NCBI GenBank assembly: GCA_963669155.1
Contig: OZ022588.1
Location: 14,267,835-14,331,834 of the forward strand
DNA from: Arbacia lixula
Taxonomy: Eukaryota > Echinodermata > Echinoidea > Arbacioida > Arbaciidae
Reading direction: 5' to 3'
Length of the DNA: 64,000 nucleotides
Made by a program: the position numbers and the translations under genes. This document shows positions 1 through 64,000 of this stretch, piece by piece; the stretch's first letter is position 1; each line of letters opens with the position of its first letter. A model generated the notes under the pieces. It was not told where the DNA came from, ran no database searches, and was given only the letters and a program-made list of their open reading frames with translations.

Positions 1-66
1 GGGGGGGGAGGGGGTAGCATGTACAATCATCCTCCTGGTTTGGGGGAATGATATTTGTTTACTTAA

Positions 67-186
67 TAAGTCATAATGATGACAATAATAGTAATAATAA
101 TAATGATAAGAACTATAATATTATCAATAATAATAATGATAATAATAATAATAATAATTATGATGATAATAATAATCCTCATCATT
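67..186. repeat. AT-rich trinucleotide microsatellite
   Basis: An irregular run of AAT, ATG and ATA triplets. Nothing coding is visible in it. It lies at the left edge of the repeat-rich DNA upstream of RABGGTB. Confidence 0.85.
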
Positions 187-267
187 ATTTTAATTGTGTT
201 TATTGTTGTTAGCCGCATTCACACGGTGTAAGCCAATTCAGGCGGTAAAAAAATCTCACCAGTAATC

Positions 268-440
268 TTCAATGTTTATCATCCATCACTCGATGTACTA
301 ACACCTATCCCGACACTTAACCCATTGTTCTGGTTGAGTGAGCACCGTTTAACAAATACTCATCCCTCTTGAGTTTGGAACTTTTAAAAACCCATTATTT
401 TGGTGAAAAAATAAAACTTATATAAACATAAGAAGTCATT
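268..440. repeat. direct repeat, copy 1 (partner at 1305-1517)
   Basis: The segment containing CCCGACACTTAACCCATTG and GGTTGAGTGAGCACCGTTT recurs about 1.04 kb downstream in the same orientation with a few substitutions. Similarity continues to a shared AAACATAAGAAGTCATT. The two copies bracket a CGAACC-type element and a 545-bp hairpin, so they look like a segmental duplication or the two ends of a larger compound element. No ORF is conserved between them. Confidence 0.8.
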
Positions 441-508
441 TTTGTGTCATGGTTGAGTGAAAACACTTTAACAAGCACACAAGAAATGCCAAAATGTATT
501 GTTGAAAC

Positions 509-682
509 GGGAAGCACTCGTTATTCCGAACTTTACGCGACAAATGCTCGGATTAACGAACCCTTTTTCTTTTTCGGACTAACGAGCATCGAGGTAAAGG
601 TAATTTACGTGTTTCGGAATTACGAATCTTCGAAAAAAACGAACCTTCGGAATAAACGAACCTTCGGAATATCGAAGTGTAA
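509..682. repeat. TTCGGAATAACGAACC-type dispersed element, copy 1
   Basis: Starts with GGGAAGCACTCGTTATTCCG, ends with CTTCGGAATATCGAAG, and contains repeated CGAACCTTCGGAATAA modules in both orientations. The same termini and internal modules recur at 2309-2450 and, in a longer palindromic version, at 44387-44870. Short ORFs translating these modules (such as FRRFVYSEGS) appear in several frames and are repeat by-products. Class unknown; most like a non-autonomous DNA element with short inverted ends. Confidence 0.75.
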
Positions 683-705
683 CCGTCAAAACGGCATGAA
701 CAATT

Positions 706-1250
706 ACACTTGTGACTTTTGAAAAGTGCATTTTTGCCTTTAAAATTTGCCCACTCATGCATGACTAATTGGATTAATGTGATTTTAAGAGAGAAGTTAG
801 TCAATAAGTTAAGGATCAATCCTGCCAAATGATTTTGCCCAAAACCTCTTCGATAAAAAGTTACGTTATTTTGCTTAGGGGGGACTTACTTTTTTGTGGT
901 TATATACAGAGTTAAGCCAACTCGGTTTCATTCGGTTACAACATGGCGCATATTCTTTTGTCATTTGCTTGCCCAACAAAGCAACACGCGCCATGTCGTT
1001 ACCTACTGAGTTGGCCAAACTCTGTTTATAGATGGCTCTGTTCATCGCAATCTCAGCACAACAAAAAAAGGTCCCCCCCTAAACAAAATAGCATAACTTT
1101 TTATTGAAGAGGTTTGGGGCAAAATAATTTGGCAGGATTGTTTCTTAACTTTTTGACTAATTATGTATGAAAATCACATTAATCAAATTAGTCATGCATG
1201 AATGGGCAAATTTTAAAGGGAAAATGTCACTTTTAAAAAGTCACAAGGGT
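706..1250. repeat. 545-bp near-complete palindrome (fold-back element)
   Basis: The left arm runs from TTGTGACTTTTGAAAAGTGC inward. The right arm ends AAAAAGTCACAAGGG and is its reverse complement with scattered mismatches. Shared landmarks include CTCATGCATGACTAATT, AATCCTGCCAAAT, CCTCTTC..AAAAAGTTA and, close to the centre, CATGGCGC facing GCGCCATG. The unpaired loop is only about 30 bp around 955-985. No ORF spans it, so it is a non-autonomous hairpin element. Confidence 0.85.
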
Positions 1251-1304
1251 AATTTTTGGATTCTGTCACATGAATTTTTGATGAATGGCATATAATTTAT
1301 GTCC

Positions 1305-1517
1305 TTTCAATGCTTATCATCCATCTCTCGATGCACTAACACCTATCCCGACACTTAACCCATTGTTCTGGTTGAGTGAGCACCGTTTACCAAATACTCA
1401 CCCCTCTTGAGTTTGAAAGTTTTAAAGACCCTTTATTTTGGTGGGAAAAAATCCAAAATGCTGGATATTTTGACACAGATGTAACATGACCTATAATGTA
1501 AACATAAGAAGTCATTA
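1305..1517. repeat. direct repeat, copy 2 (partner at 268-440)
   Basis: Second copy of the segment described at 268-440, beginning just beyond the right arm of the hairpin. Downstream, 1685-1704 is a pure run of 20 C. The rest of 1520-2300 shows no gene. Confidence 0.8.
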
Positions 1518-2308
1518 CTATATATTCTACATTACTAGGCCTTGAAAACCCAATTGACTTACAGACACATCTTCACGCCAATAGTAATGAGAGAGTTAAA
1601 AGAATGTGAATAAATAAACCTTTCTTACCTTCTAATTTGCTAAGTTGTTTCCGGAGATGGTATCAGCACATCTGTGCATCTCAACCCCCCCCCCCCCCCC
1701 CCCCACCTTCGGGGAGCGATTTCCACCCATGCATCTGTGAGATCGTTGGGTATGTGAATTAAACAAAAATATATCAAATTTAGTGCTATAAATTACACAG
1801 TACTTGACTCAATTGATAGAGAATTCGTCTCTCAATGGCAAGGCCTTGACTTTGAGTCCCACCTAAGTCTTTGCAAAAGAACCAGTGTTGTGGTTTTCGC
1901 GTCTCCCCCCTTCGTGAGAAAATCTTCATCCCTCGGATAAGATGTTAAATGGAGAAGAGGCACACTCTACACATGTTAAGACTCCACTTCACTTCTCAAT
2001 TAAGAGCAGGGTGAAAACCTGTTAGGGTGGCCAGAAAGCCTATACATGTATTGGAAAACAGGTCAGATGTATGCCAACCCTCATAGTTCACCCCAGAAAG
2101 CTATTTAGCTCAAGTTTTATTTATTTTACTCACTGGATCAAGGTGGATAAAGGCTTTAATAAAGCTACAATTAAAACAACAAACACACATATAGCAGCCA
2201 GGAAGGATGCAGCCTTATAGGTAGCTGACCCAAAAGTTTATCTAAAACTAAGCTTACAAACAGTATTAAACAGACAATAAGAGTGCCATGTGAAATAATG
2301 GGAGGCCC

Positions 2309-2450
2309 GACCGTTACGCGACAAATGCTCAGATTAACGAACCCATTTTCGTTTTCGGACTAACGAGCATCGACGTATAAGCAATTTACGTGGTTCGGAA
2401 TTACGAACCTTCGGAATAAATGAACCTTCGGAATATCGAGCTGTAACCGA
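2309..2450. repeat. TTCGGAATAACGAACC-type dispersed element, copy 2 (truncated)
   Basis: Shares ACGCGACAAATGCTC, the GATTAACGAACCC block and the closing CTTCGGAATATCGAG..GTAAC with copy 1 but lacks the first terminus. It lies 1.2 kb upstream of the RABGGTB start codon. Confidence 0.7.
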
Positions 2451-2814
2451 AATAATAATAGGATCAAATTACTAACCACAGCAACAAATGACCTGCTTAG
2501 AGAGGTACTTTCCTAGTCTGGTGTCATGTCTTACAAGCGCTTGTTATTTTCGCATGCTTATCTTTTGACATTGGTGGGTTTAACGGGACTCAGTCTTAGC
2601 CCTGCCAACAAAGCGGTGCAAAGACGCCGTCCATAAAATATTGTCAAATGTTGGTATAAAGTGATTACACTGATTACCCTGATTACACTTATTACACTGT
2701 CTTGGTGAATTGTAAACTGCTCTAGCGACTACCTGTATGAAGACAGACAATATTCCTTATCTCCCTTGAACTGTTTTTATATTTTTGACATACATGTAAC
2801 TGATCACTGGCATA

Positions 2815-3300
2815 TTACGCCTGGCATTCACAAGAAAATGGCCATAGCTCTTCCAAAAATGTCTTGGCTTTTAAACCTATCGCATGACACTTTAACTAAC
2901 TCATGACGTATATAAGGTAAAAGGTGAATATTTGTTCTTTACTTCCATATAAGTCCCATGTCGGAACTGTTTAATTGGATCTTTCTGTTTCTGTTTGAAG
3001 TCAATGCTTAAACCAACATATTACGCACGGTATTCACAGGATTTACTGAAAATGCATAACTCTTCCATAAATGTCGTGGCTTTTAAACTATTATCGCATG
3101 ACACTTAAACTAATTCATGATTAATATGAGGTAAAAGCTGAACTGAGTTGCTCTTTACTCCCATATAGGTCCCATGTCTAATAGCCATAAAAGAGCAATT
3201 ATTCAGCTTTAAACCCATATAGATCATTAGTTAGTTTAAGTGTCAAACGAAAGTGTTAAAAGCCCTGGATTTTTTTATAAGGATTACACGCCTTCTACTT
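2815..3300. repeat. tandem plus inverted duplication upstream of RABGGTB
   Basis: A block of about 170 bp containing CTCTTCCAAAAATGTC, GGCTTTTAAAC, CGCATGACACTT and ACTCATGA occurs at about 2815-2975 and again at about 3020-3180. Part of it then recurs inverted at about 3185-3290 (AAAAGAGCAATTATTCAGCTTTA, split across the match, through AGTTTAAGTGTCAAACG). The inverted part can pair with the second direct copy. Confidence 0.65.
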
Positions 3301-3557
3301 TAGGACATGACTATAATGTTTTCCCAGTTGGCTTAGTTCATCATCATCATCTCGACGTAAAAAAATTGTTTTAACTTTTTTTATACATCAGGTAAAGACA
3401 TACATTGATCCTTTAAATGATCTAGCTTCCCTTTTCTTATAAGTGCCACGTGTATTTTTTATTCCACTTCTTGTTCTTTGTTATTACACGTAACGCTTTA
3501 AATCTCTCTTCTTTTTTTTAAGACACCGTATTGTTCTAATGCGTAGCGGACGACGGA

Positions 3558-3595
3558 AGTCTTGATGGTCGCGGACGTGAAGTCTTATTGGTCGC
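3558..3595 (+). promoter_or_regulatory. putative RABGGTB proximal promoter: duplicated 15-mer with inverted CCAAT box
   Basis: AGTCTTGATGGTCGC (3558-3572) and AGTCTTATTGGTCGC (3581-3595) differ at two positions and are 23 bp apart, in a short CpG-containing stretch otherwise rare here. The second contains ATTGG, an inverted CCAAT box, about 33 bp before the start codon. No TATA box is evident. The promoter role is inferred from position and motif only. Confidence 0.4.
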
Positions 3596-3623
3596 CCAAA
3601 AAAGTAGCTGAACTGCCTCTAAA

Positions 3624-6600
3624 ATGGTGAGAATAAATGTTGGTTGTGCATATGCATTAGCTTAAAAACATTTTCGGGACTTAGATTAGGATTCCAAATG
3701 TGTCTTCACTTATATGATAATGTGATGCGTTTTCGTTTGCTAGAACTGTGCAATCGGAAGATGAGATGATAGGTCCAGCTTGCAAAATGTAACTCAGTCA
3801 GTCCCACACTATGTATACCGTGTCAGTGTGTGTTTGCTGGTGTTGATGCTCAGCCCGTGTACTGGGCCTGGGTTCATTATCTGCAGACAGGAATGAATGA
3901 CCTCTGACAAGATTCTACAAATATCCAACCATCACAAATGTGGATTTAATACCGCCAGTCCAGCAACCTCAAGTTTGCATGTTTCCTCAAGCAGCCATCT
4001 TTCTTCGTCGCCCCGAAAACGCCCTCTCGTAATCTTCCCTTTGGCTTTCACGCTTTTTTTTGGCAATCCCGTAAGGGACCAGGGTTTCCCACTAATTTTA
4101 TGAATTTTAACCCTAAACCTAATTCTGAACCTAACACTAACCCTAACCCTAGACAAAATTTTCGCTGCTTAATTCGTCAAAAAAAGTGATTTGTAGGTCA
4201 CTTTCTGCCGACGACAGTCAGTATTGCAGCGTTCCCATTGCGTGCATTATACATGTGCGATACTGCCTGGTCCCCTATCGTACGGGATTACCTTTTTTTC
4301 AAGTTACATTCCCCCCTTAAAAATATCCTTCGATATTTTAACTTCAACAAAATAACCAATAGTTCCAGCACAACTTACAACTAGTCACAAAATTCTAACC
4401 TTCCTCACTGCGGGGTGTATTGTACATTATGTAATATCTGTACTGAACGTTTGATATAAGAATATACGAAGGAATGCAGTGTGTCAGCACAAATGCTTAT
4501 TCTTAAAGGTCCACTGACATCAAAATATATGTCGACTTCTGCTGGTGTATAATAAAAAATTTCCTCCAGCTCAAGATTCCCACGGTGACATCATCAAATG
4601 TAGAAATAAACTGAACAATAGACAAAGTTATGCACACTATAGCTATTCATTGCAATTAATACCTGCAATTGCTTATAATAGCATCACATGTTTGATATAT
4701 AATGCAAACTTCTTGCTTCTTCCTTGGCACATTTTGCAAATTTGTGACATAGCAAACAATTATTCCCATATGAAAGGTTGTTAGATGGTATTGTGTAAAG
4801 ACGTGTGATGCTCTTGTCATGCTTGTTAGCAGGTCGAGGTATTTATAGCTAGGTATGTGCATAATTTGTGTCTATTGTACTGCTCATTTCTACCTTTGAT
4901 GATGTCACCGTGGGAATCTTGAGCTGGAGGAAATTTTTGGAGGCGGAGCTTAGCAGTACTGAAGAAAAATGTAGAAAAATTATCTTAAAATATATGAAAT
5001 ATATTTTCATTATACAGTAAGTGATTTTGTAATATATACATACCATTATACACCAGCAGAAGTCAACATATATTTTGATGTCAGGGGACCTTTAAACCAC
5101 CCGATACACCTTTTGTGCATCAAACAAACTATGAAATAATGAGAGTATACTTCCTCTCTTGATAAAATACAGCTTTTTGCCAAACTTACATGCAAAGGAT
5201 TCATTAATATGTAACATTACTGCGGGAAAATCAGTCATATTTACATCTACACATGTATATACTGTACTTCTTACAAAAGAGAATGCTAATAATTGGGTAT
5301 AATTAGAGTCTTGCAACCCAAGAACGGTACATGTTATATAACAATACAGTTGAGCCAGATCTATATTGTTACTTGGATGTGAACACAGCAGAACATGAAT
5401 AAAGTTAGGCTCATGAGTAGGTCATGCATTTCTTTTTTATTTGAAAACCAGCTATGATGTACTGCTTTCTGTTTTCCTTCTTTCTACCTTGTTGTCTGTT
5501 TGCAGGGTACTCCAATTAAAGATGTCACACTGAAACCTGATGCTCCAAAAGACCTCCTTCTTGACAAACATGTGGAATATATCGCCAAGTACAGCTCCAA
5601 GAAAGATGATTATGTAAGCATTTTGTTGCACTTCCCTATCCTACTAGACCTTCTCGTATTTTGAATTCCTTCCCTATCACCTATCCATGTTAAAGGGAAA
5701 TCCACCCTGATGTAATGTTAAGTGTGCTGTATGATTCCATGAATTCCCCTTTTCTGGTTTTTTTTTAGGAAGGAATAAATCTGTTCCATGGAAGTATGTG
5801 TGTAAAAACGTGTATTGAAGTGTAACCCATACCATTCAGTGGTTGGAGGCCACTTTATCGTTTGGTCTACTCTGTATGTAATATGCTAGGGTCCAGACAT
5901 TAATATTTCAATGATTGACTGACCTGAATGTCCTTACACAAACCACCACCCATTCTCACTGAAGCATCACTCTGGTCTGGGAAGACAAGACTAACAATTA
6001 ACAACATAGGTTATGATCCGACACATGCCATTGGAAAGCATTTACATTAGCCTTTATTTAACTTAACGATGCATTATTTTACAAAATATAAGAGATAACA
6101 CAAAACATTTCATTTACTCACATACGTACGGTACATCTTATTGAGAAAGTGCACGCGTGAGCTCTCCAAAATTGATTGGAGTCTCATCTCGCCGTCATCA
6201 CAGTCTCTTGTGCTCATCCTCTGGGTAAATCTGGATAAATCAAGATCTCTGGAACTACTACTGAAGATTCTCCTCCTTGCACCCTTCTTTTATATTACCC
6301 CTTCACTACATGTTCCAATGTTCACCATCACCTGGTGAAGAAGTGTTGACCTGATTACAATTGGTTGAGAGTTAGAGAAAAAGGGGACCGAGTATAAAAT
6401 ATTAATTCCTATTGGTCAACAGGTCTACTTCCTGTCACCCCTTCTTCAAGTTCAGAGAAAACTACTACTATCCTTCTGTTCATTCATTGAAATCAGAGCC
6501 TCTGGGTGTCCAGTTATCACTCCGTGGTCATCGGCATGTCCAGTTGTCACTACATTGTCTGCATGTCCACAAAAGTTCTGTCAACACTAGGCTAGTATAC

Positions 6601-9600
6601 TGACCATCTCGATCCAGACGCATTGTCGCTCGGAACTGTACTCGAGTACGGTTCGTTCTTCTTGTTCTTATACAAGCTGTCTCTCCATCTCCAACTTATA
6701 ACAAGACTGTTGGAGTCTCATCTCCCATGTAGAGTTGTCCTATCGAGCTCCCCTTCTGGTCTTTCAACCTTCTATTCTAAATCTCTATCTGGATAAATCG
6801 AGATCTCTGGAACTACTACTGGGGATTCTCCTCCTTGCACCCTTCTTTTATATTACCCGTTCACTACATGTTCCAATGTGTGTCCATCACCTGGTGAAGA
6901 ACTGTTTACTTGATTACAATTTTACAAGTTTGAGAAAAGGGGACGGAGTATAAAATGTTAATTCCTATTGGTCAACAGGTCTACTTCCTGTCACCCCTTC
7001 TTCAAGTTCAGAGAAAACTACTACTGTCTTTCTGTCCATTCATAGAAATCAGAGCCTACGTCACAGTTACTATCACTTCAGAGAAAGTGCTGTGTTTGTA
7101 AACAAAAGTAATACACTTCCGAACTGACCTTTTAGTTCTCCAAAACATTCCTAAAAGTGACTGTTCATGCTCCTATGTGGAGGCAGAATTCCATTGAACA
7201 CAAATCCAGCCACTGATGATTTAAAGCATTGTCCTTGGCTTTGTCATCTTAAGGGGCTGAGCATTCCCCTAGGCAATATTCACTCTTTTAGTTTTCTTTG
7301 CAAATGGTCATGATTTACTGGAGTTGGATTATTTGTTCATCCTTAAACTTTCCTGGATTACCCAAAAAAGATGTACGTCATCATACTTTAAATGTTTCCC
7401 TAAAAATCTCTACCTTAACAACCTGACAACCAGACAAATGTGAATTGACCATAATGCAGCTTAGTTTGGTCCTTATCTGAAAGAACAAAATGTGAAAGTG
7501 CTACAGTATAGAGAAATGGGACTTTCACATGGCAAATATAAATCTTACATGGGGTCATATATTTATATCCCCTCCCCCACCCAACCCCATCCCTCTTCTG
7601 TCATATATTACAGAATCAGTACTGTATTAGTAACTCTAATCCCCTTTGTTTTAAAGCCAACTTAACAAGGGAGAGACGGCAAAGGACTATTATGACCTTA
7701 TCTCATTTTTTTTTTCTGAAATGCAATATATTTTGTTAGTTTTTAAAGAGACTAGTAAATATTAAATCATAAAGTATTCAGCTCAATATCTCTATAGATT
7801 CCACTTCAAGTAATTTTGTTTTTAAGTGTATTACTTTTGCCCTTAGATGAATTTAACTTCTCTTAAACATTGCATTAACCACACAGAACATCATAACTAT
7901 TATTATTTTTAATCATGTTTTTTATCATCTTTATTGTTAATGAATGCAAATGTGATGAATATCTTCAGTATCTTCAATATCCTTATCACATTATCACTTT
8001 GAATCATGATTTAATTCCTCAGATACCATGATTTATAAATATTATGATAATAACCGGTATAAACTCTTCTTTTTTTTCTGTTGCTAAAATCAGGAGTATG
8101 TGATGACGGAATACCTGCGGATGAGTGGCATGTACTGGGGCATCACAGTGATTGATCTGATGGGTCAGCTTGACCGCATGGACAAACAGGAGGTCATTGA
8201 GTTTGTGGTGAGCTGCCAGCATGAATGTGGTGGTTTTGGGGCCAGCCTTGGTCATGACCCGCATCTCCTCTACACGCTTAGTGCTATACAGGTGAGCCAT
8301 AACATTTTACTGTGCCACTTTTTGCAATTTCACATCACGAATGCACACAAAGTTAGTGAGCAGTTTTTATGCCTGTTTAAATGTACAACATGCGCAACAA
8401 GTACATGTACAAGTATGTAATCATTGATGTTTGCCCGATTTGGCTGTACGAACGTCAAATTGGCAAATTCTCTTTATGCCAAATTTATTTAGCGCTGGCC
8501 AGCTCTCTTCAACCCAGGCCCGTGATGGACAGGTGAAAGTTTACCTGTAGGCAGAACGCATGTACTCGACACTGTATAGGAATGATCAGCCGTAAAAAAA
8601 GAAGAAAAAAAAAGGAGCTTCAAGTTGCATGTCAAAACAGTTTCAATTATGCGACAGTAAAAGCAAAAATCCTGCTCAATCCTATAAATCAGTGACAAAA
8701 ACAAGTCATTTGTTTTTAACCCTTTTGTATTTTACTTGTGCCAGACAAAATGCAGAGATTTGTGTGTATTATCGGTGAAATCATCCGCATGTGGCACATT
8801 AAGGGTTAGAAGTATTGAATGTCAAATACATACAGGTTTATCACTCAGCACTGTAATATAAGTAAGTGCCATGTTTGATATTTATGAAAGCGGAGATAAT
8901 GGAAAGAGGGCTTAATCTTTGAACACGTACAATGATTTGTAAATCCCTTTTGCAAAGAAGAAAGAAATTGATACAGGATTAATGAGTTTGAAGGAGAGAC
9001 AGCAACAATGTTGTTTATAGGTGTAAAAGGCTGTTCAGCAAATATTAATAAACATTTACAATGTATATTTTATATGCCATGGTTATCCTGTATTGGCAGA
9101 ATGGTTCTTTTCTAGCCTACATTTCTCACAACTCTTTAAAAAGAAATTGTCTGTATCTTATTTGTTTCTATCGTTAGATTCTAGCTATCTATGACTCAGT
9201 GGATGCAGTTGATGTTGCCAGAGTGGTGGAGTTTGTGCAAGGTCTTCAACAGGACGACGGGTCATTTATAGGGGACAAATGGGGTAAGAACTCTGCTGAA
9301 CTTTGCTCTCTCAGGGTGGATTCGCATTTACATCTTTCCGAGCGCTTTTGAGGAATGGCTACCGGACTGACCAGCAGATAAGCCGCAATCGCGTTTAAGC
9401 CGCCCCCCGACTTTCGGCACGCAATTTAAAAAAAAAGAATGGAAATACCAGAATGGGATCGTAGCACCGCCGTCTGGATTGTGTGACAACATTCAACAAA
9501 ATAGATGGCTTTGATAACCATCCAGTGTGACACAATTGACGTACCGGTAATATGATCTCAATCACATCACCAGCATAATTACTGGTACTAAGAAAGAACC

Positions 9601-12600
9601 CCGGAAGAAGTATTTGTCCGAGACAAATCAAAGATACCGGTAATGAGAAAGCTACTGCCTAAACTCAGTAAGATGTTTCTTTGATCTCTGGCGGCCATGA
9701 GATAGTGTAAACACTTACGTGTTACAGTCTTGTGTATACACCCTATACGCCGCAGATCAAAGAAACAATGGCGGCCCCTGTGTAACAGAGATTGCCAGTT
9801 TGAGCCTTTCTCATTAGCGGTATCTTTGAGTTGTCTCGTACAAATACTACTCCTGGTGCTTTCTTAGTACCGGTAATTATGCTGGTGATGTGATTGAGAT
9901 CTTATTACCGGTACATCAATTGTGTCACACTGGATGCCTATCAAAGCCATCTGTTTTGTCATTGAATGTTGTCACACAATGCATATAGTCCCATATTTGT
10001 GTATATGTGCTGGGTCTGCTAACGCCACGTATAAGCCACACCCGAAGTTAAGCATGATTTTTAAGAAAAAAAACATGCGGCGTATACGCCGGTCAGTACG
10101 GTGTATTGCAGAATGCATTAGAATGATCATTTGTGTACATACTTTAATCACAGGAGTGGTCAAAAGTTTAGCAGGACATAGTGAGTGTCATTGTGTAATT
10201 CTTTGATATCTCATAGTTTATCTGGGGTTCCCATGTTCACAATTCCTACATAAAATGAGAATGTCCAAGTGCGGTCAACACCAATTCAGTCGTTGTTTCT
10301 ACTTGGAAGCAGATTGATACTACACCAGCTGCCTTTAAAATGTCACCATATTTGCAGATGTCTTGTCAATATCAACAAGAATCATTGACTACCCACTATA
10401 GCTTTTCATTGGTTACAGCTTATGGTCCACCCTACTTCTTATATGTCTTTCTCTCCACCCCACCCGCATCCCTTTTCTTCATGTGGATTAATTTGCAAAG
10501 TTGGATGTTTCTGTCTTTTCTTATCTTCAAAGGAGAGGTTGACACCAGATTTTCATTCTGCGCAGTAGCCACATTAGCATTACTGGTAAGTTTGATTCAT
10601 GCATGCTAAACATTATTGGTTGGGATCAGACCAAACCTCTAATTGTTTGTGTCTGGGGACAGTTGGTCAAGAATAAGATGTCTCCTCCAAAGATGAACCC
10701 TCGTTTTGTCTCTGCGGAATATGTACCGGATAGGATACAGCAGCCAGGACCTGTCACTAGGGCAGATTCAGACTCTGATTCGTCGCTAGATGGCTGTGAC
10801 AATGAGAGCGACGCTATACCCAACACAAAGATGCAAACACAATATTTTTTTGAAACACTTGTTACATCATAATCAATTTTGATATGAACTCGGTGCAGGA
10901 TAAAGGAGGTTCAGAGTAACATTTGTAACATATTTATTGTATTTGTGGAGATGGTGGGTTTTTTTATTGAAACACCCAGTTATTTCTTCTACAGAAATTA
11001 ATTCCTCTCCTGTTTATTGTGCTACATGCTTTGTCAAGCGCATGAAATTCCTTACAACTTTTATGCACAATATGTCTTTGCGCCACCCATGATTTAGAAA
11101 GTTAACAATGATGTGAAATGTATAAACCATTCCTCAAGGACTAATCTGGGGAAGTTCTGAAAGAAAAAAATGGCACAGAGATGGTATTATTGGGGGCACA
11201 CAAAGAGTTAAGGCAGAGATGAGTACTGATTTATTTGTTGACATTATATTCAGCATGAATAACGGTAACTGGAATTTTCTTCAAATTGTTACAATTATTG
11301 CTATAAATTGTAATTTTACAATTTAATGTATTAATCAACATTTTTGGATAACTGTGACAAAGCTACCACTGGCTAGGTAGATTCGTCGCACTGCCAATTG
11401 TCACCCTTGAGTCGCACAGTGAAATAAATCGACTGACAATGCAAGTTCCTTTCGGCTTTATTCAGAGTATATGGATGATCTCGACTTCATGGTGATGCTT
11501 GGCAGTCTGTCTATACTCGACTTCTTCTCCGCACCAACTCCCTTTTCTTCTGTGATTGCCCTTTATTTATACAACTCAGGGCATCGCCAAAATCCCAATC
11601 ATTACGTGATTACTTTAAAGAGAAAGTATAGATTCTCCTGGCTTGCAAAACAGTAATTAAAGAATCGGAACTCTACATCAAGAAATAGTTAAGGGATGCT
11701 GATTGTAGAGTCAGCACATCCTGCCCACTCTATCTCCTCTTGACTGGACATTGCATAAAGGAAATACATAAAACATCACTTTCATCCAATCAACATATGG
11801 AGTGGTATCACATGACCTTATGTTACCCCTTGTCTGGGATCATACAGTGGCTTATAAAAAGAAAGTACTTATGGCCAATCAGCTCTGTGTCTGGACACTG
11901 TTATCCTACCTTATTGTTTTATGTTAATGTACTGTCTGGTAGAGTGCCCACCAAGGACACTATAACAGCTACATAGTCTCACCTGATGTAGGGTGGCCAA
12001 AACATGTTAAGTGGTATGTAACGTACACCTATTGCACAGGACAATATAACAGCTGCATAGTCTCACCTGATATACGGTGGTCAAAACAGGTAAGGTGATA
12101 TATAACACCTGTTCAGCCTGTACATTCAGAATGGGGCTTTTGCTCCTTGATCTGTACAATGTGGAATGATTCCTACTAACAACATAGGTGTAGCTCACAT
12201 GTATAATCTAATTATCATAATGAGACATGTTTACATGTCCCAATAACAATCTGATTTTCAGTCGCAAAAGTGTTGCTAATTTGAAAGCCCAAATGAAAAT
12301 GAAATTTGCCCTTTAAAGGCACTGGGTATGAAGGATATGATAATCCCTCTTCCCCATAGAAAAGACTGGATGCTGTTCCAGATATGCAGAAAGCTGTGCA
12401 GTATGTGGTCTCCTGTATGAACTTTGATGGAGGGTTCGGTGTCAGGCCTGGCTCAGAATCACACTCCGGCCAGGTGAGCTCATTCTTCCCCTTTTTGTCT
12501 CGCCTGAACGAAGTTCGGTAGAGACCTCGTAATCACTTTTCATGTTAGTCTGTTGGTTTATTACAAAAATGTTAAAGTTTTTGTTTAACTTTCTCTCATT

Positions 12601-14257
12601 TCTTTATTTCGGCATCAATTGTGATCAAACTTGGTACAAATGGTCCTTGGGTAATACCACATGTGTCGCCCTGATTATGATGGGGTCAAAGGTCATCCTG
12701 GGGTCAAAAGGTCAAATGAAATGATGCCATGTGCATCATTTTTCTCAAAGTTTTCATTTAACTTCCTCTCGATTTTTGTTATTTCTGCATCAATTTTGTT
12801 CATACTTGGTACAAATGATCCTTGGGTAATACCATGTGTGTTGATTAGAATGATGAGGACAAAGGTCATCTCGGCCCCATTTTAAATATTTGAAAAAATA
12901 ACTGAGGACTGTTTATTGATTGCGAAATCAGGCGAGACTCATGGTTCGCGAACCAGCTTGTCTGTCCTCCTTCTCCTCCTCATTTTTCTCCATTTTCTTG
13001 TTTTCTTTCTTTTCTCATATTTTTTCTGCTTCTTTATCTTATTTCTTTCTTTCTCCTTCTCTTCTCTTTGTAAGTTAATTTTTGTCTCTCATTTTCTTTC
13101 TGCATTTTGTTCTTCTCTTTCCTTTTGTTGTTGTTCTTTTCCTCTTCCATCTTGCCCTGTTCATTCTCCTTGTGTTTATCTTCCTTCTCTTTTGCTTCTT
13201 CCTCCTTCCCCTCTCTTTATTTCCCCTCTTCTATGCCTTTACATGCATCGTTTTTTGCCCTCTCCATTTTTTCATACTAGACTGTCATTGTCTGCTGTGG
13301 TGTTTGACAGTGGTCCATCTCATTTAAAGGGCCCCTGTCATCAAAATGTATGACGACTTCTGTTGATGCAACATAATATGTACGTAACAAAATCACTAAC
13401 TGTTCAATGGATATATGTGTACTATATTTTAAAATAATTTTTCTCTATTTTTTTCTCAGCACTGATAAGCCCCGCCTCCAAAATATCCTCCAACTCAAGA
13501 TTCCCCCTGTGTCATCATCAAAGGTAGAAATTAGCAGGATAATAAGCAAAATTTATGCACAAACTAAACATTACAATGACTACCTCCACGTGCCCACAAG
13601 ATCACCTCATGTCTTCACACAATACCATCTAACAGCCTTTCATGTGGGAATAATCGTTTCCTTATGTCAGAGATGTGCTAGCTATGTGATGCTATTAAAA
13701 ACACTTGCAGGTAGTCATTGCAATGTTGAGTTTGTGCATAAATTCTGCTTGTTATCCTGTTAATTTCTACCTTTGATGATGACACAGGGGGAATCTCGAG
13801 TTGGAGGATATTTTGGAGGCGGGGCTTATCAGTGCTGAGACATGATATAGAAAAATTATTTTTAAATATACATGTATAACACATATTTCCATTGAACAGT
13901 TAGTGATTTTGTTATGTACATATTATGTTGCATCAACATAACTCAACATATATTTTGATGACAGGGGACCTTTAACTCATTTATGTCTTTACTCAGATAC
14001 CATTCGCTTGACTTTATTGATCTTGTGTTGATAGGTAGCATTTGTACAAGTGTCTGACCCAATGTATTGCTTTGTGTCTTGTTTCCCCGCAGATCTACTG
14101 TTGTGTTGGGTTTCTGTCAGTGACCAATAACCTGCACCTGGTCAATGCAGACCTTCTGGGCTGGTGGCTGTGTGAGAGACAGCTCCCCTCAGGGGGGTTA
14201 AATGGTAAGTGATGCCCCCCCCCCCCCCTCCTCTTTCCCACATACACACACATACAA

Positions 14258-14295
<38 letters not shown>

Positions 14296-17200
14296 TTTTT
14301 TTTTCTTTCTTTTTTCACTAATCTTTATTCAGTTCCATTAAAAATTATACATGATATAGCATAATCCTCTGATTATTTCTGCGCAAATTAACAAACGTAA
14401 AGGATTTCATCACAATAAACAAAACACATTTTTTTGCTATAAAAGTAATATAGACTAAATTACAGCTTTAAATCAAAATATATCATTTGAAAGTGATTGA
14501 TGAAGACCAATGAAAAGTATACGATTGCAAAAGAATGGAGACTGTACAAGCCCTGTACCCTGTACCCTCCCCTGCACCCAACACCCACCCTCCCTGTATG
14601 CACACAATCATACAAAAACATACACACACACATACACACACACACATACACACGCACACACACACTCATAGACTCAACATCCAACATATACATATCCATA
14701 CATTAACATTTCTTCACTTGGTTAACCGCTTATGCCCACATGATCATGAGCCACCAAATCAATGAAATTTTATGGAAAATAGCCTGTGCCAACAGGAGTG
14801 CATAGGAGAATGAAAAGAAGAAGAAATGATAAAGAAAAAAAGGGGGATGGGAGAGGGTAAATACAGAGCAAAGAAGGAAGACAACAAGATGCAAATCAAG
14901 AGAAGACATTGCATTTTCAGCTTAAATGTACACCAGCTGTTCCCTGAGTGGATTCCGGCCAACATGTTTTTAGATTGCCAGGGGTGATGATTATGAAAAA
15001 TTCCACTATATTACTATGATAATAAAACGAGACCTTTCAAACTGGACCATTTCTCAAACTATGAAGTATATAAATTCATTTTTGTAAATGTAAATTCAAC
15101 TTCCCAGCCTTAGTCGTCAAAATCTTTTCCTCGTCTATTAGTTCAGCAATGATCTTTTATATCTGAACAGGTGATGCTATTATAAGCTCTTACAGGTAGT
15201 CATTCCACTATATTCCATGTTTGTAACAAGGTACTTCCTCATCACACTCCTTCAAACGAACCATTATGAATTGATCAACAAATGAACTTGTCATGATCAT
15301 AATGCGGGTATGTATTATTTCATAACAATCTCACCAAACAAGCCTTATATCATTATCCTCCTTTGTAAGATAAACTTAAAGCAAAATGTGACTAGGTGAA
15401 TAGTAACAGGAACATGCTGTAGCATGCATGTGTATTCTTACGATTACTATCTGACCCTTCCGCGATAAAAGTTGTTCAGATTAATTGTTCAAACTGTTGG
15501 AAATGTCTGCGTGTCGTTCGCTTAATATGTTGCAATTGTAACGACCATTACTGCCTTATACATCATATCTGACCAACTGGAAGGAAAATCTAACATGATA
15601 ATTTCCTCCCCCCCCCCCCCTACTAGGGTCTAATTTGCTTTTCATCCACAAGCATAAGCACATACATGAATTTAGGAGTTGAGGTTATGGCTTATGACTG
15701 GGTTGAATACGTTTACTTTAATAATCTTTTATATTTTGCTTGTATACAAAATGGAGCTGAGACCAAATGGTAATATATATGCAAATAAGAGGTCGCAACA
15801 AGGCAACCAGGGAGGCATTTCATGAAAGTTGTCAGCACTGACAAGTTATCTTTCCCCGACAGTTACCATAGTAGCAATCGGAGGCTAGTGCCTCTCGGCC
15901 AATGAAAACCGAGGATTTCACTGAAATTGTCAGCACTGACTATTTAGTCAGTGCTGACAACTTTCATGAAATACCCCAGAGGATTTACTGCAAAAATAGC
16001 TATTAATTTGCTGGTATGTGAGCTATCCAACCCTGGTACTTTGACCATGTGACATGATAATCATGTGATCGAAGGAATGCCCCTCCCTTTTAAATACCCC
16101 ACGTACGGCTGCCAATACAAGGCTTTATACAAAGGCGTTAAAGGAAATTATGCTGGTAACGTACTATTGTACCCAAATGAAGAGATCCCAGGTTGTACTA
16201 CGTTATATCAGATGGGTAGTACATGTATATCGACCATTAATATTGTGGTGGTGGTGGTGATGATGGCGACGTCGATGACGACACTGATGGGCGAGAGTTT
16301 TACATTGCTACCACTGTAGGCGTGACTGCATACACCATTGCATCATATCCACCTAGCTGTTACAATATTACATATTGCTTACTCCACGTATCTCAGTCAC
16401 TGTCACAGTCATGTCAATCTAAACCTCTCTGATGTTAATGGTGACAACGATAGACCGTTTAGTATGTAAATTTTATTCACATACCGGTTGTTCAAACAAT
16501 ACGGTCTCATCTAATCTCATCAGGCATTGTTCAACCATTGTTTGATGAAGCCCTCCTCAATCTGTTTCCATTCACTGCTATTTGCTGTCATTCTGTTCCC
16601 TGTTGCTGTGTTTGTGTGTGTTGATATTTCGTCTCTCCGTCTTCTCTTTTGTCGACCCCTTCTTCGATTTCCTGTTCTCAAACAATATGTTACATAATAG
16701 TAATCTTAAAGCTTGTCCTAGGGATTGTACGATTAGCAACAACTAATAGATTCAGAGTGCGTTCCATTCATTGAAACTGAATCATGAAATTCAGGTGAAT
16801 GTAATAACGCGTCACCAGGCAGTTAGTGGGAAAGATGTGAATACATTACAAAAATGGATTATTAACATTACTGTCAGCGAACTTAACAGTCCCCTGACAT
16901 CAAAATGTATGTTGACTTAATTTGATGCAACTTAATATGTATATAACAAAATCACTAACTCTTCTATGTAATTATGTGTCCTTTATTTTAAAATATTTTT
17001 TCTTTATTTTTTCTCTAGACCAGGAAGGTGTTAGAACTGGAGTCGGAACGAAGAGTAATTTATTCATATACCAGTCGCGATCATTGATACCACAATAGAA
17101 TATTTTACGCGTTTGGTTCTTTGATCCAGTGATGACCGCCGCCAAATATGCAAGACAAATATTGGATGCATTTAGAGGAATATACAATCTGCATGCGCAG

Positions 17201-20200
17201 AAGATTTCAGAACCACTTCATGTACTGAAGTACATGTGCAGTAGTAGTACATCTTATAATGATACGAATCTGTGAATTTCAGATTATATTGTTGCGTCGT
17301 TTTTGTGATAAATCAAGAATACTGTAGAAAACATGTCAGAAAAATGCCTCAATATCGCACATTGGGCAATCATATTTCCTTACAAATATCTTGTAAATCG
17401 TTTATTGAGTGTTTCACCTTCCATGGAAACAACGTCGATTTCGTGTCCGGAGATGTCCGAAAACGTTACGGACCAAATTCTTTCTACAATTTTATCAAAA
17501 TTTCCCTTCGCTCACCTCCAAACTAATTCCCAGTGTGTGTAATAAGATCAGCTATGAACTCCCAGCGAAGGCTGAACGGTTGACATATTTCTCAAAACAG
17601 ATTTTCTTTTGTTATTCAGAGGAAGGCACTGCCTCATTAGAAATACAGCGTATTGTTTAAAACACCTGAATGTCTTGAATTTTTATGAGGCGGTGGTCAT
17701 CATGGATCAAAGGAAGTCTATCCGAGCGCAGTCCATCCATGATAGGTCCATGTCTAGACTAATAAGTCCTGCCTCCAGAATATCCTCCAACTCAATATTC
17801 CCCCTGTGACATCATCAAAGGAAGAAATTAGCAGGATAATAGACCGAATTCATGCACAAACTAAACATTGCAATGACTACCTGCAAGTGCTTATAATAGC
17901 ATCACATGTTTATACAATGCAAATTCATTTTCTCTTTGGAATAGCTAGCACATTTCTGACATAAGGAAACAATTATTCCCACATGAAAGGTTGTTAGATG
18001 GTATTGTGATGCTCTTGTAGGCAGGTGGAGGTAGTCATTGCAATGTTCAGTTTGCGCATAAATTTTAAAATATAGGACACATAATTTCATTGAACAGTTA
18101 GTGATTTTGTTATATACATATTAAGTTGCATACATTTTGATGTCAGGGGACCTTAACACATGTACTGATTACACTGACGATGCTCATGATTTTTGATAAT
18201 TTGCCTACCCATGACATTTGATGTAATGTTATCCTGTTGTATTTTAACACTCTGCCATCTCATACTATAGCATTTTTGCATTCTGGTAAAACAGCTTTGT
18301 CAGATATATATCAACTTATTCCTACAAATTCTACTGTGGTGACGCTAGAAAATGAGCATGTTAATGGAAAAAATATGCGGCGATCATATTACACTGCTAT
18401 TGGTGTTAAAGAGCAGAAATAAAATGACTATGGAGGTAGTTGTCATGAATTAGCATGAAGTGGGTTTCACATATAGTTTAGATACCAATGGCATGAAGGT
18501 GATTGTGTAGTTAGCTAATGTGGTTTTCAAGGCCTGAGAATGAAAGGGTAAACTCTCTCATTACCATTGACATAAAGATGTGTAGTAAGCCACCGTGGTT
18601 TTCAAGACCTGGAAATGAAAGGCTTAGCGGGTATGCCAGTCCACACATGGTTTGATCTCGGTATGACAAATCTGAGAAGCAGAGTAAAATAAGTGTGAAT
18701 AGAATCGGATAATTAATAAAATGATTATCCAAGAATTTAGATATGAAAATGGATATCATAGGGAGGCACCCTGGCAAATCAGTCATGATATTGTGATGTC
18801 ACAGACTTGCTTCCCTGCTTTGATTTGTCATGCTTTGAAAAATTAATTCTTATTTGTCCACTAAAATGATGCCCCGACCTCATTTATATGCAAATTTATC
18901 AGAACAAAGGAAATGCACTGCCACACATTAAGTTTGTCCGATGCAATGATAAAACACTATATGAAGATATGGTCCAGAGCTATTCTGAATGGTCTGCTCC
19001 GCCCTTTCCCCCGTACCTTGTCATTTCCGTCTACTCATACCTCGTCTATGCATATTTGGTTGGGGATTGTAAGGGGACAGGGTAAGGGTAATGATTAGGG
19101 AATAGAATAGAGAGGAATGACGAACAACAAGGATACTTAATTATTTTCCAGCAGTTAAGCATAGATAGTTTGTATAGGCGTACACACATCTGTGTCAACT
19201 GTCTAGCAACATATTTCTTACTCTGTTTGAAATTTTAGCATTATACGTTGTTTAATACACAAACAATGCAGTGTGCTTACAATATTTATTCATTTTTTTA
19301 TTGGGCTTGAGCAGAGGATATGGCAGGAAATACGAAAAACTGGAAACGAGATATAGAAATGCCCTTGCGTAAGACTACTCAGCCATGCACAGAATGGGGT
19401 GTGGCAGGTGGGGAACCGTAGGAGTAGCTCGTATCATACCCACTCTCTGAATCTGAGCATATTGGCTATTGGATGTATTGGATGTACTGATTAGCGCTGG
19501 TATCATCAACAAAATCAGGCTATGATGAAATGTAGTGGGTCATGACTTCGGTGAAGCGTTTCAGCTGTGATCTTCGGGCTTATTTCTTTTTATGCTAATG
19601 CGTGATTGTAGTGGAGCGAGAAGGTCTTTCACCTTGGCGTTCTTTTTCATGGGCAAGATGAGATGGTGAATCTGAAACTCTAAGCTGCTCCAATAGTGGC
19701 TAATAAGATTAGTACACAATACAGTTGATGAGTGATGCCATTGTTGTTTGTAGTGGAGCAAGAAGGTCTTTCACCTTGGCGTTTTTGTCAGCCCATTCAT
19801 TTCATGGGCAAGATGAGATGGTGAATCTGAGACTCTAAGCTGCTCCAACAGTGGCTAATAGGATTAGCTCACAATACAGTTGATGAGTGATGTCATTGTT
19901 GTTTGTTGATGTCAGTGGTTGAGGATTTAACAGTGATCAGGTAGCAAAGAGATGATACACTTCCTACAAAACTCGACTGGGCGGCCCTGGCTTAAGTCGT
20001 CACTGAAGTTCCGATGGACTGATAAAATAGTGCTTCTCGGATGTAAGCTTATATGTGAGGCACTTCGAAATGTTAAAGTCCGTCTTTCGATCAAAAGTTT
20101 CGAAAATGACAAAATATCACATTGAATTCAAACAAATACACTGAACAGGTCCCAACAAAATGGGAGGTGGGCAGCTCCAGGTAGAAGTGCAAAATTCACA

Positions 20201-21129
20201 GCGGTGTATACACCATCAACTACTCATCACTGCATGCCGTATGCGTTACATAAATATTGAAGATCTTTCTCAGTTTGACAATATTCCCAGCATTTTCGTC
20301 AAATAGATATCGAGTACTTTCTAGTAATCTTCAGAAAGTTCAGGAAAGGAAAATAATCATCCTGTCCATTAGGTCATCTTAAAAATATGCAGTTTGATGA
20401 GAGCATTGATACACTGCTGCAAAGTCAGATTATTTTTTTGAAAAGCTATTTGTAGTGTCACAGACAAGGAATTGAAAATTGAATGTCCTTTCCATTAGGT
20501 CGTCCTGAGAAGTTGCCAGATGTGTGCTACTCCTGGTGGGTGCTAGCTTCACTCAAGATCATCAATAGATTACACTGGATAGACAGCAAGAAGTTAGTCA
20601 CCTACATTCTAGCCTGCCAGGATGACGAGACGGGAGGATTTGCAGACAGACCTGGAGATATGGTAGGTATTATCCGTTCAAAATTATGTCCCGATTGAAC
20701 TGAATTGTGATACCTGAGAAAGGAAAATATATTGATGCTTGTCTGAAAAGATTTTTGGGGGGTGGTTTTACAAATTGACACATTATTTTGTTGTCTTTCC
20801 CATATGAAGTCTATCAAATAATGTTTTTTCAAAAAACTAAATGTAACAAATATTTAAAAATATATATATATATATATATATAAAAATGTAAAAATATATA
20901 AAAAAAAAATACATTTTCGTCTCTTCAGCCTTTTGTATGTAAATTTTATCTGTTTTTGTCTCTCCACTTTTCTTTCTTATTTCAGGTGGATCCTTTTCAC
21001 ACGCTGTTTGGTATTGCGGGTCTCTCACTTCTCGGTAGCTTCACTGGCAAGATCAAAGCTGTTGATCCAGTCTTCTGCATGCCAGAATATGTCCTGCAGC
21101 GGATTGGTCTGCGCACTCAACTATTATGA
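3624..21129 (+). CDS. RABGGTB: Rab geranylgeranyltransferase (GGTase-II) beta subunit, nine coding exons
   Basis: Coding exons: 3624-3626, 5506-5613, 8094-8291, 9178-9283, 10533-10585, 12360-12473, 14093-14204, 20499-20662, 20986-21129. Joined they encode 333 aa, close to the roughly 331 aa of vertebrate RABGGTB, with GT..AG at every junction and the frame kept. With its alpha subunit and Rab escort protein, this cytosolic enzyme attaches geranylgeranyl groups to C-terminal Rab cysteines. The protein is a run of prenyltransferase beta repeats ([77 protein letters not shown]). The expected zinc ligands are present as Asp239, Cys241 and His291. Exon 1 carries only the ATG; the next codons (GTPIKD) match the family N-terminus, which fixes the start. 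No canonical AATAAA occurs soon after the stop; ATTAAA at about 21947 is a candidate. Introns are repeat-filled (1.0-6.3 kb for most). Confidence 0.97.
4103..4152. repeat. short telomere-like (CCCTAA)n tract inside RABGGTB intron 1
   Basis: Degenerate CCCTAA/CCTAAC hexamers, ending in AACCCTAACCCTAGAC. It is short, imperfect and internal, so it is an interstitial tract, not a chromosome end. Confidence 0.6.
4507..5091. mobile_element. TTAA-flanked palindromic MITE, copy 1
   Basis: Begins AGGTCCACTGACATCAAAAT, ends TTTTGATGTCAGGGGACCT, and is bounded by TTAA at 4503-4506 and 5092-5095. Inner landmarks are also inverted: CTCAAGATTCCCACGGTGAC faces GTCACCGTGGGAATCTTGAG. Related copies are at 13328-13971, 16887-18152 and 32983-33618, all with TTAA at both ends. 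TTAA duplication is the hallmark of the piggyBac superfamily, so a non-autonomous piggyBac-like MITE is inferred. No transposase ORF is present. Confidence 0.85.
6221..7052. repeat. direct duplication of about 280 bp in RABGGTB intron 2
   Basis: About 6221-6500 and 6780-7052 share long near-identical blocks, for example GATCTCTGGAACTACTACTG, GTATAAAAT.TTAATTCC and GTCAACAGGTCTACTTCCTG, with an offset near 558 bp. ORFs in the two copies are mutual shadows and do not resemble a known protein. Confidence 0.85.
8717..8809. repeat. small TAACCCTT-ended element (possible MITE), copy 1
   Basis: Bounded by TAACCCTT...GTGCC on the left and GGCACATTAAGGGTTA on the right, an imperfect inverted repeat. 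A related segment is at 35297-35385. Assignment is tentative. Confidence 0.4.
9477..9981. repeat. 505-bp palindromic element in RABGGTB intron 4
   Basis: Left arm landmarks (ATTGTGTGACAACATTCAA, CCAGTGTGACACAATTGA, AGTACCAGTAATTATGCTGG in inverse form, CAAAGATACCGGTAATGAG) reappear inverted on the right, ending GTTGTCACACAAT. Copies of the central motif TTTCTTTGATCT face each other around 9680 and 9760. It carries several ACCGGTAAT modules. No transposase ORF. Confidence 0.8.
11345..12250. repeat. dispersed 0.9-kb repeat, uninterrupted copy (RABGGTB intron 5)
   Basis: Landmarks TGTGACAAAGCTACCACTGG, TTTATTCAGAGTATATGGAT, ACTTCATGGTGATGCT, GTAGAGTCAGCACATCCTG and ACATTCAGAATGGGGCTTTT recur in the same order at 27325-28910, where a 729-bp insertion splits the repeat. 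Within this copy a block of about 95 bp ending in TAGTCTCACCTGATRTA..GTGG is itself tandemly duplicated (about 11945-12110). No coding capacity is recognisable, so class is undetermined. Confidence 0.75.
12493..12937. mobile_element. TGTCTCGCC-ended repeat with two tandem units (RABGGTB intron 6)
   Basis: Left end TTTTTGTCTCGCCTGAAC and right end AATCAGGCGAGAC are inverted. Inside are two diverged tandem units sharing AACTTGGTACAAATGGTCCT-like sequence, CTTGGGTAATACCA and GGTCAAAGGTCAT. The element at 39846-41090 has the same kind of termini and also carries tandem units, so the two probably belong to one class of element with tandem-repeat cores. Confidence 0.55.
12960..13270 (+). repeat. 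polypyrimidine tract (T/C-rich)
   Basis: Roughly 300 bp almost entirely of T and C on the + strand, which opens long low-complexity reading frames rich in Phe, Leu, Ser. It is not coding: composition alone explains the ORFs and it lies within RABGGTB intron 6. Confidence 0.8.
13328..13971. mobile_element. TTAA-flanked palindromic MITE, copy 2
   Basis: AGGGCCCCTGTCATCAAAAT ... TTTTGATGACAGGGGACCT, bounded by TTAA at 13324-13327 and 13972-13975. Landmark GATAAGCCCCGCCTCCAAAA on the left faces GGAGGCGGGGCTTATC on the right. Lies 120 bp upstream of the acceptor of RABGGTB exon 7. Confidence 0.85.
14213..14295. repeat. poly-C run and (CA)n microsatellite immediately after RABGGTB exon 7
   Basis: A C-run at about 14213-14228 begins just 8 bases into the intron and is followed by CA-rich sequence with a pure (CA)n stretch. 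A second CA-rich tract lies at about 14597-14676. Confidence 0.85.
15815..15975. mobile_element. 160-bp MITE with about 30-bp terminal inverted repeats
   Basis: Begins CATTTCATGAAAGTTGTCAG and ends CTGACAACTTTCATGAAATA, with CACTGAC facing GTCAGTG directly inside. A second internal TTGTCAGCACTGAC copy sits near the right arm. Flanks GGAGG / CCCCAG leave the target duplication unclear. Confidence 0.75.
16887..18152. mobile_element. TTAA-flanked palindromic MITE, copy 3, split by an inserted element
   Basis: Starts CAGTCCCCTGACATCAAAAT, ends TTTTGATGTCAGGGGACC, bounded by TTAA at 16883-16886 and 18153-18156. Its body is interrupted at 17021-17752 by an unrelated 732-bp element; family sequence resumes with AATAAGTCCTGCCTCC. 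Removing the insert restores about 530 bp, slightly shorter than copies 2 and 4. Confidence 0.8.
17021..17752. mobile_element. about 730-bp unclassified element, copy 1, with TCTAGAC duplication
   Basis: Begins CAGGAAGGTGTTAGAACTGG, ends CATGATAGGTCCATG, and is flanked by TCTAGAC at 17014-17020 and 17753-17759. The same element occurs at 27994-28722, and an internally deleted copy at 26171-26648. Overlapping short ORFs occur in it but are not conserved as a known domain. Its ends are not clearly inverted. TG...CA ends just inside (TGTTAGAAC...GGTCCA) leave a solo-LTR possibility open. Confidence 0.65.
18522..18620. repeat. short dispersed repeat (AAGGCCTGAGAATGAAAGGG type), tandem pair
   Basis: Two units of about 75 bp share TGGTTTTCAAG.CCTG.RAATGAAAGG and CATTGACATAAAGATG-like sequence. 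Inverted relatives are at 43935-44095, and a partial relative is near 1537-1600. Function unknown. Confidence 0.5.
19606..19912. repeat. tandem duplication of about 150 bp in RABGGTB intron 7
   Basis: TTGTAGTGGAGCGAGAAGGT (about 19605) and TTGTAGTGGAGCAAGAAGGT (about 19750) each begin a unit that continues through CTTTCACCTTGGCGTT, GGGCAAGATGAGATGGTGAA and AGTTGATGAGTGATG. The second unit has a small extra segment. Confidence 0.85.
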
Positions 21130-21228
21130 AATTTGCCCACCAAAGTGTCACTTGTAGATCATTCATTCCCATATAACTGTACGTAAATTATCATCTGTTT
21201 CACATTAATTTATTAGTAAACTGCAAGT

Positions 21229-21648
21229 AGAACATGAACCTTTACATTCTGACATGACTTTTTGCTCTCCTCTTCCAAACTTGAACTCGTCATATTTGCC
21301 CCAAGTAGTACAGTTTTCACAGGTACCCCAAGAAAGTTTGAAACATCTTAACCATTCAACATTGAACCATTTATTAAGCCTCTCAAGATGGTATCTTTAT
21401 CAGAAACAAGAAAATAATGGAAAGGAATCTTATGCTGCCCGGTAGAACATGAAATTTTGCATTCTGACATGACTTTTTGCTCTCCTCTTCCAAACTGGAA
21501 CTCGTCATATTTGCCCCAAGTTGTTCAGTTTTCACAGGTACCCCAAGAAAGTTTGAAACATCTTAACCATTCAATATTGAACCATTTATCAAGATGGTCT
21601 CTTTATCAGAAAGAAGAAAATAATGGAAAGGAATCTTATGCTGCCTGG
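21229..21648 (+). repeat. tandem duplication of about 212 bp just after the RABGGTB stop codon
   Basis: Two units starting TAGAACATGAA and ending GGAATCTTATGCTGCC are nearly identical; the second has a short deletion after ACCATTTAT. They begin 100 bp beyond the RABGGTB stop and so probably lie in its 3' UTR. The ORFs they contain are parallel by-products. Confidence 0.85.
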
Positions 21649-22169
21649 TAAATTATTAGTGGTACATGTATTTTGAAAAATATATTTAGGGCTCTTTCGA
21701 ATTCATACAGGTGAACATCATGATGGATGCTTAACTGTTTTCAGCTTTTGTTTTGCAGCAATATGTACATTATTATTGATACTATTTATATACTTTATGG
21801 CTATGAAGTTACTGAACACTTAAATTATGTTTTTGATGTACATTATTGTTCTATTGAATTTTACACTCATACATATGTGAAATCACTTACCATTATTCAA
21901 CATACCAGCAGAAAGCTGTATTGTGTGTAATATTACACAGGAATTATTAAATTCATGACGAGTGTGTCAGGGATATGTTCCAGAGATGCTTTATGGACTA
22001 CTGGTGTGCATTTGAACTCACACAAATTATACTCAGGGAGCAAGACAGGTTTACATGTCATGGGCTGTTGTAAAAGGTTTTTTGGTATCAATGTGTTTGG
22101 AAGACCAGTCTGCACATTTTCTATGTGGACTACCTTTGCAATATGCTGCTGGAAAGAAATGGCAGCCAT

Positions 22170-22960
22170 TTTCCAAAATGGCCACCGTGGAAATGTAGTG
22201 TTTCCCACTATTTAGGATAACATTTCAATGGAAAATTTCCACATTTGATAGGTTATAGTGGATGTCAAGACCAGTGCAACATGACACTCTAGTATTATTT
22301 TAAGGTGATAAAGCATATTTCAGGACTCAGTGATAGGCATTAAAACATACATTAAAAATACAACCTATTTAAGGTGGATTCCTCACTTGGATATTTTCAC
22401 CTGCGTCAGGCTTGCGTACCCATAAATTTATGTTATGAACACTCGTCTCTTTACCATTCATTATCATGATGGCAAAGACAAGAAACAAATTGTAATATGG
22501 GAGAAACTGTGGACACAAGGAACATACATACTCAATATTCGGTTTTGCGTGTTAAACATATGGCAGAGGAACAGAAATGTATAAAAAACGGCTTTGGCTA
22601 ACATCAAGGTATGGACTTTAACTTCATATCAAGATAACCACTGTAATAGATTTCTGCACATCGTATAGGACAGGTGCTTGGACAGTTTTCTGACCAGTTT
22701 CATCTTGTTGATCAATAGATTATCGGAAATATGAGGGAATGTATATTACCCTGAAATTAAAATCTTTTGAAAATATGGTAAAAATTCACATTCTTTGCCC
22801 GAATTGTAATGGAAATCTCCACAAAGTCTAGCAAATGTGGTACCATCTTGTAGGAAATTGTATCTATTTTAATAGGATACCTCATATCATGTGGGGAAAA
22901 TGTTCCATTCAAATGTAATCCTAAATAGTGGTCAATACTACATTTCCACTGCAGCCATTT
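22170..22960. repeat. inverted repeat pair downstream of RABGGTB
   Basis: About 22170-22262 (GTGGAAATGTAGTGTTTCCC, CACTATTTAGGATAACATTT) is matched in reverse complement by about 22860-22955 (AATGTAATCCTAAATAGTGG, CTACATTTCCACTGCAGCC). The 600 bp between could be the interior of one element. No ORF of note. Confidence 0.6.
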
Positions 22961-23269
22961 TGATTCAATTCTGATGGAGGTCAAAGGTTAATGAACTTTG
23001 AGAAAAAATGGCACAATCTAAATCCAATGATGCAATTCAAACCAAACATGAAACAAAAATGGATCACTTCTTGATATAGACAGATGGCATATTTGATACA
23101 ATTCCTGAAAGATCAGAGGTCAAAGGTCAATGAACTTTGCCCAAATAGGTTAAAAATTCCCCCCAAATAGATATTTTTCACAATTATTTCAAATCCAATA
23201 ATGCCACTCTAACCGAACATGGAACAGAGTTGAATATAACTACATGGAGATGGAGGTAGACTGATGCTT

Positions 23270-23270
<1 letters not shown>

Positions 23271-23308
<38 letters not shown>

Positions 23309-23399
23309 TTAAAACTCTTGAATGGTCAAACATCATTGAACTTTATCAAAATAGGCTAAGAATGGTCAAACATCATTGAACTTTATCAAAATAGGCTAA
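23271..23399. repeat. 37-nt poly-T followed by two identical 40-bp units
   Basis: An uninterrupted T run (23271-23307) is followed by two exact copies of a 40-bp unit starting GAATGGTCAAACATCATTGA (23320-23359 and 23360-23399). A poly-T before the repeat could be the tail of a minus-strand retroposed sequence. Confidence 0.8.
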
Positions 23400-26170
23400 G
23401 AATTGCCAAAATCATATTTTTTCCAAATACATGTAATTGTATTGAATGTTCCAATTCTAAACAAACTTGATGCAAGGATGGATAACTACATTTAGATAGA
23501 ACGGTTAGATTGGAATTCAAAGAAGTAAGGTGTCAAAGGTCAAGGTACATTGCCAAACTTGGCTACACGTGGCAAAAAAATGATATTCTTTGGAAAATAC
23601 TAGAAAATTAATGGATTCATTTTATATATGAGTTCAGTGGCATTGCTAACCAAACATACAAGTCTCAATGTCAACCAAATTCATTATTTTTCAAAAGTGT
23701 CAACAACCTAGTAAAAACTACATTGTACTATTGTACATTGTACTATCTTTATGACCCTACACCTAAAAACTAGTGAAAAGTGATGTGATGAAAAGGGGAT
23801 GAAATTTAAACTTGATTCAATTGACTTCTGTATAATTGTGTATGCTTTTGTGTACTAGCTCGCTGCCAATTGCTGTATAATGGACACGTGGGTCTGTGAA
23901 GAAGTAGTCATAATGTCACTGATGATGAGACCAGGGAGGTGTTACGAAGGAGTAGAAACTCGAGCATAATACATTCAAACGTCTGTGTGGGTTCTAAAGC
24001 TTGCTCATGAATGTCAAAAGCATTCCATAATCATGACAATGCTTTGATGTTCCATGTGCCGGGCCGACATTTAGCTGATGTCAACTTGAAAAGAAATTTC
24101 TTTAATTTCCCATTTGTCTGTAGACGTTTTGTTTTTGACAAATTTGTTTGCAAACGATAAGGAAGAAAACGGCAGATAATGACAGATCCTTTACTCTGCT
24201 TTTGTTTCGAAAAGTATTGAGGAATCATTAAAAATCGGACATATAAGCTTTTTGTATTACTTACAAAATTGACCAATTTCTTAACTTTCCGACATCTTGT
24301 GCATTTGGGGGATTCAACCACTCTCAAAATGATAAATTAAGCTGTTTTTTTTCATTAACGGCGTTTGTGTGTGTTTGCGTGCAACCGAGATATTTCACTT
24401 GAAAAACTTGTTTATTTGTGTTTGCTGATACCTGTTATGCTCATGGAAGTATTAATGCCATTAACAGAACGGGATAAGCGAAATGAGACTGTACATTTCT
24501 TTTATTCTCTCTGAGAAGCCGTTGCCACACAATCATGTTCATAATTGTTCAAACACCTGACAGCACCTGTTGAGAACACATAACTTTTCAGCGGCGTGGC
24601 ACATGGGTTCAAAGAAAGAAAGTTGCTTTATATCCTTCCATAACACATCCCTGATGAGACCATGCACTGTCTTCTGTCCCCGTGTTTTGTTCTTTTGTTT
24701 TGTGCCATACAAGGAGAGCAAAACAGAGGTGTGTTATAATTGTTCTATGTTAAAGTGTTGCAGTGAGAAACTGTGACAAGGGGCAAATTCATGCTCGGCA
24801 AACTTTATCGTGGTTTTGTGTACAGTTCAACTCATGTTTAAGCAAAATGATACAATATGTGCTTGATGAAGATATGACATCACTTTATATAATGTATGTT
24901 TATGTGTTATGCAATAAAATGTATATGGACAATATTGTTGTGTGTCAATGTATCCATCATTTTGTGCGATTACAACTGACTCTTAGAAAGGCTAGGCATA
25001 TAGGATAGATTTACAGTATTATTGTTGGTGTGTGTGCGTGCGTGTGTGTGTGTGTGTGAGTGCGTCTTTTTCCACCTCGGAAAAGTTGGCTATGCAGAGA
25101 GTATGGGGCTTTCACACGGGGCTTGTCGTATTGTTCCGTGGTGTCGCGTAGCGACGACACCTAAGTCCAAGTTCAAATGGTTACACTTCATTGTCCTGTG
25201 TCATCGGCGCGGAGACGTCGCGGAGACTCCAGACCTGTTTCTGCATTAGAATGCCAGTGACAACTCACTTAGAACTCACGCTAGTATTACGGATTCTAAA
25301 CCGTTTCTCGAAGAGAATGCTAAGTCGGATATCAGTGACATCTCGTGGATCGATACCGGATCGGAATTTTCAGACAAATTGATAGCCTTTCTAACAAAAC
25401 TCCGCAGTAATTGATCATCAATCAGGTTCAAGTAATGATCATTTTGTTAGTTATGGAGTGAAGTATTGTTTGGGACGTTGATTGTTCAATAGCTTGATGT
25501 ATAACACATCATTTCCATGAAGGTCGTTGTGATATCAATCTCGCATTTTCTTCTGTAAAATCAATTGATCGATTTTCTTTCTTGCTTTCCATTTTGGTAA
25601 TACACTGTATTCGTGTTGAAATATACCTTGCCATTCTTAAAATCAATGTCTGAATATTGAAAAAGGGGGTTTAAAATGCATGTGTTAATATTCCAACTGA
25701 TGTAAAAAAAAAAATCTCAATTAAACGTAGGATTAATAATTCCAAAATAAATAAGCGAACGCTAGTGATTTTTTAACATTAAACAGTGTTAAAATGATGG
25801 CATGCTATTACTAGCCCTCTGATCCACGGAATACTCGAATGATACTCAACATTTTGAAATATTTGTCAACCTTTTTCATGAATTTCGCCTTCAATGAAGT
25901 GATGTTGAACAAGCAAACCGCTTTCCCCGCCACAGCTGATTTAATGCTTCGCGAAGTCGGACAAAATGCAATAGAAATATTATCATAGAACGCCTATTGC
26001 AAATTTCTTCACTTTTCACAGCCCTTATTACGCAACTCAGCTTCCCATAAGTCACTATTGTTCTCAAGGCTCGTCCGGTCGAGAACAATAGATGCGACAG
26101 GGTCCAAGCAGTTCCAGCAGTTAGAGCAGATGTTAGAGTTGTAATAGCTTCGAGAGTCACCTATAACAGA
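23400..26170. other. no gene recognised
   Basis: AT-rich DNA with scattered short ORFs that have no family signature. A (GT)n-like tract sits at about 25025-25060. I see no exon with convincing splice sites or conserved protein sequence. Confidence 0.6.
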
Positions 26171-26648
26171 GAGGTGTAAGGAATGGAGTCAGCACGAAGT
26201 GTAATTTATTCCTACAGCAGTCGCGTGCATTGATATCACAATATCGCACATTTGGCAATCACATTTCCTTACAAATATCTTGAAAATCGTTTATTGAGTG
26301 TTTCACCTTCCATGGAAACAACGTCGATTTCATGTGCGGAGATGTCCGAAAAAGTTCCGGACCAATTAAATTCTTTCTATAATTTTATCAAAATTTTCCT
26401 TCGCTCACCCCCAACCTAATTTCCAGTGTGTGTAATAACATCAGCTATGGACTCCCAGCGAAGGCTGAAAGGTTGACATATTTCTCAAACCAGGTTTTCT
26501 TTTGTTATTCAGAGGAAGGCACTGCCTAATTAGAAATACAGCGTATTATTTCAAACACCTGAATGTCTTGAATTTTTATGAGGCGGCGGTCATCGTATAG
26601 ATCAAAGGAAGTCTATTCGAGGCGCAGTCCATCCATGATGGGTCCATG
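26171..26648. mobile_element. about 730-bp unclassified element, internally deleted copy
   Basis: Starts GAGGTGTAAGGAATGGAGTC and ends CATGATGGGTCCATG. Compared with 17021-17752 it lacks about 250-280 bp between the CATTGATATCACAATA block and the CGCACATTTGGCAATCAC block. No clear target duplication. Confidence 0.65.
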
Positions 26649-27324
26649 GTGCTAACTGTCGGATTTAGAGCTGAGGTTAGAGTTGTCATCTGTCGAGAAA
26701 CGCACCCCGGATCGTCAAAGCACGTTTCAGTATTATACCCATTGTGTGTCCCTTTTATTGTAAATTCCAGGTGCGTAGCCAGCAAATAGTTTTCGTGTTG
26801 TGCTTTACTTACGAAAACGATTCCGTTACAGAAGCCAACGCAGTTTTCATCTGTCTCAAGGCCGCGCGTGACGCATTTCGTATGCAGTGCTCGTACATAG
26901 GATTAGCCAAGGACAGCTCATAAGCAGCAATTGGTAAGTTCAAGTTCACTTAGTTTTCTGCAGTTGCTATAATATCCTGATACGTGTAATTTCTGCACAT
27001 TAATACTAAACCCCTTTAAAAAAAAGTTCTGCAACTTAACTTTGAGGAGGTATATTTTCGTACACACAATTGGTATCATAAGATAGCTTGACTGTTTATC
27101 TTTAAAATGATGTATCGTTTGTAATACGCAATCATGGAATGTGCAGACCTTCTGAAGATACAGCAAGGTCAAAATAAGATGTTGCAAAATTTTGTGTTTT
27201 TTATGTTTGTTTTGAACGTGAAATGAGTTTGAATGATGCCGTTTTTCAAAAGAAATGGAGCATTCGCTGTTGTGCATTTTGCAACATTAAATTTGTGACT
27301 GCCTTATATCAGTGAATACTGCAT

Positions 27325-28910
27325 TGCATAACTATGACAAAGCTACGACTGGCTTGGTAACTTGTCGGACTGCCAATTGCCATCATCAATACGCACAATA
27401 CAATAAATCAATTGACACCGCATCTTTGGTACAAAGCAAGTTCCTTTTGGTTTTATTCAGAGTATATGGATGATCCAACTTCATGGTGATGCTCAGCAGT
27501 AGGCCCGTACTCGGCCTCTCCTCCCAATCAACTGCCTTTTCTGTTGTGATTGCCCTTCATTTATACAACTCCGGGCACCGCCAAAATTTCAATCATTAAA
27601 TGCTTACTTCAAAGAGAAAGTAAAGAATCTCCGCTTGCAAAACCGCAATTTGAGAATCGGAATCCAACATCAAGAAATATTCAAATTCGAATGCCGACTG
27701 TAGAGTCAGCACATCCTGTCCACTCAGTTTCCTCTTAGTAGACTGTACATTGTTTAAAGGAAGTACATTGGACATCACTTTCATCCAATCAACATGTGGA
27801 GTGGTATAGTTTATATATATATTTTTTAAGTACTTTTAGCCAATCATATTGTCTGGACACCGTTATCCTACCTTTTTGTTATATGTTAATGCGCTATCTG
27901 GTAGAGTGCCTATCAAGGACACTTTAACGGTTACCAGGGGCACTATAACATTTGCATAGTAGGCCTATTATCTGATGTACGTTGGTCAGAACAGGTAGAT
28001 GTTAGAACTGGAGTCAGCACGAAGCATAATTTATTCCTACACCAGTCGCGTTCACTGATAACACAATAGAATATTTGACGCATTTGGTTCTTTGATCCAG
28101 TGACGACCACCGCCAAATATGCAAAGCGAATTTTGGATGCATTTAGAGGATTATATATTTTGTATGCGCAGAAAATTTCAGAACCACTTCATGAACTGAA
28201 GTGCATGTGCAGTAGTAGTACATCTTATAAAGATACGATTCTGTGTATTTCAGATTATATTGTTGCTTCGTTTTGGGGATAAAAGGAGAATACTGTAGAA
28301 AACATGCCAGAGAAATGCCTCCATATCGCACATTAAGCAATCATATTTCATTAAAAATATCTTGTAAATCGTTTATTGAGTGTTTTATCTTCCACGGAAA
28401 CAAGCTCAATTTCGTGTCCGGAGGTGTCCGAAAAAGTTACGGACCAAATTTTTTCTCCAATTTTTCCAAAATTTCCCTTCGCTCACCCCAAAATTAATTC
28501 ACAGTGTGTGTAAAAAAAATCCCCTACGAGCTCCCAGCGAAGGCTGAACGGTTGACATATTTCTCAAAACAGATTTTCTTTTGTTATTCAGAGGAAGGCA
28601 CTACCTAATTAGAAATACAGCTAATTGTTTAAAACACCTGAATGTCTTGCATTTTTATGAGGCGGCGGTCATCACAGATCAAAGGAAATCTATCCGAGCA
28701 CAGTCCATTCATGATAGGTCCATGGTCAGAACATGTTTTGACACGTTGTCAAGATGTCCAAACACATGTGTCATGTAAAACCTGTACATTCAGAATGGGG
28801 CTTTTGCTTCTTCATCTTTACAATGTGGAATGGGTCCTACTAGCAACATAGGGGGAGTTCACATGTAAAATCTAATTATTCTAATGAGACATGTTTGCAT
28901 GTCACAATAA
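27325..28910. repeat. dispersed 0.9-kb repeat, second copy, interrupted by an insertion
   Basis: Matches 11345-12250 in the same order (ACTATGACAAAGCTACGACT at the left, TTTATTCAGAGTATATGGAT, then after the insertion ACATTCAGAATGGGGCTTTT and AATGAGACATGTTTGCATGT). The interruption is the element at 27994-28722. Confidence 0.75.
27994..28722. mobile_element. about 730-bp unclassified element, copy 3, with 11-bp duplication
   Basis: Flanked by TGGTCAGAACA at 27983-27993 and 28723-28733. The uninterrupted repeat at 12071-12082 has the single-copy equivalent (TGGTCAAAACAGG), so the empty site is visible in the window. The body matches 17021-17752 nearly end to end. Confidence 0.7.
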
Positions 28911-30054
28911 CCATACCAAATAGAACACAAATATGATGAAGAATAATCAAGCTTTCTAATGATACCCCGTTCATGTACGATGATGATGATCGATAGATTT
29001 CCTCTCAAACTTGAGTTTGCAGAACTTGTTTGAGGGGCTTATATCAATAATACTACATGAAGTATGAGATAGGCCTAGCCTTTTAGTATAGATTATAATA
29101 CTGTGCAGAGTAATGTTTTTGATATATTAGATAATTACGCAGCTGGCTGTTTTATTTACATATAGCTATTTACCATTTACCATGCACTCCAAACTCATAT
29201 TATCCACTTTTATGAACATCTTCCTGAAGCCCCATCACTCTGAAGACTGAAGGTGATACATGTAACTGACCCTTCGTGGGATTCTGGAACTCTAACTTAA
29301 TTACAAACTCACAATTTCAAAGTATATTATGTTAACACCTTTCAGCTTTATTGTGATGCAATTATGAATAAACTCTTCCATTCTTATTTTCGTGAATGCA
29401 GAACAAAATGTGAACTAGTGATTACTTGCTTGGTTTGTTTGGAAAAAAACTCCTACACCCCTTTGATAGAAGGCAATATATAACATTGGCATTGCTTCTA
29501 CAAACAGCCTAACAAAGGAAGCGGGTCAATCCACGTCATATCAACCAACTTTCAGACAATGTGTAACCCGACTCCCTTCAATTTTCTTTAAACTCGCACC
29601 AATTGTTCCCCTAAGCGTCTGACAAAAGATTCTGAAATATTTTGCCCCAGTGTCAAATAGTTGCTAAGATACGACCTCCCTTAGCAACCAGTGCGTGGCC
29701 GAACAACTGAGTTTAAGTAAAATTTGCTATTTTTGATTGGCTGCTGCAGCTAAGTTAGATGAGTTACATCGCTCATTTCCCGTAAATTGGAAGAACATTA
29801 CAGTCTTAACAAGCAAAATGTATAGTGGTGCCAATCTGACTACCTGTAATTACGCACGATGTCACCAAAAATGGTATTAAGCGTCAATGGTAATGTGTTT
29901 GGATGCATGTTTGGAAGCTGATAACTTTAAAACTTAATTAGTTTAGAACCCAATAATATGCAGATGTAAAGTTATAAAATCAATTTCATAAAAAGGTAAT
30001 AATCGATATAGGCCTACAATTCACGTATGAGCCTATTTCTCTTTATTTATATTT
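28911..30054. other. no gene recognised upstream of gene A
   Basis: AT-rich sequence without convincing exons. A 5' untranslated exon of gene A is expected somewhere upstream of 30535 but I cannot place it. Confidence 0.5.
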
Positions 30055-30265
30055 CAACAAATTTGTAGTCAAATGCGGGTCATGCTCGACTAGCACATGT
30101 GCTATATCTGACTCCATATTTCCATGAGCTATAAATCATCTCTGACAGTTTAAAACAAAATTTTATTGTGACATTAGTATTCATGTATCCATGTAATGAA
30201 ATTGTCAGTAGAAATGTCATGTTAAGTAGTTTCATATATTATTGTCAATGATGATGATGGTAATA
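30055..30265 (+). repeat. repeat shared in inverse orientation with 47100-47400
   Basis: TAGAAATGTCATGTTAAG, GTCAATGATGATGATGG, GTATTCATGTATC and CTAGCACATGTGCT here are matched on the minus strand by the 47.1-47.4 kb segment with moderate divergence. It lies 300 bp before the first coding exon of gene A, whereas its partner lies 3 kb before gene B. Confidence 0.65.
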
Positions 30266-30564
30266 AAACAATCAATCAATCGATTAATCAAATCGATATG
30301 TTTATTGTCTAAGCTGTTTATCGTTTTACGTTTGTTTTGTACGTGGGTTCTATGTAAAAACACACCCTAAAAACGTATTCTTACTTCATTAATCACCCCA
30401 ATGTTGTAACTTTGCTATCATAATTTACTGTCGCGACCATGATTAATGTTACATGTCATAATTCTTCATTTATACAAATACACATTTTATCATTTGTTAT
30501 CTTCCCTCTAAAACTATGGTTGACATGTCTACAGAATCCTTGTTGATAGACCCCAGCAGTAGCC

Positions 30565-33500
30565 ATGGATTTCTCTAGTATGCTCAGCGCCACCCTGATG
30601 ATTGTGGGTTTCGTGATTAGCTGCTCCAAGGGGCGTGACTTCTGGCTGCTTGTGGACTTCGTGGCTACATTGGCTTTCGGGTTGGCCTGTTATTTCACCC
30701 CTCACATTCTCCTAGGCTTTCAGGTAGGTCTAAAGGCCAGGCGGGCGCCATGATTTTTGCCACGATTCTAAGTACAGTCGTAAGGGTCTGCGACTTGAGA
30801 TATGACGTCACCCTTCTTACACAAATCCAATGACCTGGTACTGTGATTCAGTCAGTCGCAGAGTCGCACGACTGATTGGATCGTGTCGTCTCGGTGGCCT
30901 TTAATTGCAGGGTTTGAATCATGTTCTGTATGACATACTTCATATCTTGGTTCATCAAAACCTGACAATTTACATTGTTGAATCAGCATGGGCTCTGCTC
31001 GTTGCTCAACTTCCAACACTGTTCACCGTCTCGTCAGATACTTGCCGATAGATATCAAAGTACGGAAGCGTTAAGAGCCATTCGACTTGACGAAATATTC
31101 CATCTTGTCAAGTCGACTTAATATCCATATGGGATAAAGGCATCAGTTTATACATGAGTATTTACTATCATATGTTTCAGATTTTAGCTTATGCCTATAG
31201 TCCCCGCTGTCGTCCGATCCGTTCTTTAATTCACGATTATGCTTTTTGTATTTGAATATAAGTGTATTTTGCTGTGATTTAGTTTCAATGAATTTAATTT
31301 AAGTGAAATCAACTTAAATTCCTTCTATCAGACAAACGTGACTCTGGATGGAACTGTTGTGACGTACTATCGTGCCTTTGCCGCTTGCCTTCTTGGAGAC
31401 GCTGTATCCCGCTACACCCTCAGGGCATCCAAAGACAACACTGTTCTGGCCTTCCTATTCCTCACCCGCATCATCGTACGTGACATTCTGCCAGTCCAAC
31501 TCCATTCCCTAACAAGCATGATAACGATGATAATAATAATAATGATAGTCATTATAATGGTAATGATGATGCATCTGTAACGTGCATACCACATATGTCT
31601 CTATGCGAAATTGAAATACGGCAAGAAAAGAAAGAAACGTTAAAGACAGCCCGTCCATTTTTCAGATCACCACAAAACCATCGAAACATACGTAGTGTAA
31701 AATTCAAATAATGCACGTAAACAACGTCTGATTAATAGTTTGTGTTAAAATATATATCTATTGATTAATCTGTTTATTAAATGATAAAACGCATTATGAA
31801 AAAAAATGTTCTATAGAAGGAATCATCTGCAAAGTTTGCTAATTACTCATAGAATTAGGATTTCACACATGCATAACAACCACATAGATGCTGTAACAAA
31901 GACTAATACTTTTTTCGTAGTACGAAAAAAGTCGGTTTGAAATTCAACGGCTGAAATTTTTACATATAGAGAAAGCTTCAACATGCTATATTCTTAGAAA
32001 TGGTCTTGAATCACACTTTCTTCAATTTACGATCGTGATAGACGATTTCAAATGTTAAGCTTGTAAAAGGGACGGACAATCTTTAAGCTCTTATACATCA
32101 TGTACATTGTCGTAGTTTCCATACATACTGTCGAATACAGCAGTGGTGCCAACCCAGGAGAGTGAAGCAGAATAAGGAGCGTGAAAGGAGCATAATCTAC
32201 ACTACAGCTCAAAGGAATTGGCATAAGGAAAGGGAAAGGGAAGAAAGGGAAGGACCCGCAGTTTTAAACCGTGGTATATTTTGTCCAGTTCAGCATGACA
32301 CATGAGGCTTTTTAGCATCTAAAAATGCTTTTAAAAAATGCTAAAATGCTAAAGCATCGTGTTTCATGCTGAACTGGACAAAATAAACCGCGGTTTAAAA
32401 CTGCGGGTCCTTCCCTTTCTTCCCTTTCCCTTTACCCGTGCCAATTCCTATGAGCTGTAGTGTACAGTCAAACCTAGAGAAATACGAGGAATGTAGTTTT
32501 AATGAGCAGGTGGTCTTGATGTACAAGTGATTTTGATTTGCATTTCAATGAATAAAAAATTCCTGAAGGAAAATTTTAAAAATGTTGTCTTCATACATCA
32601 GATTTCATTGCATATTGCGAATAGTGATTATAGTTACCAAACAACAACATACACTTGACTAATGTCCTCATTGGAAACTAAATTTTTATAATTTTCATTT
32701 TCATGAGGAATTTTCATGCAAGTAAAAAAAATACCTCTATGGTGAAACATAATTACATGTATACAATTTGCAGAATCAGCCCCAATATGGCTGTAATTAA
32801 AATGTTGTAATCTTAATGTGTCTGCATGGTATTGACCCATTTGTCTTGGACCCGCTTGTCTCACTATTCTGTGTAACAGGGGAAAAACTTCTCCGTGTCA
32901 ATATCTCTTTCTTACACTACAGCTGAAAGGAATTGGCACGGGTAAAGGGAAAGGGAAGAAAGAGAAGGAGCCGCAGTTTTAAAGGTCCCCTGTCATCAAA
33001 ATGTATGTCGACTTATGTTGATGCAACATGATATGTACATAACAAAATCACTAATTGTTCAATGGAAATATATGTCCTATATCTTAAAATATTTTTTCTT
33101 TATTTTCTATCAGCACTGATAAGCCCCGCCTCCAAAATATCCTCCAACTCAAGATTCCCCCTGTGACATCATCAAATGGAGAAATTAGCAGGGTAATAAG
33201 CAGAATTTATGCACAAACTAAACATTGCAATGACTACCTCCAGCTGCCCACAAGAGCATCACATGTCTTCACACAATACCATCTAACAACCTTTCATGTT
33301 GGAATAATCGTTTCCTTATGTCAGAAATGTGCTAGCTATGTGATGCTATTGTAAGCACTTGCAGGTAGTCATTGCAATGTTCAGTTTGTGCATAAATTAT
33401 GTCCATTATCCTGCTAATTTCTATCTTTGATGATGTCACAGGGGGAATCTTGAGTTGGAGGATACTTTGGAGGCGGGGCTTACCAGTGCTGAGAAAAAAA

Positions 33501-36500
33501 TAGAAAAATTATTTTAAAACAGAGGAAACATATTCCCATTGAACAGTTAGTGATTTTGTTATATACATATTAAGTTGCATCAACAGAAGTCAACATATAT
33601 TTTGATGACAGGGACCCTTTAAACCGCGCTATATTTTGTCCAGTTCAGCATGAAACACGATGCTAATGGCCTAAAATGCATCATGTTTCATGCTGAACTG
33701 GGCAAAATATACCGCGGTTCAAAACTGCGGCTCCTTCCCTTTCTACCTTTACCCGTACCAATTCCTTTGACCCGTAGTGTATATCAAGGTGCGGTTCGTC
33801 GCTGTCGCTCACTGCCGTGCAGTTTGACGGGGGTGTTTTCCCGCTACGGCAAAGTAATAGGTAAAAAGTAGATTATGAAATTGTGATCCACTGTATCAGT
33901 TGAGGCCAGGAGAAACTCCTTGAAGGACCTGATAGAAGGATTATAATGGCATGCGGTGGCTGTAAACCGCGCTCTTGTCTAATTTTGAGTATTTTCTTGT
34001 CGCTCTTTTTCTCCCAGGGTTGTGCCATTCTCCTGGTTGCCATAGGGTACACCCAGTGGTTCGGAGGGGATGTCTGGAATGACAATGTAAGTATTGAGCG
34101 CCGGGTGCCACCATGAATCAATGGCCTTTAGCCAAAAGGGTTGCAGATCTTTAAAGGGCATATAAAAGGCCTTCAAAAGGTGATCGTAAGCAATCTTCTT
34201 GCCAAAGGTCTTAAATTCATGTATTGTCTATTTTAGGAACTTGCTGAAAGTTATTTGCTCTCAAATGATCAACGTTTGAAGTAATTAGTGAATAAACCCC
34301 AAATCCTGAAATTTTTCGTCCCGAACATATTGAGGATTTGTGATTTAATCGCTTTTTACTCCAAATGTGGATAATTTGAGGGCGAATGACTTTCAGTAAG
34401 TTTCTCAAATGGACAATACATGAATTTAACACCATTGGCAAGAAGATTGCTGACGATCACCTTTTGAAGTTTTTTTTTTTTGTCTTCCAAGTACAGTATA
34501 TGACCTTTAATGGAGTTGGTGCCATTCTAAGTCGAAATGATGGAGACTATCTCTTATGTGTAAAATGCTGCTCTTGCTTACAGATCATGAATATTCATAG
34601 TGTTGGAAGTCTTCTGCAATGGTTCTGGCTAAATGGAACGCTGACGAGGAAGGATTTCCCGTACATTCCCCGAGACGTCTCTATCAATAAATATTTGATA
34701 ACGCCAATATTACACCGAAAGATGTTGCATAAAGATGTAGCGTTAGCTAGGGTGAGGTATTTATTGTTTACAATATAATTTTGTTTCAGCCCTGTTCATA
34801 AAACACACCTTTCTATTCATGACCAGAAACATAAACCAGTGTAACTTTTTTAATCTTTAAGGGCAAATGAAGGGAGTATACATCAGTGCATGTTAAAGTC
34901 GGTAAGTCGGTAAGACGGAAAACATCATCAGGTAGAACTGTTCCGCCGGGGTGGCAGGTCCCGTTTTTGTTGTTAAAAGGTCTTCATCCTTCAGATAATG
35001 GCTTTATCATTTTGAGAATTCATTCGCGTGATCCTGTTCAATGTGAATGGGACCCGTCATCACGGAAGCAGAACTGTGCTGTCATTGTCAAGGTTCAAAC
35101 CGCTTTTTATCCGCCCGAGTTCACGAGCACTCCTCGAAACTAAGCGCAGTGAGTTGAGCGATGGCGCGATTGCCAGCCCGGAGAAAATTAATTTTCGTCT
35201 CGAATGTACTTTAATTTGGGCAGATAAAATGCGACCAGAGCCTACAGTACTCTGACGTGATCACGGGTCCTATTGTGATCTTATTCGATATTCCTTTAAC
35301 CCTTTGTGTGCCAGATAAATTCGTGCTCTTATATACATGGGGATTGTGTGAATTACTCGTGAAAAAGTCGCATTTGGCACCTAAGGACTTAACAACAGCA
35401 CATAGTCTTTTGCATGGTGGGTATCATGTTGTGAATAATGGGTAGTATCGTGTACACTGCCACAACCTGCCACACTGCACTTTGCTATTAATGCAACAAA
35501 ATAGAATCATCTAAAAAAGAATCTTTATTGTTTGACCTTTTCCCCCACAAAGCACATTTTCTTCGGCTTTTTAGGCAACCTGCTGTGGATGATGGGTAGT
35601 GTAGTCTACTACTACCAGGCCCGCTTCACGGGCGGCCATGTGCAGCTAGAGAGCCGACTCAACCTGCACCTGCGCCTGGACGCCTGTCTTATGCTGCTCA
35701 TCGGATGCACCATCTATGGCTTCCCAGATCTCTTCCTCACGATCCAGGTCAGAGCATGTCCCAAGAACCTGGCCCGCATTATAAAGACTTATAAAATCGA
35801 TCGTAAATCCAATGTCATCAATCAAATGTACATATATATAGTTGATATTGATATCAATCACAAGAAGAGTTGTGATCAGTCACAATTCTTTGTAAGGCAG
35901 AGCCCGGATAGTGAAGTTGTCAACAACCGCTAGGTCCACTTTCCAGACTTGACAGCTGATACATAAAAAAGTATACCGCGGTATATTTTCTCCAGTTAAG
36001 CATGAAACACGATGCTTCAGCCCAAAAATCATTATGTTCATGCTGAACGGGACAAAATATACCGCGGTTTAAAACTGCGGCTCCTTCCCTTTCTTCCATT
36101 TCACTTTCCCTATGTCAATTCCTTTGAGCTGTAGTGTATGCACTCCAGTGGAGTGGATGATCACCCTGTTATTTAGATCGAAACATGGGAGGATTTTCTT
36201 GCTTTGCCGCGATCGAAGGAACAACTCTAGCAACAAGTGGCGCGCGGCAGCGGCCAACTGCTTCCGTATGAATGTAGCCTGATGGATACAATGATTCTAG
36301 GACAACTACCCCCTGGAAAATCCCCCCCCCCCCCCCCCCCCCGGGTAGCTACCCTCCAGGCAACTACCCTGTTACACCCACAAATGTAATAATCGCCCAC
36401 AAATGTAATAACGCCCACAAATGTAATAACGCCCACAAATGTAATAACACTTTACCCACAAATGTAATAATTTCACCCACAAATGTAATAATGCACTTTA

Positions 36501-39500
36501 CCCACAAATGTAATAATTTTGAGCCACCCACAAATGTAATAATCACTTTACCCACAAATGTAATAATTTTTAGGGGATATTTTGTCGAATTTCTTAAAAA
36601 CTGAAACCCTGTACTGATGCATCGGTTTAGCGAGCAGTCTTTATTCCAGACCCAATTATAGGCCCGATCACCTTCTCTCTGTGGAATAACGTGAGAATGG
36701 AGTCTAGTCTTTCCTCCAGACCCGAAAATTTCAAAAATAAGAATGTCTTTTTTCCAGACCCAATAATTTCATTTTTGGAATCTTCAAAACCAAGGCCCGA
36801 TCGTCTTATTTTTTGTGGAATAATATGAGAATCGAGCCTAGTCTCTCCTCCAGACCCGATAATTTAAAAAAAAGAGCGTAGTCTTTTTCCAGACCCAATT
36901 TTTTCATTTTGTGAATCTTCAAAACCAAGGCCCGATCATCTGATTCCTGAGGGATAACCCGAGAATCGAGTCTAGTCTTTCCTCTAAACACGATTATTTA
37001 AAAAATGAGAGCCTAGGCTTTTCTCCAGACCCGTTTCATTCATTTTTTTAAATCTACAAAACCAAGGCCCCATCATCTCACTCCTGTAGAATAACATGAA
37101 AATTGAGTCTAGTCTTTCCTCCAGACCTGGTTATTTCAAAAGTAAGAGTTTAGTCTTTTCTCCAGACCCAATTATTTCATTTTTTTCAATTCTTCAAAAT
37201 CAAGACCCCGTCATCTTATTCTTATGAAATAACATGAGAATCAAGCCTAGTCCTTCCTCCAGACCCGATTATTTCCAAATTAAGAGCGTAGTCTTTTCTC
37301 CAGACGCAATTATTTCATTTTTTCAAATGTTCAAAACCAAGGCACCATTATATTTTTCTCGTGGAATAACATGGTAATCGAGCCTAGTCTTTCCTCCAGA
37401 CCCGAGTAGTTCAAAAATAAGAGCATAGTCTTTTTCCAGACCCAAATATTTCGTTTTTTTTAAATCTACAAAACCAAGGCCCTATCATCTTATTCTTGTG
37501 GAATAACATGAGAATCAAGCCTAGTCTTTCCTCCAGACCCGGTTATTTCAAAAGTAAGAGCATAGTTTTTTCTGCAGACCCATTCAATTAATTTTCTAAA
37601 TCTTCAAAACTAAGGCCCCATCATCTTATTCCTGTGGAATAAGATAAGAATCATTTCTAGTCTTTCCTAGAGCGTAGTCTTTTCTGCAGACCCAATTAAT
37701 TAACTTTCTAAATCTTCAAAACCGAGGCCCCATCATCTTTTTCCTGTGGAAAAATATGAGAATTGATTATAGTCTTTCCTCCAGACCCGGTTATTTTAAA
37801 AGTAGGAGCGTAGTCTTTTTTGCAGACCCAATTAATTAACTTTCTAAATCTTCAAAACCAACACCCCTTCATCTTATTACTGTGGAATAACATGAGAGTT
37901 TCTAGTCTTTCCTCCAGATCCGGTTATTTTAAAAGTTAGAGCGTAGTCTTTTATCCAGACCCATTTAATTAATTTTTGTACCTTACAAACTCAGACCACA
38001 TCATTAGATTCTCATGGAATCACATGAGGATCGAGCCTAGTAGTCTTTCCTTCAAACCCTGTTATTTCACAAATAAGTGCGTAGTCTTTTCTCCACAACC
38101 ATTTAATTCATTTTTGAAACCTTAAAAAATAAGACCATCATCATCTTATTCCTGTGGAATAATGTCAACATCTTCCAAACTAAGACCCTGACTGTGATAA
38201 ATCAAATGTTTAGAGCGAACTCTTTCCTTGTAATTGAAATTTAAAAACAAATCTTCAAAACTAAGATCCTATCAACTAATTCCGTTTTTTAAATAAAAAA
38301 ATACAATTCAAAAAGTCAAGCACTTTGAGCATGTACATAATGTGTATATAGCTCATTATAAATACTCATCATTATCGTCATCTTTTCTTGGCGATGCATA
38401 GCATCGCTTTACATTGTTACATATGTGGATACAACACGTCTCAGTGGTCGGCGGTCACACAAACTGACGAATCAGTCAAAATAGTACATATATATACTTG
38501 TATATATCGCACAGAGGTGGGACCGATTCGATGGTACGTTGACTGTCGACTATTCTTTTAATCATCTATGCCTATATTCTAATGGTCTTATTCAATGGTC
38601 GTTTAGAAACAAAGTAATTGGATAACTAAAATTTGGGCGATTCAAAATCATAACCTTTGTTGGTAAAGGGCGTTACTACGTTTGTGGTTGAAACTATTGC
38701 ATTTGTGGGTAAAGTGTTATTACATTTGTGGGAGTTATTACATTTGTGGGTGTCTCGTACACCCACAAATGTAATAACGCCGACAAATGTAATAAAACTT
38801 TACCTACATATGTAATAATTTCACCGACATTTGTAATAATGTTTTATGGTCACTAATTCGATTTCTTCTTTTTTCGACGACCATCGAAATCCAGGATATT
38901 TGTGGGCGATAGAATATTTCCATGATTAAAAAAAAAATCCGTCCATGATCAACGATCCATCACATCGGTTCCTCCTGTTTGTGTTATATGACCATTTGGA
39001 CTGATTCGTCAGTTCGTGTGACCACCGAACAATCATTTATTTGCGACGTGTTGTTCCACATTTATAACAATGTTAAGCGATGCCATGCATCGCCAAGAAA
39101 TGATGATGGCACTGATGAGTACTTAGAATGCAATAAATCCACCTTATGTAGATGCTCAAAGTATTTAATTGAAAAGAAAAAAGAAAAAACAAGAATGAGA
39201 TAATAGCCCAGCTAACAAAAAAGAAACGTGAATATATGCATACATACGCACACATGCATACATATACGCACACATACCCTAATCCTATACTTACCTATCC
39301 TAATCATTTCTTACCCTATCCTGCTCCTATCGTATTTTAACACCCTCACTAGTACTACGGCAATATGCTGTACAAAATATTGCACTCAATTAGGTGACAT
39401 AGGCATAGATGATTGAAAGAATCGAATCGGTCCCACCTCTGTGCGTTATATGCAAGTATATATATATATGTACTATTTTGACTGATTCATCAGTTTGTGT

Positions 39501-42500
39501 GACCGCCGACCACTGAGACGTGTTGTATCCACATATGTAACAATGTAAAGCGATGCTATGCATCGCCAAGAAAAGATGACGATAATGATGAGTATTTATA
39601 ATGAGCTATATACACATTATGTACATGCTCGAAGTGCTTGACTTTTTGAATTGTATTTTTTTTATTAAAAAAAACGGAATTAGTTGATAGGATCTTAGTT
39701 TTGAAGATTTGTTTTTAAATTTCAATTACGAGGAAAGACTACGCTCTAAACGTTTGATTTATCACAGTCAGGGTCTTAGTTTGGAAGATGTTGACATTAT
39801 TCCACAGGAATAAGATGATGATGGTCTTATTTTTTAAGGTTTCAACAAGATGAACAAGGCATTAGCAATATTGTGTCTCGCCCACTTGCGAAAATAACCA
39901 GAAATATCGCGATCTCCGTTGCTACGCAAAAGAATTGTATCCCTGGCTGATTGTGAAATATCTGCCATAGAATTTAACATTCCATAAATGAGAAGGGCTA
40001 TTTCACGCAATGCTACTTCCTCTATCTACTCCCCCTCCCCCACCTTCCCCCTTCTTTGAGATGGAATAAAAAGCCTCCACCAAGTTCTATTAGATTAGAC
40101 AAAGACAAAACAGGATGATAATCAGTTGCACAATAGTTGCACTGAAACAAACAAATAAGCAACTTTAAACAGACAACATCAAAATCAGGTGCAAAATAGT
40201 GACTTTGAATAAATTTGCATTAATGTGCATGAGTAATGTTTGCCTAAATCTACATCAGTAATGCTCACACATGCTCACAAAATTCTGTGCACAAGTTAGG
40301 AAGCCTTCACCAAGAGTCTTGCAAGTAAACTTTAATGTATGACCTCAAATGACCTTTGACCTTATCATGTGACCTCTTACAGCACAATAACATGCAGGTG
40401 CCCCCAGTGCATCCATCAGCCAAGTTTTATTGCCATTGTAGCAACATGTGATGAGTTATGTGTGATAAGAGAGTCTTGCAAGTAAACTTTAACGTATGAC
40501 CTCAAATGACCTTTGACCTTATCCTGTGACCTCCAACGGTACCATAACATGAAGGTACCCCCAGTGCATCTATGACCCAAGTTAGGTTGTAATCCAAGCA
40601 ACCTATGTGAAGTTATTTGTCAAAAGAGAGTCTTGCAGGTAAACTTTAACGTATGACCTCAAATGACCTTTGACCTTATCCTGTGACCTCCAACAGCACC
40701 ATAACATGAAGGTACCCCCAGTGCATCTATGACCCAGTTAGGTTGTAATCCAAGCAACCTATGTGAAGTTATTTGTCAAAAGAGAGTCTTGCAGGTAAAC
40801 TTTAACATAGAAAAAGAGAGTCTTGCACATACTCTTTAATATATGACCTCAAATGACCTTTGATATCATCACATGACCTCTGACAACACCATAACATGAA
40901 GATACCCCTAGTGCTTCTATCAACCAAGTGTGGCTGCCATTGCTGTAACAGTTGCCAAGTTATGGATCATAAGAGAGTCTTGCAGGTAAACTTTAACATT
41001 TGTGACGGACGACGGACGACGGACGGACGACGGACGGACGCCATTTTGATCCCTTAGTCTCGCCTTCACCTCCGGTGGGCGAGACAAATATGAATTAAAT
41101 GGGTGTGGAGAAAAGAATACGCACTTATTTGTGAAATAACAGGGTTTGAAGGAAAGACTACAGGCTCGATCCTCATGTTATTCCATGAGAATCTGATGAT
41201 GTGGTCTGAGTTTGTAAGGTTCAAAAAAAAATAATCGGATCTGGAGGAAAGACTAGAAACTCTCATATTTTTCCACAGGAATAAGATGATGGGGCCTTGG
41301 TTTTGAAGATTTAAAAAGTTAATTAATTGGGTCTGCAGAAAAGACTACGCTCTAACTTTTAAACTAACTGGGTCTGGAGGAAAGACTAGGCTTGATTCTC
41401 ATGTTATTCCACAAGAATAAGATGATAGGGCCTTAGTTTTGCAGATTTAGAAAATTAATTAAATGGGTCTGCAGAAAAGACTATGCTCTTACTTTTGAAA
41501 TAACCGGGTCTGGAGGAAAGACTAGGCTTGATTCTCATGTTATTCCACAAGAATAAGATGATAGGGCCTTGGTTTTGCAGATTTAGAAAATTAATTAAAT
41601 GGGTCTGCAGAAAAGACTATGCTCTTACTTTTGAAATAACCGGGTCTGGAGGAAAGACTAGGCTTGATTCTCATGTTGTTCCACAAGAATAAGATGATAG
41701 GGCCTTGGTTTTGCAGATTTAAAAAAAAAAAATAATAATTGGGTCTGGAAAAAGACTACGCTCTTATTTTTGAACTCCTCGGGTCTGGAGGAAAGACTAA
41801 GCTCGATTACCATGTTATTCCACAAGAAAAATATAATGGGGCCTTGGTTTTGAACTTTTGAAGAATTGAAATAATTGCGTCTGGAGAAAAGACTACGCTC
41901 TTAATTTGGAAATAATCGGGTCTGGAGGAAGGACTAGGCTTGATTCTCATGTTATTTCATAAGAATAAGATGACGGGGTCTTGATTTTGAAGAATTGAAA
42001 AAATGACATAATTGGGTCTGGAGAAAAGACTACACTCTTACTTTTGAAATAACCAGGTCTGGAGGAAAGACTGACTCAATTTTCATGTTATTCTACAGGA
42101 GTGAGATGATGGGGCCTTGGTTTTGAAGATTTAAAAAAATGAATGAAACGGGTCTGGAGAAAAGCCTAGGCTCTCATTTTTTAAATAATCAGGTTTAGAG
42201 GAAAGACTAGACTCGATTCTCGGGTTATCCCTCAGGAATCAGATGATCGGGCCTTGGTTTTGAAGATTCAAAAAATGAAAAAAATTGGGTCTGGAAAAAG
42301 ACTACGCTCTTTTTTTTAAATTTTTGGGTCTGGAGGAGAGACTAGAGTCGATTCTCATGTTATGCCACAAAAATAAGACGATCGGGCCTTGGTTTTGAAG
42401 ATTCCAAAAATGAAATAATTGGGTCTGGAAAAAAGACTACGTTCTTATTTTTGAAATTTTCGGGTCTGGAGGAAAGACTAGACTCCATTCTCACGTTATT

Positions 42501-44317
42501 CCACAGAGAGAAGGTGATCGGGCCAATAATTGGGTCTGGAATAAAGACTGCGCGCTATACCGATGCATCAGTACAGGGTTTCAATTTTGAAGAAATTCGA
42601 CAAAATATCCCCTAAAAATTATTACATTTGTGGGTAAAGTGATTATTACATTTGTGGGTGGCTCAAAATTATTACATTTGTGGGTAAAGTGCATTATTAC
42701 ATTTGTGGGTGAAATTATTACATTTGTGGGTAAAGTGTTATTACATTTGTGGGCGTTATTACATTTGTGGGTAAAGTGTTATTACATTTGTGGGCGTTAT
42801 TACATTTGTGGGTGTACATACCCCCCCCCACACACACACACACACACACACACACCCAGGACAACTGCTCCCACGCAATTACCCCCAGGACAACCACTAA
42901 ATGTTGTGTCCTTAGTTTCATAGTACTCTCTGTTTGGGATATATTAAATTTGTTTATTTAAATAATTTAGATTTCTTATGAATTTTGGGGGTAGTTGTTC
43001 GGGGGAGGGGGTAGTTGTCCTTTGGGGTAATTTTCCTGGGGTAGATGTCCTGGGGGGTAGTTGTCCTGGGGGTAATTGTCCTGGGGGTAGTTGCCCTAAG
43101 GGGGTAGTTGTCCAGGGGGTAGTAGTCCGGGGGTAGTTGTCCGGGGGGTAGTTGTCCGGGGGTAGTTGTCCGGGGGGTAGTTGTCCAGGGGGTAGCTGTC
43201 TGGATACGGGATACAATATCACTTTGATGTTATTTACAGACTGCACAGTACCCATCTTTACCCGTTGATTATCTCTCGTATCACCCATTGCAGACGACTC
43301 TTGCGGCCTTTAACCCTGTCCATCTGCACGAGGCTCGCTCCGTTGGGGCGCTGCTCATCAGCTCCGGCATTCTGAGCTTCTTGGCCCCAGCTTTTCTCTT
43401 CACCGGGGACAAGCGAACCATCCTCCTCGGCCGTCTCGTGGTGGGTAGTAGGGCGAGATGTAGCATTGTGTCATAGCTGTCCCTAGAAATTAGCCTCATC
43501 AACATACTTTATTAGTTTACAAATCGCACACCTTCTTTCGGCTCATGTCATGAGACCAAAAGTGCAATATTGTATCATACACGATACATCGAAATCACTT
43601 TCAGACGACTTCCACAAGTTCGTCCCGGCTGGGGCCTATGGCATGGCGGGCTAAAAGCGAATCTATATAATTTAGTGGCCCCTTTATCTTTCTATTGCAT
43701 CTTCAATCTTGACTACTAATCAATTATTCATATTTGCTCGGTTCATAATCGATGAATTGGCAATTTATGGTAGACCCATTATTCATGTCAGAATCGCTTT
43801 TCTGTCGTGATGACCGGTGCTGTTCTTATTTGATTTGACCAATATTTTACACCAAATCGTTACGAGGCAATTCCTTTACGTACACTGAAATCAAACGTTA
43901 GGATGGTTCTGTCGTGTGCTCACTATTGCACATTCCCTTTAACCCTTACATTACCAGGCCTTGAGCCCCCATATTGGCTTTCTCCATATTTTCATGTCAA
44001 TGGAAATGAGAGAGTAACCCTTATATTTCCAGGCCTGGAAACCCCCCTTGACTTACTACATAATCGTTTTCATGTCAATGGTAGTGAGAGAATTATAGTG
44101 TTTGATGTGTCATGACTGTTTTACTGTAAACATAGTAACTGTTCCCATGCAGAAAGTGGCGCTAACGGTGCTCGGGGTGCTCTATGCCTGCTGGACAGAT
44201 GAGGCGTGGGGAGGCAACCTCCCCCTCTACCTGTTGATGGAGACTACGGTGTTTGTCAACGCGTTCCTGGGATACTCCTCCCCCCACGAGCAGGGGCGCG
44301 ACGAAAGGAGCGACTGA
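30565..44317 (+). CDS. gene A: multi-pass membrane protein with two homologous halves, unknown function
   Basis: Coding exons: 30565-30723, 31332-31475, 34018-34086, 35553-35747, 43294-43440, 44153-44317; 292 aa, all introns phase 0 with GT..AG borders. The first coding exon begins at an acceptor (AG at 30533-30534) with 30 bases of leader, so a non-coding exon lies upstream. About eight or nine hydrophobic helices are visible and no signal peptide, so an integral membrane protein is inferred. Motifs: SCSKGRDFWLLVDF, TNVTLDG, GDAVSRYTLRASKD, QWFGGDVW, SVVYYYQARFTGGHVQLES, NPVHLHEARSVGALL, GDKRTILLGRLV, LYACW, LLGYSSPHE-like end (FLGYSSPHEQ). I do not recognise the family with confidence. Residues 31-142 and 152-280 look like diverged copies of one four-helix unit. 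Gene B, 6 kb downstream, is a paralogue. Candidate poly(A) signal AATAAA at 45673-45678. Confidence 0.87.
32200..32462. mobile_element. TA-flanked palindromic MITE (CACTACAGCTC family), copy a
   Basis: CACTACAGCTCAAAGGAATT ... GAGCTGTAGTG between TA dinucleotides (32198-32199 and 32463-32464). Inside, GTCCAGTTCAGCATGA faces TCATGCTGAACTGGAC, and GTTTTAAACCG faces CGGTTTAAAAC. TA duplication and CA-starting ends fit a Tc1/mariner-type MITE. In gene A intron 2. Confidence 0.85.
32915..33779. mobile_element. TA-flanked palindromic MITE, copy b, carrying a nested TTAA element
   Basis: CACTACAGCTGAAAGGAATT ... GACCCGTAGTG between TA at 32913-32914 and 33780-33781. The element at 32983-33618 is inserted at the TTAA of its GTTTTAAACCG motif. 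Without it this copy would be about 225 bp, like the others. Gene A intron 2. Confidence 0.85.
32983..33618. mobile_element. TTAA-flanked palindromic MITE, copy 4, nested
   Basis: AGGTCCCCTGTCATCAAAAT ... ATGACAGGGACCCT, with TTAA at 32979-32982 and 33619-33622. Outside sequence CCGCAGTTTTAA and TTAAACCGCG joins perfectly into the uninterrupted CGCAGTTTTAAACCG found in other copies of the host MITE (for example copy g), which proves a TTAA duplication. Confidence 0.9.
34168..34478. repeat. 310-bp palindromic element in gene A intron 3
   Basis: Left arm CCTTCAAAAGGTGATCGTAA, CAATCTTCTTGCCAA, AATTCATGTATTGTC faces right arm GACAATACATGAATTTAA, TTGGCAAGAAGATTG, GATCACCTTTTGAAG. Loop around 34310-34330. 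Begins 80 bp after the exon 3 donor. No ORF of known type. Confidence 0.8.
35297..35385. repeat. small TAACCCTT-ended element, copy 2
   Basis: TTAACCCTTTGTGTGCCAG ... GCATTTGGCACCTAAGGAC, an imperfect inverted repeat resembling 8717-8809. Tentative. Confidence 0.35.
35972..36136. mobile_element. TA-flanked palindromic MITE, copy c (left end missing)
   Basis: Enters the family at ACCGCGGTATATTTT and runs to the intact right end GAGCTGTAGTG followed by TA at 36137-36138. Gene A intron 4. Confidence 0.8.
36373..42816. mobile_element. giant 6.4-kb fold-back element with tandem-repeat arms (TU/Foldback-like), gene A intron 4
   Basis: Left arm about 36373-38545 and right arm about 39416-42816 are reverse complements of each other; the right arm holds an extra insertion (39846-41090), without which both are near 2.17 kb. 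The outer part of each arm is a minisatellite of the core CCCACAAATGTAATAA with variable 2-7 bp spacers (about nine cores). The middle part is tandem units of about 120-130 bp with CTAGTCTTTCCTCCAGACCC, GCGTAGTCTTTTCTCCAGAC and AAAACCAAGGCCC. The inner part is unique sequence (TTGGCGATGCATAGCATCGC region). The loop, 38546-39415, contains a smaller palindrome of the same 16-bp core centred near 38757, and a third, diverged copy of the inner-arm sequence at 38979-39200. Arms are diverged, so this is not a simple assembly mirror. Architecture matches Foldback/TU elements as I know them; no transposase seen. Confidence 0.85.
39846..41090. mobile_element. TGTCTCGCC-ended element with about 158-bp tandem units, inserted in the fold-back right arm
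   Basis: Interrupts the arm between GGTCTTATTTTTTAAGGTTT and ATGAATTAAATGGGTGTGG; the left arm at about 38090-38125 shows the unbroken site. Left end contains TTGTGTCTCGCCCAC, right end GTGGGCGAGACAAA. From about 40311 come four to five units of about 158 bp starting GAGTCTTGCA.GTAAACTTTA and carrying TGACCTCAAATGACCTTTGA. They end in a GACGGACGACGG minisatellite near 41003-41040. Exact borders are uncertain by about 20 bp at the left. Confidence 0.7.
42820..43200. repeat. (CA)n and GGGGGTAGTTGTCC minisatellite flanking the fold-back
   Basis: After the fold-back come a C-run and (CA)n at about 42821-42856. About 42990-43200 is then a minisatellite of about 14-17 bp, GGGGTAGTTGTCC. The inverse form GGACAACTACCCCC is present at about 36299-36315 just left of the fold-back, next to a long C-run (36320-36342). 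The fold-back may therefore have landed in, or carried, this minisatellite. The array ends 90 bp before gene A exon 5. Confidence 0.75.
43935..44095. repeat. short dispersed repeat (CCAGGCCT..AAA type), tandem pair
   Basis: Two units of about 80 bp sharing TTACATTACCAGGCCTTGAG / TTATATTTCCAGGCCTGGAA and TTTTCATGTCAATGG. They are inverse relatives of 18522-18620. They lie immediately upstream of the acceptor of gene A exon 6. Confidence 0.5.
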
Positions 44318-44386
44318 AGATCCATTCAGACGATCTCGGGCGCTTTGCCGCTGCCGTCTTCAATGATAACTCTTCTATCGCTTATA

Positions 44387-44870
44387 GTTCGATATTCCGA
44401 AGGTTCGTTTATTCCGAAGGTTCGTTATTCCGAGGGTTCGTAATTCCGAAACACGTAAATTGCCTATACCTCGATGCTCGTTATTCCGAAAACGAAAAAG
44501 GGTTCGTTTGATCTGAGCATTTGTGGCGTTATTCCGAAGTTTCGTTAATCCAAAAATAAAATAGGGTTCGTTACTCCGAAGGTTCGTTAATCCGAAAACG
44601 AAATAAGGTTCGTTACGCCGAAGGTTCGTTAATCCGAAAACGAAATAAGGTTCGTTTTTCCGAAGGTTCGTAAATCCGAAAACCCTCGAACCGAACCTTC
44701 GGAATAACGATCGTTCCGACTTACGAACCTTCGGAACAACGAAATTTATTTCTTTCTCAGACTAACGAGCCTACGGAGCAACGAACCCTTTTTTTTATTT
44801 TCGGACTAAGGAACCTTCGGAGTATTCGAACCTTCGGAAGAACAAACCTTCGGAATAACGAGTGCTTCCC
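44387..44870. repeat. TTCGGAATAACGAACC palindromic element in the gene A 3' UTR, copy 3
   Basis: Begins AGTTCGATATTCCGAAGG and ends TCGGAATAACGAGTGCTTCC, the two termini defined by copy 1 at 509-682. In between, GGTTCGTTA.TCCGAAAACGA modules run in one orientation to about 44680 and as reverse complements after it, so the whole can fold. It starts 70 bp after the stop codon of gene A, so it is probably transcribed as part of its 3' UTR. Confidence 0.8.
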
Positions 44871-45279
44871 GGTCAGCAGCACATGCTGAAATGATCGCAT
44901 AAACAGTAAATGATTACTAGGTCTTTTTTCTGAAGAAAAAATGGATTTGGATAGTAGAATATAAAGTTGTGTGAATATCATGCTATATCGTATACGCCAA
45001 TCGAATGTAGGCACTAAAGAGGCATGCTATATACATGAAGGTGTAGATGAGAATCTTTATTACGGTGATTTTCCTCGGTAACATTCAATATACTTACGCT
45101 TTAAAGGCCAAAAATTGGTTGGTCAGTGTAGGATTGAGTTGGAATGTGCAAATGATAATAACATAGGTTAATGGATATGATGTTATAATATATAATCGAA
45201 CAATAATACAACATTAATTACATAGAAGTGATAAACAAAATAACACTGTAAACCTAGGATGCACTGGAATACAGTGTGT

Positions 45280-45670
45280 CCCAGAAAAAAAGGAAACCCG
45301 TTTTTGGAGGTCGATAACGTAATCATAAAATATCATATTATATCATTAAAAATGACAGCAATATTGAGAGTATCTTCTTTCATTTGGTACCAAATTTACG
45401 ATGTTTTGATTCGACATGTCCCATGTAATTGCCGATAGCCGAGATGATGACTTTATATAAGTACAGTGTCCTATGTATGTTTGTGTATAATACATAATAG
45501 TAGAGAAGTAAGAGTTTTCCTTAGGTATATAGCAAAGGTTATTTTATATGTATGTGTGACTGTGCGTATGTGGTATTGTATGTGCCTTTGTGTGTGTTTG
45601 GTGGGGGGGGGGGGTTAGAAGTAAGGTTTTGTTAAGATAGATTCAATAAGATATATTTTGCATACAAGTA
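45280..45670. other. possible transposon end (GTGTGTCCCAGAAAAAAAGG)
   Basis: The stretch starting ACAGTGTGTCCCAGAAAAAA resembles the terminal sequence type of mariner-like elements that I know from other invertebrates. No partner end and no transposase are visible, so this is only a possible fragment. Confidence 0.25.
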
Positions 45671-45672
45671 TG

Positions 45673-45678
45673 AATAAA
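45673..45678 (+). promoter_or_regulatory. candidate polyadenylation signal for gene A
   Basis: AATAAA in the context TATGAATAAAGTTTTATTTG, followed by T-rich DNA, about 1.36 kb after the gene A stop. An earlier AATAAA-like match lies inside the repeat at 44555 and is less convincing. Confidence 0.4.
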
Positions 45679-45699
45679 GTTTTATTTGTAATTTTCAGT

Positions 45700-47099
45700 A
45701 GGTCCTCAGTTAATGATATTACAACTCCTGACAAGAAGTAATGTTTACCCGCAATCAGAACGTAACGATCAGTGATCCACACGAGCCACATTAAACATCA
45801 CACTATCGACTTCTATTGCAATTGCTTTTTGATACGGATTGAGACTGTCATCAATCGTAATATTGTAACTCGTCAAATTATATTTTCTCACAGGCTTTAT
45901 CAGAATGACATTGATTTGTCGTAGATGGGGTAGTAACGGTCGGACACCTGGCAGTGCTCTACCAATACTAGGACTCGGAGCCCTTTACAGACATTCAATG
46001 CCCTTTGCCGACACTACCAACTTGGGGGGAGGGGGAGGGGGGAGGGGAGGAGAGGCGGAGGGTAGGGGGGGGGGGAGGGGAGGGGAGGGTGCTAGGGGTG
46101 TGTGTTACATTCATGCATATCATTATTTCAAACAAATTTGCTATATTATAACGAAGTTGAGCTGCCTAATGTGTATTATTGTACTTTTGTTAAACAATCA
46201 TTTGTGTTTGGGTTTTCCTGTAATCAATCTGATGAAGCTGTAAACAAGGGACTCAATGAGTGCTCGATTTTCCTAATTGTAATCAATAATGTAATGATGT
46301 TAGACTTGTCGAAAGTTATTAAACTCCTCAGAACTTAATAATCCACAATCCACTCGTTAAACAAAAACCTTAAAACTGGAAAAAAAAATAATGCTAGCAG
46401 AATGAAATGATAATGTCACCGAATCAATAAGAATATTTTAGACATTTACTTCAAAACTGCAATTTTATTCACTTACATTGTTGTTTTTGTCAGATATACC
46501 AAATTGATTCCATCACCCCAGTTCTGACTATTGTATACAATAGTGTAATCCGCGCCACCTCAGTAAAGAAGATTACGTTTCTAATACCATGAATAAAACA
46601 TCATATGCCCATAGGAAAAACACGTGTCTGAAATTGTTATCGTTTCTTTTGAATCCCATTGAGTTTGTAAAATAATGGTTAGCACCAGAAAATACAAAAA
46701 GGCCTTATTTCAATGTGATACACCTACAAACATTATGATAGATTAAAGTGCCGCACTCAGACGTTTCACCGAAACATTGCCCCTCAACCCCCCCCCCCCC
46801 CCCCCCACCCCCTCAATAACCCTGAACAATTAGCCTATTATGTATTGGTTTTCCTGTTTCTCCATACAATTTTGTGCACATTCATTTGTTTGTTGTCACA
46901 CGTTTGTCAACTTTTAAATAATTCTTTAAAACTTTTGAGTTTCCATTTTCCAGAGGAAGGTCTTTAACGGCTTGGCGAATGCATACTACAACGCGATACA
47001 CATCACTAACATTACGCATAAAACACTGCATTGAAAGTAGACGCTAATAAGAATAAATCACAAACGCTTTCCGATGTGTGAATAAAGCTTTGATTGATT
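45700..47099. other. no gene recognised between A and B
   Basis: Contains a G-rich low-complexity tract at about 46025-46090 and a C-run near 46788-46806. The ORF across the G tract is compositional. No conserved protein sequence seen. Confidence 0.55.
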
Positions 47100-47400
47100 G
47101 CATCATTAACATTGTCATCATCATTGACAAATTATATGGACCTTCTTAACATGACATTTCTATTGACAGTTACAATACATAGATACATGAATACTTAACA
47201 CACGTGTCACGATAACATCTAAAAAAAAACTGTCAGACATTATTATGATGGTAATATGGAGTCGAAGAGTCGAATAAAGCACATGTGTTAGTCGAGTCTA
47301 ACTCGCATTTGGTTTCAAATCTGTGAAGAAAAAAAAAAGAAATGGCTACATATGTGAATTGTACATAGATTATTACGTTTTCATGAAAATTATTATATTA
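47100..47400 (-). repeat. inverted partner of the 30055-30265 repeat
   Basis: Reverse complement shares GCACATGTG, GACTCCATATTACCATCAT-like, GTATTCATGTATCTATGTA and ATAGAAATGTCATGTTAAG with the segment upstream of gene A. Similarity extends into a block around ACAATTCACATATG. On the minus strand beyond it I looked for a third paralogue exon and found none. Confidence 0.65.
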
Positions 47401-48865
47401 GATTCAAAAGTAGCTGATAGCAAGTATCACGATTTGATAAAATTTGATTTAAACAGAACGATGTTGTATCTCTTCAGGAAATTTGCTAGACGCTAATAAA
47501 ATAGTAAATATACTGTATGTGAAAGTGGTTCGGACGAAACAGGGGCTCCATCTATAAACAGACGCACTTGAGTGTTAAGACCACGATTTTTTTTTTTTAT
47601 CTTCATCTTGAAAAAAAAATGTTGAATTAATTTGCATTTCCTGACAGCACTATTTCTATCCACCGGTCCTTCTTTTGTGGTAAACCCGGTTTTCGTATTC
47701 CGCCCGTTTATATCATTGATAAATTTTAAGGTCTTACTTGTGTTACTAGTATGTTTATTTTCATTTGAAAATATGCTTTAATATGTACGTTTCGCAGTTT
47801 TCAAAGCTGTTGTTAATGTATTGCGATAAGTCCTATATCTTTGCAACACGTGCTCATCATACTTGGATTTAAGAACATTAAGTACAATTTATATTTCTTA
47901 TGTATATACGTACTTATTGTCAGATAGTTATCCATGGCTTTTTAGGAGTGCCCTTCGCTCTTTCCCTAGATCCTCATTTTGACATGCGCATGCTTGTTTC
48001 AAATATTAAACACATCAAAACATTTAGAATGGTTAGCAAGCTAGCTAAATCAACTGCGCAGTTTGAATGTGCCACGAGAGAAAAGATACAAATAAGAACA
48101 AAAAGACGAGAGGACGAAATAAATCTTGTTCGTTTTCTGATATCATCGTCTTTTGGGGGCACTAACTAAACTTCCGTAATGGATCTAATGTCCCGCAGAA
48201 CGAGAAATCGAAAGATCAAAATTTCAGGGAGATGACCAGTATTTTTTTTCTAATGAGTGAACGAGCTCCCTGCAATACCACACACGCTCGGTGGGTATTT
48301 CCCGCTCCTAGCTCTTTTACAAGACTTCTTTGGTCAAAAACATTGCACTAATTTCTTCTTTTTCACAACAACTCGAATACTTTATCATTATGCGTCCAAT
48401 ATCAAACAATCAATCTATGAAGAATATGATTCTATAAAGACTATTTGAGTTTAATTCTCATGATAAACAGATTGATAAGACCTGTTAAGCTAAGAATATA
48501 CAATATAAATAAGTTTTGAAATAAACTAGTAGTTGCTGATTTGAGACTAGTATCTGTATATGGTAGCGTGGGGACGCCGCGCTGCCCTGCATCCATGCGT
48601 GTTATATCATTGCACGATACGATCTGTACTTTCCTAGGCTAGGCCAAAGCAAGGGCAAGTGAGAACGATCTTTTGAACCAGTTTCAGGTAAAGATTTACT
48701 CGTTTTTAAAAGCCGGAACCTCGGATTTGGCATGATTTCTATTCCGATCCCTGGCCGTGCCTGTGGCTAGATCTAATTCTAAGACTAAGTACGTTCATGT
48801 ACGTAAGTCGTTTTTGCGTAACTGCAGGCAGACGAGTCGTCGAAGACGAAGTCAGTCTCCAGGCT
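47401..48865. other. no gene recognised
   Basis: AT-rich sequence with only short unsupported ORFs. Confidence 0.5.
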
Positions 48866-48871
48866 GCCAGG

Positions 48872-49741
48872 TACGGAAGCTTAAACGTGCAGCGCGAAGG
48901 CGAGTTGTTCAACTCGCCAAGGCGCCTTGTTTCGGCAAAAAAGGCGAGAAGGCGACTTGTACAAACTCGCCAAGGCGCCTTGTTTAAGACGAGAAGACGA
49001 GAAGGCGACTTGTACAAACTCGCCTAAGCGCCTTGTCTAAGACGAGAAGGCGAGAAGGCGACTTGTACAAACTCGCCAAGACGCCTTGTTTAAGACGAGA
49101 AGACGAGAAGGCGACTTGTACAAACTCGCCTAGGCGCTTTGTCTGATAAGAGAAGGCGAGAAGGTGACTTGTACAAACTCGCCTAGGCGCTTTGTCTTTG
49201 ATGAAAAGGCGTCTAGGCGACTTGTGCAAACTCGCCAAGGCGCCTTGTTTTAGACGAGAAGGTAATAAGGCGACTTGTACAAACTCGCCTATAGGCGCTT
49301 TGTCTTTGATGAGAAGGCGTCTAGGCGAGTTTGTACAAGTCACCTTCTCGCCTTCTCGCCTCAGACAAGGCGCCTTGGCAAGTTTGTATAAGTCGCCTTC
49401 TCGCTTTCTCGTCTTAGACAAGGCGCCTAGGCGAGTTTGTACAAGTCACCTTCTCGCCTTCTCGTATCAGACAAGGCGCCTAGGCGAGTTTGTATAAGTC
49501 ACCATCTTGTCTTCTCGTCTTAGACAAGGCGCCTTGGCGAGTTTGTACAAGTCACCATCTCGCCTTCTCGTCTTAGACAAGGCGCCTTGGCGAGTTTGTA
49601 TAAGTCACCTTCTCGCCATCTCGTCTTAAAAAGGGCGCCTTGGCGAGTTTGTACAAGTCGCCTTCTCGCCTTTTTTGCCGAAACAAGGCGACTTGGCGAG
49701 TTAAACAACTCGCCTTCGCGCTGCACGTTTAAGCTTCCGTA
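48872..49741. mobile_element. 870-bp GC-rich fold-back element with about 62-bp tandem units, GCCAGG duplication
   Basis: TACGGAAGCTTAAACGTGCA at the left faces TGCACGTTTAAGCTTCCGTA at the right, with GCCAGG at 48866-48871 and 49742-49747. Each arm (about 430 bp, centre near 49315) holds about six units of about 62 bp containing GGCGACTTGTACAAACTCGC and AAGGCGCCTTG. Both cores are themselves nearly palindromic. ORFs of 60-145 codons occur in several frames on both strands with motifs such as GDLYKLAKAPC; their repetition in all frames shows they are products of the repeat. Confidence 0.85.
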
Positions 49742-49816
49742 GCCAGGCCCGTTGGGGCGTTCATTCCCCAAGGCCAAAGTCGAGGAAAGCTAAATCGGCA
49801 GGTATCACCGTCTCAT

Positions 49817-50025
49817 TCTGGGTATTCTTTAATCGAATTGCATTTCTGGACAGTCTAGGCCAAGTTCAGACCGAAAATTAAGTCACTGTGGGTCGTTGGA
49901 TCCGCTGAGATTGCATCTATCTGGCTCCTCTAAACGCCCTGGCCCGGGTTTGTCATGTGTGTAAAAAAATGTCCCGGGTAAACGTTTCATAACCGGGCAT
50001 TTTTTAATTGAAATTTTTGGACATA
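49817..50025. repeat. inverted-repeat element (GGGTATTCTTTAATCGAATT) next to MITE copy d
   Basis: GGGTATTCTTTAATCGAATT..TTTCTGGACA at the left is mirrored by CCGGGCATTTTTTAATTGAA..TTTTTGGACA in inverse form at the right, around a centre containing GTTGGATCCGCTGAGATTGC. The same GGATCCGCTGAGATTGCATC block plus one end also sits inside copy d (about 50155-50270). Confidence 0.5.
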
Positions 50026-50393
50026 CACTCCAGCTCAAAGGAATTGGTAAGACATAGGGAAAGAGAAAGGGAAGGAGGCACAGTTTTAAACTACGGTACA
50101 TTTTGTCCAGTTCAGCATGAAACATGATGCTTTAGCCTAAAAAGAGGCATTTTTCATAGACCGAAAAATCAGTCTCTATAGGACGTTGGATCCGCTGAGA
50201 TTGCATCTGCTCCTCTGAATGTCCAAAAATGTCATTTTGATTAAAGAATGCCCCCGAATAAGACGGTTATTCCTGTCTACATTTTTCATGTTGAACTGGA
50301 CAAAAAATTCCGCAGTCATGGCAGTTTGAAATTGCGAGTCCTTCCCTTTCTTCCCTTTCCCTTCCCCTTTGCCAATTCCTTTGAGCTGTAGTG
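50026..50393. mobile_element. TA-flanked palindromic MITE, copy d, with internal foreign block
   Basis: CACTCCAGCTCAAAGGAATT ... GAGCTGTAGTG between TA at 50024-50025 and 50394-50395. The middle is enlarged by about 110 bp related to the neighbouring element at 49817-50025. It ends 60 bp before the acceptor of gene B's first coding exon. Confidence 0.8.
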
Positions 50394-50472
50394 TATGTAA
50401 TGTTTCGTTTTTGCATTCATGAAAATATTCATCGTTCTAGTTTTTCATTGCAGACGATAGACCCGAGCTACC

Positions 50473-53400
50473 ATGGACCTCTCTGACATCGACCTGCCTA
50501 TCCTCGTCAGTGGCAGCCTGATGGTTCTGGGCTTCCTGATTGGCTGTTCCCGGGGGCGTGACTTCTGGCTGTTTGTGGACTTCTTGGCTACGGGGGCTTT
50601 CGGGTTGGCCTGGTACTTCATTCCCCATATTCTCCTAGGTTTTCAGGTACGTGTACACTACATCTCAAAGGAATTGGCATAGGGAAAGGGAAGGAGGCGC
50701 AGTTTTAGACCGTGGTATTTTGTCCAGTTCAGCGTGAAACGCGATGCTTTAGCCTAAATTTATATTTCATGTTGAACTGGACAAAATATACCACAGTTTA
50801 AAACTGTGGCTCCTTCCCTTTCTTCCCTTTCCCTATGCCAATTCCTTTGAGCTGGAGTGTAGGTCTGTGGAGTTACAGAGATTGAACTGTATTTATCTGG
50901 CCAGTTTATTAGGCACCATTTTTAGGGTCAACCTGGATGCAAACATTTCAAGTTTTGTAAGATGTTGAAATATATGATTTTGAATTCCCAAGAATGTGAA
51001 TTTAATTGAATACAGTATAATGCCAGAGCTGAACTCAACCCCAAATATCTAAAAACAAAAATGGTAAGCCTGAGTCATATCAATTTTTTCAGGAACCGGT
51101 GTTCGAAGGCTTTGCGCCGATCGAACATCGATGCATCGACGGTACATTGACAAATTGTGCACAATGGAGAGGGGTCGTATATATATTTTGCTATACATGT
51201 CATCCAGCCACTGCCAAGAGCCAATTTATGAATGAAAATACAGTAAGCATGCGCAGTGCAAGCCTTCTGTAGCGTCTATTGCAACGTGCACAAAGTCAAT
51301 GGGCTTCCGGGTTTTGGACAATGTGACCGGATATCGTTATTGCTATCGATACTTCCGCATGCACATGGTCATGACGTGATCTACGCGATGCACCAATCAG
51401 GGGTCACCGAATCGCTTGTGCGGAGACGCTCTTTCACATCATGCTATCTGCGTTGTACACAGTCTTACGCACGATCGCCACGTGCAATGCAATGGAGTCT
51501 GACAAGATCAGTGTTTCCTTTAAAAAAAAAGTAAGCCTAACAATAATCCTTATCTCACACCTCATCCCTTTTGCCTCATCAGACAAACGTGACCCTGGAT
51601 GGCACCCATCTGACTTACACCCGTACATTTGGCGCTTGCATGATTGGAGATGCGGTGTCCCGCTACACCCTCCGATCCTCCAAGGACAAGACCGCTCAGG
51701 TCTTCCTACTCCTCTCCCGCATCATCGTAAGTAGAAATATCTACCTGATTCCCAAGCATAATCCATTCAAAACTGAAGTAAAATGTACACATCTATAGGG
51801 AAAGGGAAAGGGAAGGGCCTGCAGTTTTAAACCGCGGTATATTTTGTCCAGTTGAGCATGAAACACGATGCTTTTTAGGCTAAAGCATCTTGTTTCAAGC
51901 TGACCTGTACAAAATATACAATGGTTAGAAACTGCGACTCCTTCCCTTTCTTCCCTTTCCCTTTACCCGTTCCAATACATTTGAGCTGTAGTGTACCTGA
52001 TTCCCAAGCATAATCCATTCAAAACTTAAGTAAAATGTATGGTATCTTAATACTAAATTTTGGTTGAGTTGTAATAGACCAATGTAATAAGGGGCCCATT
52101 ATCATTGGCATGGACATCGCTGAAGCCTGCTGGAGACGGGGAAAAGGTCCACCCCAAAATCGAACATGTTTGAGTTTACGGTGACCGTCTGGAGACGTGG
52201 CTAGTCTCCAGAAGATATCGCAGGCATTCCATCTCCTTCAGGTCCCCAGTGAGTTATCTACTATACTCATTGCTAAGGAATCATCATTCTGCAGATATAT
52301 GCAGCCTGCACCCAGGACTTGCTGATATGTCAGTGTTTTACAGAATTGTAAAAATTTTAAAATTTTAAAATTGTATATATTTGGTCCATTTAAAGATACA
52401 TATATGGAAATTCATTTTGCTCACATGATAAAAATGATAAAAAATATCTCCCATTGAACATACAAACAAGCTCATTTTTACAGATTAATTGACAACATCA
52501 TACATACAATGTACTACTACAGTGAAATTAAACATAAACATTCCAAGTCAAACCAATGGGTTTATGTAAAATGACAAATAATGGCAGGTTTTACATAAAA
52601 CAAACTGGTGTTATATCATACATACTATCGTGCAATAATGTAATATTAATGTACAATTGAATTAAATAGTTATCGTACAGTGAAATATTGATTAGGTCCC
52701 TTTAAAATAGTGAAATGCATTGATATACCGTTACAAATATTCCAAGTGAACTCGGCATGACTAAGGAAGTAGTATTGTAATGTGATTATATCTACAAAAG
52801 GGATACAGCGTATTTCAATGTGGGGCATATAAATTGGACTGTTGTGGCCAACAACAAAATGTTTTTAGGTATGAATGTGTTGGTTCATAAAATCTAGAAT
52901 TACACTCTATTCAGTTTATGTTGGAGGAACATACAGCATGTCTTAAGGTAAATATCTCACTCTAATCGTTTGCTATTCTTCTTGTCATGCTCTCTTCCAG
53001 GGTTGCACCATTCTTCTGGTTGCCATGGTGTACTCCCAGTGGTTTGGAGGTGATGCCTGGAGCCAGAATGTAAGTTTGAGAAATACTTGTGTACAAGTAT
53101 GAGGTGGTCTGTCAATGCAAGTTCATGCAAAAACATAGCTGATAAATGCACGGTGACACCATCTATTTTTTCACTCAAATTTCATTATGATCCAATGATC
53201 CATTATAGAGAAAGATGTAGTAATAGATTTTCATTAAATTGCTCGTTATGACGTCACTGTCATGTGATGACCTTGAAAAGCTTATTTCAATAACAATTTA
53301 TTAATACTAAGAAGTGACAAAAGTTTCAATAAAAATGATCGAGGCAATTATGAGTTATGCAGAAAACAAAAAATGAGCTTGGAATAAAAATAAATAATGA

Positions 53401-56400
53401 AGAGAAAGAAAATTCTGACGAAATTAAGAGGTGATCTGTCGATTGCGACAGACCACCTAATTATGTGTGGGGTGGGAACATTCATGTCAAAATTAACTCA
53501 AAGAGCCTAATCATCTCAAAGTAAATAATTGTTGAAATTAAAAGAAATCTGGACTCGTAGATGACGGCAGAATAGTTGGGCTATGATTTTAGCCTGTAGA
53601 GATTACCACAACTACCCTTCACCTTTTTGAAACACTGCTGCACCCATGAAGAGATGTGTAAAGCATCCTATTCGATTGTTTTAATGTAAACAGCATATTT
53701 TCTTGTGCACAGTATGGGCAGTGTAGTTGACTTCGTCTAGTCCCGTTGCTTATCGGAAGGCGCTTCTCAATTTGGTGTTAAACCGGACAGGCAAGGCTGC
53801 ATTCAGTCTAGAGTCGTAAAAAAGGAATTGTTCTTACCGGTACTTTTTTTTTCCCTCGCCACAGCACATCTTCTTCGGCATGGTCGGCAACCTGCTGTGG
53901 ATGATGGGTAGTGTAGTCTACTACTACCAGGCCCGCTTCACGGGCGGCCATGTGCAGCTAGAGAGCCGACTTAACCTGCACCTGCGCCTGGACGCCTGTC
54001 TTATGCTGCTCATGGGATGCACCATCTATGCTTTCCCAGATTGTCCCCTCAAGGTTAAGGTGGGTGTTACATCAAGGTGCTGTGGTATATCAAGATTCCT
54101 GAAGTGTAACATCATATAATTATGAGCATATGTTGTGAAGACAAAGGAAACTGGTTCTGAATTGTGTGGGTAGAGCAAACGGCAATGATCACACCTGGGA
54201 CTTTCCTCAGGAGTGGCCAACACCTGCCCACGAGACAATGTTGGACCAGTCGAACTCTATCTTGAGGGGCGTTGTTTAGAACCAAAAACCTGAATAACAA
54301 TGCATATATACAGTATGGCAATACAACTTCAGTACTCATAGTGGTTGATAACTGTAACTGAAGGCTGTGTGGTGTGTATAGGGATCAGGGAACAAATTTT
54401 GCAGGTGTTCTTGTCAGGCCTGATGTCATAAAATTGCTGAACTCTGTTTTGTATTAATGATGGACTCTGTTGTTGTTTGTAGGGTCACATTCTTGCATTG
54501 GGGAACTAAAGCACCAAGAGTCCATGTGCATTTGTTTTCTCTGATAGGGATGTAACACTGCATCATTTTGTGTAGCTAGTGAAAGTTTTCTGAATGATTG
54601 CTGACTAAACAGCCATTCGCTCACTATTTGTGAGCCACCGATTATTTTTGTGTCAGAGATGAGCAAAAACAGTGAACGGTGAAATGAAGAACACCTATCT
54701 AATTGAAGCTTTTATAACAGTTACTCTCTATTTTACCTACTTCTTTTACTTGACTATAAGTGTTTGAATGTAAAGCAAAAACCGTCCATGTAGGTTTTCT
54801 GCTGTTATCAATCAAAACTGCATTGAAATTGAGGTGAAACGAAAGAGAAGTCTTCTTTTTCATAATGAATTACTGCATTTTAAATGTCAAACCCATGGTC
54901 ATAATCTCCGCAGTACACAAGACACATTGTTGTTGCAAGTCCCCCAAATAAAAACAAAAGTAACCCTAGGTGACCAATCATTCTTTTGTGCAGCTCCTAG
55001 ATTGTGGAATAAACTACCTGTAGACATCAGGAAATCTAAAAAATTAGACAGCTTTAAATCAAAGTTGAAAACCTATTTGTTCGAAACATAGACCTAATTT
55101 ACTTCTGACCATGATTTAAAATTATATAGCATTATGTAGTAGAAGTGCATATAGAAGCTCTTGCAGCGCAGTAGAATATATAAGTTTCTGCGCCCTATAA
55201 ATGATTTAATATTATCATTTATTATTCCTGAATGTGATTGTGCATCCTAGTTCTCTCCTTTCCAAGATTGTCGCTGCACAATTTCAAACTAAATACTGTA
55301 TGTAGGTCTTCTCTTTAAATCAATAAATACTGCATTGAAATTAAATTGCAACCCAAGAAAAAGTTATTTCTTAGAGAGAATGATTTGAATGCATACTGAT
55401 CAGACTATTGTCATGATGATGTCAACAACATCTTCATGGTGACCCCCTCCACATTTTCCCTCCTTCCTTCCTTCCCTACAGAAATGTGGTAAATTGCATT
55501 CGGGAATGATAATAACCTTTTTACATGAACTGCTCGATACGTATATGACACTGAAGTGTTGGTAGTGTCGTTTATTTCTCATCAATCAATCAATCAATCC
55601 TTCCCTGCAGACCACACTGGAGACCTTTGACCCCGTTCACCTGCACATGGTTCGCTCCGTCGGGGCGATGCTCATCGGCTCCTCCATCCAGAGCTTCCTG
55701 GCACCGGGCTTCCTCTTTGACTGGGACAAGCGTGCTGTCCTCCTCGGACGTCTTGTGGTGAGTGCAACTAGACAGTGCCTCGGCAAACCTTTTGTAAATT
55801 CTTAGAAGGGAACTACAGTCAAACCTGTCTTAGTTGCCACCTGTCTATAGCAGCCAACATGTCTATACAGGGTGTCTAAAAAAGAAACTATACACTTTTG
55901 AAATGGCTGCCGAATAAAAAATATTGATTCTGGGGAAAATGATGTACATGATTGGAAAGCTTATGGTCTCAACTTTCATCTGACACCAAAACTTTCAAAA
56001 ATAATTCTTGCTTGAATGAGCACTGCTCACTTTTGTAAAGGGTATGAAGAATTAAGCTGCGCAGGAATTAGCCTTTCAATTTTGTGAGAGGTTGAATATT
56101 CAATTGAATATTCAAATCAATATTCATTCAAATACATTTTGTTGAAAAAGAAAAGGAATGTCTCAGCTACTGGCTGCCTATTCTTTAGGTTATCCATTGA
56201 GGTAAAGAATAAATTGCCAGCATCTTTTTTCGACAACCCATAATTGAATGTTCAACCTCTCGCAAAATTGGAACTATATAACTGTATATATCTATGAATA
56301 TCCTAAACTGATTATGTTGCCAATTCCCGGAAACAACAAAGTCATCCTGTAGATTGCTATGAACAATTGAACAAATCTGCTTCTTGGGTTGTATATTCTG

Positions 56401-57488
56401 CAAGAATGCACTGGAGACGGTTGCCCTTATCATTGCTGTTGATGGACATAGAGCACAGGATTGACAGAGATTGACATTCCTATGTAGGCTTAGAGATGCC
56501 ACTGGCACACGGCAACTGGCAAAATCATACCCCATTGCTTACTGAGAGTAGAACATGTACTGATCCGCAATGTCAGATTCTGAAAGGTCACACCAACGGA
56601 TATTGAAAGAAACATGATATCATGCTGTTTTCATCGTAAAATAGAAGCCATCGTAATACTTTTACATGAGCCCAAACAAGCAAGATTTAAAATAAAATGT
56701 CCCATGAATATCAGACAACCTCAGCAATACATATCAGAGATCTATTCACAAATAAGTAGCTGTTATTCAACTTACATCTTTCTTGGTGACAGTGTCTGGA
56801 GACATCGTTATATTTATCGAGCAAACAATACACAGTTGTTAGTGCTCTGTGGCAATGCAGGTCAGGACAGGTCAGGGTATAAAATGATGCAAAAAAATGA
56901 ATGAAGTTAACCAAAATCTAGATCCTGGCTATGATGGCAGAACACTTCTAGCGTAATGGTGGCCCTTTATTGTTACCGCTACTACCTCGTACTTATCAAC
57001 CCCTTACCACATGCACAGTTTGTCACCAGTACTGTACATACACTACAGCTCAAAGGAATTGGCATAGGGAAAGGGAAAGGGAAGGAGCCGCAGTTTTAAA
57101 CCGAAGTATATTTTGTCCAGTTCAGCATGAAACATGATGCATTTTAGGCTAAAGCATCATATTTCATGCCGAACTGGACAAAATATACCGCAGTTTAAAA
57201 CTGCGGCTCCTTCCCTTTCCCTTTCCCTATGCCAATTCCTTTGAGCTGTAGTGTACATCCCACAAAGCAGCATTTTTACCTGGCACAAGAAGAGCAAACA
57301 GATATTTTGTTTATTTCTGCTTGCAGACGCTCCTTGCCACCGTGCCATGTGCACTCTATGCCTGCTGGAACTACAAAGAGTGGGGCAACAACCTGCACGT
57401 TTCCCTGCTCCTAGAGACTGGAGTGATTCTCAACGCCCTCCTGGGCTATTATGCACCCCACGAGACTGAGCGCTACAAGGGGAAATAG
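50473..57488 (+). CDS. gene B: multi-pass membrane protein with two homologous halves, paralogue of gene A
   Basis: Coding exons: 50473-50646, 51583-51726, 53001-53069, 53865-54059, 55611-55757, 57327-57488; 296 aa, six exons with the same borders and phase 0 as gene A. Acceptor AG at 50452-50453 precedes the ATG by 19 bases, and the leader GATAGACCCGAGC matches gene A, supporting the start. Helices lie at roughly residues 9-26, 33-57, 68-88, 95-122, 130-152, 168-189, 205-229, 235-257 and 265-286. Half 1 (about 36-153) and half 2 (about 172-288) align: LTYTRTFGACMIGDAVSR with LHMVRSVGAMLIGSSIQS, and RIIGCTILLVAMVYSQWFGG with RLVTLLATVPCALYACW..WGN. Function unknown; the helix pattern and SVVYYYQ suggest remote kinship to TP53I11, which I could not test. 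Expression next to gene A may be independent, since each has its own leader exon. Confidence 0.89.
50656..50859. mobile_element. TA-flanked palindromic MITE, copy e, 9 bp after the gene B exon 1 donor
   Basis: CACTACATCTCAAAGGAATT ... GAGCTGGAGTG between TA at 50654-50655 and 50860-50861. The exon ends at 50646, so only GTACGTG separates the splice junction from the TA. Confidence 0.85.
51788..51993. mobile_element. TA-flanked palindromic MITE, copy f, with 46-bp flanking duplication
   Basis: The right end GAGCTGTAGTG is intact; the left end lost about 20 bp (CAC then ATCTATAGGGAAAGGG). Instead of only TA, a 46-bp segment starting TACCTGATTCCCAAGC and ending AAAATGTA is present on both sides (51742-51787 and 51994-52039) with one mismatch. 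Begins 61 bp after the exon 2 donor of gene B. Confidence 0.85.
52040..52980. other. gene B intron 2 remainder, nothing recognised
   Basis: AT-rich DNA with TTTTAAAATTTTAAAA-type runs near 52350; no element boundaries or ORFs that I can support. Confidence 0.5.
54834..55225 (+). mobile_element. 5'-truncated non-LTR retrotransposon tail (ORF2 C-terminus plus 3' end)
   Basis: An open frame of 85 codons (54834-55091) has the layout typical of the end of reverse transcriptase proteins of CR1/L2/Rex1-like LINEs: a LRST motif, then the FFCAAPRLWNKLPVDIRKSK signature and a FKSKLKTYLF ending. After the stop, about 130 bp of short 3' tail (GCGCCCTATAAATG) ends in a TTTA/ATT-rich run. No endonuclease or polymerase domain remains, so it is a dead 5'-truncated copy in gene B intron 4. 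Confidence 0.75.
55579..55600. repeat. (ATCA)n tract in the 3' splice region of gene B exon 5
   Basis: CATCAATCAATCAATCAATC precedes CCTTCCCTGCAG directly, so the branch-point region of this intron is a microsatellite. Confidence 0.75.
55867..56290. repeat. possible DNA-element fragment with short inverted repeat (gene B intron 5)
   Basis: ACAGGGTGTCTAAAAAAGAA resembles a transposon end. Farther in, TTTTGTGAGAGGTTGAATAT (about 56090) faces ATTCAACCTCTCGCAAAATT (about 56245). No transposase frame recognised; tentative. Confidence 0.35.
57041..57253. mobile_element. TA-flanked palindromic MITE, copy g (cleanest copy)
   Basis: CACTACAGCTCAAAGGAATT ... GAGCTGTAGTG, 213 bp, TA at 57039-57040 and 57254-57255. 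AATTCCTTTGAGC at the right mirrors the left end, and the arms pair almost throughout with a loop at the TGCATTTTAGGCTAAAGCA region. Sits 73 bp upstream of the gene B exon 6 acceptor. Confidence 0.9.
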
Positions 57489-57558
57489 AGAGGCCGTGTT
57501 GCACAATGAGAGGGAATTAATCAAATAGCAGTATAATTAGAGAAAAATCAGAACATAC

Positions 57559-57728
57559 TGGTACTCGATACCATCCTACAAGTTCAGATTTCCCGGTGAT
57601 AAGTTTTGGTTTTGTGTTTGGGCAACTGCTTACAGCGTTGTATAAAGGTACTCAATACCATCCCACAAGTTCAGGTTACCCGGTAATAAGGTCTGGTTTT
57701 GTGTTTGGGCAACTACTTACAGAGTTTT
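57559..57728 (+). repeat. 85-bp tandem duplication in the presumed gene B 3' UTR
   Basis: Two units starting GGTACTCGATACCATCC / GGTACTCAATACCATCC and ending TGGGCAACT.CTTACAG. Starts 70 bp after the stop codon. Confidence 0.85.
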
Positions 57729-58617
57729 TTAAAGGTTTAATGAATAATAGCTAAAATAATTTTGCTCAATAATTGCATTTAGTACTCAAATATAAAGGCC
57801 AGGGCTAATACAATTTATACCACCTTGATTAAAGTCACCTGCATTTGTGAAATACAAAGCTATGATTTAAATCACTTAGATTATGTGTTGTGGGGTAAGG
57901 GGAGAATGCTCCCTGGATAGAGAGTGGTATGTTTAAAAGATGCACTCTTGTTCAAGAAACATAGGTGGTTCATAAGATTCATGAGTAGTACTAGTGTTTG
58001 AGGCCTGTGAAAAAAAAACATATTAGGGGGTTCACGGCAATTGGCTCATGTATTGCTTATAAACAGCCCCTATGTGAAACTTAGACCATCAAGGTAAAAT
58101 GTTTTTAATAGGGAATATTGCATTATATGATTCAGGGTATTCATATCAGGCTTGACAAGTAGTCTCTGCTAATATTTCTTTGTATTTTCCTTTGGTTTGA
58201 ATTCAAGTTAATGTGTTTTGTAAATACATCATGTACAGGATTAATATGTTGTAGTTACATGTAGATGGCGCTGTACATGAATATGTCAGTTTGCATGCAT
58301 TACCCTGTGTATATATGGTAGACATTTCAGAATAGGATGTAGATACTCCTGGTAGTATGTATACTATGGACGCTACATGTATTACTATGATACCTTGAGC
58401 AATTTTTTTCTTTTTCATTCATCATTTGGTAATATGAATTTCCATTGTAGGTATGTATTCTGCAAAAAAATACTATCAATACGTCATACACCTGATTCCC
58501 TTTTTTCCATGGTGAGATTTTATGCAATCATTTCTATGAGGGTCAACGTATCAGGTTAAATTTGTATGGAGAACAATATTTTTGATACATCATGTAATCA
58601 TGTGAAGTTGATAATTT

Positions 58618-59010
58618 TGAGCTTTAATCATTTTTAGTTGCATTATAACAGTATGGTAGATTTTGTTTTGCAAAGAGGCTTTCTGCAGTAATTTTATTGA
58701 GAGGAGAAATGGTGCCTAGCTTTCAGTAAGATTGTTCAATCGATCATCGAACATATTTTGAGCTTTAAACATTTTTTGTTGCATTATAACAATGTTGTAG
58801 ATTTTGTTATGCAAAAAGGCTTTCTACAGTAATTTTATTGAGAGGAGAAATGGTGCCTAGCTATCAGTAAGATTGGTCTATCGATCATCGAACATATTTT
58901 TGATACATTATGTTATCATGTATTATAGTAATGTGGATGATTTGGTTTTGCAAAGAGGCTTTCTGCAGTAATTTTCTTGAGGAGAAATGGTGGCTAGGTA
59001 TCAGTAAGAT
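58618..59010 (+). repeat. three tandem units of about 140 bp downstream of gene B
   Basis: Units at about 58618, 58758 and 58900 share TTGCATTATAACA.T.TGTAGA, TTTTG.TTTGCAAAGAGGCTTTC-type sequence, GGAGAAATGGTGCCTAG and GATCATCGAACATATTTT. The third is shorter. They may be inside a long 3' UTR; no AATAAA was found between the stop and here. Confidence 0.8.
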
Positions 59011-60730
59011 TGTTCCTCGATCTGTACACCCCAAAAAATATCACACAGAAAATGATGATTAGACCCTTGCATCCACTACTTGCCAGACACGGATATTTCC
59101 ACCTGGTTAGTGATGGTTTTTGGTAACATAAGGACACGTATAGAACCTATACCCAGGCTGACATTTTCTTCCTTAGTTAAGTAGATTTGATCCTGATATG
59201 ATCTTTGTTTTTGCTGTACTCTTCAAAGTGATATGATTGATCAGTCTCTCAGAAACTAAGCAGAGAAAACACATTGCTAGTGTAGAATGCTGAACGACAG
59301 CTATTTCATAATATTTTTTTTACACTGTTTCCCTAAAACCGGTATATATGCATTATTTATTTGCGCTGTCGGAGATTTGCTGTGTACATGGCACTATTCT
59401 TTTGCAGTTTCATGTCTGTTTGCTATTTAATTAAAAGGAAGGTACAATGTCCATCTACATGTATTCGTCTCAATTCAGCTTGAGGTGAGAGAGGGGAGCA
59501 GAGAGGAAGAGCGGGGAGGGGGAAGAGAGAAACAGAGTGGAGGGGAAGGGGCACGGGGAGAGAGATTAGGAGGAAGAGAAGAGATAGGAGTCCGAATGAC
59601 AATGAATGAGAAAAAGGAGAGGGACTGTTTGCTATCTAGGAAAAGATTTAGCAAGAAGGTGACTGACTCTTTTGCACTGATCCTAATCTTTCATAACAAC
59701 TTGATAAGGAACGTACAGCAAAACAACATTGAAATGTTATGAGGTAATAAAAGAGGAAGTCCCGATTTAGTTATCGTCAGGAAATCTGAAAGAAATGGCG
59801 GACCCTATTTATGGCACCTGCTTTTACGATACGACATCGGCAAAATATTTGGAAAAACATCTTGGCTACAAAGTACGACTACTGTACACCGGCAAACTAA
59901 ACATGATGAAAATCCATTACAGAAGTGTGTTACCAGTTGCAATCGTCAGTTGCTTATGCCCGATTTTGCTTTGGTCATATGTGTGTGGATAAAGTTTGTG
60001 ACCGCAAGCAGCTCTGCTCCCCTCCCCCATCCACTCCCACGTTATCTTCGTCCGGTAAAGAAACAACTAACAATGATGATTATCCTAAATGTATGGATTT
60101 ATTAACTCCTGAACCACCCGATGATTAAGGCATGCAGGTGGGCATGTTTTTCTCTCATTTATCATTTTTGATTCCTAGTCGCCCTGTAGTCTAGAATTTG
60201 TCGGAATAGGACGGGGACTGTAATTGGGAATGCCAATTGTCTTGACAACATGTCCATATGACGACACCACTTCGGTACTCTATAACAGTATCACCGATTC
60301 TTCTTGAGGAAGGTAATGTCATCCTACGTATTCAGTTAGTAGTTCTTTTGAAAAGCTTGCAATACATGAAAGGAAAGCTGGGGAAAACATTACGTCAACT
60401 AAAGGTCATTTCCAATGCGTGGGTGAACAAATTAAATGACTGGTAGGTCAAACAAATGATAGTCCTATTTGGTGGTAATTTCCTTTCCTCCAGGCAATCC
60501 CTACCCCACCCAGCGTCACACTAGTCTATGGGAACAGACACCACATTTATTGTAACGCCGTCTCACTGGCAAAACCTACAACTTAAAAGCATTTGCTACA
60601 ATTGATCACAACACTTTCAACTTGATTATCTCCATTGTGTTCATGAAATGGAGAAATATTACAGAAAATATCATAACTTTGTTAATTTTCATGCAGATAT
60701 CACAAAAGTGGTATCCAATGAAAGAGAAAC
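59011..60730. other. no gene recognised
   Basis: Purine-rich low-complexity DNA at 59480-59600 opens a charged ORF. The next frame (59795-59992, starting MADPIYGTCFYDTTSAKYLE) has no domain I know and no splice partner, so I leave it uncalled. Confidence 0.5.
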
Positions 60731-60736
60731 GCCTAA

Positions 60737-60762
60737 CAATTCAATTCAATTCAATTCAATTC
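60737..60762. repeat. (AATTC)n pentanucleotide repeat
   Basis: Five AATTC units followed by TTTATTCATTTCACAAAC, which could be the end of a minus-strand retroelement. Confidence 0.75.
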
Positions 60763-61015
60763 TTTATTCATTTCACAAACAAACATAGACGACTTTCACG
60801 AACAAGGAATATAAGGCATCACCAGGAAGCCGGTGGCTTGTGAGGTGTCTAATTGTTGCTAGTAATGTTAAGGTTTTGCCCGAGCCAGTCCTATGGTTAT
60901 GTGTCTGGATGTAAGCTAGGCTACAGCCTGATGCGATGGTGCACGAGGCATGTATAAGACTATCAGAGCTAGTCTCCATATTTTAGACCAGTTCAGTCGA
61001 ACTGCTTGGCAAGGT

Positions 61016-61048
61016 GGGGGGGGGGGGGGGGGGAGGAGGGGGGGGGGC
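61016..61048. repeat. G-run
   Basis: Nearly pure G with two interruptions. A C-run followed by CCACC repeats at about 61938-61978 is similar low complexity. Confidence 0.85.
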
Positions 61049-62394
61049 TTAGCACCGCGATTGCCGGGGCTAATCGGAAATTTTGACAATGAGAAAAGGG
61101 CTTATCAGAGCAACGTCTTACATGAACGTCTTTCACACCCGTTCAAGGACCGTTCAAGCGATTTGCCGCTGCTGCTTGCCGGGGTGCTCCCTTTCTTGAC
61201 CCTTTCACACGTGTAAAGTCGTACTTGCGGAGAGACAAATCGCCAGTATTTTCAGGCTTTGTAGCGGTAGGAAAGCACTTGCGCCAAAGGGAAATTCGAC
61301 TCTGTGTTGACGTACCTCCACTCTTAAATGCTTCACCACATCGGGAGCCATGGTGACGGCAGAACAGGCCTGTCAAGACCACGGGAACCGTAAACATATT
61401 CATTACATTACTACCCATTCACTGGACAGTTGATGTATACCATTTGCAAGCCTTAAGTATAAAGTGGTATGAGAATCATACAAATAGTGTCTGCTTTTGA
61501 CGTACATGGTCACACATATATGCACTAGGTATCTCAAAAGAATACTATTATCACGAGACCGAGTGATAATAGTATTGTTATGAGATTACCGCAGACCTGA
61601 GGTTTAACCATATCCCGATTATTAGGGCAGTATGTGTTGGTTTTATAAACCAAATAACATTATGATTGATAATTAAAATATTTCGAGCCTACAACCATTT
61701 AAAGAGGAAAAAGAAAAAAATGTTTGCTCCCTGTTTATGAGCAGAACTCTAACCTTTTAATCAACAGCGCACGTTAGCGTTTAACTTCTTTAAATCTTGG
61801 AGTTGTTACTAATTCGACATGTATATATACTAAAGTTATTATGGAGGGTTCATGCAGTCTGTTTTTTTTTCTGCAAAACGCAGAATGAACTCTTATCAAG
61901 TGCATCGTCATTCACGCTTCCAAATGAAATACAGTACCACCCCCCCCCCCCCCCCACCCCACCACCACCACCACCCACCTACACACACCCCGCCCCTAAG
62001 TTCCTCGCGACGCCTCCTACAGTTAGAGTTGGCACACGGTGTGTTGTTGTTTTTAACTCGGTGGAAGTTAGAAGTGTCAACGCGCCGTCTCGATATTGCA
62101 CATTTTCTGTGATCGTCTGCCAGGATTTTCGGCAAAGTCGGCACCTATAGGTCGTGCCAACATGATGAAAAAAAATGATATCTGCGTTATAATATATAAC
62201 ATGTGTCGAACTTGAACCGACAACATGTGGCTAACCACATACCCGGGGTCTGAACTTGAGCTCGGCAAGTTTAAGGCTAACTGCTGGGTCGAATCTGGGA
62301 GTGACCCTTTAACACCAGGTGTGTGCAATATAGAATCACATGCACCTACAGCAGTACGTGCAGTGTGTACATTCACTCATGTGCTATATCACAC

Positions 62395-62415
62395 GTTCTC
62401 TCTCTCTCTCTATGT

Positions 62416-62471
<56 letters not shown>

Positions 62472-62522
62472 TTCTCTGTCTCTCGCTCTATCTCTCTTTC
62501 TCTCTCTGTCTCTCTCTCTCTT

Positions 62523-62576
<54 letters not shown>

Positions 62577-62590
62577 TCCCTTTCTCTATG
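62395..62590. repeat. (CT)n microsatellite of about 190 bp
   Basis: Long CT dinucleotide run with a few TCTTTC, TGTCTC and CGCTCTA interruptions. All three + frames stay open through it, giving false Ser/Leu-rich ORFs. Confidence 0.95.
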
Positions 62591-62599
62591 TCTTCCTAC

Positions 62600-64000
62600 C
62601 CATGCCTTTCCTTTGATTAAAAATTCAACTTACACACCTGACAATAATGCATCATGAGGTCCACGTATGTATAATCACAAACTAACAGACGGTAATAAAT
62701 TATGGCAGCCGAAGCTAATACAAGAAACCGTTTTTGGTGTCATTTGTAAAGTGTTGTGGTTTCTCATTAATTTGCTCCCTTCAACATAAGTTTCATTTTT
62801 TCCATTCCGATATTTTAAAATACACTATGCCTCGAGATTCCGATCTCTCTGATCTAATCTCTCTGTTTCGTTTTTGTTGAGATCAACTTCTTTCAGACAG
62901 AAGTGTTTGTTGATCTAACAACCTCGTGTTCTGAATCTTCCTAAATTATCGAAGGAAAGAAAAAATATCAAAAAGCTTTGCCATCTTCGTCATTTGTCTC
63001 GCCTTTCAAATAATTTATGACTCAATTCTGCCCCTCCTGCAAAAATATCTTACTCACGGGTAGACAAGGTGAGACGTATAAATCAAATCATCATAATGGT
63101 TGGGTCCGAAATAAAAAAACAAATCGGGACGTTCAGCTTGGATTGTGACAGCATATACCCTTTAACGAAATAGTGGGGTACATGGTCGCAGAGACGGGGT
63201 TTCTACACATTTAAAAGGACATGTGTCCATTTTGCTGGTCAAACAAATTACGTCGTGTAAAATCCACGAAAAATGCTGCTTAAGAATATTCCACAGAATA
63301 TGACAAGTCAAAAGTGAAGTTGAATGGGTTTAACACTAAAAAAATACATTTTATCTATAAAATAATATTTGTAACTGTCAAGTTTCATATTTCATAAATA
63401 TAGCCTTAATGTGGTGTTTGGCTCATGCAATGCTTTACAGAATTTGATTTTGTCTACAAAAAGGGATATACTTTTAATTACTTTTAATGATATACTTTGA
63501 CCTCATATGACTTAAAATGGAATGGTATTTGATGGAATGATACTGGAGTAAAAATTACCATGAATTGGCTATCAAAATATTCGAATTCCGAAACAGCCAG
63601 GTCTGTGTAAAAGTATCAGAGCTAACGGGTGTGTAGTGTTACTGTTCTATAAAATACAAAAAAGAAAATATCACAAGTCTGTCAAAGTCTTACCAACCTA
63701 TTGTTCTCAACCTGCCGTTTTATTCGAACAGAATGAACCGTTCTCGTTTTGTGTGTTCCCCATCAAATGATATATTATTACAATGATATTCACTTCCAGG
63801 TGTTTAATTAATTAATGTTCCTTACGTTTAATGGATGGAACGAGACAGTCATGCTTTCACATTTGCTCGGGTATTGTGCACAGTCTGGCATGTGAATGGA
63901 ATGGTAGAATAGCAAGAAATGAACTGTTGTTTTCAGCTGGTCACCAGATGTCCACTTTATTTTCTTTTAGAGGCACAATAGGTCAAGCCCACAATCACTT
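62600..64000. other. no gene recognised at the right end
   Basis: AT-rich DNA with short unsupported ORFs only. TTTGTCTCGCCTTTC near 62995 could be an end of the TGTCTCGCC-type element, but I could not find a matching second end. Confidence 0.5.

Follow-up and report, generated by a model that had tools for sequence, protein, structure and literature searches.

TP53I11 (p53-inducible protein 11, PF14936) is induced by p53. In the human sequence one unit follows an N-terminal tail some 60 residues long. DUF4345 (PF14248) is a bacterial family of four-helix proteins that also consist of one unit. TP53I11 raises ER Ca2+ and slows the proliferation of HeLa cells (PMC11719883), with no molecular mechanism given there.

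The two proteins considered here, A and B of Arbacia lixula, differ from both of these systems in that they are doubled, with two units behind a helix. They are like TP53I11 in helix order, an (F)P after the first helix, an acidic loop, R..G at the second helix and an aromatic end of the fourth helix. They are like DUF4345 in the register GL....P followed by R..GG/GA, and E268 of A, in its second half, resembles the acidic residue of the last DUF4345 helix. We argue that the best explanation of the whole is that A and B are paralogous nine-helix proteins made of TM1 and then two head-to-tail units of the TP53I11/DUF4345 type, a reading to which we give a probability of about 0.7. The resemblance of a profile of the four half-repeats to TP53I11 and bacterial DUF4345 is newly seen here; it is supported but not proven. 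Among the matches listed in the open-licence literature there was nothing on the A/B protein family.

The gene pair and its homogenised exon

The window, meaning the whole stretch of DNA that was analysed, is 64,000 nucleotides long. It holds two neighbouring six-exon genes on the forward strand, A (30565-44317, 292 aa) and B (50473-57488, 294 aa), whose proteins are 69% identical. The interval 30565-57488 begins exactly at the ATG of the first gene and ends exactly at the stop codon of the second. A preliminary description had proposed a tandem pair, and the exact coordinates, the gene structures and the identity between the proteins bear this out. Each gene has five introns, all with GT-AG borders and in phase 0, and the length of every coding exon is divisible by 3. 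Counting the stop, the exons have 53/48/23/65/49/55 codons in A and 58/48/23/63/49/54 in B. The exon starting TNVTL (48 codons) and the exon starting TTL (49 codons) have the phase 0 borders that had been claimed for them.

Exon 1 of gene A (30565..30723, 53 codons) has the start gccATGG and the donor CAG/gtaggt. It encodes TM1 and TM2 and has 64% protein identity to B by tblastn. Exon 2 (31332..31475, 48 codons) encodes the loop with the NVT sequon, TM3 and the first part of TM4, the remainder of which comes from exon 3 (34018..34086, 23 codons). TM5, a loop and TM6 are encoded by exon 4 (35553..35747, 65 codons). Exon 5 (43294..43440, 49 codons) is the counterpart of exon 2 and carries TM7 and the first part of TM8, while exon 6 (44153..44317, 54 codons and the stop) is the counterpart of exon 3 and carries the rest of TM8 and TM9. 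In gene B, exon 1 (50473..50646, 58 codons) has the start accATGG and again encodes TM1 and TM2. It is followed by exons 2 (51583..51726, 48 codons), 3 (53001..53069, 23 codons), 4 (53865..54053, 63 codons), 5 (55611..55757, 49 codons) and 6 (57327..57488, 53 codons and the stop). An acceptor-like stretch upstream of gene B, read by eye, suggests a 5' UTR exon.

Both genes are under purifying selection, with a dN/dS of 0.34 when exon 4 is left out. Exon 4, alone among the exons, has recently been homogenised between A and B. Its dS is 0.138, against 0.44-1.16 elsewhere, and it contains a run of 28 identical codons that was equalled in 0 of 20,000 permutations. Intron 3 of gene A also holds a degenerate duplicate of the 5' portion of exon 4 (35393..35462, forward strand), which matches exon 4 of B at 53 of 69 bases (E 1e-9) and has an in-frame stop in the tblastn frame. 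This exchange of a single exon in diverged twins is a clean example of a sharply bounded conversion tract, and the tract keeps one loop-and-helix segment almost identical in A and B.

The internal repeat and its introns

We read nine helices in each protein. TM1 stands alone, and TM2-5 and TM6-9 form the two units. A simple hydropathy scan finds nine segments in A; in B it misses TM3 and gives eight. Lysine and arginine cluster in alternating loops, most clearly in A. Since the number of helices per unit is even, the two units share an orientation and the repeat is parallel rather than inverted.

The halves align across four helices, with 15 columns, D10, P25, R46 and R78 among them, that do not vary among the four half-repeats. 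Identity between halves is about 20%, against 69% between A and B. A self-comparison of the halves by hhalign had been set beforehand as a test, and it finds the internal repeat with a P of 7.1e-5 and a probability of 63. Three of the four half-against-half pairs are matched by no more than 3 of 2000 shuffles. Both pairs of peptides that were originally quoted from the halves are aligned by Smith-Waterman as well as by MAFFT. On these alignments the internal four-helix repeat is almost certainly real. The duplication in the preliminary description stands as a repeat, but we read the proteins as having nine helices, not eight, with TM1 outside it.

The introns point to the same event. The two in half 2 occupy alignment columns that also hold introns in half 1, past the first helix of the unit and within the third, all in phase 0. 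The chance of two such coincidences is 4e-4 if placement is assumed to be uniform. The best reading is that the block duplication preceded the tandem one, because both genes have both halves, the halves are far more diverged than A and B, and the intron columns are common to them. This is also the order that had been proposed from the outset. The inferred route would start with one four-helix gene with two phase-0 introns, which doubled. The doubled unit would then have gained an extra helix in front, and the entire gene would have been copied in tandem to give A and B. Exon 4 of one copy would later have been replaced by that of its twin.

Probable distant kinship with TP53I11 and DUF4345

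The comparisons use A4, a profile of the four half-repeats (A1 and A2 are halves 1 and 2 of A, B1 and B2 those of B). The shuffles in the profile tests keep helix composition, and the decoys are 161 single-sequence E. coli membrane windows from 19 of 20 listed genes. Against TP53I11, A4 scores 22.5 over 112 columns by hhalign, and 0 of 400 shuffles score as high. Against the pair of the A. lixula and human TP53I11 sequences it scores 23.7 over 111 columns (1 of 500 shuffles as high). Against the single sequences it scores 22.0 for human and 20.4 for A. lixula, and all 161 decoys are lower (maximum 18.2). The four-helix core of TP53I11 lies in the same register as A4 over 95-112 columns. Single halves are weaker: the score of half 1 alone against the A. 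lixula TP53I11 is equalled by 2 of 161 decoys.

For DUF4345, 38 loci were read and the short L108 and L109 were omitted, which leaves 36 sequences. A4 scores 21.6 against these. None of 300 shuffles and none of the 161 decoys gets as far (decoy maximum 18.3), although the decoys are single sequences set against a four-row A4 and so not quite an even control. A second profile, A5, combines 24 of the 36 sequences with the A. lixula TP53I11 (25 rows), and A4 matches it with a P of 2.1e-4 and a probability of 46. The alignment covers only 59 of 125 columns with DUF4345 and 71 with A5, roughly the span of helices one and two. Against DUF4345 the score of half 1 by itself is weak (10 of 300 shuffles and 8 of 161 decoys as high), and that of half 2 by itself is equalled by 1 of 300 shuffles. 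TP53I11 itself matches the DUF4345 profile with a P of 3e-6 and a probability of 88, a comparison made without a shuffle control. The register is constant across the TP53I11 and DUF4345 comparisons, with GL..P and then R..GA. R46 and A50 are identical in all four halves and align to the R of the DUF4345 motif R..GG/GA, with which the second helix starts. The third-helix GR motif of DUF4345, whose R is present in at least 90% of the 25 A5 rows, is absent from the A/B units. A third-helix arginine common to both was considered and rejected, since R78 of the repeat does not align with that of DUF4345, being closer to R46 by about nine residues. Judged by these profiles, the A/B units are probably distant relatives of TP53I11 and DUF4345.

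The family had been described as unnamed. That holds at database cut-offs, as no family in Pfam (searched with A, B and the halves), NCBIfam or PHROGs (both searched with B) scores above them, but the profiles weakly tie the unit to TP53I11 and DUF4345 in a single register. Protein B found nothing useful in the PDB, the best PDB match of the profiles A4 and A3 has an E of 1.3, and no solved structure matches A5 better than E 1. No informative match was found in the viral contigs, genome contigs and phages searched. Apart from a 13th match (C6, E 0.5) that was read as noise, the matches listed for protein B in the A. lixula genome all lie in A and B, and the family has at least these two members there.

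It is worth considering a scenario where the repeat is real but belongs to a separate four-helix family, and the likeness to TP53I11 and DUF4345 is a convergence of hydrophobic helices with P at one end and R..G at the next start. Neither PF14936 nor PF14248 matches A, B or the four halves in Pfam to E 10, though HMMER filters drop most weak matches. PF14248 also has no match to E 10 in the A. lixula genome. Across 15 bacterial genomes, seven of them with DUF4345, A4 finds five matches, the best with an E of 0.19, and none of them coincides with a DUF4345 locus. Half 2 alone is at decoy level against TP53I11 (85 of 161 and 95 of 161 as high). Plain Smith-Waterman against TP53I11 is weak, with shuffles as high in 245 of 3000 for A1, 54 for B1, 2413 for A2 and 456 for B2, so this kinship rests on profiles. 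The A. lixula TP53I11 orthologue is a separate gene on another contig (83.6 bits to PF14936) with introns in other places and phases; as read they are in TM1, TM2 and TM3 with phases 0, 1 and 1, and a search for introns common with A/B found none. All of this fits a separate family. What it does not explain is why the four-half profile scores beyond nearly all shuffles in three tests and beyond 161 real membrane windows, or why every comparison falls in one register. We consider convergence unlikely for these reasons.

Two other scenarios are much harder to sustain. The unit could come from another membrane family weakly touched in Pfam. EamA (PF00892) reaches 14.7 bits on half 2 of B (E 0.038, cut-off 28.2), DUF2157 reaches 16.7 bits on a first-pass model of B (E 0.0061, cut-off 32.4) and YndJ matches half 1 of A (E 0.038). 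The EamA drug/metabolite transporters are membrane proteins of duplicated helix bundles, as A and B are. However, the repeats of EamA/SMR are inverted and those of A/B are parallel by helix count. All three matches are below cut-off and confined to one sequence each, which for EamA is one half, and DUF2157 is gone with the corrected halves, so an origin in such a family is very improbable. The other scenario is that there is no true repeat and two hydrophobic halves are alike by chance. Taken alone, the pairing of half 1 of A with half 2 of B is indeed not significant (213 of 2000 and 268 of 2000 for two shuffle types). The joint score of the half-repeats is 221 against a shuffled 116.6 +- 13.4 and is reached in 2 of 60,000 shuffles (Gumbel p 3.8e-5). 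With the invariant columns and two common intron positions added, chance likeness is scarcely credible.

Model and meaning of the doubled proteins

If A and B are two TP53I11/DUF4345-type units behind TM1, the two parallel units would form a covalent pseudo-dimer. In the predicted topology the chain begins outside, on the lumenal side, where the NVT sequon (N55 in A, N60 in B) also lies, and it ends in the cytosol. The units would pack side by side round an intramembrane Asp in TM2/TM6 and an Arg in TM4/TM8, both repeated, and these residues could make a salt bridge or line a path. A bolder and rather doubtful reading takes A and B for dimers of this unit that are fused by nature. The weakest step concerns function. 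A and B might be proteins of the ER or of some other endomembrane and serve, like TP53I11, to keep ER ions or lipids in balance, and we regard this as doubtful.

A doubled relative with a preserved exon history would connect a tumour-related protein of animals with a family of bacteria, and it would predict a dimeric working unit. If the fused-dimer reading is true, A and B would show that proteins of the TP53I11/DUF4345 type work in the ER membrane as dimers lying side by side. An echinoderm family whose units can be mutated separately would then be a probe of the effect of TP53I11 on ER calcium.

A pair of genes with a doubled unit and matched introns

Gene A (30565-44317) and gene B (50473-57488) are tandem paralogues on the forward strand. 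Each has six coding exons, and the encoded proteins of 292 and 294 amino acids are 69% identical. The phase 0 borders described in the preliminary description hold for all ten coding introns, which are GT-AG throughout, and each exon length is divisible by three. The ATG context is good at both starts. By eye, acceptor-like stretches precede the ATG, which suggests a 5' UTR exon in both genes. With exon 4 left out the dN/dS between A and B is 0.34, so purifying selection has acted on the pair. Exons for the beta subunit of Rab geranylgeranyltransferase lie upstream of gene A at about 8088-21126 (best solved chain E 1.8e-111).

The window lies on one contig of a 607 Mb genome in 590 contigs. 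A search of this whole genome with protein B gave at least 13 matches, and at least 12 of these are A and B. The thirteenth (E 0.5) is read as noise. On another contig of the genome, mitochondrial COX1 has ATA at five Ile and one Leu positions, AAA at two Asn and TGA at six Trp positions, relative to a consensus. This is the echinoderm mitochondrial code.

It had been claimed that both proteins split into homologous halves with introns at matching places. Half 1 would comprise TM2-5 and half 2 TM6-9. For each half pair 2000 shuffles kept the helix layout; the observed score was reached by 3, 0 and 0 of them in three pairs and by 213 in the fourth. When aligned columns were shuffled together in a joint test the observed score was reached in 2 of 60,000. 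Fifteen columns are identical in all four halves (L7, D10, G18, Y22, P25, T33, R46, A50, L76, R78, Y91, W94, W100, N103 and Y122). The HHalign comparison proposed at that stage recovers the repeat at P 7.1e-5 and probability 63, with two sequences a side only. A Smith-Waterman alignment of the halves of A, run without any intron information, sets the exon 1/2 border opposite the 4/5 border and the 2/3 border opposite the 5/6 border. The chance of both half 2 introns coinciding with half 1 introns is about 4e-4 if placement is uniform. Half 2 has nothing opposite the third intron of half 1; its last exon continues through. The genes are paired, the unit is doubled and the introns match, as had been claimed.

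Exon 4 and the repeats around the genes

Between A and B, exon 4 differs at only 1 of 27 fourfold sites; across the remaining five exons 29 of 81 differ. The dS of exon 4 is 0.138, against 0.44-1.16 for the remainder. Exon 4 holds a run of 28 identical codons, which was reached in none of 20,000 permutations (maximum 21). The simplest reading of these sequences is that gene conversion would account for the likeness, which runs from about 15 bases upstream of the exon to short of its end. Alternatively, exon 4 may be strongly constrained at the RNA or DNA level. Gene A also has a decayed copy of the exon 4 start, 70 bases long with an in-frame stop, about 90 bases upstream of exon 4. It is closer to exon 4 of B (53/69 bases) than of A (52/72), and may be the remnant of an earlier or a duplicate exon 4.

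Intron 4 of gene A contains a large palindromic repeat element of about 6.4 kb in all (36414-42771). Its oppositely oriented arms consist of tandem units of about 137 bp and are up to 98% complementary. In a second foldback element (48872-49741), 53-bp tandem units make two 425-base arms that are 90% complementary and spaced by 20 bases. Elements of one dispersed family, about 165 bases long, partly self-complementary and in both orientations, occur near both genes (33618-33785, 32195-32464, 32913-32983, 35972-36139, 50020-50157, 50280-50396, 50654-50861, 51798-51995 and 57038-57259). Intron 4 of gene B has an open frame (54774-55088) that, by eye, we take to resemble a LINE reverse transcriptase at its C-terminal end; Pfam gave nothing for it at E 0.1.

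Probable kinship with TP53I11 and DUF4345

No family in Pfam, NCBIfam or PHROGs matches A or B at cut-off. The best sub-threshold match is DUF2157 (E 0.0061), to a first-pass model of B only. Searches of the solved structures with B and the half profiles gave nothing better than E 1. We argue that the repeated unit is probably kin to TP53I11 (PF14936) and to DUF4345 (PF14248), a family of bacterial four-helix proteins, with a probability of about 0.75.

A and B are like TP53I11 in having a helix ending (F)P, then a short acidic loop, then a helix beginning R..GA. The human TP53I11 sequence used as query reaches 317 bits with PF14936 and, under the cut-off, matches DUF4345 at E 0.0023. Plain alignment of the halves to TP53I11 is weak; the best, B half 1, was equalled by 54 of 3000 shuffles. 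A profile of all four half-repeats (A4) scores 22.5 over 112 columns against human TP53I11, and the best of 400 helix-preserving shuffles gets 20.4. Against the human sequence paired with the orthologue from the same genome it scores 23.7, equalled by 1 of 500 shuffles. Taken singly, the human (22.0) and own (20.4) sequences both score above every one of 161 decoy windows cut from 19 membrane proteins of E. coli; the highest decoy reaches 18.2, over 22 columns. Half 2 alone does no better than the decoys, so half 1 and the combination of halves account for most of the TP53I11 signal.

The DUF4345 set was drawn from two samples of bacterial genomes that share one genome; 7 of 18 genomes in one sample and 37 of 200 in the other had a match at E 0.001. 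TP53I11 matches the DUF4345 profile at P 3e-6 and probability 88. A4 scores 21.6 over 59 columns, which no shuffle (0/300) and no decoy (0/161) reached, the decoys being single sequences and A4 a profile. The score of half 1 alone (94 columns) was reached by 10/300 shuffles and 8/161 decoys, and that of half 2 (103 columns) by 1/300 and 0/161; none of the shuffles equalled score and length together. Against 24 DUF4345 sequences combined with the own TP53I11, A4 gives P 2.1e-4 and probability 46 over 71 columns. As a search profile over 15 bacterial genomes A4 did not retrieve DUF4345. The third helix of DUF4345 has a conserved GR, whereas the A/B repeat does not.

Searching the whole Arbacia genome with PF14936 brought up only sub-threshold exon matches, three weak ones, of which two (E 0.039 and 0.15) are on contig C17. 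The TP53I11 orthologue lies on the reverse strand at C17:3625001-3643500 in six collinear stretches; five of these, when joined, reach 83.6 bits against PF14936, where the cut-off is 27. Judged from GT-AG choices, its core introns interrupt TM1 in phase 0 and both TM2 and TM3 in phase 1. None shares a position with an A/B intron, so A and B are not recent copies of TP53I11. This would fit either an old split or intron turnover.

Topology and possible function

A simple hydropathy scan finds nine segments in A, with TM3 placed somewhat early, inside the sequon loop, and eight in B, where TM3 is missed. Our reading, guided by the alignment, is that both proteins would have nine helices. TM1 would be extra; judged by helix count, TM2-5 and TM6-9 are equally oriented. 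In A two or three K/R occur in the loops after TM1, TM3, TM5 and TM7 and in the tail, with none or one elsewhere; in B the loop before TM7 likewise carries two. A single N-glycosylation sequon occurs in each protein (NVT; N55 in A and N60 in B), and the first outside loop would contain it. The two units would pack together as a pseudo-dimer, with the repeated Asp (TM2, TM6) and Arg (TM4, TM8) within the membrane. In one paper TP53I11 is reported to increase ER Ca2+ and to slow the growth of HeLa cells (PMC11719883). The weakest step of our argument, and a doubtful one, is that by analogy A and B might have an endomembrane function like that of TP53I11.
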